From Agelas oroides (Eukaryota; Porifera; Demospongiae; Agelasida; Agelasidae): DNA of 64,000 bases. Under the pieces are notes generated by a model. The model saw nothing but the letters and a program-made list of their open reading frames with translations. It was not told the origin of the DNA and did no database searches. Both the position numbers and the translations under genes were made by a program. Location: the NCBI GenBank assembly GCA_949130485.1, contig OX422183.1, forward strand, positions 23,357,702 to 23,421,701, given 5' to 3'. Every line of letters starts with the position of its first letter. Position 1 is the stretch's first letter. Of the stretch, positions 1 through 64,000 are shown piece after piece.

Positions 1-90
1 GTTTAAATTCAATTTGTATTTTGATGTGCTGTGTATATTTGTGCAATCTCTTTACCATGTAAATCTTGTTGTAGAAAATGGAGGGGTGAT
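1..90 (+). repeat. copy of receptor intron/FN3-start segment
   Basis: This stretch matches 5338-5405 closely (both contain TTTGTATTTTGATGTGCTGT, then a TTACCATG block and an acceptor-like end before GAAAA). At 5.4 kb the same segment is the intron end of a receptor FN3 relic, so the window probably opens inside another decayed receptor copy on the plus strand. No FN3 coding is recognisable after position 90. Confidence 0.5.
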
Positions 91-1620
91 TCCTGAGTAT
101 GAGAAAATTCTCACACGACATAGTGATTCCTAAGATCTGTCTGATATATTTGTGACATTGGTGGTTTTGCATGCATATGAAGATGTTTGTAATGTGTATG
201 CAGTACAGTACATCCTCACTATAATCTGAATCCCTCTAATTTGAACCAACACCAATCTAAACACCCCAAATATTGATATACTCATGGCTATTTTGCTGTG
301 CATTAATTAAAAATTGCAACTGCTTTCAAAATGTATACATATAATTATCACTACACTATACACACTGAACAAATTCAATAATCTGAACAATTTTTTTCAA
401 CTATTGCCATTCTCATAACTATATTGGCATAATTTTCTAAGCCTGCTTCATATGATGAGTCGCACCACAGTTTGTGAACCTACCATAACCTTCTGTGCCT
501 ATGAATTATTCTCACATGTCAACAATCAATATTCAGAGTCACTACTTCACACTTACTAGTATATAGCGCGGGGACAGCATAACAAAAAACTTACGCTATC
601 AACATCAACATGGCAGTTCAGGTGAAGGATTAGGACCTCGAGGTTCGTATCGTACAACTCTGCTGGGAATTAGCTTGTAAAGATCAGTTGTTTCTAACCT
701 TAGAACTGTGCTAAAAGGTTATCCTTTCATCTATACACACACACTGAGCTGTAAAGAATACTTGTATCGTTGATAACATCAATATAATATACAAATTAAA
801 TTCGGTCTATAGCTACTGTAAACTAAAAAAATTAACTAGGAACTGTAAAATCTTAAATCTCTAGTACAATATTACTAAAAAGCTAATCTAGGAACTATAA
901 ATCTATACTTCTATTAAACCTGTAGTACAACATCACTAAAAGCAGAAAAAGTGTCAGGGAAGTGTTATGACTACAAGGATCTTGAATGATGGAATGTGAG
1001 TTTTATGTGCATGTACAAATGGATAGTCTGTACTATACATAAGCCCAGGTGGTACAGATGTTTCTAAATCTCTATATAGCAATAGTGCTGGATGTACCAT
1101 TGATGATGATCATTAATTCTCATTTTTGTTGCTGAAATAAGAAATGAGTTAATAGTATTACATTGCAATTCATTGCTCATCTCATCACGCAATGTATATA
1201 ACAAGAATTGTCCCATACTAAATGGGTTCATGCTAAATACAACAAAAGTGCAAAAAAGGCTTTGGGAAAGCAAGCATTAATTTGAAAAACGTACATTATT
1301 GCTTGCTCCTTTGCCTCAAGTTTCTTCCTTCCCATATTCTTCACCTTCTTCACACTCCCTTTCTTCTTCCTTGAGATATTAGGTTTCACAAGGTAACTTC
1401 ATAGCAGGTTTAACACAACATGCATGAATCAACAAAATGGGTAAATGTTCTTGTTTATGCTATTGCCACAAGCATATAAACTGCTACACTAATAGGAGTG
1501 TTCAACTACCATACCCATTCTATGTCGGATGCTCCTTATATGGATTTATATTACTCGTGTTTGTGCATTATTTCTCTACCATGACTACCATTGATTCTCA
1601 AGGATTATGTAGTAATGCAT
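91..1620. other. AT-rich stretch without recognised gene
   Basis: Only short open frames without motifs are visible on either strand. There is a polypyrimidine run near 1310-1370 and nothing that I can assign. Confidence 0.5.
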
Positions 1621-1626
1621 CTATCA

Positions 1627-1690
1627 ATTATACACCCCACTGTCCCCTTGTTGAGCTATAGTGGGGCAAGGTGGGAATATGACTAATTAA
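1627..1690 (-). pseudogene. duplicate of gene A tail exon segment
   Basis: On the minus strand this reads PHYSSTRGQWGV then stop, which resembles PHYSSIGQMMGIIVGV in the terminal exon of gene A about 200 bp upstream. It is either a decayed duplicate of that tail exon or an alternative last exon. An acceptor-like TTAG lies before it. Confidence 0.4.
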
Positions 1691-1794
1691 AATGTCAATT
1701 GCCCCTAGAGCATGACAGGTCCTGTAGAGATTTGACACAGGGAGGAGGTTTAGCTATGCAGTATACGGAGAACATCGCCGTATTCAAGGCGTCT

Positions 1795-4700
1795 TCAGAG
1801 GTAATCAAATTCCTTACTATAGAGGCACCCTCTTCCGTCAACCCCCACTATAATTCCCATCATCTGCCCAATAGAGGAGTAGTGGGGCATAATATTGATA
1901 GGCGCAGAACAATTAAGAGTGACCTGCAGCAAATTATACATTTCTTATGCATGTGGTGTTTTTGCTAGGTAAGACACAAAAGCACCTGTTATGCATGCTC
2001 AACAGTAGGTATTCACAAGTACATTCTGGGCTACTTATTGCATGTGGTTCTGATCACTTACTTTTGCCTCTTCCTTTTCAACATCATATTGTCCTCCACT
2101 GTCTGCAAGGAAAAGCATGTTGCCGATATGCATAGTATGTTTATCTATGTAAGTACGTTCTGGAAAATTATAGTAAACGTAACCATGATCTTCATGATAT
2201 TAATAATTACACCATATTTTGAATCAAGATATCTAAGTTGTTTAACTTACTCTTGCCTTTCTTTTTATGACACTTACACCAGTAATAACAGAGCCCGATG
2301 ATTAAGATGATTAGTATCAATGCACCAATGGAACCACCAATGAGACCACCAATAATTGAACCAAGGTCTATATAATGGAGAAAAGAATAAAACAAAAATG
2401 ACTCACCTGAGCAGCTAAGAGAAAATACCCTCATGCTACTGACCACTAGTGTGTGAACCATACATATACAAACTAACCTGTAGTTGGGGTTGAGGTGGTC
2501 TGAATGCCATTGCTAGTTGGAGTGGATGGGGTCCCTGCTGTTGTGGTCTCTGTCACGCTACTAGTTGGAGGTGTTGTGTCATTACAGAAACTAGCAACTG
2601 TTGCATTTCCATACAGGTGGGAAAAGAGAAGAACACTGGATATGCAAACACCATAAAATGTAGTATGTTCAATTCTGCCCATATGATGACAAATGTATGC
2701 AATCGCCATGCAATCACTGTGGATTAGCACTTGACCTAGCACTTGCACAGTAGATATTTCATTGATGACCGTTTCAAGCTGTGGTGTCAAACTTCATGCA
2801 GTAAGTCCTCTCAGGCTTGGAAAGAAACACTGAAACATTGCACATGCACTTTTGTGCTTCTTCACTCATATTCTTCCATCCATTCATTCATTACTAACAC
2901 ATTTTTACTTGATGTGTCCATAAGTATATATGCAAGGCACTGAGCATACCAAAGTTGAGTTGTGGACTGTTTTGACTTTCTCTGCCATTGCTTAGAGCAG
3001 ATACAGTGATGGTGTACTGAACTCCAGCATCTACTGTAAGATCAAATGATGTTGTGCCATCTGGTAGTGTCTCATTGCAACTGTCTCCTTCACCAGAAGT
3101 ACAAGTGAGGCTGTAATGTGTCACTGGGAACTGTGACAGTGCAGGCTCTGGGGCCTGAAGTGTAAGGGAAATTTCAAACACTGGTAGCAATGATAAAAGT
3201 TGGAAATGGTACTGCATCCAATAAAACATTGGCCTTGGTTCACTCTCAATATTTGTACAGAATATATGTGTGACAAAACCTGGGGAGGATTCATAGGCGC
3301 TAAAACAGATTCATTGGCACATTGGATTACTTCTGAGGAGAATGAACAGCCTATCTTGCACTCAAAAAAACTTCTTTCATTACTAATTGTGCAACAAAAC
3401 ACACAAAGACAAAAGGAAGTGGCCCACTAAGTTTGCAAACCTGCCATCCATGTCAGAGTGACCATCCCTATAGTGCTGCTACACTGTGTCATACTCATGT
3501 TCCTGGGAGGATTTGTTGTTGACTACAGACTTAAGTCCTACAGACTTAAGTCCTCCCACACTTTACATAGGTCACACACCTATATAGCCTCGTTCCCAGG
3601 CCCCGCCCAGCTTTCCATCGCAAGAGACAAAGCTGGGCGGGGCCTGGGAACGAGGCTACACCTATAAATGCTTCAAGTCCCATTTGCCTGTAATGCAGGC
3701 CTTTTATTATAACAGTACTGGAGCCTTTTTTCATCCTCTATCTTGCCAGTCACAGTAATCTAAACTGTCCTACAGTTATTGGCATTATAGCAACAACAGC
3801 TATATTTTGTGTCATGGTGCATATGTGTAGTCCATTGGAGGTCCTACTTCCATGCATGAATTAAAGACTATTATTCATTGCACAATAATCTCTATGTACA
3901 TAAATAGTCACACCTAGGAATCATATTAATGAATTACAGACTATTACTCACTGCACTGTGGGTTCCAAGCATATAATTTTTCATTAGGCAAATATCATAG
4001 TTGTATTGATTTGTATTCTGTAACAGAAATGCAGCCTATACACTCACCATCCATGTCAGAGTGACTATCCTCACAGTGCTGTTGCAACGGGCATCTTGTG
4101 CTGTCAACCCACTGGGAGGGTTTGGTGCTGTGTGGATTAGGAACAAGGTAACATAATTCACTTTATAGTGCTCTCGTGATACAGGTATGTACGTATATAT
4201 AATGAATGTTGGATTGTTATGCCAATCATTGCAAGTTCTGTTTATGCTATAATGCTTTACCCTGGCAGGATTGTACAAACAATGTGAAGCTGGAATTTTG
4301 ACTTGTACTTGATGGTCTGCATGTAGGATTAATTTGTGACTGAGAACACCCAATTTCAGTGCCATTGAGTTCAGTGCTGATATTTCTTCTTGTCAGCCTG
4401 GATGTAAAGCCACCAGAAGGATTGTTGGCAACCACTTCCACAACCATAATGGACTCATCTCTTGTTGGATTGCTGTCATGTAGAATAGTAATGCTGCAAA
4501 ATCCGCTGTTACCGTCCCACCAGTAGAGTGGATCATCATTTGGAACTGAACACTTGCAAACAACGTCATCTCCAGCACAACTAGAAAAGACACAGGTAAA
4601 GTTCTTAACTTCTTGAGCTGTGACAACTAGAGGGGCAGTAAGGAAGATTGTACCATCATTTCAGTTGCCCATGGTTGTGCATCAATTGCATAACAATCAC

Positions 4701-4804
4701 CCTAATATTATGCATATGAGACTAAGAAAATATTACTAAAACAAACCATGATGATAATACATGAACAGCGTTATAATCGCCATAGTACACCTTCGAACAC
4801 TCAT
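1795..4804 (-). CDS. receptor A: signal, Ig-like, FN3, TM protein
   Basis: I reconstruct eight coding exons on the minus strand: 4747-4804, 4261-4626, 4048-4127, 2950-3154, 2478-2597, 2251-2367, 2062-2102 and 1795-1923. All introns are GT-AG, all phases match, and the total is 1116 nt (371 aa plus stop). Domains in order: short hydrophobic signal (1-19); cysteine-rich Ig-like region (about 20-141, with YWW and several Cys); one FN3 domain split over two exons (142-236, with LTWM and a VQYTITVSAL strand); Ser/Thr/Pro-rich stalk (237-276); a glycine-rich membrane helix starting LGSIIGGLIGG (about 279-305); a CHKKKGK stop-transfer; and a tail with QYDV and PHYSSI tyrosines. It has the same exon plan as the D/G receptors but one FN3 and no YEEI motif. 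The last exon could instead splice at a GTAAGG inside it. A ligand-binding surface receptor role is inferred from architecture only; the ligand is unknown. Confidence 0.75.
3430..3510 (-). pseudogene. duplicated first-half FN3 exon, decayed
   Basis: The minus strand reads NPPRNMSMTQCSSTIGMVTLTWM, partly matching the gene A exon at 4048-4127 (NPPSGLTAQDARCNSTVRIV then TLTWM). The donor after LTWM is GC instead of GT, and the nearest upstream acceptor would put it out of frame. In the gene A model it is skipped without disturbing phase. Confidence 0.6.
3585..3658. mobile_element. 74-bp palindromic MITE, TAGCCTCG family
   Basis: This is an almost perfect hairpin with ends TAGCCTCGTTCCCAGG and its reverse complement, flanked by direct repeats CACCTATA (3577-3584 and 3659-3666). 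It lies in the large FN3 intron of gene A. Other copies are at 30797, 56352 and 61150. Confidence 0.85.
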
Positions 4805-4841
4805 GGTAATCTGCAGGAATGTACAACAATGCTTGTTTATT

Positions 4842-4854
4842 TTTAGGGCGTGGC
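4842..4854 (-). promoter_or_regulatory. GCCACGCCCTAAA promoter-like motif
   Basis: The minus strand carries GCCACGCCCTAAAAATA about 38-50 bp upstream of the gene A start codon. The same GCCACGCCCTA core with a TATAAAA follow-on is present before the signal exon of locus B at 11298-11313. The shared spacing suggests a core-promoter GC/CACCC box plus TATA-like element; function is inferred. Confidence 0.45.
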
Positions 4855-5053
4855 TGACGTTATCGCAAACAAAATCAAAACAAAATCCCTAAGTTAGCTA
4901 GCAGTTACAGTTGCACACATAGCTACCTATTCCTCCGCCTAGTCGGAAAACGCTTTAAATTAGTAATGTCGAACAGGTGGCGTAGCTCGGCGTTGGGCGG
5001 CAGTCCTAGAATCGAGGAGGCGGAGCTCGTCCGACGGAGATTTTAATGAGGCA

Positions 5054-5066
5054 AGGTCAAAGGTCA
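5054..5066 (+). promoter_or_regulatory. DR1 nuclear-receptor element (relic copy)
   Basis: Perfect AGGTCAAAGGTCA, two AGGTCA half-sites with one base between. It precedes a decayed receptor signal exon. Identical sites lie at 31836-31848 and 53507-53519. Confidence 0.6.
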
Positions 5067-5069
5067 CTA

Positions 5070-5580
5070 ACGACAACGGCAACAGTATTACGTTTGTGTC
5101 AAGAGGAGCCCATGGTTATACAGATGAACTCACGTACAGGTTTGTCCTTATTTTGTTTCATGTGATCTTGTGTGTGAAAGAGTTAACTTCCTACTGGAAT
5201 GGTCACCTATTTTCTGTACAACTAGCTATAGCCTGCTTGCATCATATTGTAAGTCCAGTCTTAGATTTAACCAACAACAGTAATAAGGTGATGGTATAAG
5301 GGTCTTTAGGTGCTACACAGATAGCAGTTAAAACAGAAGTTTGTATTTTGATGTGCTGTGTATTTTGGTGAAAACCGTTTACCATGCTGATATTCTTCTA
5401 GAAAACTTCACAGCAGTTCCAGTCTCACTCTCATCTGTGCTATATCAGAAAGAACAGCACATCATAGCTCTGGTCCAAATGGATCACAGTGGGAGATGCA
5501 GATTCCTGGATCGTTTGATTTCGCTGGATTACAACTGATACCACTTCAGGAGTACACATACTACTTGTGCTTTGGTTGTA
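5070..5580 (+). pseudogene. receptor relic: signal exon end plus FN3 fragment
   Basis: 5070-5123 resembles the signal exon of C/G (ACGTTTGTGTCAAGAGGAGC against ACGTTTATGCCAGGAGGAAC), but its hydrophobic core is deleted and the donor GT has become AT. 5402-5580 matches the first FN3 exon of D and G: it starts LENFTAVPV, has an internal deletion, then reads GPNGSQWEMQIPGSFDFAGL in another frame. The Ig exon is absent. This is a clear decayed copy on the strand opposite to the intact genes. Confidence 0.75.
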
Positions 5581-5614
5581 TTTGTATTTGCAAAGAGTAC
5601 AGTACTTGGAGTGA

Positions 5615-6605
5615 CATGTCTTCATCAAACCAAGAGCCGAACCCGGAAGTCCTCACTAACTGAATATGCACTATGTGAAACTAAGCTTTTAAAGTTCATT
5701 TATTATTCACCTTCCTGTTTTGTGTACTTGCATGCATGATGCAATATTACTAGTATATGATTCAGTGCTGCGTATATTGCTACAGTGCAAAGTGTATTCC
5801 CATTAACTAACTGAATTCAAGCGCCAGTAGAATGATGTAGTTATTTCATAACTGATTGTTTACCTATAATCATGACCTTTGACAAATAGTTTTGTGTTAT
5901 ATGAATAGATTTGTAATGTGCCCTACCATGAACATACTAGGTGCAGCTTTTGTGTCAGAATTTGGTATCCATCATATCATCATCAAACCAAGAACTGCAC
6001 ACGGAAGCCTTCACTAACAGGCAATAATAAAGGTGCAATATGTAAAAGTAAGCTTGTATTATTCCACTTTCTGTTTTGTATACTTACACTGTAAAAAAGG
6101 TTTAGGTTACTTCAACCATACTTTGGTCACCTCAGTTGCATTCCTTTTGTGTGTGTGACATGCAAAGTTCAAGGAGTGCTTACAATTTGAATCAGAGTGT
6201 AGTTGAGAAGCTTCTCTCTTTTATTAAATTAGTATCTCCTTTCAGAAAGCATACAAATCAGCATTTCTAAGGAGGTTTGTTGTTGTTTCTAAAATTATTC
6301 ATCTGCCCCTGAAGAGTTCCTTGGTTGCATGGTTGTGATTAGAAATGCCAGAAATGTAACCAAATAGGTCTTCTTAAAAAAGAGACAAGCTAATGTATAA
6401 CTAAAGAAGAAGCTCCTCAATGAACTTTCAAGAAAACCTATTTGGTAGCATTCCTTGAACATACTGATGCAACTGAGACAACCTAAAAGTGTGGTTAAAG
6501 TAACCCAAGTGTTTTTGCAGTGTACATGGTGTGATATTATTCAGTGCTGCATAATTATATATGCTAGAGTGCAAAGTGCATTCCCATTAACTAACTTAAT
6601 TCACT
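5615..6605 (+). repeat. locally duplicated non-coding segments
   Basis: A block near 5620-5720 (CATCAAACCAAGAGCCGAAC) recurs near 5978-6080, and a block at 5743-5822 (GATTCAGTGCTGC, then TTCCCATTAACTAACT) recurs at about 6528-6605. The two duplicated halves surround the MITE at 6087-6522. No coding potential is visible. Confidence 0.6.
6087..6522. mobile_element. TA-flanked MITE, CACTGTAAAAAA ends
   Basis: Imperfect terminal inverted repeats of about 55 bp begin CACTGTAAAAAA and end TTTTTGCAGTG, with TA on both sides (6085-6086 and 6523-6524). Short size, long inverted ends and TA flanks fit a Tc1/mariner-type non-autonomous element. No transposase is present. Confidence 0.75.
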
Positions 6606-7491
6606 ATACCACCGTGTACATATGTACAAACAACCTTGTTCCCCTTTTGAATTCTTAGTGCACCAAATTCAGTTATAGTTATCCACAGAATTAGTGGTCA
6701 TTGTGCTAGGAACAGGCACACTTATAGCAACTGTTAGTAAATGATTTGAGGTGTTTTTAGCCTCTTAGCAAGGATTTTTTAATGGTAAATTGCACCTGCA
6801 CAGGTTTAATAAAATGACACAAAATAATAATGATAGGACGACGTTAGAATCGTGCTGTTCATGAATAGCTGGGCTGCCATTATCAAGATTGTATGCTTGA
6901 TAATACAAACCCTGATATAACAAAATGCTAAATCATATACACCTTCATATACCATATGGATATGCCTACCTGTTAACAACAACATTCACATTTCATTACT
7001 ACAGTAAGAAGTGGGTTCATATAAAAGCATGCGTGCATCAATGTCAGTTGCCACCATCAGTGTATCAGAATAGCTGCACATCAAATTGGAAGGATCAGAG
7101 GAGCCTTATGCAACCAACAACAGAACTTACACTATTGTGTGTACAAAAACTGATGCAGTACACTTTCCAATACATGACTTGGGGGTTACTTATTGTGTTT
7201 CTGGTCCTTCTTCATCCACACACTCACTTGTTTCGTACGGTGATCAACACCATATTGGTCCTACAAAGGATACCATGCCAAAATCACTACCAATGCTGAG
7301 TATGCATGCATATACGTACCTATATGTATAATTATAAGATAGAGAAATAGCTAGCTAGTTAGAGAGAGGAGAGGAGAGGTGTGAAGTTTTAATTCAAGTG
7401 CTGGTTTTTAGCTCTGACCTACTGTTCCTGCAAACTGCTAGCTGTAACTAGTACAGTAGGTGTCTAAGTTGCTAGATCTGCTCTAGAAGTA
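6606..7491 (+). other. possible coding fragment in otherwise empty stretch
   Basis: Frame 7086-7331 has a plausible composition (EEPYATNNRTYTIVCTKTDA, later VTYCVSGPSSSTHS) resembling the second half of an FN3 domain. It lacks a matching partner exon, and an in-frame stop lies just upstream. It may be an exon fragment. I see nothing else here apart from a short GAGAG repeat at 7365-7378. Confidence 0.25.
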
Positions 7492-7822
7492 GTGCTGCTG
7501 CCTACAAGAAAGTCTGGAAACAGTTGCTTTGCTACATCTCAAGATATACCAGCTGGACGTTTTTTCACACCTGGAATGATGGCTACTCTCCCTGTTCAGA
7601 AGTCAAGTGAACTCCTGACAGCCTGCCCTTTCTGTGAGAAGAGCTTCAAAAGACTTGGAAATCACCTGGCCTACTGCAAAGAGAGACAAGGTAGAGACTA
7701 CTCAGTCTACCTATCAAAGAAGACCCTAGACAAGAGATCTACCTCCAGCAAAAGCCATCACCAGCTCACACAAAATTTGGTGTACAAGGAACAGATTGAA
7801 CTTATGAACTATTTATGTACAT
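7492..7822 (+). CDS. putative exon with CxxC...HxxxxC zinc-finger-like motif
   Basis: The open frame contains CPFCEKSFKRLGNHLAYC, a C2HC-like knuckle, followed by a basic KERQGRDYSVYLSKKTL stretch. It ends at a good donor (ACAT|GTAAGT) after 7822, so this is probably a first or early exon in phase 1. Initiation may be at 7492 or at the paired ATGs 7576/7579, where the following protein is more typical. The FKRL-x-NHL-x-YCK pattern recalls small zinc motifs of some animal nucleic-acid-associated proteins, but I cannot name a family. No downstream exon was found with confidence. Confidence 0.5.
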
Positions 7823-8974
7823 GTAAGTCTATACATATTTGGTAGCTATAAGTTATTTCTTGTTTCTGTTATTCATTGCTGCGATGGCCCAATTGTTTGT
7901 GCAGTACAGTCGTCATGTACTTAGACATTGGCATTGGACTATGCCATCCCCTCATTGTACCGTGTATGTGGAATTCAATGAAGGTGATATTATGATGATG
8001 AGAGAGAGAGGGTGGGTTATGCCGCTGTCGAACTGAACGACTTTATGGCTGTTGGTGCCAGACAGGCACTGGCATGTCTTGCCACACCCCATCTTGGAGC
8101 CCACCCAATGGTTGTCTGATGAGATTCATCTTAAATGAATCTCATCAGAAGGAGTTGATTATGTATCACTTCCTGTCAGGAAATCCTTGGCTACTTCAGC
8201 ATGATGACACAACACTTTTTTGGGTGTAAATTAGTTATCAGTTTGCAACTATGCATACATAAAGCTGTGAATTTTTAATGAAGTCCAAGGAATCAGCCAA
8301 ATGTCACCCCTCTCCTCAGGTGGGTTAAGGCAGGCTTTTATTGTAGACAAGCACTGTTCAGACTACTGACCACAGAAAGTTTATGGTGTATTTTGCAGAC
8401 AAGAAGTATAAACTAGTAGCTTTTGTTTTGTATCCTGTTATTGTATTGTGGTTGATGATGTAAACAAACAAATTGGTTTCCATGGAAATGCCCCGCCCTC
8501 TCGTAAACAACGTCCACTAATTAAGACTGCCTTAACACGATTTCAGCCTACGCGGTGCCGAATATTCCATATAACTAGGCAAAGTTGGTACCATTCAAAT
8601 GCTCTTCACACGCAGAATTCAGAACTAACTGGAAATTGGGTATGGTAAGTTAATTATAAATTCTACTAACTCTCCTGCTCTTAAGAAGCAGCGGGGACCG
8701 TCTCTCCAGTCGGATTATGAAGGATGCATGATAGCTGTTCCTGTTTACCGGTGTTACACACCGAGTTCTCTCAAATTCGGCACCGCGTCGGGGGGTCTGG
8801 CTGCTGAGGTTGGCTACTAAACAAACGTGCACGAGCCTTTTTCCCATTTCTTGCTTCCAGAAACACAAAACTCTTCGTCCAGTCGTAGCCCTGCTGTGAG
8901 TTAGACATGTCTAGTTCACAATCAGCGATAACAAAAACCTATACAGTACAGACTAACAGCCATAACACTGCTAG
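7823..8974. other. non-coding stretch with a hairpin at 8116-8151
   Basis: A perfect hairpin with 14-bp arms (CTGATGAGATTCAT) lies at about 8117-8150. Near-inverted segments around 8550-8570 and 8770-8790 share GGTGCCGAAT-like sequence. Short open frames have no recognisable motifs. Confidence 0.4.
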
Positions 8975-9099
8975 CTAATAAAATGAGATAATTTGATAGT
9001 CTACATTTATTGTGTGCTTGCCTTTCTTTTTATGAAAATTGAAGCAACAGAGAAAACAAATGAAGAATATAAGAAGGACAGTGGCGACATCATTGTGGT
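8975..9099 (-). pseudogene. second transmembrane exon of locus B
   Basis: The minus strand acceptor (CCATGTAG) is followed by a frame reading VATVLLIFFICFLCCF then HKKKGK, then about 14 residues and TAG. The HKKKGK end is near-identical at DNA level to the gene A transmembrane exon. It lies downstream of a better-preserved transmembrane exon at 9542-9646, so it is either an alternative terminal exon or a decayed duplicate. Confidence 0.55.
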
Positions 9100-9132
9100 C
9101 TACATGGAAGGGAAAAAAAGGAGTGAATACCA

Positions 9133-9205
9133 GACTAGTGTTTTACTAACAAATCTAAATCAATGAGTCAATACCAGACTAGTGTTTTACTAACAAATCT
9201 AAATC
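9133..9205 (+). repeat. 38-bp tandem duplication
   Basis: Two adjacent copies of a segment containing ACCAGACTAGTGTTTTACTA. It lies between the two locus B transmembrane exons. Confidence 0.8.
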
Positions 9206-9305
9206 AAATCCAAACCTACCCACTCCTGTTATACTGACTTCCATAGTAACTACTCTAACCAGGAATTAAAGTGCACTTGATTTAGACAGTTATTGGATAT
9301 GTTTA

Positions 9306-9447
9306 CAGTGGAACCTCTCTTAAAGGACACCTCTGAAATTAGATCACTTGGTTACTCAGGACACTTGACTGAGTCCCAACTTTATATAAATTCATATTAT
9401 TCTGAAATAAGGACACCTCACTACATTGGACAATTATTTTACTCGCA

Positions 9448-9479
<32 letters not shown>

Positions 9480-9501
9480 CTATATTAGAGAGGTTCCACT
9501 G
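9306..9501. mobile_element. pogo/Tigger-like MITE with internal poly-G
   Basis: Ends CAGTGGAACCTCTCT and AGAGAGGTTCCACTG are inverted, flanked by TA (9304-9305, 9502-9503). The CAGTGGAACCTC terminus is typical of pogo/Tigger-type Tc1/mariner elements. An uninterrupted G run of more than 30 bases lies near the right end (9450-9478). Confidence 0.8.
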
Positions 9502-9984
9502 TATTCACAAGAAAAAAAAAAGAATTATTGTCTTGTCTTACTGTGTTGGCCATTCCTTTTATGGCACTTGTAACATGTTCCAATGAAAAGTACGATGATT
9601 AAAATGGCTAATGCACCAATCGAACCACCAATAATTGGACCAAGGTCTAAAATGGAGAAAAGAATATAAACACAAAATGGCTAGAAATTTCAAAGTAGCC
9701 CAACTCATAAAACAAATGAGCAACTCTTGTGCAATACCAACAGTGCACTAACCTGTTGTTGGGGATAATGTGGTCTCTGTCCCATTGCTAGCTGGAGTTA
9801 TTGGAGCCTCTGCTGTTGTGTTGAAAGTCCCATTACAAGAAGTAGTAACTGTCCATATTGAGATTGAAGGAATATAAGATGTATGCAAACACTAATTGTT
9901 TTGTTATCATGCAGCCTATTCAAAACCACAACCATCTGGTTCATGACATATGAATAATAATGCATCATGGCTTTAGCAAAAAGT

Positions 9985-10106
9985 GTTTGAGATGTTTTGT
10001 GGCGAAAATAGAGGAAAGTGAAAAGGCCAGCAGTCACCAGGAATTGAACCCAAGACACTTCAAATCGTTTGTGCAGTCAGTGCTCTGCCACTGAGCTACG
10101 ACAACC
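9985..10106 (-). mobile_element. tRNA-derived SINE head, copy 1
   Basis: The minus strand reads GTTGTCGTAGCTCAGTGG, then AGAGCA, and about 40 bp later GGTTCAATTCC. These are good A and B boxes of a tRNA promoter, and acceptor-stem halves GTTGTCG/TGACTGC mostly pair. The anticodon stem does not pair and the spacing is too long, so this is a SINE rather than a tRNA gene. The shared body after the head contains CTTTCCTCTATTTT. Confidence 0.75.
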
Positions 10107-10152
10107 AGACAACCACCATCCCACACAATCCTCTATATGGATGGTGGTAGTC
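10107..10152. repeat. palindromic spacer between inverted SINEs
   Basis: CCACCATCC and GGATGGTGG form an inverted repeat around CTCTATAT, joining the 5' ends of the two SINE copies. Confidence 0.75.
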
Positions 10153-10235
10153 CGGTTGTCGTAGCTCAGTGGGTTCGAGTCCCAACAACTGCCAGCCTTT
10201 TTGCTTTCCTCTATTTTTGCCTCAAAACATCTCAA
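10153..10235 (+). mobile_element. tRNA-derived SINE head, copy 2 (internally deleted)
   Basis: GGTTGTCGTAGCTCAGTGG is followed at once by GTTCGAGTCC, so the region between A and B boxes is deleted. The body then matches copy 1 (CTTTCCTCTATTTTTGCC, then CAAAACATCTCAA). The two copies are head to head. Confidence 0.75.
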
Positions 10236-10680
10236 CTCTCTTCATTCCAAGAGAGGCAAGAGTTCTAACAAGTGTTTGAGTGGTCCAATCTCAAAGCTAG
10301 TGCCTAAATCACATATAAAACTAGGAAGGTCTGAGAGTATGTTGCACAGGATATCTAGATGGTCTAACATCACTTTTGAGGTAAATCTTGAAAGTGGATA
10401 GGACGAAAATTCAACTTGCCAAAACCCAGTAAGCAACCATAGCTGACTGTTACATGCATGTTAGACTTATATAATCAAGGGTTAATGTAACAAACTCTTG
10501 AAATAATTAATTCAACCAGTTGGGTGGTACAGTCAATACTGCATGGAACAGCTAGACTGCTTGTTACATACAGCCATGTGCATAAATACCAGACATTGTC
10601 GATGAAACGACAGAGGCTTTGTATAAATTTTCCAGCTAATACTAATAAATTGCTTTAGAGCTATATAGAAGCCACTGAAC
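10236..10680. other. unassigned stretch in locus B
   Basis: Sequence between the SINE pair and the decayed Ig-like exon. No coding homology to the FN3 exons of A, D or G is visible. Confidence 0.5.
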
Positions 10681-11297
10681 AAACCAACTAGAGTGAAGCT
10701 TGATGACCTACTATCAATGAAGCGAGTGCATCCTAATTCAGCTCTACTGGCTTCAGTGTTGATGTTCTGCCTTATCAGCCTGGAGGTGAAGCCACTGGTA
10801 GTGTTGATCACATCAGTGCTACAACTGTGATGCTGCCAAAGCTCACACTAGTACTTTTGTTGTCCTATCAGAAGGGAATGTAACTTGAATTTGGGAAGAA
10901 ACAGTAGTAGACACATCCTGAATGGGTGTAGTTGAAATTATCATCATGAGCAAATTGGGTTTTGATAGTTACAGGGAATGTAAGCATGATTATGCAATAC
11001 TTTGCATGCACTGACACTCAGCACTGACACATGACTGTAAACTATGAAGTAATATGTAGTCAGATAGTATATGTCTCTTAGTGTATCAATGTATTATATA
11101 ATAGTCACAATATTATGCAGCTCTATCAAATCGTACGTACAGACAGTGCCTAACCATTTTTTAATGAAAGTTGATATCTTGCTACTTTCAGAGTAACTAC
11201 TGAGATTGTAACTAGTAACAGCATTATACACTATTAACAGCACCTGAAAGTATAGGAGAAACATCCATCGGTAGAAAGAATAAATCAATGACATCGC

Positions 11298-11313
11298 TTT
11301 TATAGGGCGTGGC
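11298..11313 (-). promoter_or_regulatory. GCCACGCCCTATAAAA promoter-like motif
   Basis: This is the same CACCC-type box as at gene A, followed by a TATAAAA. It is very close to the first ATG of the locus B signal exon, so translation, if any, would more likely use the internal ATG before TTTCTCCTATAC. Confidence 0.45.
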
Positions 11314-11489
11314 TTCAGTAGCACCGAATATACTAGCTACAATCATGCCTACTACTAGGATAGCGAGCACTTATAATATAGTTTTAAATGATTATGCAGG
11401 CCACAGCTACACTGACTTTTGCTGAAGAAATACAAGCATATTATGGTATAGTAGTTTTGCGTAGTTTTGAGCATTGCATTAATCGTGCT

Positions 11490-11580
11490 AATTGTTGAAA
11501 CACAATCTAACATCAAACGGACTTGTGAGTTACACAATTTACACCTCACTTACCTTCCATATAGCTAGCTATACACTGTA
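11490..11580. repeat. dispersed repeat shared with 62200-62285
   Basis: Contains ACATCAAACGGACTTGTGA and TTCCATATAGCTAGCTA. The copy at 62.2 kb has ACATCAAACAGACTTGTGAA and CCCATATAGCTACACACTG. Family unknown. Confidence 0.55.
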
Positions 11581-11929
11581 TGGTCGAACAAGTAGGAGAG
11601 CAGAAGGCGGTCTACCAGTGTGAAGCATCACATTCGCAAACAAACTAGTTACGTCATACGCCTTGATAACGAGCTGTTTTGCATACAACCGTGGACCGTG
11701 GTAGAGTATTCATAGAACTACGGCAATTCATCCTTGGCTCCAATGTTTGTTTAGCCGGAAACAACCACACCAACCGTATAATCATGGAGACAATCAGTCT
11801 TTCCGCGTAGCAAACTGATGGATCTTCTCAACACGCGTTTGGAATTCCCCATACATTATCTATGGCCAGCTGCCGAACTTTTACCCCAGCCCTCGTACGT
11901 GACGTCATCATGCAAGTCGGCCATTGGGA

Positions 11930-12080
11930 GCGTGAAAACTGTCAGTTATACGGAGTAGCAGGGTGTCCGCTGTTCAGGGGTTGAAGTGAATGAAAGGACA
12001 GCTGGGACTGTCGGAATTAGTCCCTTATATCGTGGGTGCCCGCTGTTGAGGTGTTTCCGTTATACGGGGTTCCACTGTAT
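11930..12080. mobile_element. pogo/Tigger-like element fragment
   Basis: Ends in GGGGTTCCACTGTA, the reverse complement of a CAGTGGAACCCC terminus, and contains two related GGTGTCCGCTGTT and GGTGCCCGCTGTT blocks. The left end is not clean. Confidence 0.5.
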
Positions 12081-12654
12081 GCAACTATATGTCTGCACTT
12101 TCAATGTGCATAATTCAGTGGCGGCTCTGTGTGGGGGGTACCCTGAGGTTTTGGGAAACTGTAGCTATAGGGTTGCCATTCACGGTGAAAAATCAGCCTC
12201 CGGATTTTATACCATGCGTGTACACGAAGATATATCTAGTTGCAAACAATCGCACACTAAAATTCTCTTCCATGCAAGCGTATATTGCATTCAAACTCCG
12301 AAACTGCTATACGAAGCTAAGGAAATAAAGTACGGGTGCTATCATCATGATGATGTATGCGATTTAGCACGATGGTTTTGCAGAAGCCTTGCTGGAGTGA
12401 AGGAGTTTCGTAATAGCAAAAATTGAGTCTCAGAGATCTGACAGCACAAAGGCAGTGGAGCAGTTTCAATGGTGTTAGACATATGGCTAAAGTTCCTTGG
12501 AAGTGGAAGTGGGCGTCTGGTCCATCAATGATGTGTTTATTGGGCAACAGAAAGAAGAGGGTTACATGGACATGGATCATAACCTTGGCACTGCTCCTTT
12601 TGTGTGTAGATAGCTTTGTTGTTGTACTTCAGTATTTTGTTTCATCATTTGTTT
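12081..12654. other. no gene recognised
   Basis: Overlapping open frames on both strands show no conserved motif. Nothing assignable. Confidence 0.4.
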
Positions 12655-12710
12655 CACCATTGAGAACCATTGACAACCATTGATAACCACTGGGAACCAC
12701 TGAGAACCAT
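12655..12710 (+). repeat. short GAACCAYTGR minisatellite island
   Basis: About five units of the same 10-bp motif (GAACCATTGA, GAACCACTGG) that forms the large array at 25.6-27.2 kb. Confidence 0.8.
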
Positions 12711-12712
12711 GC

Positions 12713-12931
12713 ATGTTCTGGAAGATCAGTGTTCATTTGCAGATTGCCTGTGCAATTCCACTGATATTTTGTAAATGTGAAAGAAGTGTTAGTGTGTTGC
12801 TACAGCTCAATAACTATATGCAATGGGGGAAAAGCCAGCTGTCTCACCTTGCACTCCTCAAAATTCGCTATGATACATTTGTAGACCTGGACAAGGTAGT
12901 GGATTGCTATGCTCAGCTTCATCCTCATTGA
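12713..12931 (+). pseudogene. hAT transposase C-terminal dimerisation fragment
   Basis: The frame reads ACAIPLIFCKCERSVSVLLQ, later SQLSHLALLKIRYDTF and DKVVDCYAQLHPH then stop. The pattern CERSxSxL, LALLxI and a final acidic/hydrophobic DxVVD with HPH is characteristic of the hAT-family C-terminal dimerisation domain of ZMYM/KIAA-like transposases. The DDE and zinc-finger parts are not found upstream, so this is a 5'-truncated remnant. Confidence 0.65.
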
Positions 12932-14600
12932 TTATCAATCAGCTTTAATAAATATTAAAATAAATCTCCCGCTCCATTATGGTCCTTCTTATATTCTACT
13001 GGGAAGAACCCCCCCCCCCCATTCCAATATCTGCGTACAGGCCTGGAAAGAGGAGTTGCCAGTTTTTTAAGACGTATTTCTGTACGACAGGACTGTGACT
13101 GGTTCTCAACCAAAACAGCTTAGGCAGTTCACAGGGGTCACAAAGCTAGCAGTTGGAAATCTTGTGGAAGTATTGACAGCACTCTCAACTGATGTGTGCT
13201 CATCTTATTACACTCGGTTATGTCACAGCTTTGGGACTTTTCTAGAACATTCCATGCACGTGTGTATTTAATCAATTTGTGCTGAGTCATTTTCAGTCAG
13301 TCAGATCATTGAGTCATTTGAATCAATCGTTGAATTACTGTTACTCTGTTGCCTATCGCTAGCCGTTGCGTCGCCTAACTCGCGCCAACAAATCTGGCAT
13401 TACTACAGGGCACATAGCATGCGCATCGGCAGGTGAGATGCCACAGTTGATAGAGTGGAAAATAGGTATTTTCCTCTTTGTGGTCTGGGTGTGGCCTAGT
13501 TATGAGGATATAAAAATAGCTAAAAAAGGTATGTGATGGGGTCACTGCCTGTGCAACATGTCTATGTCCCATGCAGTACCGTATCAATGAATTAAAGTGA
13601 TAATGGCAAAATTGATATAATACTTTTGTGATGTGTCGATAGGATAAATGCGCTGCCAAACAGTGGGGATGGGAAACTAAAACCAGAGGTGTACTTTGTC
13701 ATACCAAAAGTACTTTCAAGCATTAACTGTTCCTTATCCTTGCTCATGCCACCCATGTACTTTGCGGATAAAGAATGCTTTGCTGCTTGCCACTTCACAT
13801 ATTTGTCTCAGTGGAATAACCTCATACCCATGCTCTTCGGTACGAGACTAGTCATCAGTGCATACAAGATGCTTGTAGGGAGAATACTGCAGTATAACCC
13901 AGGTATAAGTACACACATTTGTTCAGTGAATTACTGGCTGGTACTTTATCATTATCTTAGCTATACGGTAAGAATATCCTATTGCCCACATTACTCCAAC
14001 TTGCTGTTACCTTCTTTTAGCTTGTATCGACGATCTTTTGCTTCTTTCAGCTCCCTGAGCTGTGCCCGAGCCCTGTCTATATGCACGTGAACGCGAAATT
14101 TTTGGCTTGCTTTTAGCTCGGGTAGTGCAAAAAGTTTATAAGACTGGCCCATTCTCACATATTTTGTGCAGACGACAAGATAACAGTGACAGGAGACGAC
14201 TTGCGCGTCAGCATCTGAACGATTTACTTCACTCACTGACCCGTGAACGCAGAGGACAGAACGGCGTTGTCTCGACCGCGCTTCGCCATTTGTCCGATCG
14301 AACTTTCCACGTGCTCGGTGTGAGGCACATGCGTATACCTAGTTTATACCTTATAGGTGGCTACAAGAAGAATACTGGTGCCTGGAGTTCCATTGCAGCA
14401 AGCACTCTTTCCTAATCTTCAATGTGCTGTAATTACTTTTCATGCCTAAATCAACATTTTGTAATTAAGCAGGCAGTGAATCATGTCTCAAACCACATCT
14501 AATATATTTATCATCCACCCAATGAGTTTATGAAGATAAGAACTTTCTGTGTACTAGGAGGGGATGAGAAAGGTGATAATCCATAGTTACTCTACTTTCC
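12932..14600. other. unassigned region
   Basis: Poly-C run at 13010-13020. Short frames on both strands, including a plus frame at 13689-14090 and a basic minus frame at 13991-14236, have no motif that I can defend. Confidence 0.4.
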
Positions 14601-14637
14601 AAAAATTAGCACTATTAGTAAATGTAGCAGAGAGAAT

Positions 14638-15191
14638 GTGGCCCTCATTTGTGGGAACAGGTCCTACACTACAAGAAACATCATAAAAGATCACCAGCTG
14701 TGTGAGATGATGTCATCAAAACTAAGATGTGAAAATACAGAACTCTGCAAGAAAAGTCAAATTCTTCAAGAAGTTACCAGACTTAACAGCTTTTTAATGC
14801 AACAATCAACAGCAAGTACTTGTACCAGATTTAAGATGGATTTGCTACGTCTAAAAGTCAACCATCATCAGCAACAGTAAGCACTTATACCACATCTGCA
14901 ACCACATGTGCTACCACCAGTAGTAGCTATTACAATTCTACTTGTGTTTTTGGAACATCAGTGCATCAATGTACCACAATGCCCCCCTGGTCGTGCCATT
15001 CATCTATTTTAACCAGCCAGCAACGACTTACTTCACAGCAAATAACTACATTCAACAGACTACCACGAAACCTCAAGGACTTCTATGAACAATTGGAGAG
15101 TACAGCATCAGGAGACATTTATAGTGAGTGTGCAAGCACAAAAAGTGCTTACACAAACGAAAACGTGTATTCTAGTTCAAGAACTTTTTAG
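14638..15191 (+). CDS. possible Ser/Thr-rich coding region, unrecognised
   Basis: An uninterrupted frame from about 14838 to 15191 is very rich in Ser, Thr and Gln (for example SATTCATTSSSYYNST, later NRLPRNLKDFYEQLES). A good donor-like GTGAGT follows at about 15123. An upstream frame (14638-14880) contains KKSQILQEVTRLNSFL, possibly a short helix. Splicing between the two is not resolved. It lies convergent to the minus-strand gene at 15.7-18.2 kb. I do not recognise a family. Confidence 0.3.
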
Positions 15192-15192
15192 G

Positions 15193-15353
15193 TGCAGACA
15201 GACAGACGACAGACAGACAGATGGCAGACAGACAGATACAGACAGACGGCAGACAGACACAGACAGACAACAGACAGACAGACAGACGGCAGACAGACAC
15301 AGACACAGACAGACAGCCAGACGGCAGACAGACAGACATCAGACAGACAGACA
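15193..15353 (+). repeat. CAGA-rich microsatellite/minisatellite
   Basis: Imperfect tandem of CAGA units with interspersed CGGCAGACAGACAC blocks. The apparent repeat proteins on both strands are artefacts of the array. Confidence 0.9.
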
Positions 15354-15681
15354 CTGAATTTGGAACGAAGTCCCCAACTTGGATTTATGATCACATGCAA
15401 GATAATAGAAATTGCAGAAACTAATCAACATTGATTAATAGTTGTATCTATTTAGACCACCCCATGGAAGCAGTCTATAACCACAACAGCTTGTACCTGG
15501 AAAAATTTAAACATATCATGAACATCGTAACAATTATTAGAACAAACTTTACAAAAGATTTTTCCTCAATTGTATACATAAACAAAGACTAGTTGTGCTG
15601 TACATAACTTCTTGTAACAGCAAGTACCAACTACTAAAGCATTCCAACTACTCTCATATCTTGTACATGTTAGCAATCGGT

Positions 15682-18210
15682 TCAGTCATGAATGTTGCCA
15701 GATCTCTTCTCCAACACTTTTTCGAACATTAGAGACAAACGCCTCAGTCCTGCGATGACACTTTTTGATGAAGTAAACGGTGTCACATCATCTGGACCTC
15801 CATAGTATTCATTTGCTTCGTCAAGACTATCCTTGTCAATTTCAGTTGTTTGCCAAAACTCAACAGCACTAATCAAGTCATCACTAAGGGCTGCAATTGA
15901 TTTCTCTGTGAGGTGATTCTGATTATCACACAGGACATCATATGCGCTATGTCGATGAGGCTTAGCTTTGTCATGTCGGAAAACTTCAGATGGATTAAAG
16001 CAGACGCAGCCCCAAAAGAAGGATGGGTGTGGAATGGGCTGCAGCTTCCATTTATAACGCAGGGTTTTTACAGCTCCGCATTGACACCTTAGTTTTCCTC
16101 CTCCCCCGTATGCTGTCATCTGGTAACCAGCACCAGCTACGCTCTTTTCAATGTTATAAATATGGTGAAGCAACTTAGCTGGCAAGTCGTTACACATGCT
16201 TGTTTCATGCTGACTTGAAGTATGGTTAGTAAAAGAAAGGGATAACTGTTCGTGTAATACCTCCGCAACTAAGAGATAATTTTGCAGCATAAAACCAGCA
16301 TGCTCTCCAAGTTTCTTAACTATTGCATTCTGTGGATTTCCTTGAAGAACACTTGCTTCAGTGGGGAATGCATGATTCGCAACAAGGTCTAATTCAGAAT
16401 CAAAAAGAAACCACAATGGTGTAGGTGGCTGGATTCGAGCAGGGGCTTTGATGGACTCAACACCAAGTGGATCACCTTCCAGACCTTCATTCAATACACT
16501 GTAAACTGTCATCACCTCTTCCTTTGATGGGTCAATTCCAAGCTTCTTTCCAATTTGTTTGTATGATAACCCCATCCGACGGTTTTTCAATAGCTCTGCA
16601 TAAGTGAAAGTAGGCTTTTCAGCCTGGGACATAAGCGGTACAAGACCACGTCTGTTTGCTCTAAGTGGCAGACCTTCAGCAAGAGCACCCTTCAGACTTT
16701 TCGGATACACTTTATCTTCTCCACTAGCTCGAACTCGCTTTCCAGTAGGCTCATGATTCTAATATAAATACATGAAGACACATCTAGAGCAGTCACACTA
16801 TGTAAGTGAAGAATGTGCATGAAAATTTATCCAAACTCTGGCTTTTATTATATAGGCTATTAGCTGTTTCCTGTATGGGTATCTTCCTCATTTGAAACAA
16901 GCAATAAAAAACCTAGCAAAATTTTACTGTGTCATGGTTACAAACTGCACAGATTCGAATAAGGTGAGGCCCACAAGTCAAGACAGCTAGTGAAGAGCCT
17001 AGTGGTACAGTGGAAGCTTGTTTATCCGGATCTCTATTATCTGACTGCTCGGATTATCCTGCTAGTGTTTCCATGATTTCTAATTAATGCATTCACATGT
17101 GTGGATTTTGAGCGATAGCTAGATACTCATCCATGACTTTGGGCACAAAGGCTAGCTTTGCATGTAAATCCAAGAAGAGAAAGCATCGTTTTTGCAATAC
17201 AGAGTTTGCAAACCAACTGTAACAGATTCTTTGCAGGGATCAAACAACTCCTGTGCAGGTAGCACTGGCAGTAGATTACTTTAGTAGAATTGGGACATCA
17301 ACATTTATTGACATTACAGAGAGGAATATACAATCATTTGCATCAGCAATGGCTATCATAGCAAAACTATATGTGACCCGCTGAGCAAAAACCCGGCACT
17401 TCGTGCAAATATTGAATTTGAGGTAGAGGCAATTTTATCACAGGTCGTTTCCCAGCTAAACTCAGATTATTGCACTAACGTGTCACAGGGGGCTTGCACT
17501 GTATGATGCTGAATTATGAAGGCTAGCTCTGCTACTATAACAACGATATAAGCTCGAACTCACAGGCAGGCCCGTGAAATACGGGAACGCATTGCAATTG
17601 ACAGCTTGTACACGTTTTTCAAAAAATGCAATTTTACAGGTTTCCATTCCGTCTGTATACGGTTGTCCTTCTGTCCATAGACACAATGTAAGCCCCCACT
17701 TTCACAACCGCTGTCTTTCCCAACTGTCTTTGCTGATTTTCAAGCTGCTTTTTTACAAGAACACGTGTAAATTTACGTGACACGATAGTATATGGAGCGC
17801 TACGCATTTCGCTCTGTAGCTCGGGAACCAAGCAACCGATCGCTTCCATTTTTATCCAGCCGCACAATTACACATTAGTATACAGATTTCCGGTCTTATC
17901 TCGATTTTCATAAAATGCGCAATGTGCCGGGTTTTCACTCAGTGGGTCACATATTTGGTGATCACATACACAGCTGTTTCACATATAGCTGGCCATGATC
18001 TGGTCCCATCGCATTCAAATAGCTAACTAAGCAAGGGTCCACAGTACAAGCTTAGCATTTTACTTTGAGGCAGCACGGATATGACAGAACATACCTGAGT
18101 TCTTGTTCTCTTTCTGGATTTTTCTGGAACTATAACTTGCACCTCGTCCTTAACTTGCTCTTCATGTTCTCCTTCATTTTCCACTCGCTTATTATCTTCT
18201 ACTTCTTCAC
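15682..18210 (-). CDS. unrecognised gene with basic NLS-like region
   Basis: Two exons are supported on the minus strand: 18095-18210 (acceptor GCTGCAG, donor CTCAG|GTATGT) and the terminal exon 15682-16758 (acceptor ATATTAG). Their phases join to about 397 aa; at least one 5' exon with the start codon is missing. The first exon is acidic (EEVEDNKRVENEGEHEEQVK) and ends in KSRKRTRTQ. The join continues to GKRVR, together resembling a nuclear localisation signal. The large exon contains LLKNRRMGLSYKQIGKKLGI, suggestive of a helix-turn-helix, and a Cys cluster (LRCQCG, later WGCVCF) that could bind metal. The C-terminus reads SLMFEKVLEKRSGN. The intron holds two DNA-transposon pieces. I cannot name the family; a nuclear or DNA-binding role, or a domesticated transposon protein, is inference. 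Confidence 0.6.
17013..17130 (+). mobile_element. pogo/Tigger-like element left end
   Basis: TACAGTGGAAGCTTGTTTAT at 17011 resembles a pogo/Tigger terminus with TA before it. The following GGATTATC-type sequence is typical of such elements. No matching right end was found. Confidence 0.45.
17372..17951. mobile_element. 580-bp TA-flanked MITE in intron
   Basis: Inverted ends TGTGACCCGCTGAG...AAAACCCGGCAC and the matching GTGCCGGGTTTTCACTCAGT on the right give about 28 bp of terminal repeat. TA lies on each side. Internal sequence is non-coding. Confidence 0.75.
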
Positions 18211-18469
18211 CTGCAGCTATATAATAATGCACAAACATTAATAATCAACAAACCACGTCTTTCTTCTAATAACATGCATCATGTGCAGGATGTCATTGCC
18301 AATTGTCCTGCACACGTACGCCTATTCTGAATGTCACACACAACTGCTATCCTTTCTACAATAGCTGTGCATGCTCTGACTGTCCTTCCTGGCTGTCTCC
18401 CATTAACGTAATTATTCTGGCTCACCTACAAAAATATTGTTTAATGAGGGAGCTAGACCCCACCTGGAC
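18211..18469. other. no gene recognised
   Basis: Probably intron or upstream sequence of the 15.7-18.2 kb gene. A convincing first exon was not found. Confidence 0.4.
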
Positions 18470-18473
18470 TTAA

Positions 18474-19199
18474 GGTGGCACGGTCGTCCCTCGGCGGAGG
18501 TTAACGAAAACATAAACTTGGGTTACAGTCAGGACCAGGGTTACTCTTAGTTTCAGGGTTAGGGTTTGGTTTAGGGCAATCTTGCTTTGCCTAATTTTAA
18601 AAAGGGTTTTAGTAGCTCATTAATATATTCATGAACCCAAAATTGCCACTCGATGGACGCATCTACACACTCACTGTAGGTAGCGTCCCAACCACCAATG
18701 TATCTCAAATCAATCTATGCCAGCTTTTGTTCAAAGCTACTCTCAAAGTCAGGCTAGACTCATGTTTGTCACTACTCTTGGAATGGACAACTTTGACTGC
18801 ACCAAAATGAATGCACATTTCGAAAAATTCACAGCTTGTCTACGGGAGGGGCTCATTCACGACTGGAAGCAAGCGTTACTAGCCCCACCTCTCCCCCTTA
18901 TGTCGCTAAACAACTCACGGCTCTGTTCCACACACAGCCACCGTTCAGCTCCCTTGTCTGTCAGACTGTAGCACAAACGATAAATTGCGTATTCTAGTTA
19001 AAGCCCAGCCCAGCACTCGAAGCACCTGGCCACGGTCACCAACTAGACTAGGCATACGGCCGCGAGACCTGGGCCTACTCAACAAATACAGTCTTGGCCA
19101 TTGTGGCCTTTCTGCTGCTTCTAGACACAAGCTTGCTTTCACAAGCAGGCATCACGCACTACTCACAGCTACTGACACTACAGCACTCTACTAAACTCC

Positions 19200-19237
<38 letters not shown>

Positions 19238-19493
19238 TCGATCTAAGCTTATCTTCAAAGTTCCGAGCACCACATGAAGGGTGCCGCCAGGCCACATCTT
19301 AACTAACTTAATTATACACTGATTATTGGATGGCAATGCCGACAGGAAATGGGGAAAATCCCCAATTTTACGGACCGTGAACGGTTTGAGACTCCCAAAA
19401 CGGACTGTGCGCTAAAATTTTAACAAGACAAAGAAGACTATCAATTTGGATTCCAGGTTTGTTGACCTTGAAAATACAGGGTACCGTGCCACC
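18474..19493 (+). mobile_element. TTAA-flanked element, copy 1
   Basis: Begins GGTGGCACGG after TTAA (18470-18473) and ends CCGTGCCACC before TTAA (19494-19497). It contains a GGGTTAGGGTTTGG block, a poly-T run at 19205-19234 and a segment conserved among copies. TTAA target duplication points to piggyBac or Kolobok type. No transposase is present. It forms one arm of a head-to-head palindrome. Confidence 0.85.
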
Positions 19494-19497
19494 TTAA

Positions 19498-20351
19498 GGT
19501 GGCACGGTACCCTGTATTTTCAAGGTCAACAAACCTGGAATCCAAGTTGATAGTCTTCTTTGTCTTGTTAAAATTTTAGCGCACAGTCCGTTTTGGGAGT
19601 CTCAAACCGTTCACGGTCCGTAAAATTGGGGATTTTCCCCATTTCCTGTCGGCATTGCCATCCAATAATCAGTTTATAATTAAGTTAGTTAAGATGTGGT
19701 CTAGAAGCAGCAGAAAGGCCACAGTGGCCAAGACTGTATTTGTTGAGTAGGCCCAGGTCTCGCGGCCGTATGCCTAGTCTAGTTGGTGACCGTGGCCAGG
19801 TGCTTCGAGTGCTGGGCTGGGCTTTAACTAGAATACGCAATTTATCGTTTGTGCTACAGTCTGACAGACAAGGGAGCTGAACGGTGGCTGTGTGTGGAAC
19901 AGAGCCGTGAGTTGTTTAGCGACATAAGGGGGAGAGGTGGGGCTAGTAATGCTTGCTTCCACTCGTGAATGAGCCCCTCCCGTAGACAAGCTGTGAATTT
20001 TTCGAAATGTGCATTCATATTGGTGCAGTCAAAGTTGTCCATTCCAAGAGTAGTGACAAACATGAGTCTAGCCTGACTTTGAGAGTAGCTTTGAACAAAA
20101 GCTGGCATAGATTGATTTGAGATACATTGGTGGTTGGGACGCTACCTACAGTGAGCGTGTAGATGCGTCCATCGAGTGGCAATTTTGGGTTCATGAATAT
20201 ATTAATGAGCTACTAAAACCCTTTTTAAAATTAGGCAAAGCAAGATTGCCCTAAACCAAACCCTAACCCTGAAACTAGGAGTAACCCTGGTCCTGACTGT
20301 AACCCAAGTTTATGTTTTCGTTAACCTCCGCCGAGGGACGACCGTGCCACC
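19498..20351 (-). mobile_element. TTAA-flanked element, copy 2 (inverted)
   Basis: Nearly identical reverse-complement copy of 18474-19493, sharing the central TTAA and ending at TTAA 20352-20355. It lacks about 165 bp that include the poly-T region. With copy 1 it forms an inverted repeat of nearly 1.9 kb. Confidence 0.85.
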
Positions 20352-20355
20352 TTAA

Positions 20356-20805
20356 GTCAGTATATATTAGCTGCCACTTATTCATAAAAGTTGTATCATG
20401 CACCACACGAGAACGCATCCTCAACCATCTTACACGGGTCAACAACAGTGGTTATAACATCAGTTTAGAAAGAATCAAATTACTCATCCCTTACCAGTTG
20501 CAGATGGCCCAGGAAGTTTTTGCTTACAAACTTCCTTTTTCTTCCGTCCCTGTGAGGGAGAGAATTCTGGTGTAAATGACTCACCTGAGGATGAGCACCT
20601 AGTTAGATTACATAATGTAAGCTAGCGGCTTACCTTGATCCTCGGCATTTCAAGTCTAGCTCTGACAGACTGACTCTACCTCTATCAATGATGGACGTGC
20701 TGTCTCATGAGTCACGTGCAGGCGCACGTGCGTCATTCAATTTCATCGCGCGAGCGCACCGATCTGCATCTCTCGAAAAAATGTCTCAGTGAATTATAGT
20801 AGTGT
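20356..20805 (+). other. unassigned flank
   Basis: A plus frame at 20312-20575 includes RILNHLTRVNNSGYNISLER and may be a remnant of a protein. It overlaps the transposon end and has no supporting exons. Confidence 0.3.
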
Positions 20806-23800
20806 CGGAGAACGTGACAGTGCTTGTGACATTCCCATATCACAGTGTTAAATACTTAGCATCCAAATGGCATGTGCAGTTCTCCAAGAGGGTTTCTGAA
20901 GTACGTGGTGCAGGTCTGTTTGGAGAACGTGACCGAGCTTGTGACATTCCCATGTCACAGTGTTATGAATACTTAGCATCCAAAAGTACTTGCTGCAGGT
21001 CTCCAAGAGGGTTTCTGCAGTGCGTGGTGCAGGTCTGTTCGGAGAACTTGACAGTGCTTGTGACTTTCACATATACCAGTGGGAGATACTTAGCATCCAA
21101 ATGACATGTGCAGGTCTCCAAGAGGGTTTCTGCAGTACGTGGTGCAGGTCTGTTCGGAGAACGTGACAGTGCTCAGTGTGACTTTCACATATGACAATGC
21201 GACATACTTAGCAATCAAATGACATGTGCAGTTGTCCAAGAGGGTTTCTGCATGCTGGCTAGCTGGCCACCATACATGTCCAGCTTAGCAACAGGAAGCT
21301 AGACTGGAATCCAGATTAATAGTGTAGTAAAGCCAAAGTGACAGTGCTTGTGACATTCACGCATGTGACTGTGACATACTTAGGATTCAAATGACATGTG
21401 CAGGTCTCCAAGAGGGTTTCTGCAGTATGTGGTGCAGGTCTGTTCGGAGAACATGATAGTGCTTGTGACGTTCACATATGTCACTGGGACATACTTAGCA
21501 TCCAAATGATGTGTGCAGGTTTCCAAGAGGGTTTCTGCAATGTGTCGTGCAGGTCTGTTCTGAGAACTTGACAGTGCTTGTGACGCTCACATATATCACT
21601 GTGGCATACTTAGCATCCAAATGACATGTGCAGGTCTCCAAGAGGGTTTCTGCAGTGTGTGGTGCAGGTCTGTTTGGAGAACTTGACAGTGCTTGTGACG
21701 CTCACATATAGGACTGTGACATATTTAGCATCCAAATGACATGTGCAGGTCTCCAAGAGGGTTTCTGCTATACGTGGTGCAGGTCTGTTCGGAGAACGTG
21801 ACAGTGCTTGTGACGCTCACGTATGTCACTGGGACATACTTAGTATCCAAATGACATGTGCAGGTCTCCAAGAAGGTTTCTGCAGTACGTACTGCAGGTC
21901 TGTCCAGAGAACGTAACAGTGCTTGTGATGTTCAGATATGTCACTGGGACATACTTAGCATCCAAATGACGTGTGCAGGTCTCCAAGAGGGATTCTGCAG
22001 TGTGTGGTGCAGGTCTGTTCGGAGAACTTGACAGTGGTTGTGACGCTCACATATACCAATGTGACATACGTAGCATCCAAATGACGTGTGCAGGTCTCCA
22101 AGAGGGTTTCTGCAGCACATGCTGCAGGTCTGTTTGGAGAACGTAACGGTGCTTGTGATGTTTACATATGTCAGTGTGACATACTTAGCATCCAAATGAC
22201 ATGTGCTGGTCTCCAAGAGGGTTTCTGCAGTACATACTGGAGGTCTGTCCAGAGAGCGTGACAGTGCTTGTGATGTTCACGTATGTCACTGGGACATACT
22301 TAGCATCCAAATGACATGTGCAGGTCTCCAAGAAGGTTTCTGCAGTACGTACTGCAGGTCTGTCCAGAGAACGTGACAGTGCTTGTGATGTTCACATACG
22401 CCACTGGGACATACTTAGCATCCAAATGACGTGTGCAGGTCTCCAAGAGGGATTCTGCAGTGTGTGGTGCAGGTCTGTTCGGAGAACTTGACAGTGGTTG
22501 TGACACTCACATATACCAATGTGACATACTTAGCATCCAAATGACATGTGCAGGTCTCCAAGAGGGTTTCTGCAGCACATGCTGCAGGTCTGTTTGGAGA
22601 ACGTAACTGTGCTTGTGATGTTTACATATGTCAGTGTGACATACTTAGCATCCAAATGACATGTGCAGGTCTCCAAGAGGGTTTCTGCAGTGCATGGTGC
22701 AGGTCTGTTGGAGAACTTGACAGTGCTTGTGACACTCACATACCTCAGTGTGACATACTTAGCATCCAAATGACATGTGCAGGTCTCCAAGAGGGTTTCT
22801 GCAGTACATACTGGAGGTCTGTCCAGAGAGCGTGACAGTGCTTGTGACGTTCACGTATGTCACTGGGACATACTTAGCATCCAAATGACATGTGCAGGTC
22901 TCCAAGAGGGTTTCTGCAGTGCATGGTGCAGGTCTGTTCGGAGAATGTAACGGTGCTTGTGATGTTTACATATGTCAGTGTGACATACTTAGCATCCAAA
23001 TGACATGTGCAGGTCTCCAAGAGGGTTTCTGCAGTGCATGGTGCAGGTCTGTTCGGAGATTTGACAGTGCTTGTGACGCTCACATATATCACTGTGGCAT
23101 ACTTAGCATCCAAATGACATGTGCAGGTCTCCAAGAGGGTTTCTGCAGTGTGTGGTGCAAGTCTGTTCGGAGAACTTGACAGTGCTTGTGACGCTCACAT
23201 ATAGGACTGTGACATATTTAGCATCCAAATGACATGTGCAGGTCTCCATGAGGGTTTCTGCTATACGTGGTGCAGGTCTGTTCGGAGAACGTGACAGTGC
23301 TTGTGACGCTCACGTATGTCACTGGGACATACTTAGTATCCAAATGACATGTGCAGGTCTCCAAGAAGGTTTCTGCAGTACGTACTGCAGGTCTGTCCAG
23401 AGAACGTGACAGTGCTTGTGACGTTTACATATGTCGCTGGGACATACTTAGCATCCAAATGACGTGTGCAGGTCTCCAAGAGGGTTTCTGCAGTACATGG
23501 TGCAGGTCTGTTTGGAGAATGTGACGGTGCTTGTGATGTTCAAATATGTCAGTGTGACATACTTAGCATCCAAATGATGTGTGCAGGTCTCCAAGAGGGT
23601 TTCTGCAGTATGTACTGCAGGTCTGTCCAGAGAACGTGACAATGCTTGTGACGTTCACATATGTCACTGGGACATACTTAGCATCCAAATGACGTGTGCA
23701 GGTCTCCAAGAGGGTTTCTGCAGTGTGTGGTGCAGGCCTGTTCGGAGAACTTGACAGTGCTTGTGACGCTCACATATATCACTGTGACATATTTAGCATC

Positions 23801-25440
23801 CAAATGACGTGTGCAGGTCTGCAAGAGTGTTTCTGCTATGCGTGTTGCAGGTCTGTTCGGAGAACGTGACAGTGCTAGTGACTTTCACATAGGTCAGTGT
23901 GACATACTTAGCATCCAAATGATGTGTGCAGATCTCCAAGAGGGTTTCTGCAGTACGTACTGCAGGTCTGTCCAGAGAACGTGACAGTGCTTGTGACGTT
24001 TACATATGTCGCTGGGACATACTTAGCATCCAAATGACGTGTGCAGGTCTCCAAGAGGGTTTCTGCAGTACATGGTGCAGGTCTGTTTGGAGAACGTGAC
24101 AGTGCTTCTGACGCTCATATATGTCAGTGTGGTGTACTTAGCATCCAAATGACGTGTGCAGGTCTCCAAGAGGGTTTCTGCAGTACGTGCTGCAGGTCTG
24201 TTTGGAGAATGTGACGGTGCTTGTGATGTTCAAATATGTCAGTGTGACATACTTAGCATCCAAATGATGTGTGCAGGTCTCCAAGAGGGTTTCTGCAGTA
24301 TGTACTGCAGGTCTGTCCAGAGAACGTGACAATGCTTGTGACGTTCACATATGTCACTGGGACATACTTAGCATCCAAATGACGTGTGCAGGTCTCCAAG
24401 AGGGTTTCTGCAGTGTGTGGTGCAGGCCTGTTCGGAGAACTTGACAGTGCTTGTGACGCTCACATATATCACTGTGACATATTTAGCATCCAAATGACGT
24501 GTGCAGGTCTGCAAGAGTGTTTCTGCTATGCGTGTTGCAGGTCTGTTCGGAGAACGTGACAGTGCTAGTGACTTTCACATAGGTCAGTGTGACATACTTA
24601 GCATCCAAATGATGTGTGCAGATCTCCAAGAGGGTTTCTGCAGTATGTACTGCAGGTCTGTCCGGAGAACGTGACAGTGCTTTTGACGTTCACATATGTC
24701 ACTCGGACATACTTATCATCCAAATGACGTGTGCAGGTCTCCAAGAGGGTTTCTGCAGTGTGTGGTGCAGGTCTGTTCGGAGAACTTGACAGTGCTTGTG
24801 ACGCTCACATATACCACTGTGACATACTTAGCATCCAAATGACGTGTGCAGGTCTCCAAGAGGGGTTCTGCAGTGTGTGGTGCAGGTCTGTTCGGAGAAC
24901 TTGACAGTGGTTGTGACGCTCACATATACCAATGTGACATACTTATCATCCAAATGACGTGTGCAGGTCTCCAAGAGGGTTTCTGCAGCACGTGCTGCAG
25001 GTCTGTTTGGAGAACGTGACAGTGCTTGTGACGCTCACATATATCACTGTGGTATACTTAGCATCCAAATGACATGTGCAGGTCTCCAAGAGGGTTTCTG
25101 CAGCACATGCTGCAGGTCTGTTCAGAGAACGTGACATTCCTTGTGACTTTCACATATGTCAATGCGACATACTTAGCATCCAAATGACGTGTGCAAGTCT
25201 CCAAGAGGGTTCACGTGGTGTAGGTTTGTTTGGAGAATGTGACAGTGCTTGTGTCGTTCACATATGTCACTGCGACATACTTAGCATCCAAATGACATGT
25301 GCAGGTCTCCAAGAGGGTTTCTGCAGTGCGTGTTGCAGGTCTGTTATGAGAACTTGACAGTGCTTGTGACGCTCACATATCTCAGTGTGTCATACTTAGC
25401 ATCCAAATGACATGTACAGGTCTCCAAGAGGGTTTCAGCA
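20806..25440 (+). repeat. 115-bp satellite array
   Basis: About 40 tandem copies of a 115-bp unit containing AGGTCTCCAAGAGGGTTTCT and ATACTTAGCATCCAAATGAC. Anchor motifs recur 115 bp apart (for example 22551 and 22666). Higher-order identity is visible: the block at 23511 recurs at 24201, exactly six units on, and the block at 21708 recurs at 23201, about thirteen units on. One interruption with unrelated sequence lies at 21252-21335. 115 is not a multiple of three, so the array is not coding. Confidence 0.95.
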
Positions 25441-25512
25441 GGTTCTCTGAACAGACCTGCACCACGTACTGCAGAAACCTTCTTGGAGAACTGCACGTCA
25501 TTTGGATGCTAA
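25439..25512 (-). repeat. terminal inverted satellite unit
   Basis: The array ends with one unit in reverse orientation (minus strand: GCATCCAAATGACGTGCAGT, then TCTCCAAGAAGG). Its GCAGTTCTCCAAG variant also occurs in the first unit at about 20877, so the array has matched inverted ends. Confidence 0.75.
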
Positions 25513-25599
25513 AGTGCTTGTGATGTTCACATATATATTGTCACAGTACTACTAACCTAATCGTTCTTGTACTCAAAACATGCAGTTTCATTTGTCTCT

Positions 25600-26390
25600 T
25601 GAGAACCACTGGTACATTGAGAATCACTGAGAACCATTGAGAACCACTGTAAACCACTGGTAACCATTTAGAATCACTGGTAATGATTGAGAACGACTGG
25701 GAACCACTGGGAACCATTGTGAACCACTGAGAACCATTGGGAACCATTGAGAACCACCAGGAACCATTGAGAACCATTCAGAACCACTGGTAACCACTGG
25801 GAACCATTGATAACAACTGGAAACCACTGGGAATCACTGAGTGCCGCTGGTAATCATTGAGAACCACTTGGAACCACTGGGAACCATTGTGAATCATTAA
25901 GAACCATTGAGAACCATTGGAAACAACTGGGAACAATTTGCAAACAATTGAGAACCACTGGAAACCATTGAGAACCATTGAGAACCACTGGGAACCACTG
26001 GGAACCATTGAGAATCACTGGTAGTGAGTGAGAATCACTGGGAACCACTGGGAACCATTGTGAACCTCTGAGAACCATTGGGAACCATTGAGAACCATTG
26101 GGAACCACTGGGGAGCATTGAGAACCACTGGTAACCACTGGGAACTATCACTGAGAACCACTAAGAACCACTGGGAACCACTGGGAACCACTGGGAACCA
26201 TTGAGAACCACTGGGAACCACTGGGAACCATTGAGAATCACTGGTAGTGAGTGAGAACCACTGGGAACCACTGGGAACTATTATTGAGAACCACTAAGAA
26301 CCACTGGGAACCACTGTGAATCACTGGGAACCATTGAGGACCACTGATAAAACACTAGGAACCATTGAAAATCATTGGGAACCATCTCAA
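25600..26390 (+). repeat. GAACCAYTGR minisatellite, forward block
   Basis: Tandem 10-bp units GAACCATTGA, GAACCACTGG and GAACCACTGA with point variants. The block ends at a strand switch near 26390-26400. Confidence 0.95.
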
Positions 26391-26695
26391 TATTTCCCAG
26401 TGGTTCTCAATGATAGTTCCCAGTGGTTACCAGTGGTTCGCAATGCTCCCCAGTAGTTCCCAATGGTTCTCAATGGTTCCCAATGGTTTTCAGAGGTTCA
26501 CAATGGTTCCCAGTGGTTCCCATGCGGTGGTTCTCACTCACTACCAGTGATTCTCAATGGTTCCCAGTGGTTCCCACTGGTTCTTAATGGTTCCCAGTGG
26601 TTCTCCATACTTTCCAGTGGTTCTCAATGGTCCCCAGTGGTTCCCAGTGGTTCTCAATGGTTCTCAATGGTTCCCAGTGGTTCGCAGTGGTCCTC
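26391..26695 (-). repeat. GAACCAYTGR minisatellite, inverted block
   Basis: Same 10-bp motif read on the other strand (CCAGTGGTTCTCAATGGTTC). It abuts the forward block, so the pair can form a very long hairpin. Confidence 0.95.
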
Positions 26696-26770
26696 AAACC
26701 ACTGGTAACCGTTGAGAGCCACTTGGAACCACTGGGAACCACTGGTAACGGCTGGGAACAACTGAGAACC
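26696..26770 (+). repeat. GAACCAYTGR minisatellite, second forward block
   Basis: Orientation switches back within CCTCAAACCACTGG. About seven units precede an inserted transposon fragment. Confidence 0.85.
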
Positions 26771-26925
26771 ACAGCTTGTCTACGGGAGGGGTTCATTCAC
26801 GAGTGGAAGCAAGCATTACTAGCCCCACCTCTCCCCCTTATGTCACTAAACAACTCATGGTTCTGTTCCACACACAACTCCTCTGGAGCTTTCTTGTCTA
26901 CTGCAGCATGATACCAACGATATAA
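26771..26925 (+). mobile_element. fragment of the TTAA-element inside minisatellite
   Basis: Starts ACAGCTTGTCTACGGGAGGG and continues to a GATATAAG end, matching the internal part of the 18.5-kb element family. No element termini are present, which suggests a recombination or template-switch origin. Confidence 0.8.
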
Positions 26926-26929
26926 GTGG

Positions 26930-27203
26930 AAAGAAAATGGTGACTGGGGTGCAGGTGGTAACTGCATCCCAGTGGTTACCAGTGGTTCTCAGTTGTTCCC
27001 AGCCGTTACCAGTGGTTCCCAGTGGTTCCAAGTGGCTCTCAATGGTTACCAGTGGTTTGAGAACCGCTGCGAACCACTGGGAACCATTGGGAACCATTGA
27101 GAACCACTGGGAACCACTGGGGACCATTGAGAACCACTGGAAAGTATTGAGAACCACTGGGATGCAGTTACCACCTGCACCCCAGTCACCATTTTCTTTC
27201 CAC
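26930..27203. repeat. inverted repeat with minisatellite core
   Basis: GTGGAAAGAAAATGGTGACT at the left is matched by AGTCACCATTTTCTTTCCAC at the right. Between them the 10-bp motif runs first in inverted, then in forward orientation, so the whole segment is a near-palindrome. Confidence 0.9.
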
Positions 27204-27828
27204 TTCGGGTGTGGATAGGCTTAAAAAAAAGTCTCAAAAGAACCCAGAACACACCTTGGAGTGCATAGAAGCTCTGGAAATATGCCCTTAGATCCCCCTG
27301 GGGTAGGTGGGCATTAGCCCCAGTATTAGGGGCCCCAGTCTTTGCTTTTGCCCTGGGCTCCCCAAATCTACTATACTTACTATACAAGCTGTTCACATTT
27401 GAATTCACAGCATGGTTCAAAATTGCACCACACAGAACATTTTTCTGGAGAACATACTGTTTCCAGACCTCCCTAGAACCACTCCTGTTACAGTTATGCT
27501 GAGTTCATAAAAACTATTTAGCTACAGGTTTGAGAACATGACTGTGCAGGGCCGTAGCCATCAAATTTGGAGTGGTCAGGTTAGTAGTGCGTACGTAAGC
27601 ACGCAACAACTAGGGGGGTCTGGGGGCATGCCCCCCCCCAGAACATTTTTGGAATTTAGAGGCTATGAGGTTGCTTCTGAGACCATTTTTGGGCTGATAC
27701 AATGCTTCTCGGAGGCGAGACGACAGAGTTTTACATGCATGAACATCTACCCTTTCTGCCCGTTTCGGCTTTCCGATCGTTCGCTAATCTCACAAGCGAA
27801 CGATCGGAATTGCATGCATCGGAATTGC
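27204..27828. mobile_element. transposon debris, hAT-like end at 27546
   Basis: GCAGGGCCGTAGCCATCAAA at 27545 looks like a hAT-type terminus, followed by GGGGGGTCTGGGGGCATG, a motif also found inside the 29.8-30.5 kb element. Boundaries are not resolved. 27204-27540 has no recognised content. Confidence 0.4.
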
Positions 27829-28823
27829 ATTTCAAGGTCAACAAACCTGGAAAATCCAAGCTGACAGAATTCTTTGTCTTTGTAAACTTTTAGCGCACAG
27901 TCCGTTTTGGGAGTCTTCATCCGTTCACTGTCCGTAAAATTGGGGATTTTCCCCATTTCCTGTCGGCATTGACATCCAATAATCATTAAGTTAGTTAAGA
28001 TGTGGCCTGGCGGAATCCCTCATGTGGTGGTCGGAACTTTGAAGATAAGCTTAGATCAACTTAAAAAAAAAAACAAAAAAAAAACAGGAGTTTTAGTAGA
28101 GTGCTGTAGTGTCAGTAGCTGTGAGTAGTGCGTAATGCCTGCTTGTGAAAACTAGCTTGTGTCTAGAAGCAGCAGAAAGGCTACAGTGGCCAACACTGAA
28201 CTCACTGGGTAGGCCCAGGTCTTGTGATCGTATGCCAAGCCTAGTAGGTGACCGTGGCCTGGTGCTCTGAGTGCTGGACTGGGCTTTAACTAGAATGCGC
28301 AATACATCGTTGGTACCATGCTGCCGTAGAGAAGAAAGCTCCAGAGGAGTTGTGTGTGGAACAGAACCTTGAGTTGTTTAGCGACGTAAGGGGGAGAGGT
28401 GGGGCTAATAATGCTTGCTTCCACTCGTGAATGAGCCCCTCCCGTAGACAAGCTGTGAATTTTTTGATGAAGTCAAAGTTGTCCATCCATTTTGGTGAAG
28501 TCAAAGTTGTCCATTCCAAGAGTAGTGACAAACGTGAGTCTAGCCAGACTTTGAGAGTAGCTCTGAGCAAAAGCTGGCACAGATTGATTTGAGATACATT
28601 GGTGGATAGGACGCTACCTAGAGTGAGTGTGTAGATGCGTCCATCGAGTGGCAATTTTGGGTTCATGAATATATTAATGAGCCGCTGAAACCCTTTTTAA
28701 AATTAGGCGAAGCAAGATTGCCCTAAAGCAAACCCTAACCCTGAAACTAAGAGTAACCCTGGTCCTGACTGTAACCCAAGTTTATGTTTTCGTTAACCTC
28801 CGCCAAAAGACTTCCCCGCCACC
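27829..28823 (-). mobile_element. TTAA-type element, copy 3
   Basis: Reverse-orientation copy of the 18.5-kb family, truncated at its left end (begins at TTCAAGGTCAACAAACC) and ending CCCCGCCACC. Includes an A-rich run at 28065-28085. Confidence 0.85.
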
Positions 28824-29591
28824 TTGCTGTGCCAGCTTTTGTTCAGAGCTACTCTCAAAGTCAGGCTAGACTCATGCTTGTCACTACTCTTGGAATGGAC
28901 AACTTTGACTGCACCAAAATGAATGCACATTTCAAAAAATTCACAGCTTGTCTACGGGAGGGGTTCATTCACAAGTGGAAGCAAGCATTACTAGCCCCAC
29001 CTCTCCCCCTTATGTCGCTAAACAACTCATGGTTCTGTTCCACACACAACTCCTCTGGAGCTTTCTTGTCTACTGCAGCATGATACCAATGATATATTGC
29101 GCATTCTAGTTAAAGCCCAGCCCAGCACTCGGCGCACCAGGCCACGGTGACCTACTAGGCTTGGCATACGATCGCAAGACCTGGGCCTACCCAGTGAGTT
29201 CAGTGTTGGCCACTGTAGCCTTTCTGCTGTTTCTAGACACAAGCTAGCTTTCACAAGCAGGCATTACGCACTACTCACAGCTACTGACACTACAACACTC
29301 TACTAAAACTCATGTTTTTTTTTGTTTTTTTAAAGTCGATCTAAGCTTAACTTCAAAGTTCCGACCACCACATGAGGGGTTCCGCCAGGCCACATCTTAA
29401 CTAACTTAATTATAAACTGATTATTGGATGTCAATGCCGACAGAAGATGGGGAAAATCCCCAATTTTACGGACAGTGAACAGATGAAGACTCCCATAACG
29501 GACTGTGCGCTAAAAGTTTAGAAAGACAAAGAATTCTATCAGCTTGGATTCCAGGTTTGTTGACCTTGAAAATGTAGGGTTCCCTGCCACC
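28824..29591 (+). mobile_element. TTAA-type element, copy 4
   Basis: Forward copy lacking the first roughly 230 bp, joined directly to copy 3 so that the pair is tail to tail in the opposite arrangement to copies 1 and 2. Ends CCCTGCCACC before TTGA. Confidence 0.85.
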
Positions 29592-29768
29592 TTGACACAT
29601 CCAGAAAGAAATGATTTTCTTGTGCATATTAGGCTTTGACAACTGGAGGGAAAGTAGCTAACCCTTATTATGGAGATACAATTAATTAACTACACAAGCA
29701 CTGACACTCAAGTACAGACACATGTAAGCCATGAAGGTATCATATCACATGCAGGGTATAGCTACACA

Positions 29769-30464
29769 CAGGGGCGGCGGAGCAGGGGGGGGCATTCCCA
29801 AAGTACAGATTGGGGGGTGCCTTGCCACCCCAATCCGAAGATAGCTACTGCTACTTGATGTGTAATAATATACAACAGTTACTATCAAAATGCCAGTGTC
29901 AACGATGCGTCGTTTACTTACCGTACGGTATCCAGCACAAACCATCGTCGTAGTTCGTCTCGCGTAGCCGCGACACTAGGTCGTAGTAGGTTTTCCTGTG
30001 GGTGTGACTGGATAAGATTATTTACTTTTAATTAGACAAACACGTGCACTGCCACTGCACTGCCCCCCCCCCCCCCCCCCCCCCCTCAAGCTGTTAGGCG
30101 TGGTGATCACTGAACTAGTTTCAGAGTGTAGTACAAAGTAGAAACTGTTCTTGTCCAGGTCGTCAATTCGTCTATAAGATGCCCACCTCATCAGGCCCGC
30201 CACGTACGGTCGACTATAGTGACTGAAACGCCTCGTGACGACTGAGGTGTATCGTGGCGAACGGAGGTATTACTCTCGCCATGTACTCTAGTCGGACTAG
30301 TGGCATTTGGGTACAAATATGGCCTCAGAAGCGATCTCAGAGCACCTAATTTTTAAAAAAATTTATGGGGGGGGGCATGCCCCCAGACCCCCCTAGCATG
30401 TGCGTGCTTACGCACGCACCATCCTCGCGGCCCCCCCAATCTCAAGTACCTTCCGCCGCCCCTG
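29769..30464. mobile_element. hAT-like non-autonomous element
   Basis: Ends CAGGGGCGGCGGA and CCGCCGCCCCTG are inverted. Internal features are a poly-C run at 30063-30085 and the palindromic GGGGGGGCATGCCCCCAGAC region near 30366. CAGGGGC ends are common in hAT elements. A target duplication was not visible. Confidence 0.6.
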
Positions 30465-30796
30465 ACACAACAAGTTTCTCTGTTTCTGAATTTCGCCAGA
30501 CTGATTGTTCTCTCATGTTATTAATGAAATTTGTTACCAGTTTAGCAAACATTTTATCGTTAGCTATCATGCTGTGTACGCATAAGAGTATTGAAAGCAG
30601 CACACAATAAAACACGGAGTAAGGACGGTACCTGTATAGGAGAGATCCTATCTAGCTACTATGAAACAAAGTTTATTTATATTGCTTACTTACTGAGCTA
30701 TCAGAAATAGCTAGAAGAAGATGAAGAGGCATTTCTTCTCTCACCTATCACAAGTTATGTGATTGATGCTGAGTTTGATACATAGGAGTAGTGAGC
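30465..30796. other. no gene recognised
   Basis: Short AT-rich interval between two transposons. Confidence 0.4.
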
Positions 30797-31418
30797 TAGC
30801 CTCGTTCCCAGGCCCCGCCCAGCTTTCCGTCGCTTGCAGTACGGAAAAGCGGTAGAGGGCCTGGAATAATTCATCACGTGAGTGACGTAGGGTAGAGAGA
30901 AGGGTAGAGAGGACTTAATTGAGCGTAGGCGGATCGTCAACGTGCCCACGCACGTAGTTGATCGATAATCGACAGTACACGTAGCTGTTTTTTAGTAGGA
31001 GCCCGTTCTGGCAGTTTTTTCGAACAATAAGCGCAGAGAAAACTTGAGCAAAGCCTAGGAAAGGGCCGCCTTGGCGTTTAATAGCGCCTTGAAAGCCATT
31101 CTCCGGGGTGTACAGCGGTCAGTTTGCCAGGTAAGCGAGTAGGTTAGCGTGATTTTCGAATGTACGGGTCTGTGTAAGCTCACCATAGCTTCCGTATTGC
31201 CAGGTAATGTAGCATAGTGCCGTCTAGTCCCATTCTGTCGGCCATAAAGCTATCGCAACTGTATTCTGTCCGTACAGCGTGGGCGAGTTCATTCGTTCGC
31301 CCACATGTAATTAAGTTCTCTCTACCTATGACGTTTCTCACGTGATAAATTTTACCAGGCTCTCCCCTTTCCTTTCGATTTTTCGTTCGCGCGCGGGGAG
31401 AGCCTGGGAACGAGGCTA
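30797..31418. mobile_element. 622-bp TAGCCTCG-family element
   Basis: Begins TAGCCTCGTTCCCAGGCCCC and ends CCTGGGAACGAGGCTA, flanked by the 9-bp duplication GTAGTGAGC (30788-30796, 31419-31427). Nine- to ten-base duplications are the hallmark of Mutator-like elements. The interior is GC-richer than its surroundings and has no transposase. Confidence 0.85.
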
Positions 31419-31427
31419 GTAGTGAGC

Positions 31428-31830
31428 TAGAACTCTAAAAGTCATTGGCATTTGAACAGCTGCAGGGTTTTATGTGCATAGAGTCCAGTTCATGTGTCTC
31501 ACAAGCCAGTCAGCCAAATTATTCGGGGTTTTGTTATTTATGCCTTGCCAAACTCTTCATCTTGAAAACCACCTTGTGCTCTAGACTGTCCTATTCGTAT
31601 GTGTCAAGGACTCATCCAGCCAACGAAGGCTACAAGCCCTTGACTGTACTTATTTCATGATGGTAACCCCCTCCCCCATTAAAAAGTCATGTAAAAAAAT
31701 TACATGTCTTCGCTTGCTGTTACAAAACATGACATTCGAAACTTTGCTAACTGGACGTCGAGGCGCATGCAAGACGAGGGTGGGGGGGGGGGTGGGGGGG
31801 GGGGGGTGGAGCCTTGCAATTTGTTCCGGG
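31428..31830. other. no gene recognised; G-rich run at 31782-31806
   Basis: A run of G with single T interruptions lies at 31782-31806, just upstream of the DR1 site of receptor copy C. Confidence 0.5.
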
Positions 31831-31835
31831 AATCA

Positions 31836-31848
31836 AGGTCAAAGGTCA
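31836..31848 (+). promoter_or_regulatory. DR1 nuclear-receptor element upstream of receptor C
   Basis: Perfect AGGTCAAAGGTCA ending 33 bp before the start codon at 31882. DR1 sites are bound by RXR/HNF4-type receptors in animals; binding here is inferred. Confidence 0.6.
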
Positions 31849-31881
31849 ACCTACGCCGACAACGTTAACGCTAGTTGTATA

Positions 31882-32236
31882 ATGACTCAGCAGAGGATCA
31901 GCTGCCTTGCAGCACTGTTGGCATCGCTCTGCACTACGTTTATGCCAGGAGGAACTAATGGCTGTACAGGTGAACGATATCGTGCACACTTTGTGTAAAC
32001 TACTGGATTGTTCAGTGCTGTCCTGTATAATTTTGTATGTTGATGGTAGCTAATAGCCTAATCCGGAACGACGAGTGCTATATTGATATCCTAAAATTTC
32101 ATAGTTGTATGCTTGTATTATCTATTAACTGACTACTTTTATTAGATCAGGTCAGTTTGACTAGCAGTATCTCTGGAAGAAATGCTTGTCCCTCGGAGGA
32201 AGTCACCTTCACATGTACTGCTCAAGGAACTGCTAT
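31882..32236 (+). pseudogene. receptor C: signal exon plus truncated Ig exon
   Basis: Exon 1 (31882-31969) encodes MTQQRISCLAALLASLCTTF then MPGGTNGCT with donor CAG|GTGAAC. Exon 2 begins at 32147 after TTAG in matching phase, reading DQVSLTSSISGRNACPSEEV and TFTCTAQ, then loses homology at about 32236 where D and G continue with FWGNEAFGEK. No later receptor exon follows on this strand, so the copy is cut in the middle of the Ig domain. Confidence 0.85.
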
Positions 32237-33028
32237 CAATCATCAAAGTAGCTCTCATTTGATACCATTATTATGCATATAATTTTGTTTTTTTTTGTTT
32301 TTGACTTCAATGCATATACTGTGTGTAGGTTGTTGAAAATCCAAAAACAATAGTAGCTACCACGATATCCAAACGCACCCAGAGAATTGGATATGTAAGG
32401 CTTTTGAGGAAACTTTTGAAGTTTACAATGAGGACTGAAGTGAGAGACCCAACTGCATAATATATGTACAGCTGTATACATTATGAGCAGTCAGGTGATA
32501 AACGGATTTTGAAGTGAACTGATTGTAGATGTTAAACCCAACCAAACTCTGGACCAGTCCTTTTAGCAATATCATTTGGAAGGTACTTTAAGATTTGGAA
32601 GGTATTTTTTAAGATTTATCTTACCATAAAAGAAATTTATTTAATCTCCACAAGGGGATACAATTACAAGCAGCTATAACGCAACGAAGATGCACACTTC
32701 CGAGATTAGTGCAGTCATAGAACATGCAGTGAAAGCTGCATAATTATAAGAAACTTATAATAAACAGAATTCTTATTGATGTTGGAGTAACTGGAACCCT
32801 TCTGTGGTTAATTGAAAAGAGGTGGAAAATTTCCTTTTAGTCAGTGCAACTTAGTACTAACAACTTTTTGACTATCACAGATCATCAAGGTGTACAGTGT
32901 CTTACCAGTCAGCATTGTCTTTGTCCTGTTCTATATCAAGAACTAGCTCTAGGAACAAGACCAATCAGTTTTAGTGAGCACTTCCTCAAAGTCTTCATAA
33001 AACAGTGAAATTACTCTTACCCTCCATC
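32237..33028. other. no gene recognised
   Basis: AT-rich sequence after the receptor C breakpoint, with a short T-rich run near 32285. Confidence 0.4.
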
Positions 33029-33080
33029 CCCCCTCCCCCTCCCCCTCCCCCCCCTCCCCCTCCCCCTTCCCCCCTCCCCT
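33029..33080 (+). repeat. CCCCCT polypyrimidine tract
   Basis: Nearly pure C/T run of CCCCCT units; the minus strand carries many GGGGG blocks and could form G-quadruplex or triplex structure. It lies about 220 bp past the stop codon of gene D. Confidence 0.9.
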
Positions 33081-33296
33081 AACAGACATACACTATCTTA
33101 CGTACATAGTGTATGTCTGTATAGTGTTATTAATGACATCAGAGAAGGTTTCTAAAAAGAAAAGGTTTCTAAAAACAAAAGGTTGCTATACAATACAGTT
33201 ATAAATTTCACACTCTTGTACAGCATGAAGTGCCTAAGATGCTATTATTGAATTTCAGAAGTAAATGAGAACATGACTCTGAGCTTGTCTTTGAAT

Positions 33297-36202
33297 CTAA
33301 GCAGTGTTATCTATAGTATGATAGATAGGGTAGTTCTGCATTGGAATTTCCTCGTAGTGTGGACGTTGCTCCTCTTGTTGACATACAGCAGCCATGTGTT
33401 GTGCAACTTTACTCTCCTTTTTGAGTGTTTTCTTCCTCAGCATGATGACACAGAAACAGATAGCAACTAGCAATAAGACACAGCTAAAAGCACCAACTCC
33501 AAATATGAGGGCAGTGATAACATTGCTAATAGTATTAAGGGGAATTAACTCATCACCCATTGATCCTGAAGTGCCTGTATGGAAAAGAGAAAGAATGAGG
33601 GTTGAGTACACTTCGGAATGAGTCAATATTCATGAACAAATAAACCTCACTTTTAGGAGTTGCCAGATAATCTTCACAGACTAATGATAGAACAGCTGCA
33701 GAGAATAGGAAAGTGATGGCAGTACAAGTAAGATAAGGAATCATAGTCAATCACTCTCAGAAACCATTACAAGATAAGCAAACTTCGATACTGGCTTGCA
33801 GTGTGTTCATAAGATCATATTTATGTCTCACCAAGCTGAACTGATGCATTGTTTCTGCTTGGCCCAACATCACTCAAACCTGACACTGTGATGGTGTAGA
33901 CTGCACCTGAAGGTACACTGTCCACAGTGTATGAGGTGTTCAGTACAGGAAGCTCAATGGTGCTGGTATTGTCAAAAACATGATACTGAAGGAGGTATCC
34001 AGTCAGTGGAGCAGCAAGTGGGGTGGAAAGAGGAGGCTGTAGAAGAAATTATTATAAGTGTAGATTCATGAAAAGTTGATGAAACTTGTTCAAAGCAGTC
34101 AGCGCTGTGTCTTGTATTTTCTTACTTGCCCTATTGCTTGCAAATGTGGTCTGGTATTTTCACTACACGCAGTTTTCTATAACAATGACTTTTGTGTATA
34201 TGCAAATTTAGCTTAAATTTTCAATACCACTGACGTTGTAGATAACATTTCTTTGACCCCTACAATATTATTATAAACAATTATTCAAAGCTGTAAACAA
34301 TACAGTGACCATAAAAGTATTATCTTATCAGTTAGTGTTTGCTATTGTTTTCTACAGTATTTATCTGATAATTGTAAGTGTTTGCTATTGTTTTCTACAG
34401 TATTTATCCGATAATTGTAAGTGTTTGCTATTGTTTTCTACAGTATTTATCTGATAATTGTAAGTGTTTGCTATTGTTTTCTCCACGCAAATGCAATTCT
34501 TATCTATCATATGCTTACCTGCCACTCAATTTGGATTTCATACCCTTTCCTGCATTGTATCACTGCACTGAGATTTGTTGGAGGATGAGGTTCTAGAAAA
34601 TTAAGGGCAAGAGACAATCGGCTAATAGTCTTGCATGGACAAACTTGTATAGGTAATTGGGTTGACATCTACATTAGAATGGTGTGTAGTTTTGTGAACT
34701 AAGGTGAATGTTGTTGACAAGTGGCCTCGAACTATTGCATTAAGTCTGAGAATATTTTCAGCACTGCTGAGCATTATAGCATGCAATATCACATTTTAAC
34801 CCACCTTGCAGTTCATTGAAGTTCAAAGTTAACTTAAGACCAATTTGACCACGAAGAAGGTTGGCAGTGACACAGTACATATACTCCTGAAATGGTATCA
34901 GTTGTAATCCAGTAAAATGAAATGAGTGGCTACTTCCAGGGATTTGTTCTTCCCACTGTGATCCATTTGGGCCAGCAATCTGAATATTGTAGTTTCTGAT
35001 GCAGTGGTGTCCATCGGTCGGGGTAACCTTCCAGTCCAGTTGAACAGTTGAATTTGGTTTTGGAACTACAGTGAAGTTTTCTAGAGCAACATCTGGTGGA
35101 GAGTTTGTGCATGTGTGAAAACAATGCAGAATGTTTCTGAAATGCAATTCAGGGTCGGCATAAGCTATAGCTAACATAAGTCTGCACTAAATAACATTCT
35201 AGTATCATCCTAGCTGGGAAATGCTCCAGATGTGCAGGCTTCTTCGCATGTTGGCCAATTTAAAACTTCACTCAAACCGTCCGTCAACACACTTCTCAAC
35301 TTCAGTACCCTCCTCTGTTCCATGCATGTATACATATATCAGCTACATTAAGAGGATACACTCACTCATAATGTGCAGTGAAAGTGATCGATTGGAGCTT
35401 CTGTCTCTACTTGTGCATGTAACTGTGGTTCCATTGCGTGAGGCAGTTGCACGAAAGCTCAGAGAGGAAACCAAGCAACTCTGGTTTCTGTCATAGCTCA
35501 CAATTTCTGCTCTGAACTCTCCCCCGGAGCGGGGACTTGTGTAGTGCATGGTCTTCTCTCCAAATGCTTCATTTCCCCAGAAAACAGCAGTAGTTTGAGC
35601 AGTGCATGTGAAGGTGACTTCCTCTGAGGAGCAAGCATTTCTTCCAGAGATACTGCTAGTCAATACCAGACCTGTTCAAGAATATAAGCATGCATACACA
35701 GCAAATTGTAAATCATTCTTCCATGCTTGTCAATCTGACCTGACCTAAGAAATGAATATCAGCACAGCATAAATGGTATTGTGATGCATTTATCAAGCAG
35801 TCCACTAGCGTTTTGATTATTACTCTGTGCACAATCTTAATTTAGCTGTAAAACATTGACAGATATAGCTAGCACCTAAATTGACTCAGAGAGACAAGCA
35901 TTTCTTCCAGCGATACTGCTTGTCAGTCTTACTTGACCTAAGAGAATATCAGTGCGACAGGCGTACGTACCTATGCGTGTGATGCATAGCACATCTACTA
36001 TTGTCTTAGTAGACTCTATGCTGATTAATCATGCTAAATCTATGTTTTGTAAGTTTACGTATAGTTTGATACAACTACTATAGACATAAACAAGAGACAT
36101 GACACAATTACCTGTACAGCCATTGGCTTTTCTTGGCACAGACATAATGCAGAGTAACACCAACACTGCTGCAGCAAGACAGCTGAGTATTTGTGGAATC
36201 AT
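33297..36202 (-). CDS. receptor D: signal-Ig-FN3-FN3-TM with ITAM-like tail
   Basis: Seven exons on the minus strand: 36112-36202, 35366-35671, 34805-35092, 34519-34592, 33832-34036, 33651-33680 and 33297-33574. All are GT-AG with matching phases and give 1272 nt (423 aa). Domains: signal (1-30, MIPQILSCLAAAVLVLLCIM); Ig-like (31-132, with FTC, an FWG tryptophan and TVTC); FN3 (133-228, with VQLDWKVTP and a final YMYCVTANL strand); FN3 over two exons (229-321, IQIEWQ, then VYTITVSGLSDVGPS); very short stalk (VCEDYLATPK); transmembrane helix about 348-376 (TALIFGVGAFSCVLLLVAIC); basic stop RKKTLKK. The tail ends with YEEIPMQNYPIYHTI (Tyr405, Tyr416), which fits YxxI-x7-YxxI. Surface receptor with SH2-docking tail is inferred from these motifs. 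Confidence 0.9.
34334..34490 (+). repeat. 43-bp intronic minisatellite
   Basis: About four copies of a unit containing GTGTTTGCTATTGTTTTCTA and TTTATCTGATAATTG, just downstream of the donor of the first half-FN3 exon of gene D. Gene G has a single copy at the equivalent place (about 50360-50410). Confidence 0.9.
35882..35945 (-). pseudogene. 64-bp duplicate of Ig exon start
   Basis: The minus strand reads SSIAGRNACL-type sequence (TGACAAGCAGTATCGCTGGA) preceded by an acceptor-like TTAG. It copies the start of the gene D Ig exon inside its first intron and is cut after about 60 bp. Confidence 0.7.
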
Positions 36203-37131
36203 CGTTTCGACTGTTACTCACCGCTCAGGCAGGAAAGTAGAAAACTCTTGGCTCGCTCCAAGTTAATCGGCAATATGCCTAGAATAGTTATACAGTTACG
36301 TCATAGCCTACGATACACAACCCACAAGAGTTCAGGGGCTCCCTTTATTCGATCTGCAAAGTACATGACACGAAAGATGCGACTATGACGGGCCAGGCAA
36401 CTGATTTGTGGCAATTATTTTGTGTTTCTGTTACTGTAGAGAGATTATCTGTCCCCCGATGCATGCCAAAGTAGTTGAAAGTAATAACTTTTACGCAGCA
36501 AATATTCATACTATAGCCTGAGCCTATAGCCTTTGATCAGACCGAAACTGATTAACGTGGCTGAGGCGCCGATTGAAGTAACTAGTTTGCATGAGGTGGA
36601 GTCTGAATTTTGCAACCACGGTTGTAATAGCTCTTCACAGTGTTATACACTAATGACCTGAAACACTCAACTATATTAATTCCAGAAGAACACCAACACC
36701 AACTTATGGAAGCCAGTAAGGTTCAAGGGTTCAAAAGGCTCTTCTGACGGATTCTGAGGTGAGCAGAGATGGCAAGAGACTATACCCTCCTCTGATCTGG
36801 TTTGCCTACAGACTCAAGGAGTTGCAAGTTCATACCTGCTTCCACACTGGTTTCCATCAACCAGTGAATCCTGTTCTTCCACAGAGTTGTTGGTGAATGA
36901 AAGTTTCAATCCTGAAAAAAGTGCACCGCGGCACTAACCAATAATACCCACTCAGATTGGATCTCCAAGCCTTTTTTCCGGCCACCCATTTTTTAATGCT
37001 CTTGTATGGCTGTTAATTTGCTCCCTATTCTACACAACTTATTTAGCATCTTGGCATAATCATGTTTGCATAACAACCTATTTATTCATTCCTAAGTACA
37101 CTCAGCCCTCACTCTACACCCTTTCACACAG
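36203..37131. other. intergenic region between divergent D and E
   Basis: Upstream of gene D. No DR1 site is visible here, unlike C and G. A plus frame at 36191-36388 overlaps the start of D and is unlikely to be real. Confidence 0.4.
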
Positions 37132-37719
37132 ACACTTCAGAATCAACAGAATCAGATTCAAGACCCTTAGTTACGTCCCCTTAATACTATTACTACTGTC
37201 ATCACTGCCATCACATTTGGAGTGGCAACTTTTACCTTTATTTTATTGCTTGCTGCTATCTGTTTTTGTGTCATCATGCTCAGGAAGAGAACACTCACAA
37301 AGGAGAGCATGCATGACTGCTGTTTCTAAACAAGAGGAGCAAGGTCCATGCTATGAGGAAATTCCTTTGAAAGGTCCACGCTATGAGGAAATTCCTTTGA
37401 AAGGTCCACATTATGAGGAAATTCCTTTGAAAGGTCCACACTATGAGGAAATTCCTTTGAAAGGTCCACATTATGAGGAAATTCCTTTGAAAGGTCCACA
37501 CTATGAGGAAATTCCTTTGAAAGGTCCACGCTATGAGGAAATTCCTTTGAAAGGTCCACACTATGAGGAAATTCCTTTGAAAGGTCCACGCTATGAGGAA
37601 ATTCCTTTGAAAGGTCCAAACTTTGAGGAGATTTCTTTGAAAGGTCCAAACTATGAGGAGATTTCTTTGAAAGTCCTCATTATGAGGAACTTCCAATGCA
37701 GAATTACCCTCATTATTAG
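37132..37719 (+). pseudogene. receptor E: TM/tail exon copy with 11 YEEI units
   Basis: Starts at an acceptor (CACACAG|ACACTTC) like the transmembrane exons of F and G and reads NTITTVITAITFGVATFTFI, then RKRTLTKES. An 11-nt deletion relative to F after the basic stop shifts frame to a stop, while the tail continues open in another frame (MTAVSKQEEQ) into the YEEI array. A further 1-nt loss after the array shifts the final PHYEELPMQNYPHY. No upstream exons exist on this strand. It is an inverted, broken duplicate that preserves a large array. Confidence 0.85.
37343..37672 (+). repeat. 11 x 30-bp coding array, GPxYEEIPLK
   Basis: Eleven complete units of GGTCCA-YRC-TATGAGGAAA-type sequence, each encoding GP(H/R/C/N)(Y/F)EEI(P/S)LK. 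The third base of the variable codon and the last two units (GPNFEEISLK, GPNYEEISLK) differ. The same unit occurs once in D, twice in F and three times in G. Confidence 0.95.
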
Positions 37720-39670
37720 TAAAAGATATTGCTTAGGTCATATATATCAAAGAGCACTCCAGAATCATTTATCATTCAGTTCTGAAATCCATAAGTAGCA
37801 GTAAGCATGCAGCTGTTTATGTTGTACAAGATTGTGTGGTGTGTAACTGTACTGAAATCTCTTGGTTTAAAACCCCACCTCTTCATGTCATCACGAACAT
37901 AATTTGCTCACCTAGTAGGTATAGCCACGTTGTATGTGTGACATGGTAGACATTTAGATTACAGTGCCTAGTGATGCAAATGTGTTCATTAGTAACTGTT
38001 GTACACTCAATCAGAATTGGTGCCAAACCAGTACATGTGTCAATACATAACATGAATTGCAAATGAAAAGGCCAGGATTATGTTTGCCTTAGAATGCTTA
38101 CTGCTCCTGGGAGAGCATAAAAGTGGTCAATTTAACAACATGCATCTAACTTGCACACAAATGAAGTATGATTGCATGCACCCTCATTAAATTAGTGAAC
38201 ATTTAGATGCATCTAGTTGCAGTTGTCCCATTTTACACACTTGTGGTTAAAGAAAATTAAATTGGGTGATTGGGTGATGGTGGCAATCTAGCTGAAAAAC
38301 TCTTGAATGTACAAAATAAAAGTTAAATCAAACAACAGTTAGTAAACCATCTAGGAGCATTTCATCCTATTTGACAATAATCAAAAACTTTTTGTAGAGA
38401 AACACATGTGCGCTTCTGATTTTTTGCCCCACTGTTTTGCATGTGAACCAGAAACCTTCCAAGAACCACCCATACTGTTGAAGAGAGGAAGATACACATT
38501 CACCTGCTGGAGGTGTATATATTCTAGTGGCACTGCATGAGACTGGTTGCCATCTTTGTTCAGTCTCCACACAAATGCTTAGATCAGGAAAAGAAGCAAG
38601 CGTAGGGGTGAAGGGGGGAGGGTCAGTAATGCCCACTGTGGTCCTGGTTCACTTAGTCTACTTATAGCTACCTCTAATCCAACATTGTGATTGCAGAGTG
38701 AGGTATATTTCTGGTCAAGGGTTCACTAGAACTGCAGTTGACTCCATGCAGTCCTAGTAGTCAAGATACTGTTGGATAGAAGCAGGGGCAGGAAGATGAC
38801 ACAATACTGATATAATCACATGCAATGAACCATATTGGCAATAGAGCTTGCTGAATTGCCCTTCACTAGTAGCCGCAATAATTAAAACTCTTCTGCCATA
38901 CCGTATTGTTTCTAAAACTTCAGCAGAAAAATAATAATTATGTGCACACCTTGCCGTAATAATTACAAATATATGGAGAGAGAGATTTATCAGCTGTTTC
39001 AGTACTAGCTACAAAGAGGACAAATAGGTGTTTACAAAACTAAGTTGTAATACATTATAGTCAATTGGATAGGTTCTAGCAATGTGATCGGCCAGATTAT
39101 TATCACCAGGCTAGTTCAATGTTCTGGTCAACCACCCAATGGTGAACCTTAATCTGTGCATGGTTTGAAGAAGGGACTATGAGTTCACTCTAATTAGGTC
39201 AACAACTCAAAAGTTTGTGAACAACATTTTTGGAACCTATTTCTCATCCTCCATTGTACTCCATTTGTGTGTTGTGGCTTATTTCATTTTGAGTTTGGTT
39301 TTTAATACGTAGTACTTATATAACACTAAGTAGTCACAGTTCTATATATTTGGGTTCATGTCCAATGTTACATTTTCTGGAGTTCGGATTTACCCATAAG
39401 TTTAACAATATAACAACAAATGCAAACCACAAAATTTTAGTAGGTGTCTCATAATAGGTACCATCTCTCATAATAGCTACACTTAGGTGTATGACAAAAG
39501 TAATAGCTAACTCTATACAGTGAGACAGAACAATATGTTTTTACCACTAAATACCATAGGCACATGACTTTAAACTAAAATCAAACACTGACAGCCACTA
39601 CTTTTCTCCAGTCAATTAAACATGTTTGTGTCTTATAACTGGGGGGTATACCCTACACCCTATTAATTCG
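37720..39670. other. long stretch without recognised gene
   Basis: AT-rich. A minus frame at 38367-38636 (with LASFPDLSICVETEQRWQPV) has no splice or family support. Confidence 0.4.
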
Positions 39671-39685
39671 TACACCCCCCTTTTC

Positions 39686-39750
39686 CGGGAAAAAAAAAAA
39701 GCCAAAAAAAAACAAAAAAAAACAAAAAAAAAAACAAAAAAAAAAAACAG
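39686..39750 (+). repeat. A-rich (A)nC microsatellite
   Basis: Runs of 7-12 A separated by single C or GCC; possibly the poly-A side of a retroposed or foldback sequence. Confidence 0.85.
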
Positions 39751-39989
39751 TAATTTACGTATTCTAATTTATTCGTAGACGTAAAAATGATATTATTATT
39801 CTATTGTTCGCGGAAGCGCGCGTTTGAACACAAGCACTCTGAGTTGATGCAAGTATGGTGAGAGCGTTTTCAACGTCCACAAATGCGAATGAACACGTTC
39901 TTTTGTGAAGCCTCGCGAGACTAACGTTCGGCGAATGCTGTACAGCATGCTGTAAGTTCATTCTTCGATGTCGGCTTAGAGGTCTTCGT

Positions 39990-40455
39990 GCAGTCAAGTT
40001 GTGGAGCCTCTTCAAGTTGCTCTCCCCAGCGTAGGCATATCAGAGAGACGGTAGACTCTCTATGTAGGGATGGCGCCGACGTGCAATATATGCAATACTT
40101 AAGCAAAAGCCGTATAACTTCACCACAAACACGCTAAAAGTTATTTAAGCGCCCAGGCTTCCTCTTTGAGTGCCTTTGTGATCAGCAAGACTCATCTAGT
40201 TGCCCAAACGCCACGCGGAAGACAGCTAAACGCAAAAGTGTGCGGTAGTAAAAGTGCCATTTTTCTTCTTTCTTTGTCAAACAACGATAACTCGAAAACG
40301 GCTCAAGTACTCACCTTGATTTTAGCACGAAACCGATGCTCATCACAGCGCGCAGCTTCCCAACCACTCAGCGTCTTCATAGCTTCAAATTTACCCTCAA
40401 AAAAGCTGTTCACAGCACTGCCCCGACTGCTGTCCGTTGCGTAGGACGCCAATTT
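39990..40455 (-). pseudogene. first-exon segment, copy 1 (interrupted by LINE)
   Basis: Reverse-complement relative of 47958-48400. The minus strand is open through FEAMKTLSGWEAARCDEH, then RFRAKIK and donor AAG|GTGAGT, but the start codon has become TTG before GCGTCCTAC. The other copy keeps ATGGCGTCC but has TAA in place of TAC. The ancestral exon therefore began MASYATDSS. The gene family is not recognised. Confidence 0.65.
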
Positions 40456-40908
40456 GAGGTGGCCTGTTGGCAGTTTGTCCTCTGGCCCCAGCTTTACCTA
40501 CATGAGCGGTGATGTGCGAACAACAGTTGATGATGTTGAGGCTACCTCTCTGATGTCAGGTTGTCGTATTCTCTCTATGGATGACCTCAATACCTCTGAT
40601 CATCTTCCTTTGTTTGTGGGTATGGTGTATGCACCTGTCAGGAGGATCATATGGAGGGTGCAGTGTTTCAGAGGATTGACCGGGACCAAGCTAGGCGATC
40701 TGGAGAAATGGTTGATTATACGAATACAGTTAAGAGTCACCTAGTTCCACTCCTCAACACCAGTCATGAGAGTGTACAGGACATTGATCAGGAGCTGAAA
40801 TATGTAGCAAGGGTGCTATGTGATGCCGCATGCTGAGAAAACTCTTCCTCTTATTCAACCCATGCAGAAGGCCACGGAGATGGAAGGATAATACTCTGAC
40901 TGCCTTAT

Positions 40909-42984
40909 GTGCACAGAGCAGATCAGCTCATAGAGCATGGAAGGATGCAGGCTGTCCATCTGAAGGATCTCTCTCTGATGGAAGTATGGGCTCACCACTT
41001 CAGTAACCTGGGCAAGTCGAAGGTGGGTGAATCTCCTGGGCTGCAGGAGTTACAACAGACAGTGGATGCCTTGGCTATGCAGTCACTGGATATGGAGGAG
41101 CATCTTCTGGATGCTTCTTTCACTGCTGAAGAAGTGGGTTTTGCCGTCAGGAAACTGAAGAGAAGGAAGGCCCCTGGGCCTGATAATCTGATGGCTGAGC
41201 ATCTGATTGAGGGGGGTGATGTTGTTACCACATGGCTGACTGGTATCTTGAATGCAGTTGTCAATCTTGAGTCGGTGCCAGATAGCCTGAAGCGGGGAGT
41301 GGTCGTTCCGGTCTACAAAGGGAGTGGAAAAGATCTTCTGCTTGTGGAAAGTTACAGAGGTGTGACCTTGTCCTCAGTGGTGACCAAGGTGTTGGAATTC
41401 TTGGTTCTTGAGAGACTTCACATAGTATTCCTGGAAGCATCCATTCCCCACCCCAACCAGTCAGCGTACAGAAAGAGGGTGTCCTGTGGTGATGCAATCT
41501 TTGCCACCCAGGAGGTCATTGGCAGGTATTTGTGGGGTGGTAGCCAGGTCTTCATGTGCCTATACGATTTGCAAAGAGCGTTTGACTCGGTTGAGTACCC
41601 AGTGTTGTTACAGAGGTTATATGAGGTGGGAGTGAATGGGAAGTGTTGGCGGCTCATGAAGAGTTGGTATGAGGGAGCCACTTGTCAGGTGAAGGTGGAT
41701 GATGGGATGTTGTCTGAGCCATACCCAATACAGAGAGGTGTCAAACAGGGATCAGTTCTCTCTCCTGCTCTTTTCTTGCTTGTCATGGACCCCTTGCTGA
41801 GGGTGGTTGAACAGTCTGGGCTCGGTCTCTCTGTAAACAACTTCTATGCGGGGGGGTTCATACATGCCGACGATATCAGGACCCTTGCCACAAGTACAGG
41901 CTCAGTGGAGGGGCAGGTGAAGATGGTAAAGGATTTTGCTGCCCACAACTTCCTCAAGCTAAATGTTCAGAAGTGTGAAATTGTGATGTTCAGTCATGGT
42001 TGTGGTGCTGGCGTGATCCCTCAGTGCGAGGTTGATGGTTCTGAAATCCCAGTCAGGAATGCAGCCAAGTGTTTAGGGTACTGGTGGAGAGGAGACATGG
42101 TGGCCTCGCCATCAGTGGAGGAGAATATTAGGAGGGCACGCAAGTCTTTCTTCCACTATGGAAGTCTGGGTGCTTTTCAGGGAGAACTGAGCCCCCTTTC
42201 AACAAGATCCATCATTGAGACATGTGTCATGCCTATTCTTCTCTTTGGCAGTGAGAACTGGATTGTCTCTGGAGGCATTCTTGAGCAGCTTGAGAGCTTT
42301 CTAGGGGAACTTGCAAAGAGAGCTCTGAAATGGCCCAGACACTTTTCAAACACAGCGGCTATGACTGTCCTGGATCTAGAATCTGTAACATCTAGGATAG
42401 TGGTGCGGAAGCTCGGGTTCTTGAAGAGGCAGCTGGCTGTGGGTGCCGTGGGTGTTGCAGCCGTGGCGATGAGGTCACTCCTGGATGATCCTAACTCTCT
42501 TTGTCTAGTTGGTGAATGTAGAGAGCTGGAGGAACACTTTGGAACCAACTATACTGATACTATTCTGGAAGGAGGTGATGAAGTAAGTATGCAGGAGGTG
42601 AAGAGAGTGGTAAAGCAAGCGGACAGGGTGAGCAAATTGGAGAAATGCAGAGAGAGAGCCCCTCTTATAGTTGAGGTTGTGGATAATGGAGGGAGCTGGG
42701 CCAGACTTTGGGATTCTGCACTACATCTGGGTACACGGCATACAGATGGGCTCAAGGCCCTCTCAAGGATGCTGGCACATCATGGTCATGGATCAAAGCC
42801 GTGTCCTCTTTGTGACGAGAACAACCTTGCTCCCAACCCCATCGGACACCTTTTGAGAGTGCATCAGCATGAAATTGGCTTGGACAGAACCCCTTTAGAC
42901 TCAGTGGACCAGCTATTGACACAGATAGCGGACTGTAATATCCAGTTTTTGTATAAGTTTAGGAAGCTTTTCCTACCGTTCTGA
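40909..42984 (+). CDS. LINE reverse transcriptase, 691-aa open frame
   Basis: RT blocks in order: RKAPGPDNLMAEHL, a VVVPVYKG and SYRGVTLSSVVTKVLE block, catalytic DLQRAFDSVEYP, RGVKQGSVLSPALF, FIHADD (motif C with H before ADD instead of the usual Y), and FLKLNVQKCE. The C-terminus carries CPLCDENN with a later HLLRVHQHE, a zinc-knuckle-like CCHH group. The first ATG shown is internal: upstream coding with WKDNTLTALCAQS continues in a different frame, so frameshifts near 40650, 40836 and 40960 break the full endonuclease-RT protein. The RT itself has no stop and may be recent. Confidence 0.85.
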   Translation: MHRADQLIEHGRMQAVHLKDLSLMEVWAHHFSNLGKSKVGESPGLQELQQTVDALAMQSLDMEEHLLDASFTAEEVGFAVRKLKRRKAPGPDNLMAEHLIEGGDVVTTWLTGILNAVVNLESVPDSLKRGVVVPVYKGSGKDLLLVESYRGVTLSSVVTKVLEFLVLERLHIVFLEASIPHPNQSAYRKRVSCGDAIFATQEVIGRYLWGGSQVFMCLYDLQRAFDSVEYPVLLQRLYEVGVNGKCWRLMKSWYEGATCQVKVDDGMLSEPYPIQRGVKQGSVLSPALFLLVMDPLLRVVEQSGLGLSVNNFYAGGFIHADDIRTLATSTGSVEGQVKMVKDFAAHNFLKLNVQKCEIVMFSHGCGAGVIPQCEVDGSEIPVRNAAKCLGYWWRGDMVASPSVEENIRRARKSFFHYGSLGAFQGELSPLSTRSIIETCVMPILLFGSENWIVSGGILEQLESFLGELAKRALKWPRHFSNTAAMTVLDLESVTSRIVVRKLGFLKRQLAVGAVGVAAVAMRSLLDDPNSLCLVGECRELEEHFGTNYTDTILEGGDEVSMQEVKRVVKQADRVSKLEKCRERAPLIVEVVDNGGSWARLWDSALHLGTRHTDGLKALSRMLAHHGHGSKPCPLCDENNLAPNPIGHLLRVHQHEIGLDRTPLDSVDQLLTQIADCNIQFLYKFRKLFLPF

Positions 42985-43027
42985 GTCTTTTATATGTACA
43001 CTGTCGTGCCCCTTGTAGGGCTTTATC

Positions 43028-43097
43028 GATGAACCTTGAACCTTGGACCTTGAACCTTGGACCTTGAACCTTGAACCTTGAAACTTGAACCTTGAAC
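43028..43097 (+). repeat. LINE 3' tail repeat
   Basis: Tandem GAACCTTG/GACCTTG units, about nine, directly after the LINE 3' untranslated region. Confidence 0.85.
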
Positions 43098-43382
43098 CTC
43101 GTTCCCAGACCGAAAACCACGGTCATTGATCTGGGAACGAGACTAGTGCTCACACGAAATCGCGCGCGTTGACTGTAGAGTGTAGTGCAGGCTGGCACGG
43201 TCTATTCCCGTGGTTGTGGGAAAGGCTTATGGACACTACGTAGGTAAGGAGCTGTATTCAGTTGCTTACTTATAGCTACACTATAAATACAGCTTTAGGT
43301 AACGCCTGGATGGTCAGTTTTATGCTCTGTCGGTACAGTTATCTGTACTGGTCAGTTGTCATGTGATCGTAAATTGTATTAA
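43098..43382 (-). repeat. segment homologous to 47640-47940 (inverted)
   Basis: Contains an AGTCTCGTTCCCAGATCAAT hairpin and, on the minus strand, ACCGTGCCAGCC and CCATAAGCC blocks matching 47.8 kb. Together with 39990-40455 it is one inverted duplicate split by the LINE. Confidence 0.75.
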
Positions 43383-44945
43383 CGTGGCGGGGGAAGTCAC
43401 TCGGCGGAGGTTACGAAAACATATACCTGGGTTACAGTCAGGACCAGTGTTGCTCCTAGTTTCAGGGTTAGGGTTTGGTTTAGGGCAATCTTGCGTTGCC
43501 TAATTTTAAAAATGGGTTTTAGACTAGTAGCTTATTGCGGAGCGCATTAGCGCGAGGCTCTGAATGAGGGATCTATTCTCGCAATGTACGTGCGTACGTA
43601 CGTACGTACGTACGTACGTGTCGGTCACGCTTAGGAATGTCAATTTGCGGTATCGCTTAGGAATGTCAATTTGAGGTTACGCCCGGAATGTCAATTTGCG
43701 CTCACGCCCAGGCAGGATATCGGATACGTGCATTACACGACGAAGTCGGGACGACGTTTCTTGCCGACGAACGACGGGGAGGACAGCGCGACTAGCCCTT
43801 CGCAACGTACGTATTTGCGGAGCGAAGTGCATAAACGAGTGCTGAACGCAGCCGACGGCTGCCGACTCTGAGAAAAAAAAAACAAAGAAGTCAGCCCACC
43901 GTAGAAAGCCAAGAGAGCGACAGAAGAACAAGAAAGAGTTCAAAAGTAGAAATCACGTATTGGAGATTGTTTACAAGCAAGGTATTTAGGCTCACTCTTC
44001 ACGTTACCGTTGTTTTGTACTGTTCTTTGGACTCACACTAAACGAGCGACGCCTGACACCTGCGCCGCACGCCCCATCCGCGCATGCCGCTTGGAGCGGC
44101 GCGAGGCATCATACGCATGCGTAGTCCTAGTTAATATATTCATGAGCCAAAATTGCCACTCGATGGATGCATCCACATGCTCACTGTAGGTAGCGTCCTA
44201 ACCACCAATGTATCTCAAATCATTCTGTGCCAGCTATTGTTCAGAGCTACTCCCAAAGTCAGGCTAGACTCATGTTTGTCACTACTCCTGGAATGGACAA
44301 CTTTGAAAATGAATGCACATTTCAAAAAATTCACAGCTTGTCTACGGGAGGGGCTCATTCACGAGTGCAAGCAAGCATTACTAGCCCCACCTCTCCCCCT
44401 TATGTCGCTAAACAACTCACAGCTCTGTTCCACACACAAACACCGTTCAGCTTTCCTGTCAATGGCAACGTAGTACTAACGATATATTGCGCATTCTAGT
44501 TAAAGCCCAGCCCAGCACTCGAAGCACCGGGCCTGCCCAATGAGTACAGTCTTGGCCACTGTGGCCTTTCTGCTGCTTCTAGACACAAGCTTGCTTTCAC
44601 AAGCAGGCACTTCACGCTACTCACAGCTACTGACACTACAGCACTCTACTAAACTCCTTCTTTTTTTTTTGTTTGTTTTTTTTTTGTTTGTTTTTTTAAG
44701 TCAATCTAAGCTTATCTTCAAAGTTCTGACCACCACGTGAGGGGTTCCGCCAGGCCACATCTTAACTAACTTAATTATAAACTGATTATTGGATGTCAAT
44801 GCCGACAGGAAATGGGGAAATTTTACGGACTGTGAACGGATGAACTCACAAAACTGACTGTGCGCTAAAAGTTTGCAAAGACAAAGAATTCTATCAGCTT
44901 GGATTCCAGGTTGTTGACCTTGAAAACACAGGGTTCCCTGCCACC
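43383..44945 (+). mobile_element. TTAA-flanked element, copy 5, with internal insertion
   Basis: Begins CGTGGCGGGG after TTAA (43379-43382) and ends CCCTGCCACC before TTAA (44946-44949). Sequence from about 43535 to 44130 is absent from the other copies and is therefore a nested insertion. T-rich run at 44660-44697. Confidence 0.85.
43535..44130. mobile_element. nested GC-rich insertion with ACGT array
   Basis: Inserted in copy 5 near its GGTTTTAG block. Contains an (ACGT)n run at 43585-43620 and three tandem GGAATGTCAATTTGCG-type units (43630-43700). The rest is GC-rich and ends near GCATGCGTAGTCCTAG. Termini are uncertain. Confidence 0.6.
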
Positions 44946-45024
44946 TTAAAGGAAATTGGCTTCACAAAGGGGTCAAAATCTGGTACAGAGAGTTATTAGC
45001 CCTCCATCGGATTCCAGCTGGCAT

Positions 45025-45286
45025 ATTACATGCTTGAAACCACTGCTAAGCTGTCTGATTCAAGTTCTAGGGTTGTGATTACACTTGAACAAATCTTCTT
45101 AGGCTTAGGTCTAACTGTAACTGAGATTAGCATCAAAAAAGTACAGAAACAAGAAATAAAAAACATTAAAAAGATGTAGGGATGGCATGCCAAAAAGTCA
45201 AACAAGGTAGGGATGATAGCATAAAAGCAAAGGTCAACATAAAGGCAATGCCCCATCCCTACATCTTTTTCACACTGCAGTTAGAC
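45025..45286 (-). repeat. GATGTAGGGATGG dispersed repeat, copy 1
   Basis: Minus-strand start GTGTGAAAAAGATGTAGG. Related copies at 45678 and 47365. Internally CCATCCCTACATCTTTTT and AAGATGTAGGGATGG form inverted repeats about 100 bp apart. Family unknown. Confidence 0.75.
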
Positions 45287-45677
45287 AGCATGCTTGAAAC
45301 CTAAACCTGCACCCATCCGTGGAGTTAGTGCTGTAAATGAGCACCGACCACTTGAGTTTTTAAACACTATACAGCACTTACTCCTGCAGCTCACTTCAGC
45401 TCAGTGTCTAGGTTGTATAAGCGGTCCCATATAGTGTACAATATTAAATGCCAACAATTAAGGGTTCCACCGTTACTACAAGTAGCATGTCAGCACCAAA
45501 AGCTACCTGGTCGCTACATGCATAGCTTCCGACAAGGCACATACCCCATGCTGCTAGACTACACTGCAATCTGGACCCCAGACCCCAGGCTATGTGGGAG
45601 GAGGAAAGTGGCCTGAGAACAAGGCTACAGCTATGCCCTCCAAGAACTGCCAGTAAGGTTGTGGTACGTTATAACTG
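45287..45677. other. no gene recognised
   Basis: A degenerate TAGCCTCG-like palindrome may lie near 45588-45625. Nothing else assignable. Confidence 0.35.
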
Positions 45678-45790
45678 CAGTGTGAAAAAGATGTAGGGAT
45701 GGGACATTGCCTTTATGCTATCATCCCTACCTTGTTTGTATACTTTTTGGCACACCATCCCTACATCTTTTTAATGTTTTTTTCTTATTT
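45678..45790 (+). repeat. GATGTAGGGATGG dispersed repeat, copy 2
   Basis: Starts GTGTGAAAAAGATGTAGG and contains CCTACCTTGTTTGTATAC and CCATCCCTACATCTTTTT, as in the other copies. Confidence 0.8.
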
Positions 45791-46220
45791 CTTTATATAT
45801 ACGTATGCACGTAGATTGAAGCCAAAGTTGCTTGTTACTAGTTGTTATACATAATGAAGCTGAAGAAGTGCCTGCTGATCGGTTTCCTTCGTGTCGAAAA
45901 CTTCCACGCGTTTTTCTTCTATTCATTCGTACACCTGCAGGTGACTACAGTGACCAAAGTATTGTTTCGACACCTGCATCTTATCCATTACCTCCTCCAA
46001 GTATAAAAAAGATGCTTTTTTTCAGGTACAAGAGAGACAGTACTGTAACATAGTGTATGTCTGTATAGTGTTATTGATGACACTATAATACTATAGAAAA
46101 GGTTTCCAAACCAATAGGTTGCTGTACAGTTATCAACTCATGCACACTCTTGTACAACATAAAGTGCTAGTATCGAATTTCAGAACTAAACAATAACATG
46201 ACTCTGAGCTTGTCTTTGAA

Positions 46221-47147
46221 TCAAGCAGGAGGTTCTAGAGTATGATAGACATGGTAGTTCTGCACTGGAATTTCCTCATAGTGTGGACCTCTCAAAGAAA
46301 TTTCCTCATAGCGTGGACCTTGCCCCTCTTGTTTAGAAACAGCAGTCATGTGTTGCAAAACTTTACTCTCCTTTTTGAGTGTCCTCTTCCTGAGCATGAT
46401 GACACAGAAACAGATACCAGTAAGCAATAAAATACAGGTAAAAGCCCCAACTCCAGATGAGATGGCAGTGATAACAGTAGTAATAGTATTAAGTGGACTA
46501 GACCCATCATCCACTGATTCTGTTGATTCGGAAGTGTCTGGATGGAAGAAAGGTAGAAGAGGTCTGAGGGCACCTCACTTAGTAATGAAAAACTAGTGTT
46601 ATATTTATACTCCCAGCAAATGAAACTCACTTTGAGTTGCCACTGAACTTTGAGTTGCCACTGAACTTTGAGTTGCTACTGAACTTTGAGTTGCTACTGA
46701 ACTTTGAGTTGCTACTGAACTTTGAGTTTGTACTGAACTTTGAGTTTGTACTGAACTTTGAGTTTGTACTGAACTTTGAGTTTGTACTGAACTTTGAGTT
46801 TGTACTGAACTTTGAGTTTGTACTGAACTTTGAGTTTGTACTGAACTTTGAGTTGCCACTGAACTTTGAGTTTGTACTGAACTTTGAGTTTGTACTGAAC
46901 TTTGAGTTGCTACTGAACTTTGAGTTTGTACTGAACTTTGAGTTTGTACTGAACTTTGAGTTGCTACTGAACTTTGAGTTGCCACTGAACTTTGAGTTTG
47001 TACTGAACTTTGAGTTGCTACTGAACTTTGAGTTTGTACTGAACTTTGAGTTTGTACTGAACTTTGAGTTGCCACTGAACTTTGAGTTGCTACTGAACTT
47101 TGAGTTTGTACTGAACTTTGAGTTGCCACTGAACTTTGAGTTGCCAG
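46221..47147 (-). pseudogene. receptor F: stalk and TM/tail exons only
   Basis: Terminal exon 46221-46537 is intact (acceptor CATCCAG, DDGSSPLNTITTVITAIS, FTCILLLTGICFCVIML, RKRTLKK) with tail RYEEISLRGPHYEEIPVQ then YHVYHTLEPPA. The stalk exon runs from 46631 to about 47147 with a good donor, but the acceptor ATTAG seen in G has become ATCACC. No Ig, FN3 or signal exon lies upstream; homology to G ends near 47256. It is a 3' partial duplicate, though its last exon could still be used as an alternative end for gene G transcripts. Confidence 0.8.
46632..47142 (-). repeat. 18-bp stalk array, about 28 SSV(A/Q)TQ units
   Basis: Tandem GCAACTCAAAGTTCAGTA-type units encoding SSVATQ or SSVQTQ on the minus strand. 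The mixed A/Q variants are not seen in gene G, which has only SSVATQ. Rich in Ser and Thr, as in mucin-like stalks. Confidence 0.95.
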
Positions 47148-47283
47148 AGAACCTTCACAGGGTGATGATGGAACAGCTTCATGTAGAGAGTAGGAAAGTA
47201 ATGTTGGTACAAGTAAGATAAGGAACCATTAACAGAAACCATAACAACACTATAGTTGTTATAGTTGTATATGGCATGGTTCT

Positions 47284-47336
47284 AGCCTCGTCCCCAGGCG
47301 ATTTTCTTCTCCCACATGCCGGCTCATAACGAGGCT
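47284..47336. mobile_element. degenerate TAGCCTCG-family palindrome
   Basis: TAGCCTCGTCCCCAGGC at the left and AACGAGGCTA at the right. No clear target duplication remains. Confidence 0.5.
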
Positions 47337-47364
47337 AATGTGATCTAGCAGCATTGCATCAGCC

Positions 47365-47560
47365 GTAGTGTGAAAAAGATGTAGGGATGGGGCTTTGCCA
47401 ATATGTTGACCTTTGCTTTCATGCATTATCCCTATCTTGTTTGCCTACTTTTTGGCATGCCATCCCTACATCTTTTTACATTTTTAATGTTTTTTAAGTC
47501 TTGTTTCTGTACTTTTTTGATGTTAATCTCAGTTACAGTTAGACCAAGTGTAACCGGAAC
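47365..47560 (+). repeat. GATGTAGGGATGG dispersed repeat, copy 3
   Basis: Same start as copy 2, extended on the right with TTTTTTGATGTTAATCTCAG and TTACAGTTAGACC, matching copy 1. Confidence 0.8.
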
Positions 47561-47639
47561 ACCAGAACTTTTGAACTATGTGTAATATAGCAGCTAGAAC
47601 CTGATGAAAGGCCAACCACTCTCCCTACCAAACTTTGTG

Positions 47640-47957
47640 AAACCAATTTCATGATTCAGTTGTCATGACGACTGACCAGCTGCAGCACAGAAAACTATCA
47701 TACTGACAACTGACCATCCTAGCTTTACAGTTCACTAAAGCTGTGAGTAGGCTATTTTAATGTAGCTACGAGTAGGTAGCGCCTTACCTACGTGGTGTTC
47801 ATAAGCCTAGCCCAATGCCGCGGAGGGGAAAGACCGTGCCAGCCACGCGTACTGCCCGCTGGCCATTTCGCTTGTGTACTAGTCTCGCTTCCAGACCAAT
47901 GACCGTGGTCTTTGGTCTGGGAACGAGACTTCGTGTACGCATGCGTACAAAATTAGA
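47640..47957 (+). repeat. segment homologous to inverted 43098-43382
   Basis: Includes a hairpin AGTCTCG...CGAGACT at 47880-47930 around ACCGTGGTC. It is the uninterrupted counterpart of the LINE-split copy. Confidence 0.75.
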
Positions 47958-48400
47958 AAATGGCGTCCTAAGCAACGGACAGCAGCCTCAGAGTGTTGTG
48001 AATGGCTTTTGTTGACCAGGGTGAATTTGAAGCTATGAAGTCGCTGAGTGGTTGGGAAGCTGCGCGCTGTGATGAGCATCCGTTTCGTGCTAAAATCAAG
48101 GTGAGTGCTTGAACCGTTTTTGAGTTATCGTTGTTGAACAAAAGTCGTAACGAAGAAAGAAGAAGAAAGAAGAAAGAATACGAAAAATGGCACTTTTGCA
48201 ACCGCACACTTTTGCGTTTAGTCGTCTTCCGCGTGGCTTTTGGGCAACTATATCAGTCTTGCTGATCACAAAGGCACTCAAAGAGGACGTCTGGGCGCTT
48301 AAATAAGCTTTTAGCGTGTTTGTGGTGAAGTTATACGGCTTTTGCTGCATATATTGCGCGTCGGCGCCATCCCTACATAGAGAGTCTACCGACTCTCTGA
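47958..48400 (+). pseudogene. first-exon segment, copy 2 (empty LINE site)
   Basis: ATGGCGTCCTAA: a stop replaces the TAC codon of the sister copy. A second in-frame ATG gives MAFVDQGEFEAMKSLSGWEA, ARCDEHPFRAKIK and donor AAG|GTGAGT. The downstream intron-like sequence is shared with 39990-40330. Parent gene unknown. Confidence 0.6.
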
Positions 48401-48838
48401 TACTGTGTGCTTCAAAACTACCCTAGGTTATCATTTTGTTGTCAGTTTATGTAGCATACAATACACCTGGGAGTGTACTAAACTGTAACAATTTACTGTA
48501 TATATCTGCAACCACTGATGAGTGAAGCCAATGTGAATTTCACCTGAAATAGGTGTAAATTCGTTCCTACCCAGCAAGAAGTGTGTTAACAACATTGAAT
48601 GTTGGTTCACATTAACAACTGCAGGTGACTACTAATCCATTACCTCCAGTATAAAAAATATGCAGGTACAAGAGAGACGGTACTGTAACATAGTGTATGT
48701 CTGTATAGTGTTATTGATGACACCAGACAAGGTTCCCAAACCAATAGGTTGGTGTACAGTTATCAACTCACACTCTTGTATAACATAAAGTGCTAATATC
48801 AAATTTCAGAACTGAACAATAACATGATTGTCTTTGAA
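48401..48838. other. 3' flank of gene G
   Basis: 48640-48838 is closely related to the 3' flanks of F (45990-46220) and partly of D (33090-33296), so these three loci share duplicated downstream sequence (TAGTGTATGTCTGTATAGTG). Confidence 0.6.
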
Positions 48839-51800
48839 TCAAGCAGGAGGTTCTAGAGTATGATAGACATGGTAGTTCTGCACTGGAATTTCCTCATAGT
48901 GTGGACCTTTCAAAGAAATTTCCTCATAGTGTGGACCTTTCAAAGAAATTTCTTCGTAGTGTGGACGTTGCTTCTCTTGTTGAGAAACAGCAGTCATGTG
49001 TTGCGAAACTTTACTCTCCTTTTTAGGCGTCCTCTTCCTGAGCATGATGACACAGAAACAGATACCAGTAAGCAATAAAACACAGCTAAAAGCCCCAACT
49101 CCAGATGAAATGGCAGTGATAACAGTAGTAATACTATCAAGTGGACTAGACCCATCATCCACTGATTCTGTTGATTCGGAAGTGTCTGTATGGAAGAAAG
49201 GTAGAAGAGGTCTGAGGGCACTTCACTTAGTAATGAAAAACTAGTGTTATATTTATACTCCCAGCAAATGAAACTCACTTTGAGTTGCCACTGAACTTTG
49301 AGTTGCCACTGAACTTTGAGTTGCTACTGAACTTTGAGTTGCTACTGAACTTTGAGTTGCTACTGAACTTTGAGTTGCTACTGAACTTTGAGTTGCTACT
49401 GAACTTTGAGTTGCTACTGAACTTTGAGTTGCTACTGAACTTTGAGTTGCTAGAGCACCTTCACAGACTAATGATGAAACAGCTGCATGGAGAGAGTAGG
49501 AAAGTAATGTTGGTACAAGTGTAAGATAAGGAACCATTAACAGAAACTATAACAACACTATAAGAACAGATTGGGTGTTTTACCCTGGTCACATGGCTTA
49601 CTTTGCTAAAACAAACAGGGAGGTAGGTTCCTTATCAGAATGAGGAGGATACTACATAGAAACTGGTTGTCTTATACAATTAGCCACTAGTACCAAAGTA
49701 AACCATGCAACCAGGGTAACCACTCTGTAGTTCAAACAAGTAGTCTGTTTTTACAGTGGATTGGTAGTTAAGCTAAATTCAATACTGGCTCACATTATGT
49801 TGATCCTACTCATGTGGTATAAATGTCTCACCAAGCTGAATAGATAGATTGTTCTTGCTTGGCCCCACATCACTCAAAGCTGACACTGTGATGTTGTAGA
49901 CTGCACCTGAAGGTACACTGTCCAGAGTGTATGAGGTGTTCAGTACGGGAAGCTCAATGGTGCTGACATTGTCATAAACATGATACTGCAGGAGGTATCC
50001 AGTCAGTGGAGCAGCAAATGGAGTGGGAAGAGGGGGCTGTAGAAGAGATAATATAATATATTATGCAGGAGGTATCCTATCACTGGAGCATCAAGTGGGT
50101 CAAGAAATGGGGCCCTTAGAAGAAATCATAAGTGCAGATTAATGAAAAGTTGGCAAAGTCATGTCTAGTTGAAAGTGGCCAGTGCTATCTCTTACATTTT
50201 CTAACTCTCGTGTAAAGTCCCTTTGCTAGCACAGCATCTTAGTACACTACAGTTTACAACTGATTTAAATTTTCAATATAAACTGTAGAGTCTTTGTTCC
50301 CTACAGTATTATCAAAGCTGTAAACAATACAGTGACCATAAAAGTATTATCTTAGTAGTTAGTGTTTGCTATTGTTTTCTCCATGTAAATACAGTATTTA
50401 TCTGTCATGTGTTTACCTGCCAGTCAATTTGGATTTCATACCCTTGCTTGCATTGTATCTCTGCACTGAGATTTGTTGGAGGATGAGGTTCTATATGAAA
50501 ATGAAACAACACATTAGCGATATAATTTCCAAACACATCAATTAAAGGAAATATTGATTCAGATCAGCCTTTCGAATAAATGCATTCAGGTCTGTGATCT
50601 ATATCTTCAGACCCCTGCTGCCACTGACTGACTTACAATGCTGGTAATTGTGCATCAACTCACCATGTAATTCAACAGTTATTGTTTGCTTGATGGGGGC
50701 AATCTGATTGTGATCAAGGTTGGCAGTGACACAACAAGTGTAGTCCTGAAGTGGTATCAGTTGTAATCCAGTAAAATGAAACGAGTGGTTATTTCCAGGG
50801 ATTTCTTCTTCCCATTGTGATCCATTTGGCCCAGAAACCTGAATGTTGTAGTTTCTGATGCAGTAGTGTCCATCTGTTGGGGTAACCTTCCACTCCAGTT
50901 GAACAGATGAGGTTGAGTCAGGAACTACTGTCAGATGCTCAAGGGTGATGTTTTCTAGAACAATATCTGGTGGAGAATTTAGCACATCAGAATGGTCCAC
51001 AATCTGTTAGCACCTAAGCATCATATTGTCTAATCAAACAAAACAGAACAAACAATTGGTGGCTAGCTAGGGGGCAATTTGGTTTATCTTTGTCAGATTA
51101 TCTGAATTGAAGTTGTGAAAAAGAAGTTGACTTGTACTTTAACGGCAGGATATGGTACTGAGTATCAGAGCAAGCAGCTGTTTCAACAGAGATAGGTTTC
51201 CAACAAGAAAACCGCTCAAACGGTACAAGTAGGAAGGCTTATCTTGCCTTCGTTTTACACTTACCTTATTAAAACCCATGATGCACAACAAATTAGAATT
51301 TATGGGTGGATCCAATTTAGTGCAATACCAGGAAAGAAGCCTCTCAGTTGTCCCAGTCAGTTTATTTTGTGACAACAAAGGGCTGTCAAGAACAATTTCG
51401 AGGAGAAAGAGCTATCCCATAAATGTTCTACTTTGAAACTTTCTGTTGCTGCAGCTGCTACTGTCTATCAAGCCCTCACTTCTGGACAAGACTGGAAAAT
51501 GAAGGCCAGGGAACTCTTTGCATTTCTGTTTTGACCCAAAAATACTTTGTTCCGTTTGAATCCATTTAATGCAAGAGATTCAATTCCTGAAATTTATGGA
51601 TGCATGGATGATTATCCAACCTCTTACACGCCACTTAGGATAGCAATCATTACAAGCAACTACCGCGACATACCCGAGGTTTATGCAAGCATGGCACAAT
51701 AAAGACTGCTACACCCAGTTTGCATACAATTGTAAGCCAGTTTTATCACATTGAGAAGATTTTCAAATTAAATATAGGCCCTAAAGAGTTCATTAATGGC

Positions 51801-53479
51801 CATTCAGCAGGCATGTTCATGAGAACCAGTCAACTAAACTTAGGTAAACTGAGGTTGATGTGACTTCTATGACCATGGATGTGCTCAATATAAGTATAGT
51901 TCAGGCATTTTTTAGACGGGTGTCTCTAATCGCTGGAATGGAATATGGAATGGAATGGTGGAATGGAAAATGGAACGGAACTGTGAATATACATAGTTAC
52001 AGCTAACTCGTGTAACTGACGCTGCTCAGTCTAGATTGAGCTAGCTACTATGTGTCTAGGGCTCTTATCTCACCGTGCAGAGGCTGTATGAGCAAGTCCA
52101 GTGCATGTTAGCAGCATTCTTCCTTGTCTGGTATCACGGTCAGAACTCGGAGTCCCCGGAGACCAGCTACAGTGCCATACATAGGAGTCACGCTTACTAC
52201 TGTGTAAAGGAAGGCTGCTACTAAGGTTGTGTGACCGAGGATTGAGGTGCACAGACAAGACTGAAGCGAAGAAACTGAGGATCGAGCACTAATTTCTGCC
52301 ATCAAGCACATTCAAGTTTGTCTACGAAGACTATAACTATGGTCTTGCGAAGCCAGACCCTTGTTTTTCATTCGAGAGTCAGGCTTGCAAGACTAGAATA
52401 ACAAAGCATCTGATGATGAGCCAGCAACGGTACCATGCTAGGATAATGAAGCATGACGGTGGGCAATGCTGTACTTGTTCATAAAGCTTCTGCAGTGAGA
52501 TAACAGCCCTGGAGATAAACTAGGTAGTTCAACCGTCAGTTACATGAGTTAGCTGTAACTATGTACTTTCACTGTTCCATTCCATTTTCCATTCCACCGT
52601 TCCATTTCATATTCCATTCCAGCGATTAGAGACGCCCTGTTTTAGACAGTGAGTTTGCATGAACACACATTATCATCTTCATTCACTGTGTGTTGCTACA
52701 CCTACATCTGAATCCTATGAAACTATATATATGCAATGCATGTGGCCAATATACTTGAACTTTCATATACTATTCTTGGATAAAATTTAGAGGAAAAGGC
52801 TTCGCCCCAAAACATCAAGGCAGCACAAGATACTCGCTTTCATAACACGTTTTCATAAGTACTTACAACTTGTCTACAGCTAAAATGCGTCTAACAGACT
52901 CACTTGACATAATGTGCAGGGAAAGTGATTGATTGGAACTTCTGTCCCTATTTGTGCATGTAACTGTGGTTTCATTGCGTGAGGCAGTTGCACGAAAGCT
53001 CAGGGAGGAAACCAAGCAACTTTGATTTCTGTCATAGCTCACAATTTCTGCTCTGAAGTCTCCCCCGGAGCGGGGACTTGTGTAGTGCATAGTCTTCTCC
53101 CCAAATGCTTCATTTCCCCAGAAAACAGCAGTAGTTTGAGCAGTGCATGTGAAGATGACTTCCTCTGAGGGACAAGCATGTCTTCCAGAGATACTGCTTG
53201 TCAAACTGACCTGATCTAAAGTATCAGTGAACAAATAATACAAGTATGCACCCATGTTATGTAGAATCTCGTCATTCCGGACTAGGCTAATACTATTAAC
53301 ATATAAAATTATAGTTACCACTAGGCTGTATATAGCCTTATAGGACAGCAAGAATAAGTAATTCACACAAAACAGCCACGATATCGTTCACCTGTACAGC
53401 CATTGGTTCCTCCTGGCATAAACGTAATGTAGAGCGATACCAACACTGCTGCAAGGCAGCTAGTCCCGTACTGAGTCAT
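48839..53479 (-). CDS. receptor G: signal-Ig-FN3-FN3-stalk-TM, three YEEI
   Basis: Seven exons on the minus strand: 53392-53479, 52904-53215, 50664-50966, 50417-50490, 49832-50036, 49279-49467 and 48839-49185. Splice sites are GT-AG, phases match and the sum is 1518 nt (505 aa). Domains: signal (1-29); Ig-like (30-133, VIFTCTAQTTAVFWGNEAF ... TVTC); FN3 (134-234); FN3 (235-327); a Ser/Thr stalk with nine SSVATQ repeats (about 331-388); transmembrane helix about 410-437 (FSCVLLLTGICFCVIML); basic stop. The tail has Tyr467, 477 and 487 in YEEI units and Tyr498 in YHTL: YEEI-x6-YEEI-x6-YEEI-x7-YHTL. The 1.9-kb intron after the Ig exon contains a hAT-like MITE. A DR1 site lies 28 bp upstream of the start codon. 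Activating immune-type or adhesion receptor is inferred. Confidence 0.92.
49280..49450 (-). repeat. 18-bp stalk array, nine SSVATQ units
   Basis: In-frame tandem repeat in the gene G stalk exon, uniform in sequence. Gene D has no repeat in the orthologous 30-nt exon. Confidence 0.95.
49580..49719. mobile_element. 140-bp MITE, TTACCCTGGT ends
   Basis: TTACCCTGGTCACATGGCTT at the left and the inverted AACCATGCAACCAGGGTAA at the right give about 26 bp of terminal repeat. It lies in the intron between stalk and FN3 exons of gene G. Confidence 0.7.
50060..50122 (-). pseudogene. 63-bp duplicate of FN3 exon start
   Basis: Repeats GCAGGAGGTATCC and the flanking bases of the beginning of exon 49832-50036, with substitutions that destroy the reading frame. 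Confidence 0.65.
51918..52639. mobile_element. 722-bp hAT-like MITE in gene G intron
   Basis: Long inverted ends of about 100 bp share TCTCTAATCGCTGGAATGGA and later ATAGTTACAGCTAACTC. Flanks TTTTAGAC (51910-51917, 52640-52647) are an 8-bp direct repeat. The right terminus reads CAGGGCG inward, as in hAT; the left has lost two bases. No transposase. Confidence 0.8.
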
Positions 53480-53506
53480 TATACAACACCGTTGTCGGCA
53501 GTATAT

Positions 53507-53519
53507 TGACCTTTGACCT
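53507..53519 (-). promoter_or_regulatory. DR1 nuclear-receptor element upstream of gene G
   Basis: Minus strand AGGTCAAAGGTCA, perfect DR1, 28 bp before the start codon, in the same context (CAAGGTCAAAGGTCA) as the copies at 5054 and 31836. Confidence 0.65.
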
Positions 53520-53764
53520 TGATTCTGGGGACGAACTCCTAGGCTTCGTCATGCATGCGTCCCAGTCTCGTGCCCACCCCACGCGCACGCCTCCCGGCGC
53601 AAAACGGTCTGGGAATCTCGTTATGTACAGACTTGCTCATGAGAAAAAAATTACGGGTTTACCCCAAATTTAGATTTTAACCCTCTCCTTACCAGATTTA
53701 ACTTCATCGAATTTCTGCCGAGGGGTCCGTCACGGCGCGGTTCGGCGTACGAGATTTCGAAATC

Positions 53765-53985
53765 CAGTGGATTTCAGGTGGCTTTCTGGATTTCAGTTTG
53801 GATTTCTGGATTTCTGGATTTCAAAGTGGATTTCTGGATTTCAAAGTGGATTTCTGGATTTCAAAGTGGATTTCTGGATTTCAAAGTGGATTTCTGGATT
53901 TCAAAGTGGATTTCTGGATTTCAAAGTGGATTTCTGGATTTCAAGCGGATTTCTGGATTTCAAAGCGGATTTCTGGATTTCGCTA
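53765..53985 (+). repeat. 20-bp GGATTTCTGGATTTCAAAGT array
   Basis: About ten tandem units inside the nested element. The three open frames across it merely reflect the periodicity. Confidence 0.95.
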
Positions 53986-54084
53986 TTTCTGAAGATACAG
54001 CTGAAATATACTCATGAACAATCATGAACCACATTCCTCTCAGCCTATATGCTAACAGAATACAATGTCACAGGCAGTTCACCG

Positions 54085-54220
54085 CTACATAGCGCATAGG
54101 CAGCGTGTTCGTTGATTGTCATACATATACATACGCATACTGCGTGTTCGTTGATTGTTATACATATTCATACGCATACTGCGTGTTAGTTTACATACAT
54201 ATTCATACCGTACTGCATGT
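54085..54220 (+). repeat. 50-bp tandem repeat
   Basis: About three units containing CTGCGTGTTCGTTGATTGT and TACATATTCATACGCA. Confidence 0.85.
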
Positions 54221-54274
54221 TCGTCATACATAATACATGTACATCTGACAATTGCAATTACATCACCTTGGAAG

Positions 54275-54332
54275 AATGACCTTTGTACCCGACCGCGAAG
54301 ATCGGCCGGGTACAAAGGTCATTCATTGTGGT
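54275..54332. repeat. hairpin GAATGACCTTTGTACCCG
   Basis: Perfect 18-bp arms around ACCGCGAAGATCGGC, with weaker CATCACC/GGTGACG pairing outside. Perhaps a small MITE core. Confidence 0.8.
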
Positions 54333-54424
54333 GACGTTCTATTACGTCATAGAAAATCGGTGCACGTGCACGTCCTTGTAGTGTAAAGTATACGGATATT
54401 TGCGGAGTATTTTAATAGAATCCT

Positions 54425-54592
54425 GAATTGGATTTCCGGATTTTAGAGTGGATTTCCGGATTTCAGAGTGGATTTCTGGATTTCATAGTGGATTTCTGGA
54501 TTTCAGATTGGATTTCTGGATTTCATAGTGGATTTCTGGATTTCTGGATTTCACAGTGGATTTCTGGATTTCAGTTTGGATTTCTGCCGACG
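54425..54592 (+). repeat. second GGATTTCTGGATTTC array
   Basis: About eight variable units (TTCAGAG, TTCATAG, TTCACAG linkers), the right-hand counterpart of 53765-53985. Confidence 0.9.
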
Positions 54593-56351
54593 GTGTACGA
54601 GATTTCTTTCGTGACGGACCCCTCGATTTCTGCCTACAAGCATTCATTTGATTCAGAGAGTATGCAGCACATTGAGGGAGAAGAGAACAAGTAAGCATGG
54701 TATCAGTATAGTATTAAACTACCTAGTCAGTATTGAATATCAGAAAAGGGATGCATTTCTGGCAGCTTTGTAGCTAGGGGGAAACAGACTGACATTTCAG
54801 AGCAGCCTCCAGCAGCACAGAAAAAAGCTTGACTCATATTTTCCATGAGCCTTGACTGGTCAACACTCTTGTGTTTGGTGCACAATTAGTAAACCTGCTG
54901 TGCAATGCTGTGGTGTGTGTTTTTCCGAGACTATTGTTTATGAACACGATAGAGTGGACAAAATAAGAGTTGACTCTACATGGCAGCGTGTTGCATATGC
55001 AGACATTTTGCATGTGGGATCAGGGCTCTCAGGTTGATCTACTTGTTCACACTAAGTCAAAGCTGTGCATGCATGCTATATAGCTGCCATGTTCGATGAT
55101 AGAACAAAGAATCCAAAGGAGCAAGTTGAACACTGCCTCATAAGTGCCAGGAAGATATATAGTTTGAGGGGATAGTTATCTGTCAGTGTAGCCACACACT
55201 ACAAGCTCTGGGCAGGTAAGGCAAAGTAGTTACTGAAAAATACAATCATGCATTTATCGAAAAAGTGAATATCAGTCAAATGCAAGCTTTATCCAGCTTG
55301 GAGATGATAGCACAGGATTACGGATGGGATGCCTAACACTTAAAGTAAAATGTATATACCCAGCCTCTCTTTGATTATGCTGTCTTTTCCAGTGCTCAAA
55401 GAGAGGGATGCTAGGGGAAGGTTCATCTGTGCGCAGTGTGTCCTGAGTCCTCTGGTGCTCTGAAAGGGGTGCTAGGGGAGAACTTGTATATGTAGTCTCT
55501 GAGAAGGATGTCTGTATTTACTGCTGTTTGCGTTGACCTTGCAAAATACAAGCCAAAAAGCTGTGATATGAAATAATTATGTGGTTATTTAGCCTGTAAA
55601 GAAGTTTACCACATAATTATATTCATATGCACAGCTTGTTTATATTTTGCAATGGTGGGGAAGTGTATCATAGTCTCCTACCCAGGCTCTCCTCACACCC
55701 TGAGCTTGCAGTGTGAGACTGGCTTCGTATACATGCAAGTGCGACAGTATAGAAATGAGAATTTTGCTTGATATGTAAACATAAGAACACAGCATTAACG
55801 GTGCAATCGAACTAGGTAAGGATTTTAAGTATATTAAGACATTGCAGAAGGTATGCATAATTTTAATATGTGCATGCATAGTGAGGGTTCAATTTGAAGC
55901 TCTAAAGCATGCACAATTTAATAATTTGTGGGTTACAGAACTGTAGGATAGGTGGGCTAATGTTTGATAGTATATACTTGAAATTCAACTCCAAACAGTC
56001 TTCTACCAGGGATTTAGCAAAAGAAATACATGTACTACATCTGTTCAAGCATCTATCCTCGAAAAAAGGGTTCTACTAGCAGACAAGTCTGATAATCATA
56101 TATTATATCACATCGCTAGCCAAATTTGGCAACTGCTGCAGCATGGTATGGGTTCATAGGCAAGGCCAGTGGAAGGGCAAGTATTTTAGTCTTTACTGTT
56201 CGGAGGAGGTGGCAAGGAAGTTACGCGTTGTTTTACAATGTATTTTCGGGCGTGATTTTCTATCCCCGCGTACTACAGTAGCTTCGGGTGTCGAAAACTA
56301 TCCCAGCGCCAGCGTGTCTTGTTGCTCTGATGATCTGGCACAGTTGCTACC

Positions 56352-56390
56352 TAGCCTCGTTCCCATCCTCCGCACCTGGGAACGAGGCTA
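56352..56390. mobile_element. 39-bp minimal TAGCCTCG-family element
   Basis: TAGCCTCGTTCCCA and the inverted TGGGAACGAGGCTA with only about 11 bp between, flanked by the 10-bp duplication AGTTGCTACC (56342-56351, 56391-56400). Nested in the 3.7-kb element. Confidence 0.85.
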
Positions 56391-56524
56391 AGTTGCTACC
56401 CTGCTCAGACCTTTGAAGTCTGAGTTCCGAAAATATATCAGTCTGAGAATAAATTTTTGCCTCTAGCATAGGAACATTACCACATTGAACAGACGTAAAA
56501 TAGCTTCATTTTTAAGCCTGATTT

Positions 56525-56590
56525 CATCACACAGCGTTGACGATTTCATCACACAGCATTGACGATTTCATCACACAGCGTTGACAATTT
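56525..56590 (+). repeat. 22-bp tandem repeat
   Basis: Three copies of GATTTCATCACACAGCRTTG. Confidence 0.9.
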
Positions 56591-57284
56591 CAACAATGTT
56601 TGACCCTTGGTGCAGTTAGATTGCACTGTACAGCAACGTAGTGCACAAATGCACACCACAGCATTGCACAGCAGGTTTACTAATTGTGCACCAAACACAA
56701 GAGTGTTGGCCAGTCAAGACTCATGGATAGAAATAGAAAATATAATTCAAGCTTTTTCAGGCTGTGCTGCTGGAGGCTGCTCTGAAATGTCAGTCTGTTT
56801 CCCCCTAGCTACACAGCTGCCAGAAATGCATCCTTTTTCTGATATTCAATACTGACTAGTTTTATTGCTATACTGATACCCTGCTTACTTATTCTCTTCT
56901 CCCTCAATGTGCTGCATACTTCCTGAATGCATGCTTGTAGGCAGAAATTCGGTGAAGTTAAATCTCGTAGGGAGAGGGTTAAAATCTAAATTTTTTTTTA
57001 AAATAGTAATTTTTTTCTCATGAGCAAGTCTGTACATAACGAGATTCACGGTCTGGTGAGCGAAATAAAATTTCTTGGGCTTATCCCCCAAAACTGGCAT
57101 CACTTCCCGTATACAACAGTAAAATTTGTTCCTCTCCTTTCGAGTATCCGTACTTTGTATGTTTTGGACGTTGCTGGGTTACACCGTTGCAAAAGCGCCC
57201 CGTAACCCAAGAAATTCGACTTGGTCCACCAGACCGTTTCTCCTCGTGAGAGGGTGGCGTCTGGGACGAGACTACATGTGTCCC

Positions 57285-58590
57285 GCCATAATAATATACC
57301 CCCGGCGCCCCGGGAAGGGGGACTCTGAAACAGCTAGTCTCGTGACCAACCGGAAAAACCTACGGAAAATCTGTCTGGTAAAGTAAGGCTGGATTGTTGG
57401 GCTTTTCAAAATTCGATGGAGTTATTGGAACGTGCCAATCAAATTATAGCATGTCCAATTACTCTAGCGGCCCACTAGCCCAGTGCTTGTGCGGATCCTA
57501 ATTGGTGATAATTGAAGCTATTTAGAGGCGAGAATGGTCAGCGCCAGCCACATTCAAACCCTGTTTGATCAGTATACAACATTGTTGTCTATGAACTTGA
57601 ACCTGCCTATGGTGACCTGACTGCATGTGAGGGTCTGGTGGACAAGACTAATTAGCATAAGGTAGTTTGGGATTGTTTTTCACTTTTCCACACTCAATAG
57701 TTAAAATGTGAACAAGACCACACATTTCCTAATGCCTGGGAGCCAGTTCAAACACTGACTCCAAGGGTGAAGCCCAAGGACAAGGGTGGTTTGTGCTGCC
57801 TTGTAGCTATGCATGACAGTTTCCACTGCAAACAAAGTAGCTTATAGAGAGCATCATTGTACAACTTCCTGTGGTATATGAAACGGAATCTATACAACTT
57901 TCTGTCTCATGTGACTTGTAGTACTGATAATGATTCTCTGTGGTAAAAATTAAACTACATGCAGCTGCAAGGCTTCCCTATTGATTCTCATACACTTGTG
58001 TGAGTTAGACATATATATATATATACATATATATAGAATGCAAGAATTACTCAGTTAAAGTGGTTATTCAGCGCATTGGCCCAACTTCTAAATAAGTCTA
58101 CTTCATGCTGTCATGATGGTGGAAGGTCTTACACCATTGCCATATCCACATTTTATTTTGTATACACACGCATAAATTTCATGTATGTCCTTTATATTTG
58201 TCCATGCTGCCATGAGGGATATAAGTATTGTAAACTCGAACAAAGATACCACTGTCTTTGCTATCTGGAGCTTGGAGTATTGACAATTGAAGTTGCTCTA
58301 AGGGCTGGGAATGGTACACAGGCCAACAATAGTTAATGAGTGTTAGGTTCACATGACAAGGAAAAGGAACAATGACTGTTGCTTTGTATGGTGCTCATGG
58401 AAATCTACCATTGTAGCAAATCCATTTGTTGTACTCCATGCAAGCACTTTGGATCTGTCCATAGTTGGCTGTCACAAGAATACGAGTATTGCAACAGTTG
58501 AAGTTGCTGTAAGGGTTGGGAAATTTACATACTGCATGTAGGCCACACAATATAGTTAACACTTTAATCACCAATGATGCCTTTTGACAT
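57285..58590. other. no gene recognised; local duplication
   Basis: A TA microsatellite lies at 58010-58034. Segments ending GAAGTTGCTCTAAGGGCTGG (58290) and GAAGTTGCTGTAAGGGTTGG (58500) are a roughly 210-bp imperfect duplication. No coding evidence. Confidence 0.5.
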
Positions 58591-58784
58591 CGTCTGACTT
58601 TGGCTGCATGCTATCAGTTGATGCAATCAGTTTTGAAGATAGGTTTTGCGCTAGCAAAAAAGGTGGGGTAGGGAGAGGTGGGCGGGTTTCAGCACAGGGT
58701 ATCGTGCACATGGTAGCTGCCTTGGCTGGCTGTAGTGTTAATAGCCTTGGTCAGCACTACATGGCTGCCACTATTTGGGTATGT

Positions 58785-59510
58785 ACACAACCTGGACTCT
58801 GGACTCTGGACTGGACCATGCACTGTACTATGGACTGGATTATGGACTCAATTTTGGACCTGATAGTGTTCCAGTTCTGCAATTCAACGGAGACTATGAA
58901 TGCTGGATTGCCCAATGAGCAGGGGATTGACATCAGTAGGAACACACATTTTTGCAGCTTTCAGCAAGACTGGTTTAAGCCATCGCTCTGCTCATACAAC
59001 CTCCCAGCCCACCTGGTTGGCAAGGACTCATAGGAGTTGTATTGTAATGCCTAATGTAAGCTTTAGCGGGAAAGAAAATCCACAGAGATACAGCTTGCAG
59101 TCGAACCTGGAACCTTGTGAATACTAGTCAGATGCTCTTAGCACTGAGCTACTGGACTCATGGCGGAAGAGTAGAAGTATAAGCCATGCAACAGCCAGGC
59201 TGGAGGCCTCAGTAACTTCAGCTGTCGGGTACATCACTTCAGCCTCTTGCTCTATATCTCCCAACGCATTGTCTAGACATTAAACGCTCACATAAATGCT
59301 GAAAAAATCCATAGGAACCTGTACAATAACCACCTTTGGCACAGGACTGCAAGTGATCAAAAAGTGGATGGTGGGAAGGCCTGGAAATGTGCGGTTAGTT
59401 CATAGATTCTGCTTTCCAGTCTAAAACCAAGTCCAAAATGTAGTTCATACTCCAGTCCATAGTCCAGTCCATGGTCCAGTCCAGAGTCCAGAGTCCAGGT
59501 TTTGTACCTA
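58785..59510. repeat. inverted repeat with CTGGACT units
   Basis: Left: CCTGGACTCTGGACTCTGGA and ACTATGGACTGG. Right: inverted TCCAGTCCATAGTCCAGTCC and AGAGTCCAGAGTCCAGG with TGTACCTACCCC. Possibly ends of one element enclosing 58860-59425. Confidence 0.6.
59085..59158 (-). mobile_element. tRNA-like SINE head
   Basis: Minus strand GTCCAGTAGCTCAGTGCTAA, AGAGCA, then GGTTCGACTGC about 30 bp on: A and B boxes of a tRNA. The anticodon stem nearly pairs, but the T stem and acceptor do not, so a tRNA-derived repeat is preferred over a functional tRNA. Confidence 0.5.
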
Positions 59511-59564
59511 CCCCACAATTTGGGGTAGAAACCTCTCCACTTGTTGGGGCACCATTTCAGGAAC

Positions 59565-59632
59565 GCTCCTCCTGACTGAAAACTGTTACATGTAGGCAGT
59601 TTTCAGTCAGAAGGAGCATTCGGTGGTCAAAG
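59565..59632. repeat. hairpin, CTGACTGAAAACTG arms
   Basis: GGAACGCTCCTCCTGACTGA and the inverted TCAGTCAGAAGGAGCATTC enclose an 11-bp loop. Confidence 0.85.
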
Positions 59633-60062
59633 AGCCCTGACCATTGAAAGCTCACTAATGAGTGGGTGTGGTTAAGATCATAAACCACATAGCTTTTTGT
59701 TGCATCGTCGCTTGTATACTTTTCGAGATCAGTCTTGACATACACATCAACGTTGCTACGTTGAACTTCCGGTCCGGAAGTAGTTAATTAAATATGCAGA
59801 ATTAGCTTCTGGTGGGTGTAATGAATACAGTTACTAACGCAGGAAGTTTGTACTATATATACAGCTAACGTGAACGAGAAAGGACCTTGTGTGCCCATGA
59901 CGCCGTATGGCATCATTGGGCTGAAAAGGGAGTTTTGCAGTTCACATGCATGACAAAGAAAAGGAACAATGTCTTATTGTTGTGTAATACTCACCAGTTA
60001 AATAAACCCTGCGACTGGAGTAACCTTACAACTGTTACTTTAACTGAGTAGTGCATGGATGC

Positions 60063-60380
60063 ATGCATAGGCGTCAGAAGCAAATTGAGAGTGGGGAGGC
60101 TATAGTTAGCCCCCTGCCATACCTCAAAAAGCATGTATACAGTGCACTAGTGCGAGATGCATAAGTACTATGTACAACCAGCCTTATGTGCGAAAACGCA
60201 AATTCAGCAAGCGCAAACCAAGTATCCTTCGTTCAAAAATTGCAAGACAGTACAATAATCGATCAATCGATCGACAACGTCTAGCTAGCTAGCTAAAATA
60301 CAGATCACGCCTACTTTGAGGACTAAAAAGGTGGGGGGGGGGGGGGGGGGGCATGGCCCCCCACCCCCCCGTACCGGTAT
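60063..60380. mobile_element. probable hAT-like fragment with poly-G/C end
   Basis: Begins near CATAGGCGTCAGAAGC and ends in a G run followed by GCATGGCCCCCCACCCCCC. Similar GGGGGGCATG ends occur at 27.6 and 30.4 kb. Boundaries uncertain. Confidence 0.45.
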
Positions 60381-61140
60381 ATACGTAAAGAGAAATCATT
60401 AAGAATGTATCCCAACTATTACAACTTGAGGTATAAATAATTGTGTAGTGCAGCTCATTGTGTCCAAAATGGGGCTTATGCTTCTCACTCTGGGGGAGCT
60501 GATTTATAATTAGCTCCTCTGCAGTAAGGGGGCTTATTAAATAGAGTAGCTAACCCAGGCCCCCGGTCAGCCTTTCAATATGAAAATGTGGTACATAATC
60601 TCATGTCACCATGATGTACTCTATAATAAATCAGAACAAAACGGTGATATTTTCATCTTCTTCAAGCAGCTACACGTTCAATCCTTGAAGTGCATGAGGG
60701 TTGCTCCCCACACTTGCTAGGTAAGTTGTCTGGCTCTTATTAGCTACATCATTTTTTCTGATTTTCGCCACCTTTTCTAGGGTTTATTAGAGTTGTGAGG
60801 GTGAATTTTGGGTGTTGTGGGCAATGGTGCATAATTATGTGAATATAAATATATTGACCAATAGGGTTAGAGCTTTGAAAAGTACTTCAAGATGGCTCAA
60901 ATTGGCGTCCCCAGACCCCACCCTCTCACGAGGAAAACGCCAGGAGGACCCCGCAGGCTGGGCACGAGACTAGCTCGTGCCTAAACCCTCTCTCGATTCA
61001 GTTTCCAAACGGGGTCTAAATACGAGACTAACATAGTTCAGTTTTCCTACAGCCTAGCTTTGTAAATACCAGTACACAAGCAATGCATTACTTGGTTTAT
61101 CCTCTGAACTAGTGGATCAGCAGAGGCTGAGCATGGACAT
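60381..61140. other. no gene recognised
   Basis: Includes a short CACGAGACTAGCTCGTG palindrome near 60963, related to the AGTCTCG ends at 53564 and 57274. Confidence 0.45.
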
Positions 61141-61149
61141 GCAAGCCGC

Positions 61150-61738
61150 TAGCCTCGTTCCCAGGCGCGGAGGAGGGGGAGGAGAAAGAGCGCCTGGTAC
61201 ACACTGTTTACGCATGCGCTTAATCGCCACGGAATTCCGTGGCGACCGTGTTCGTACGTGTACGTTCGTATACTGGTGACGTCATAAACTCGCCGCGTTG
61301 ATGTGCCAGTTGACGTTCTGTTCGAGTGAGTTTCATATCGGGCTGTTCTAGGCCTTCTGGTAGCTAGGTACCTCGAGGTAAAGCTCAAGAAAGGACAGGT
61401 TGCCTCCGATGAGTGCGTTTACCAAGGAAACGTACCTTTATGCGGTTATCCACCGTTTCCGGTAAGTGGATTCCTACCACTGCCTACCAGACATTTTTCT
61501 TTGCATCCGACAGTATAAAACTAGGCAAAGCATGTAGCAGCGATGTTTATAGCGTCCTAAGAACAAAAGCCGAGGCATTTTTGTGTGACGGTTTATGCTA
61601 TTCACGTGAGCCGTTGATCGTCATATTAGTACACGCTCCTAATTCTGCCACGTGGCCTTTGCTATAATTACGCACATGCGCAAACAGTATGTACCAGGCG
61701 CTCTTTCTCCCCCTCCTCCGCGCCTGGGAAAGAGGCTA
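61150..61738. mobile_element. 589-bp TAGCCTCG-family element, 48-bp TIRs
   Basis: Left TAGCCTCGTTCCCAGGCGCG and right CGCGCCTGGGAAAGAGGCTA extend to about 50 bp of inverted repeat through GCGCCTGGTAC, with one 3-bp indel. Flanked by GCAAGCCGC (61141-61149, 61739-61747). The 9-bp duplication again fits Mutator-like elements. Confidence 0.9.
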
Positions 61739-61811
61739 GCAAGCCGCATGGTTCAGCTGACTAAAGGCATCAAAGGGTTGATATACTTGGAGGCGCGCGC
61801 CAGCTTCTCAG
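61739..61811 (+). other. possible exon end interrupted by transposon
   Basis: After removal of the element and one duplication, the plus strand reads RMVQLTKGIKGLIYLEARAS then FS with donor TCAG|GTAAGA. The frame extends only about eight codons left of the insertion before an acceptor would be needed. Weak candidate exon, unrecognised. Confidence 0.3.
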
Positions 61812-63120
61812 GTAAGATATTTACCCCGCGCGCCCATGCGCGAAGGAGTTAAGCAATCGGTTTTGTCCGTCAGTCAGTCTGTCAGTCTGTCTGCTTGTTT
61901 GTCAGTTCGGTCACAAATTTTGAAATCAGCACATTTTCTGCTGTACGCGGCAGCGACATGGCAATCTAAAAAAATTATGTATGTGTATATACCTGATACA
62001 GACCAAAGCAGTTCACTCCTCTGCATTTCCAGCTTTTTTCTATTTAACATTGTTATTGTCCACCATTATGACATGGTCAACCACTTGGATATGGTGGAGA
62101 CCGGGCATATGCGGACTCCAAGCACGTGTTGGCATCCACCAGCCTCCTTGTTCCCAGGATTGCAAGTGTTGACAGGGTGTAAATTATTGAAAATGTGATT
62201 AACACCAGCACACATCAAACAGACTTGTGAACTACAAAAATTTACACCTTTCTCCCTCCCATATAGCTACACACTGTTGCAAGCAACAATTGTAGCTCAA
62301 TTTGACGTGGCTAAACAGCCTGTGAATGATGTTACACCCATTTCAACAGCATTTTTGAAGCTTCAAGTTTTGCCTCTTGACCTGGCAAATTAGATTACAA
62401 TAATTGAATTGCCTACATTGACAAGTGGATTTTCTCACCATATGTAAACCATGGGGATTGTTCAAAATATTGATTGTCCAAATGACCATCTAAATTTCAA
62501 GCAATAGTGTCAATGTTGATATCAGAAGAGAGGTATTCATGAGTAGAAAGTGGTTTTCACATGGAAAATTTGATTCAGAGCTACAGAAAGGAGTTATTCC
62601 AAAAATAAGATAATATTTCTAAGTGAAATCACACCTATAGCAGGAAAAATTGTGCTAATTGTAGCCCAACTGTAGGCAAATTTCCTCAAACTTCCTTATA
62701 TGAGCTGGGCATGGGCCTGGAAATGAGGCAACGCATTCACTTGGCTTGAATAAACATTTGCTGACAGCCATCCGGGGGTGTGACAGGGTGCAGAGACCTT
62801 CAGTTGGAAAGTATAAAAAACCCTTGATCTTTCATCCCTACAACCAGCTTTAATGTGTAGATACTGATGTACACTGCATACCACAAACATTTAAACTGTG
62901 TAATATTATGGGCACACATGGGAACACAAAAAGTTCAGTTTGCTGATATTGAAATTGTGTGGGGTATGTTTTCCCTGAAGACCTCTAATTGTTAAGGGTG
63001 TGCATTAATAGGTCTCTGTGCAGAAGTTATACCATCCACTACTTGCAAACAACTGTATGGTTGGTAGTTTTAGTTGGGCTCATACCCTCACAACTATAGC
63101 ATTTTACAGCTAACATTTTT
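61812..63120. other. no gene recognised
   Basis: A CAGTCTGT microsatellite at 61870-61905 and the repeat shared with 11.5 kb at 62200-62285. Remaining sequence is AT-rich without supported genes. Confidence 0.45.
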
Positions 63121-63129
63121 CATCTCTGT

Positions 63130-63440
63130 ATACCTTCTGACTGTGGTACCTCTCTGAGCAAGGACTCACTGTGGTTCGATCACATTTGCACAAACCATCC
63201 TGATGTGGTGAACAATCTGTCATGTGAAGAAATCATTTCAGCTCTAAGGGAGGCAGATGTTGACATTATTTTCTCCGTTGCTAACTCAAAACTAAACACT
63301 ATTTTTCCTGGCACTTAAGTTGTGTATCACCACCCCCTTTTTTCACTATATAATATATTTTATTATAGTATACCATGTACTATGTCTCTCTGTATGCCAA
63401 TGCCCTATGGGTCGTGCAATATAAGAACTTTGAACTTTGA
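63130..63440 (+). mobile_element. 5'-truncated LINE 3' end (probable)
   Basis: The frame CEEIISALREADVDIIFSVA, then NSKLNTIFPGT and stop, is followed by a 3' region with GGGTCGTGCAATATAAGAAC and a TTTGAACTTTGA tail. This resembles the GTCGTGCCCC and GAACCTTG tail of the LINE at 43 kb. RT motifs are absent. Confidence 0.45.
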
Positions 63441-63446
63441 TTCATG

Positions 63447-63832
63447 CTGATATCCTACATCCATTAGTGCAACCTTTGCTGCGTACTATGGTTAGCCGTC
63501 AAGTTGCGTGAATTTCATGTATCTGCGCTAATTCGGCATTGCACGGCCTCGGGTGAAATGGATTTGCTTGTAGGTTTGTGGAGGCTGGCGCGCTCATTGC
63601 ACATGCAGATTAACGGCTACTATTTTTCAACATTGCACACCTGCTTCCTGCTGATATGCAACTTACATTAGTGCAACTTTTGTTGCAGGCTATGGTTAGC
63701 CGTCAGGTTGCGTGAATTTAATGTGTCTGCGCTAATTCGGCATTTCACAGCCTCGGGTGAAATGAAATTGCTTGCAGGCTAGTGGATGTTGGTATACGCT
63801 CATTGCACAGATTAACGGCTTGCATTTTTGAA
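63447..63832 (+). repeat. two tandem units of about 200 bp
   Basis: GGTTAGCCGTCAAGTTGCGTG (first 20 bases compared) and CTGCGCTAATTCGGCATT recur in both units; junction near 63651. Confidence 0.9.
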
Positions 63833-63880
63833 CTCTGTATACCATAAGTATTATATCATATACATGCATGATACCATCAC

Positions 63881-63973
63881 CTTTATACAGCTACTAACTC
63901 CCCTTTGCACCCCGAAAGTAATGCAGAATAACCTCAGCACTACTGTAAGGCCGCTCAGCGCTTTTGAACTCAT
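63881..63973 (-). CDS. signal exon of a further receptor paralog
   Basis: ATG at 63973 opens MSSKALSGLTVVLRLFCITF then GVQRGVSSCIK and donor AAG|GTGATG. Its layout matches the signal exons of D and G (the Cys-x-x position before the splice, GGTNGCT in G). The next exons would be near 63.8 kb and below, but only the tandem repeats are found there, so it may be an orphan or its remaining exons lost. Upstream promoter lies outside the window. Confidence 0.55.
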
Positions 63974-64000
63974 CTTTTCAAACAAAAGGTGTACTACAAT

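Follow-up and report, generated by a model that had tools for sequence, protein, structure and literature searches.

ITAM and ITIM motifs on Ig receptors are reported for the Alr candidates of Hydractinia (PMC12065747). There, as in the sponge Agelas oroides studied here, many genes of the Ig superfamily, 41 members in the Hydractinia case, lie in one complex of an early-branching animal (PMC11999971). The sponge proteins differ from Alr in that their ectodomain consists of one Ig and two fibronectin type III (FN3) domains and in that their tail tyrosines are arranged in tandem units. FcoR of the tunicate Botryllus also belongs to the Ig superfamily and carries ITIM, hemITAM or core YxxI/L/V motifs, beside genes of Src and Syk signalling. 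However, it is built from V-type Ig, sushi and two C2-type Ig domains, and the passages on it describe no tandem YEEI (PMC12065747). CgIgIT2 of the oyster, also an Ig receptor from an invertebrate, has a classic ITAM within a single chain, but it is a mollusc protein with five Ig domains and a single ITAM (PMC11999971). The ITAM/ITIM signalling that allorecognition receptors have in common has been traced from cnidarians to mammals, and the candidate proteins of sponges are called unrelated in the same account (PMC12065747).

Paired receptors of the KIR type resemble the predicted sponge genes D and I, in which very similar ectodomain exons are combined with different tails. CD3 zeta is a signalling subunit with separate ITAMs and a minimal ectodomain, whereas the sponge YEEI units overlap and sit on the ectodomain-bearing chain itself. 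Common to both is the presence of multiple ITAMs, of which the T-cell receptor has 10 per complex, three on zeta, and this multiplicity amplifies the signal (PMC4428620). In our literature search, judged by title and the opening of the abstract, there were no ITAM-bearing sponge receptors among the matches listed. The sequence-only reading had suggested a new type of activating receptor, which is too strong, since Ig receptors with ITAM/ITIM (Alr) or ITIM/hemITAM (FcoR) motifs and the ITAM multiplicity of the T-cell receptor are already on record.

Predicted receptor genes D, G and H

D and G, both within the window (the whole analysed stretch of 64,000 nucleotides), and H, outside it, are complete predicted genes of seven exons, which encode, in this order, a signal peptide, an Ig-fold domain, two FN3 domains, a stalk, a membrane span and the tail. 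The exons of D and G are:

36112..36202, minus strand: D exon 1, signal peptide (judged by eye)
35366..35671, minus strand: D exon 2, Ig-fold domain
34805..35092, minus strand: D exon 3, FN3 domain 1 (Pfam)
34519..34592, minus strand: D exon 4, N-terminal part of FN3 domain 2 (Pfam)
33832..34036, minus strand: D exon 5, remainder of FN3 domain 2 (Pfam)
33651..33695, minus strand: D exon 6, short stalk free of repeats
33297..33574, minus strand: D exon 7, membrane span and tail, one YEEI-x7-YHTI
53392..53479, minus strand: G exon 1, signal peptide MTQYGTSCLAAVLVSLYITFMPGGTNGCT (judged by eye)
52904..53215, minus strand: G exon 2, Ig-fold domain (structure prediction and searches)
50664..50966, minus strand: G exon 3, FN3 domain 1 (Pfam)
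50417..50490, minus strand: G exon 4, N-terminal part of FN3 domain 2 (Pfam)
49832..50036, minus strand: G exon 5, remainder of FN3 domain 2 (Pfam)
49279..49482, minus strand: G exon 6, stalk rich in Ser/Thr, in which an 18-bp unit (six residues) is repeated about 10 times
48839..49185, minus strand: G exon 7, membrane span and tail, three YEEI and YHTL, gaps 6, 6 and 7

The exons join at gt/ag sites with matching phases into open frames of 428 (D), 510 (G) and 446 (H) residues. The membrane span is free of charged residues in all three, and the length of the stalk varies.

Pfam finds FN3 in two stretches each of G (2.4e-16, 60.1 bits) and D (6.7e-15, 55.5 bits) against a cut-off of 25 bits, which places both predicted proteins among the FN3-containing ones. 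For the Ig exon, the predicted fold has eight strands and a mean pLDDT of 92.4, with two of the five models being poor (66.2 and 40.0). None of its 1927 Foldseek matches reached E ≤ 0.001 (best E 0.0027; TM about 0.4-0.64 among the matches listed), and the best 50 of them, to judge from their titles, are chiefly antibody, MHC, T-cell-receptor and KIR entries. NCAM, CD83, TCR and antibody chains make up the best 60 of 142 matches in a profile search (best E 0.0078). PF00047 was found in 7 of the 15 members searched (best E 0.011), G itself giving no match. The exon is thus assigned the fold of the Ig superfamily.

Reading of the tail frames confirmed the previously noted series of one, two and three YEEI units in D, F and G, followed by YHTI in D and by YHTL in F and G; H has two YEEI. 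The gaps between the tyrosine motifs are 7 in D, 6 and 7 in F and H, and 6, 6 and 7 in G, so the described spacing of YEEI-x6-YEEI with a final YEEI-x7-YHT(I/L) also holds for D, F and G. Together with two further tails, K310 and K337, these four form what we call the D group, and Y[HY]T[IL] stands at exactly x7 in all six. The ITIM pattern (S/I/V/L-x-Y-x-x-L/I/V) is absent from the six tails, and a Pfam search with the tail alone gave TMEM51 (0.002, 18.4 bits), below the cut-off of 25.5. D, G and H thus combine the ITAM pattern (YxxL/I-x6-8-YxxL/I) with an intact predicted receptor, and these three, as predicted genes, support the idea of type I receptors that join Ig/FN3 domains to tyrosine pairs at ITAM spacing.

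The eleven-unit exon E and the partial gene F

The longest array of the window lies in E, and F is represented by its last two exons:

31882..31968, plus strand: open signal-peptide-type exon on the strand of E, with gene D intervening before E
32145..32237, plus strand: truncated Ig exon (first 31 residues only) on the strand of E
37132..37798, plus strand: E, lone broken membrane-span/tail exon (frame analysis)
46631..47176, minus strand: F stalk exon, about 29 six-residue repeats
46221..46537, minus strand: F membrane span and tail, two YEEI and YHTL

E had been counted as a receptor tail with eleven YEEI. The 30-bp array is real (37341-37694, plus strand, 11.8 copies), but it reads ten YEEI and one FEEI and is out of frame with the membrane span of E. 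Entered from the acceptor at 37132 in phase 1, as in D, F and G, the exon gives TSESTESDSRPLVTSP and then a stop; phase 0 stops too, and phase 2 alone reaches the array, through a hydrophobic frame other than the membrane span of the family. The terminal YHTL is missing. Because J, a copy elsewhere with one unit, has four indels in common with E, the eleven-fold expansion most simply postdates the breakage of the exon. We therefore reject E as a receptor with eleven ITAMs: its array is out of frame, the terminal YxxL is lost and the ITAM pattern in an intact receptor is not found. The suggestion that unit expansion tunes signalling strength is likewise unsupported, since the largest expansion of the window sits in this broken exon.

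F was rejected as an independent complete receptor as well. It consists of stalk and tail exons only, and tblastn with the exons of G and D (E ≤ 0.5) found no Ig or FN3 exon in 47.3-48.8 kb. F could be a partial duplicate, or it could serve G as an alternative 3' end.

The tail superfamily and the kinases of the genome

The tails belong to a superfamily that is nearly confined to a single chromosome, which holds 142 of 144 match rows. Of the 85 family tails examined, 4 contain a strict YxxL/I-x6-8-YxxL/I pair, more than expected by chance (mean 0.1 tails and maximum 2 in 200 shuffles); these four are not independent, since they are close relatives. The ITIM-like pattern occurs in 32 of the 85 (shuffle mean 8.7, maximum 18), hemITAM, defined by a rough home-made pattern of a single YxxL/I behind acidic residues, in none. 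Of the 75 tails with at least two YxxL/I/V/M/P motifs, 18 have a smallest gap of 6-8, 38 one of 9-20 and 19 one outside both ranges, and many tails of the superfamily pair YEE[VI] with one or more N-x-A-Y-x-P-V sites. The best reading is that the D/G/H group is a derived, ITAM-like branch of this much larger superfamily on the same chromosome. Since strict ITAM pairs are limited to one small branch, Syk binding is not the purpose of the superfamily as a whole.

Tyrosine units have also multiplied in other branches. L069, an exon of 433 residues, has units of 42 and 129 bp multiplied in frame, and L113 repeats AYGPV in frame. Upstream of L069, same-strand open frames of at least 60 residues contained no Ig or FN3 over 7.3 kb. 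A tblastn search that used the exons of D and G plus two distant Ig exons yielded weak matches only (best E 0.025), so L069 is a candidate tail rather than part of an established receptor. L072, which nearly copies it, may be a segmental or an assembly duplicate.

Summed over the exons, pN/pS is 0.46 for G-D and 0.42 for G-H. Within the tail exon (41 of 60 slices, 6 groups), the ratio is 0.15 at the motif tyrosine and +3 positions, 0.41 at other tail positions and 0.61 in the membrane region, values biased towards constraint because the motif columns were picked from the consensus and the exons were found with a motif-bearing query. In one of the six groups, g16, pN is the same at the motif positions (0.063) as in the rest of the tail (0.065), and a ratio could not be calculated. 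With this selection bias present, the motif positions look like the most constrained part of the tail. Within the D group, dN/dS of the tail is near 1 for F-G and F-H, each on three synonymous changes, and 1.06 for D-K310, while K337 lies at dS 0.31-0.39 from the other five.

The same genome holds both kinds of kinase that the sequence-only reading had proposed to look for, Syk/Shark and Src. A tandem-SH2 kinase lies at C12:1681001-1696000. Its C-SH2, searched together with the linker before it, matches SYK at 1.1e-38, ZAP-70 at 5e-34 and the next family, Grb7, at 9.3e-17; the joined kinase pieces match SYK at 1.5e-70, ZAP-70 at 4.2e-69 and FAK at 3.8e-50, although the top row of that search is 9p9u, labelled EGFR (2.8e-94), which is unexplained and at odds with the Syk ranking. 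FLVR is present in both SH2 domains, the N-SH2 being seen in translation only. The predicted gene has two SH2 domains, a linker and a Syk-type kinase domain, as expected of the Syk family. Src-type kinases are present, too (7.6e-152 for the one of three neighbouring genes searched). One paper gives Syk as emerging in vertebrates (PMC8662651), and a survey of cnidarians and bilaterians finds vertebrate-like Syk only in invertebrates having CARD-CC/Bcl10 (PMC5978004). Other sources place Syk in sponges (PMC9601881, PMC2820527), in agreement with the match in the A. oroides genome. The presumed early-branching animal is indeed a sponge; silicatein-type exons point to a siliceous one. The cysteine is retained in four of the six cathepsin-like slices that were examined for the silicatein change.

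Proposed signalling by the D group and competing explanations

Observed here are the sequence-predicted anatomy of D, G and H, their frames, motif spacing and Ig/FN3 domains, Syk-like and Src-like genes in the same genome and constraint on the motifs. Our main reading, to which we give a probability of roughly 0.55, is that D, G and H form an ITAM-like group of type I receptors whose tail is a phosphotyrosine docking platform. If these genes are transcribed, clustering of the receptors by a ligand would allow YEEI and YHTI/L to become substrates of Src-family kinases, and the final pair YEEI-x7-YHTI/L would bind the Syk-type tandem-SH2 kinase as a one-chain ITAM. The extra YEEI units of G and H would provide more ITAM-spaced pairs or Src-SH2 sites, and unit copy number changes through tandem duplication. 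The output would be activating, and an immune or self-recognition role is conceivable.

The same tails could instead form a docking array for Src SH2 domains or adaptors, in which each pYEEI binds one Src-type SH2, neighbouring sites are phosphorylated processively and spacing is irrelevant. pYEEI is the preferred ligand of the Src SH2 domain, and in p130Cas a docked kinase phosphorylates neighbouring sites processively. Y[ED][ED][VI] is found in 69 of 85 tails at any spacing (shuffle mean 0.5) and Src-type genes are present, but spacing that did not matter should hardly leave Y[HY]T[IL] at x7 throughout the D group, including the divergent K337. Kinship weakens this point, and we regard the array as doubtful. 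That the YxxL/I/V sites are AP-2 sorting signals which set receptor endocytosis, with phosphorylation being secondary, is very improbable. The motifs also fit the loose YxxPhi pattern, and 74 of 85 tails contain N-x-x-Y (against a shuffle mean of 11.1), which is reminiscent of NPxY-type signals; however, the +1 and +2 residues are acidic in the 69 tails mentioned above, and such residues typify SH2 ligands rather than sorting signals.

It is also possible, if rather unlikely, that the family undergoes fast birth and death and that its repeats are no more than neutral minisatellite noise, so that copy number is meaningless and a single ancestral motif alone matters. This would fit the eleven units of E in an exon sharing its indels with one-unit J, the 18-bp stalk repeat, which varies too (absent from D, about 10 copies in G and about 29 copies in F), and the dN/dS near 1 of the F tail. 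It would also fit L070, whose copies have lost the YEEV tyrosine, since its 144-bp units read HEEV or HEEP. In contrast, L069 and L113 kept their frame while multiplying tyrosine units, and the motif positions look constrained, albeit in a biased sample. A bolder idea, on balance improbable, is that the chromosome carries a very large paired-receptor system, in which ectodomain exons are swapped among tails. Some of these tails would be ITAM-like (YEEI-x6/7-YxxL/I) and many would be ITIM-like (VAYGPV) or ITSM-like (TAYGPV), and tandem duplication would set their unit number. It would be an independent, sponge-specific counterpart of activating/inhibitory complexes.

In a sponge that has a Syk-type gene as well as intact predicted Ig receptors with ITAM-spaced tails, the question of how this signalling module arose could be tested directly. 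The superfamily lies almost wholly on one chromosome and is a candidate recognition locus of the sponge.

Gene models of the YEEI-tail receptors

The window occupies positions 23357702-23421701 of contig C1 (OX422183.1) in a genome of 259 Mb. The sequence-only reading had placed the YEEI units of D, F and G, as well as E's 30-bp array, correctly. Exon models, for which donor and acceptor sites were read off the sequence, and the stalk repeats are as follows:

53479-48839, minus strand: gene G, seven exons giving a single 510-residue frame, all gt/ag and in phase
36202-33297, minus strand: gene D, seven exons giving 428 residues, likewise gt/ag and in phase throughout
C1:23451274-23447135, minus strand, outside the window: gene H, modelled likewise, 446 residues
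46629-47142: 18-bp stalk repeats of F, about 29 units
49277-49452: 18-bp stalk repeats of G, about 10 units

In D, G and H the exons follow the order signal peptide (called by eye), Ig-fold domain, FN3, FN3 (two exons), stalk, and membrane span with tail, while F consists of stalk and tail exons only. The extracellular-stalk repeat, of which D has none, is a second variable repeat of the YEEI-tail genes.

The FN3 domains of D and G were identified by Pfam. The N-terminal domain of G had no Pfam match, and a weak match to PF00047 was obtained for 7 of 15 paralogous exons. Its predicted fold reached a mean pLDDT of 92.4 in the best model (92.4, 90.9, 66.2 and 40.0 in the other four). None of 1927 Foldseek matches to this model passed E 0.001; by title, the best 50 of them were mostly antibody, MHC, T-cell-receptor and KIR entries (best E 0.0027).

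The tail of H comprises two YEEI units and YHTL. D, F, G, H and two further relatives, K310 and K337, carry a Y[HY]T[IL] partner at x7, and these six cluster in a tree of the membrane region (midpoint-rooted, the root not being set by the data). In K337 the reading frame of the Ig exon is broken, and the stretch examined around K310 showed neither a signal exon nor an Ig exon. Judged by their sequences, it is reasonable to regard the tails of D, G and H as ITAM-like.

The broken exon E and other elements of the window

A series of 1, 2, 3 and 11 YEEI units had been proposed for D, F, G and E. The series holds up for D, F and G, but the 11 units of E lie in a broken exon: read from its acceptor (37132) in the phase that D, F and G share, E runs into a stop after 16 residues. 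Relative to the other tails in an alignment, E has gained 4 bp ahead of its membrane span and has lost 11 bp behind the span, 1 bp ahead of the final unit and a further 4 bp whose loss takes away YHTL. All four indels are common to J, a one-unit copy (C1:23444270, plus strand). Most simply, the exon would have been broken first and the array expanded later in E; the alternative to such late growth would be that units were lost in J. Two further exons lie on the strand of E:

31882-31968, plus strand: open exon of signal-peptide type
32145-32237, plus strand: Ig exon, truncated after 31 residues

Gene D, on the opposite strand, sits between these exons and E, and a search for an FN3 exon on the plus strand near E gave no match. 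By its sequence E is a relic; what looked like a receptor with 11 units is an artefact of the broken exon.

The window also contains:

2210-4660, minus strand: open frames that include a membrane span and finish in a lysine-rich stretch without YEEI (fn3 0.0011, below cut-off), which may be another FN3-type receptor
21338-25441: 115-bp tandem repeat, 35.8 copies
25621-27162: 10-bp arrays of the GAACCACTGG type, downstream of the 115-bp repeat
40900-42981, plus strand: open frame of 694 residues between E and F, matching the reverse transcriptase domain RVT_1 (2.7e-24), probably a retroelement

Signalling kinases in the same genome

Passages in PMC9601881 and PMC2820527 report Syk in sponges, which a passage in PMC8662651 contradicts. 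Kinases of both types named in the sequence-only reading were found in this genome:

C12:1681001-1696000: Syk-type gene, with a pair of SH2 domains and a kinase domain whose nearest matches are SYK and ZAP-70
C17:7.506-7.515 Mb: three Src-like frames, recognised by eye; the one searched matched SRC at 7.6e-152

In the Syk-type gene, SEYYR closes one kinase exon and AETAGRW opens the following one; joined by hand, the two form what we take to resemble the Syk activation loop. The first N-SH2 exon of this gene is partly duplicated, with low-complexity repeats between the copies (slice L044, 4926-6015, minus strand). Among six cathepsin-like exon slices, GASY, the silicatein hallmark, replaces GSCW at the active site in two (L140 and L141), and the cysteine is kept in four. 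The two silicatein-type slices are a sign that the genome is that of a siliceous sponge.

A superfamily of tyrosine-bearing tails

Homology searches returned match rows, which count exons or exon parts and not genes. The F tail gave 36 (35 on C1, one on C10). All 33 rows for the Ig exon of G fell on C1. With 150 of 180 candidates scored, the tail of slice L033 gave 144, of which 142 lie on C1 (8.2-29.4 Mb) and the remaining two on C113 and C16, one each. A set of 85 tails was assembled from 60 slices of the L033 search, selected for absence of stop codons, 22 tails of the F-tail search, and L069, L070 and L071; E, J and L072, a near copy of L069, were omitted.

Y[ED][ED][VI] sites occur in 69 of these 85 tails (shuffle mean 0.5), AY..V/I/M in 63 (2.0), N..Y in 74 (11.1), an ITIM-like pattern in 32 (8.7), ITSM in 6 (1.2), the strict ITAM in 4 (0.1) and an ITAM allowing V in 19 (0.6). 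A YxxL/I/V/M/P motif is absent from four (L022, L028, L036 and L112). The smallest motif gap in the 75 tails with at least two motifs was 6-8 in 18, 9-20 in 38 and in neither range in 19.

Across six groups of related exons, which took in 41 of the 60 slices, pN/pS was 0.15 at motif tyrosines and their +3 residues, against 0.41 for the remaining tail positions and 0.61 for the membrane region, a result towards which both the choice of columns and the search were biased; in group g16, pN did not differ between motif and other tail positions. Whole-gene pN/pS was 0.46 for G-D and 0.42 for G-H, and tail dN/dS was 1.09 for F-G and 1.00 for F-H, with few changes, and 1.06 for D-K310. Between D and the related gene I (C1:23467936-23471577), dS was 0.13 in the Ig domain, 0.05 in the first and 0.27 in the second FN3 domain and 0.68 in the tail, where the I entry extended a few codons beyond the stop. 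Given the low ectodomain and high tail dS, ectodomain exons have probably shifted between genes with differing tails.

Tyrosine units are multiplied in further branches as well. The L113 tail reads YEEV, three AYGPV and one AYGPA. In L069 and L072, units of 42 bp and 129 bp lie in an open frame of 433 residues, with 20 tyrosine motifs in L069; the 7.3 kb searched upstream of L069 yielded no ectodomain exon. The frames of L069 and L072 (C1:20.57 and 20.79 Mb) are near-identical, lie about 218 kb apart and carry about 20 tail tyrosine motifs. A case against such multiplication is L070, where the 3.2 copies of a 144-bp unit read HEEV or HEEP, not YEEV.

As far as the sequence matches indicate, the superfamily is nearly restricted to one chromosome, and its tails bear tyrosine units of ITAM-like and ITIM-like kinds. 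It is the wider find, exceeding what had been reported from the window at first reading.
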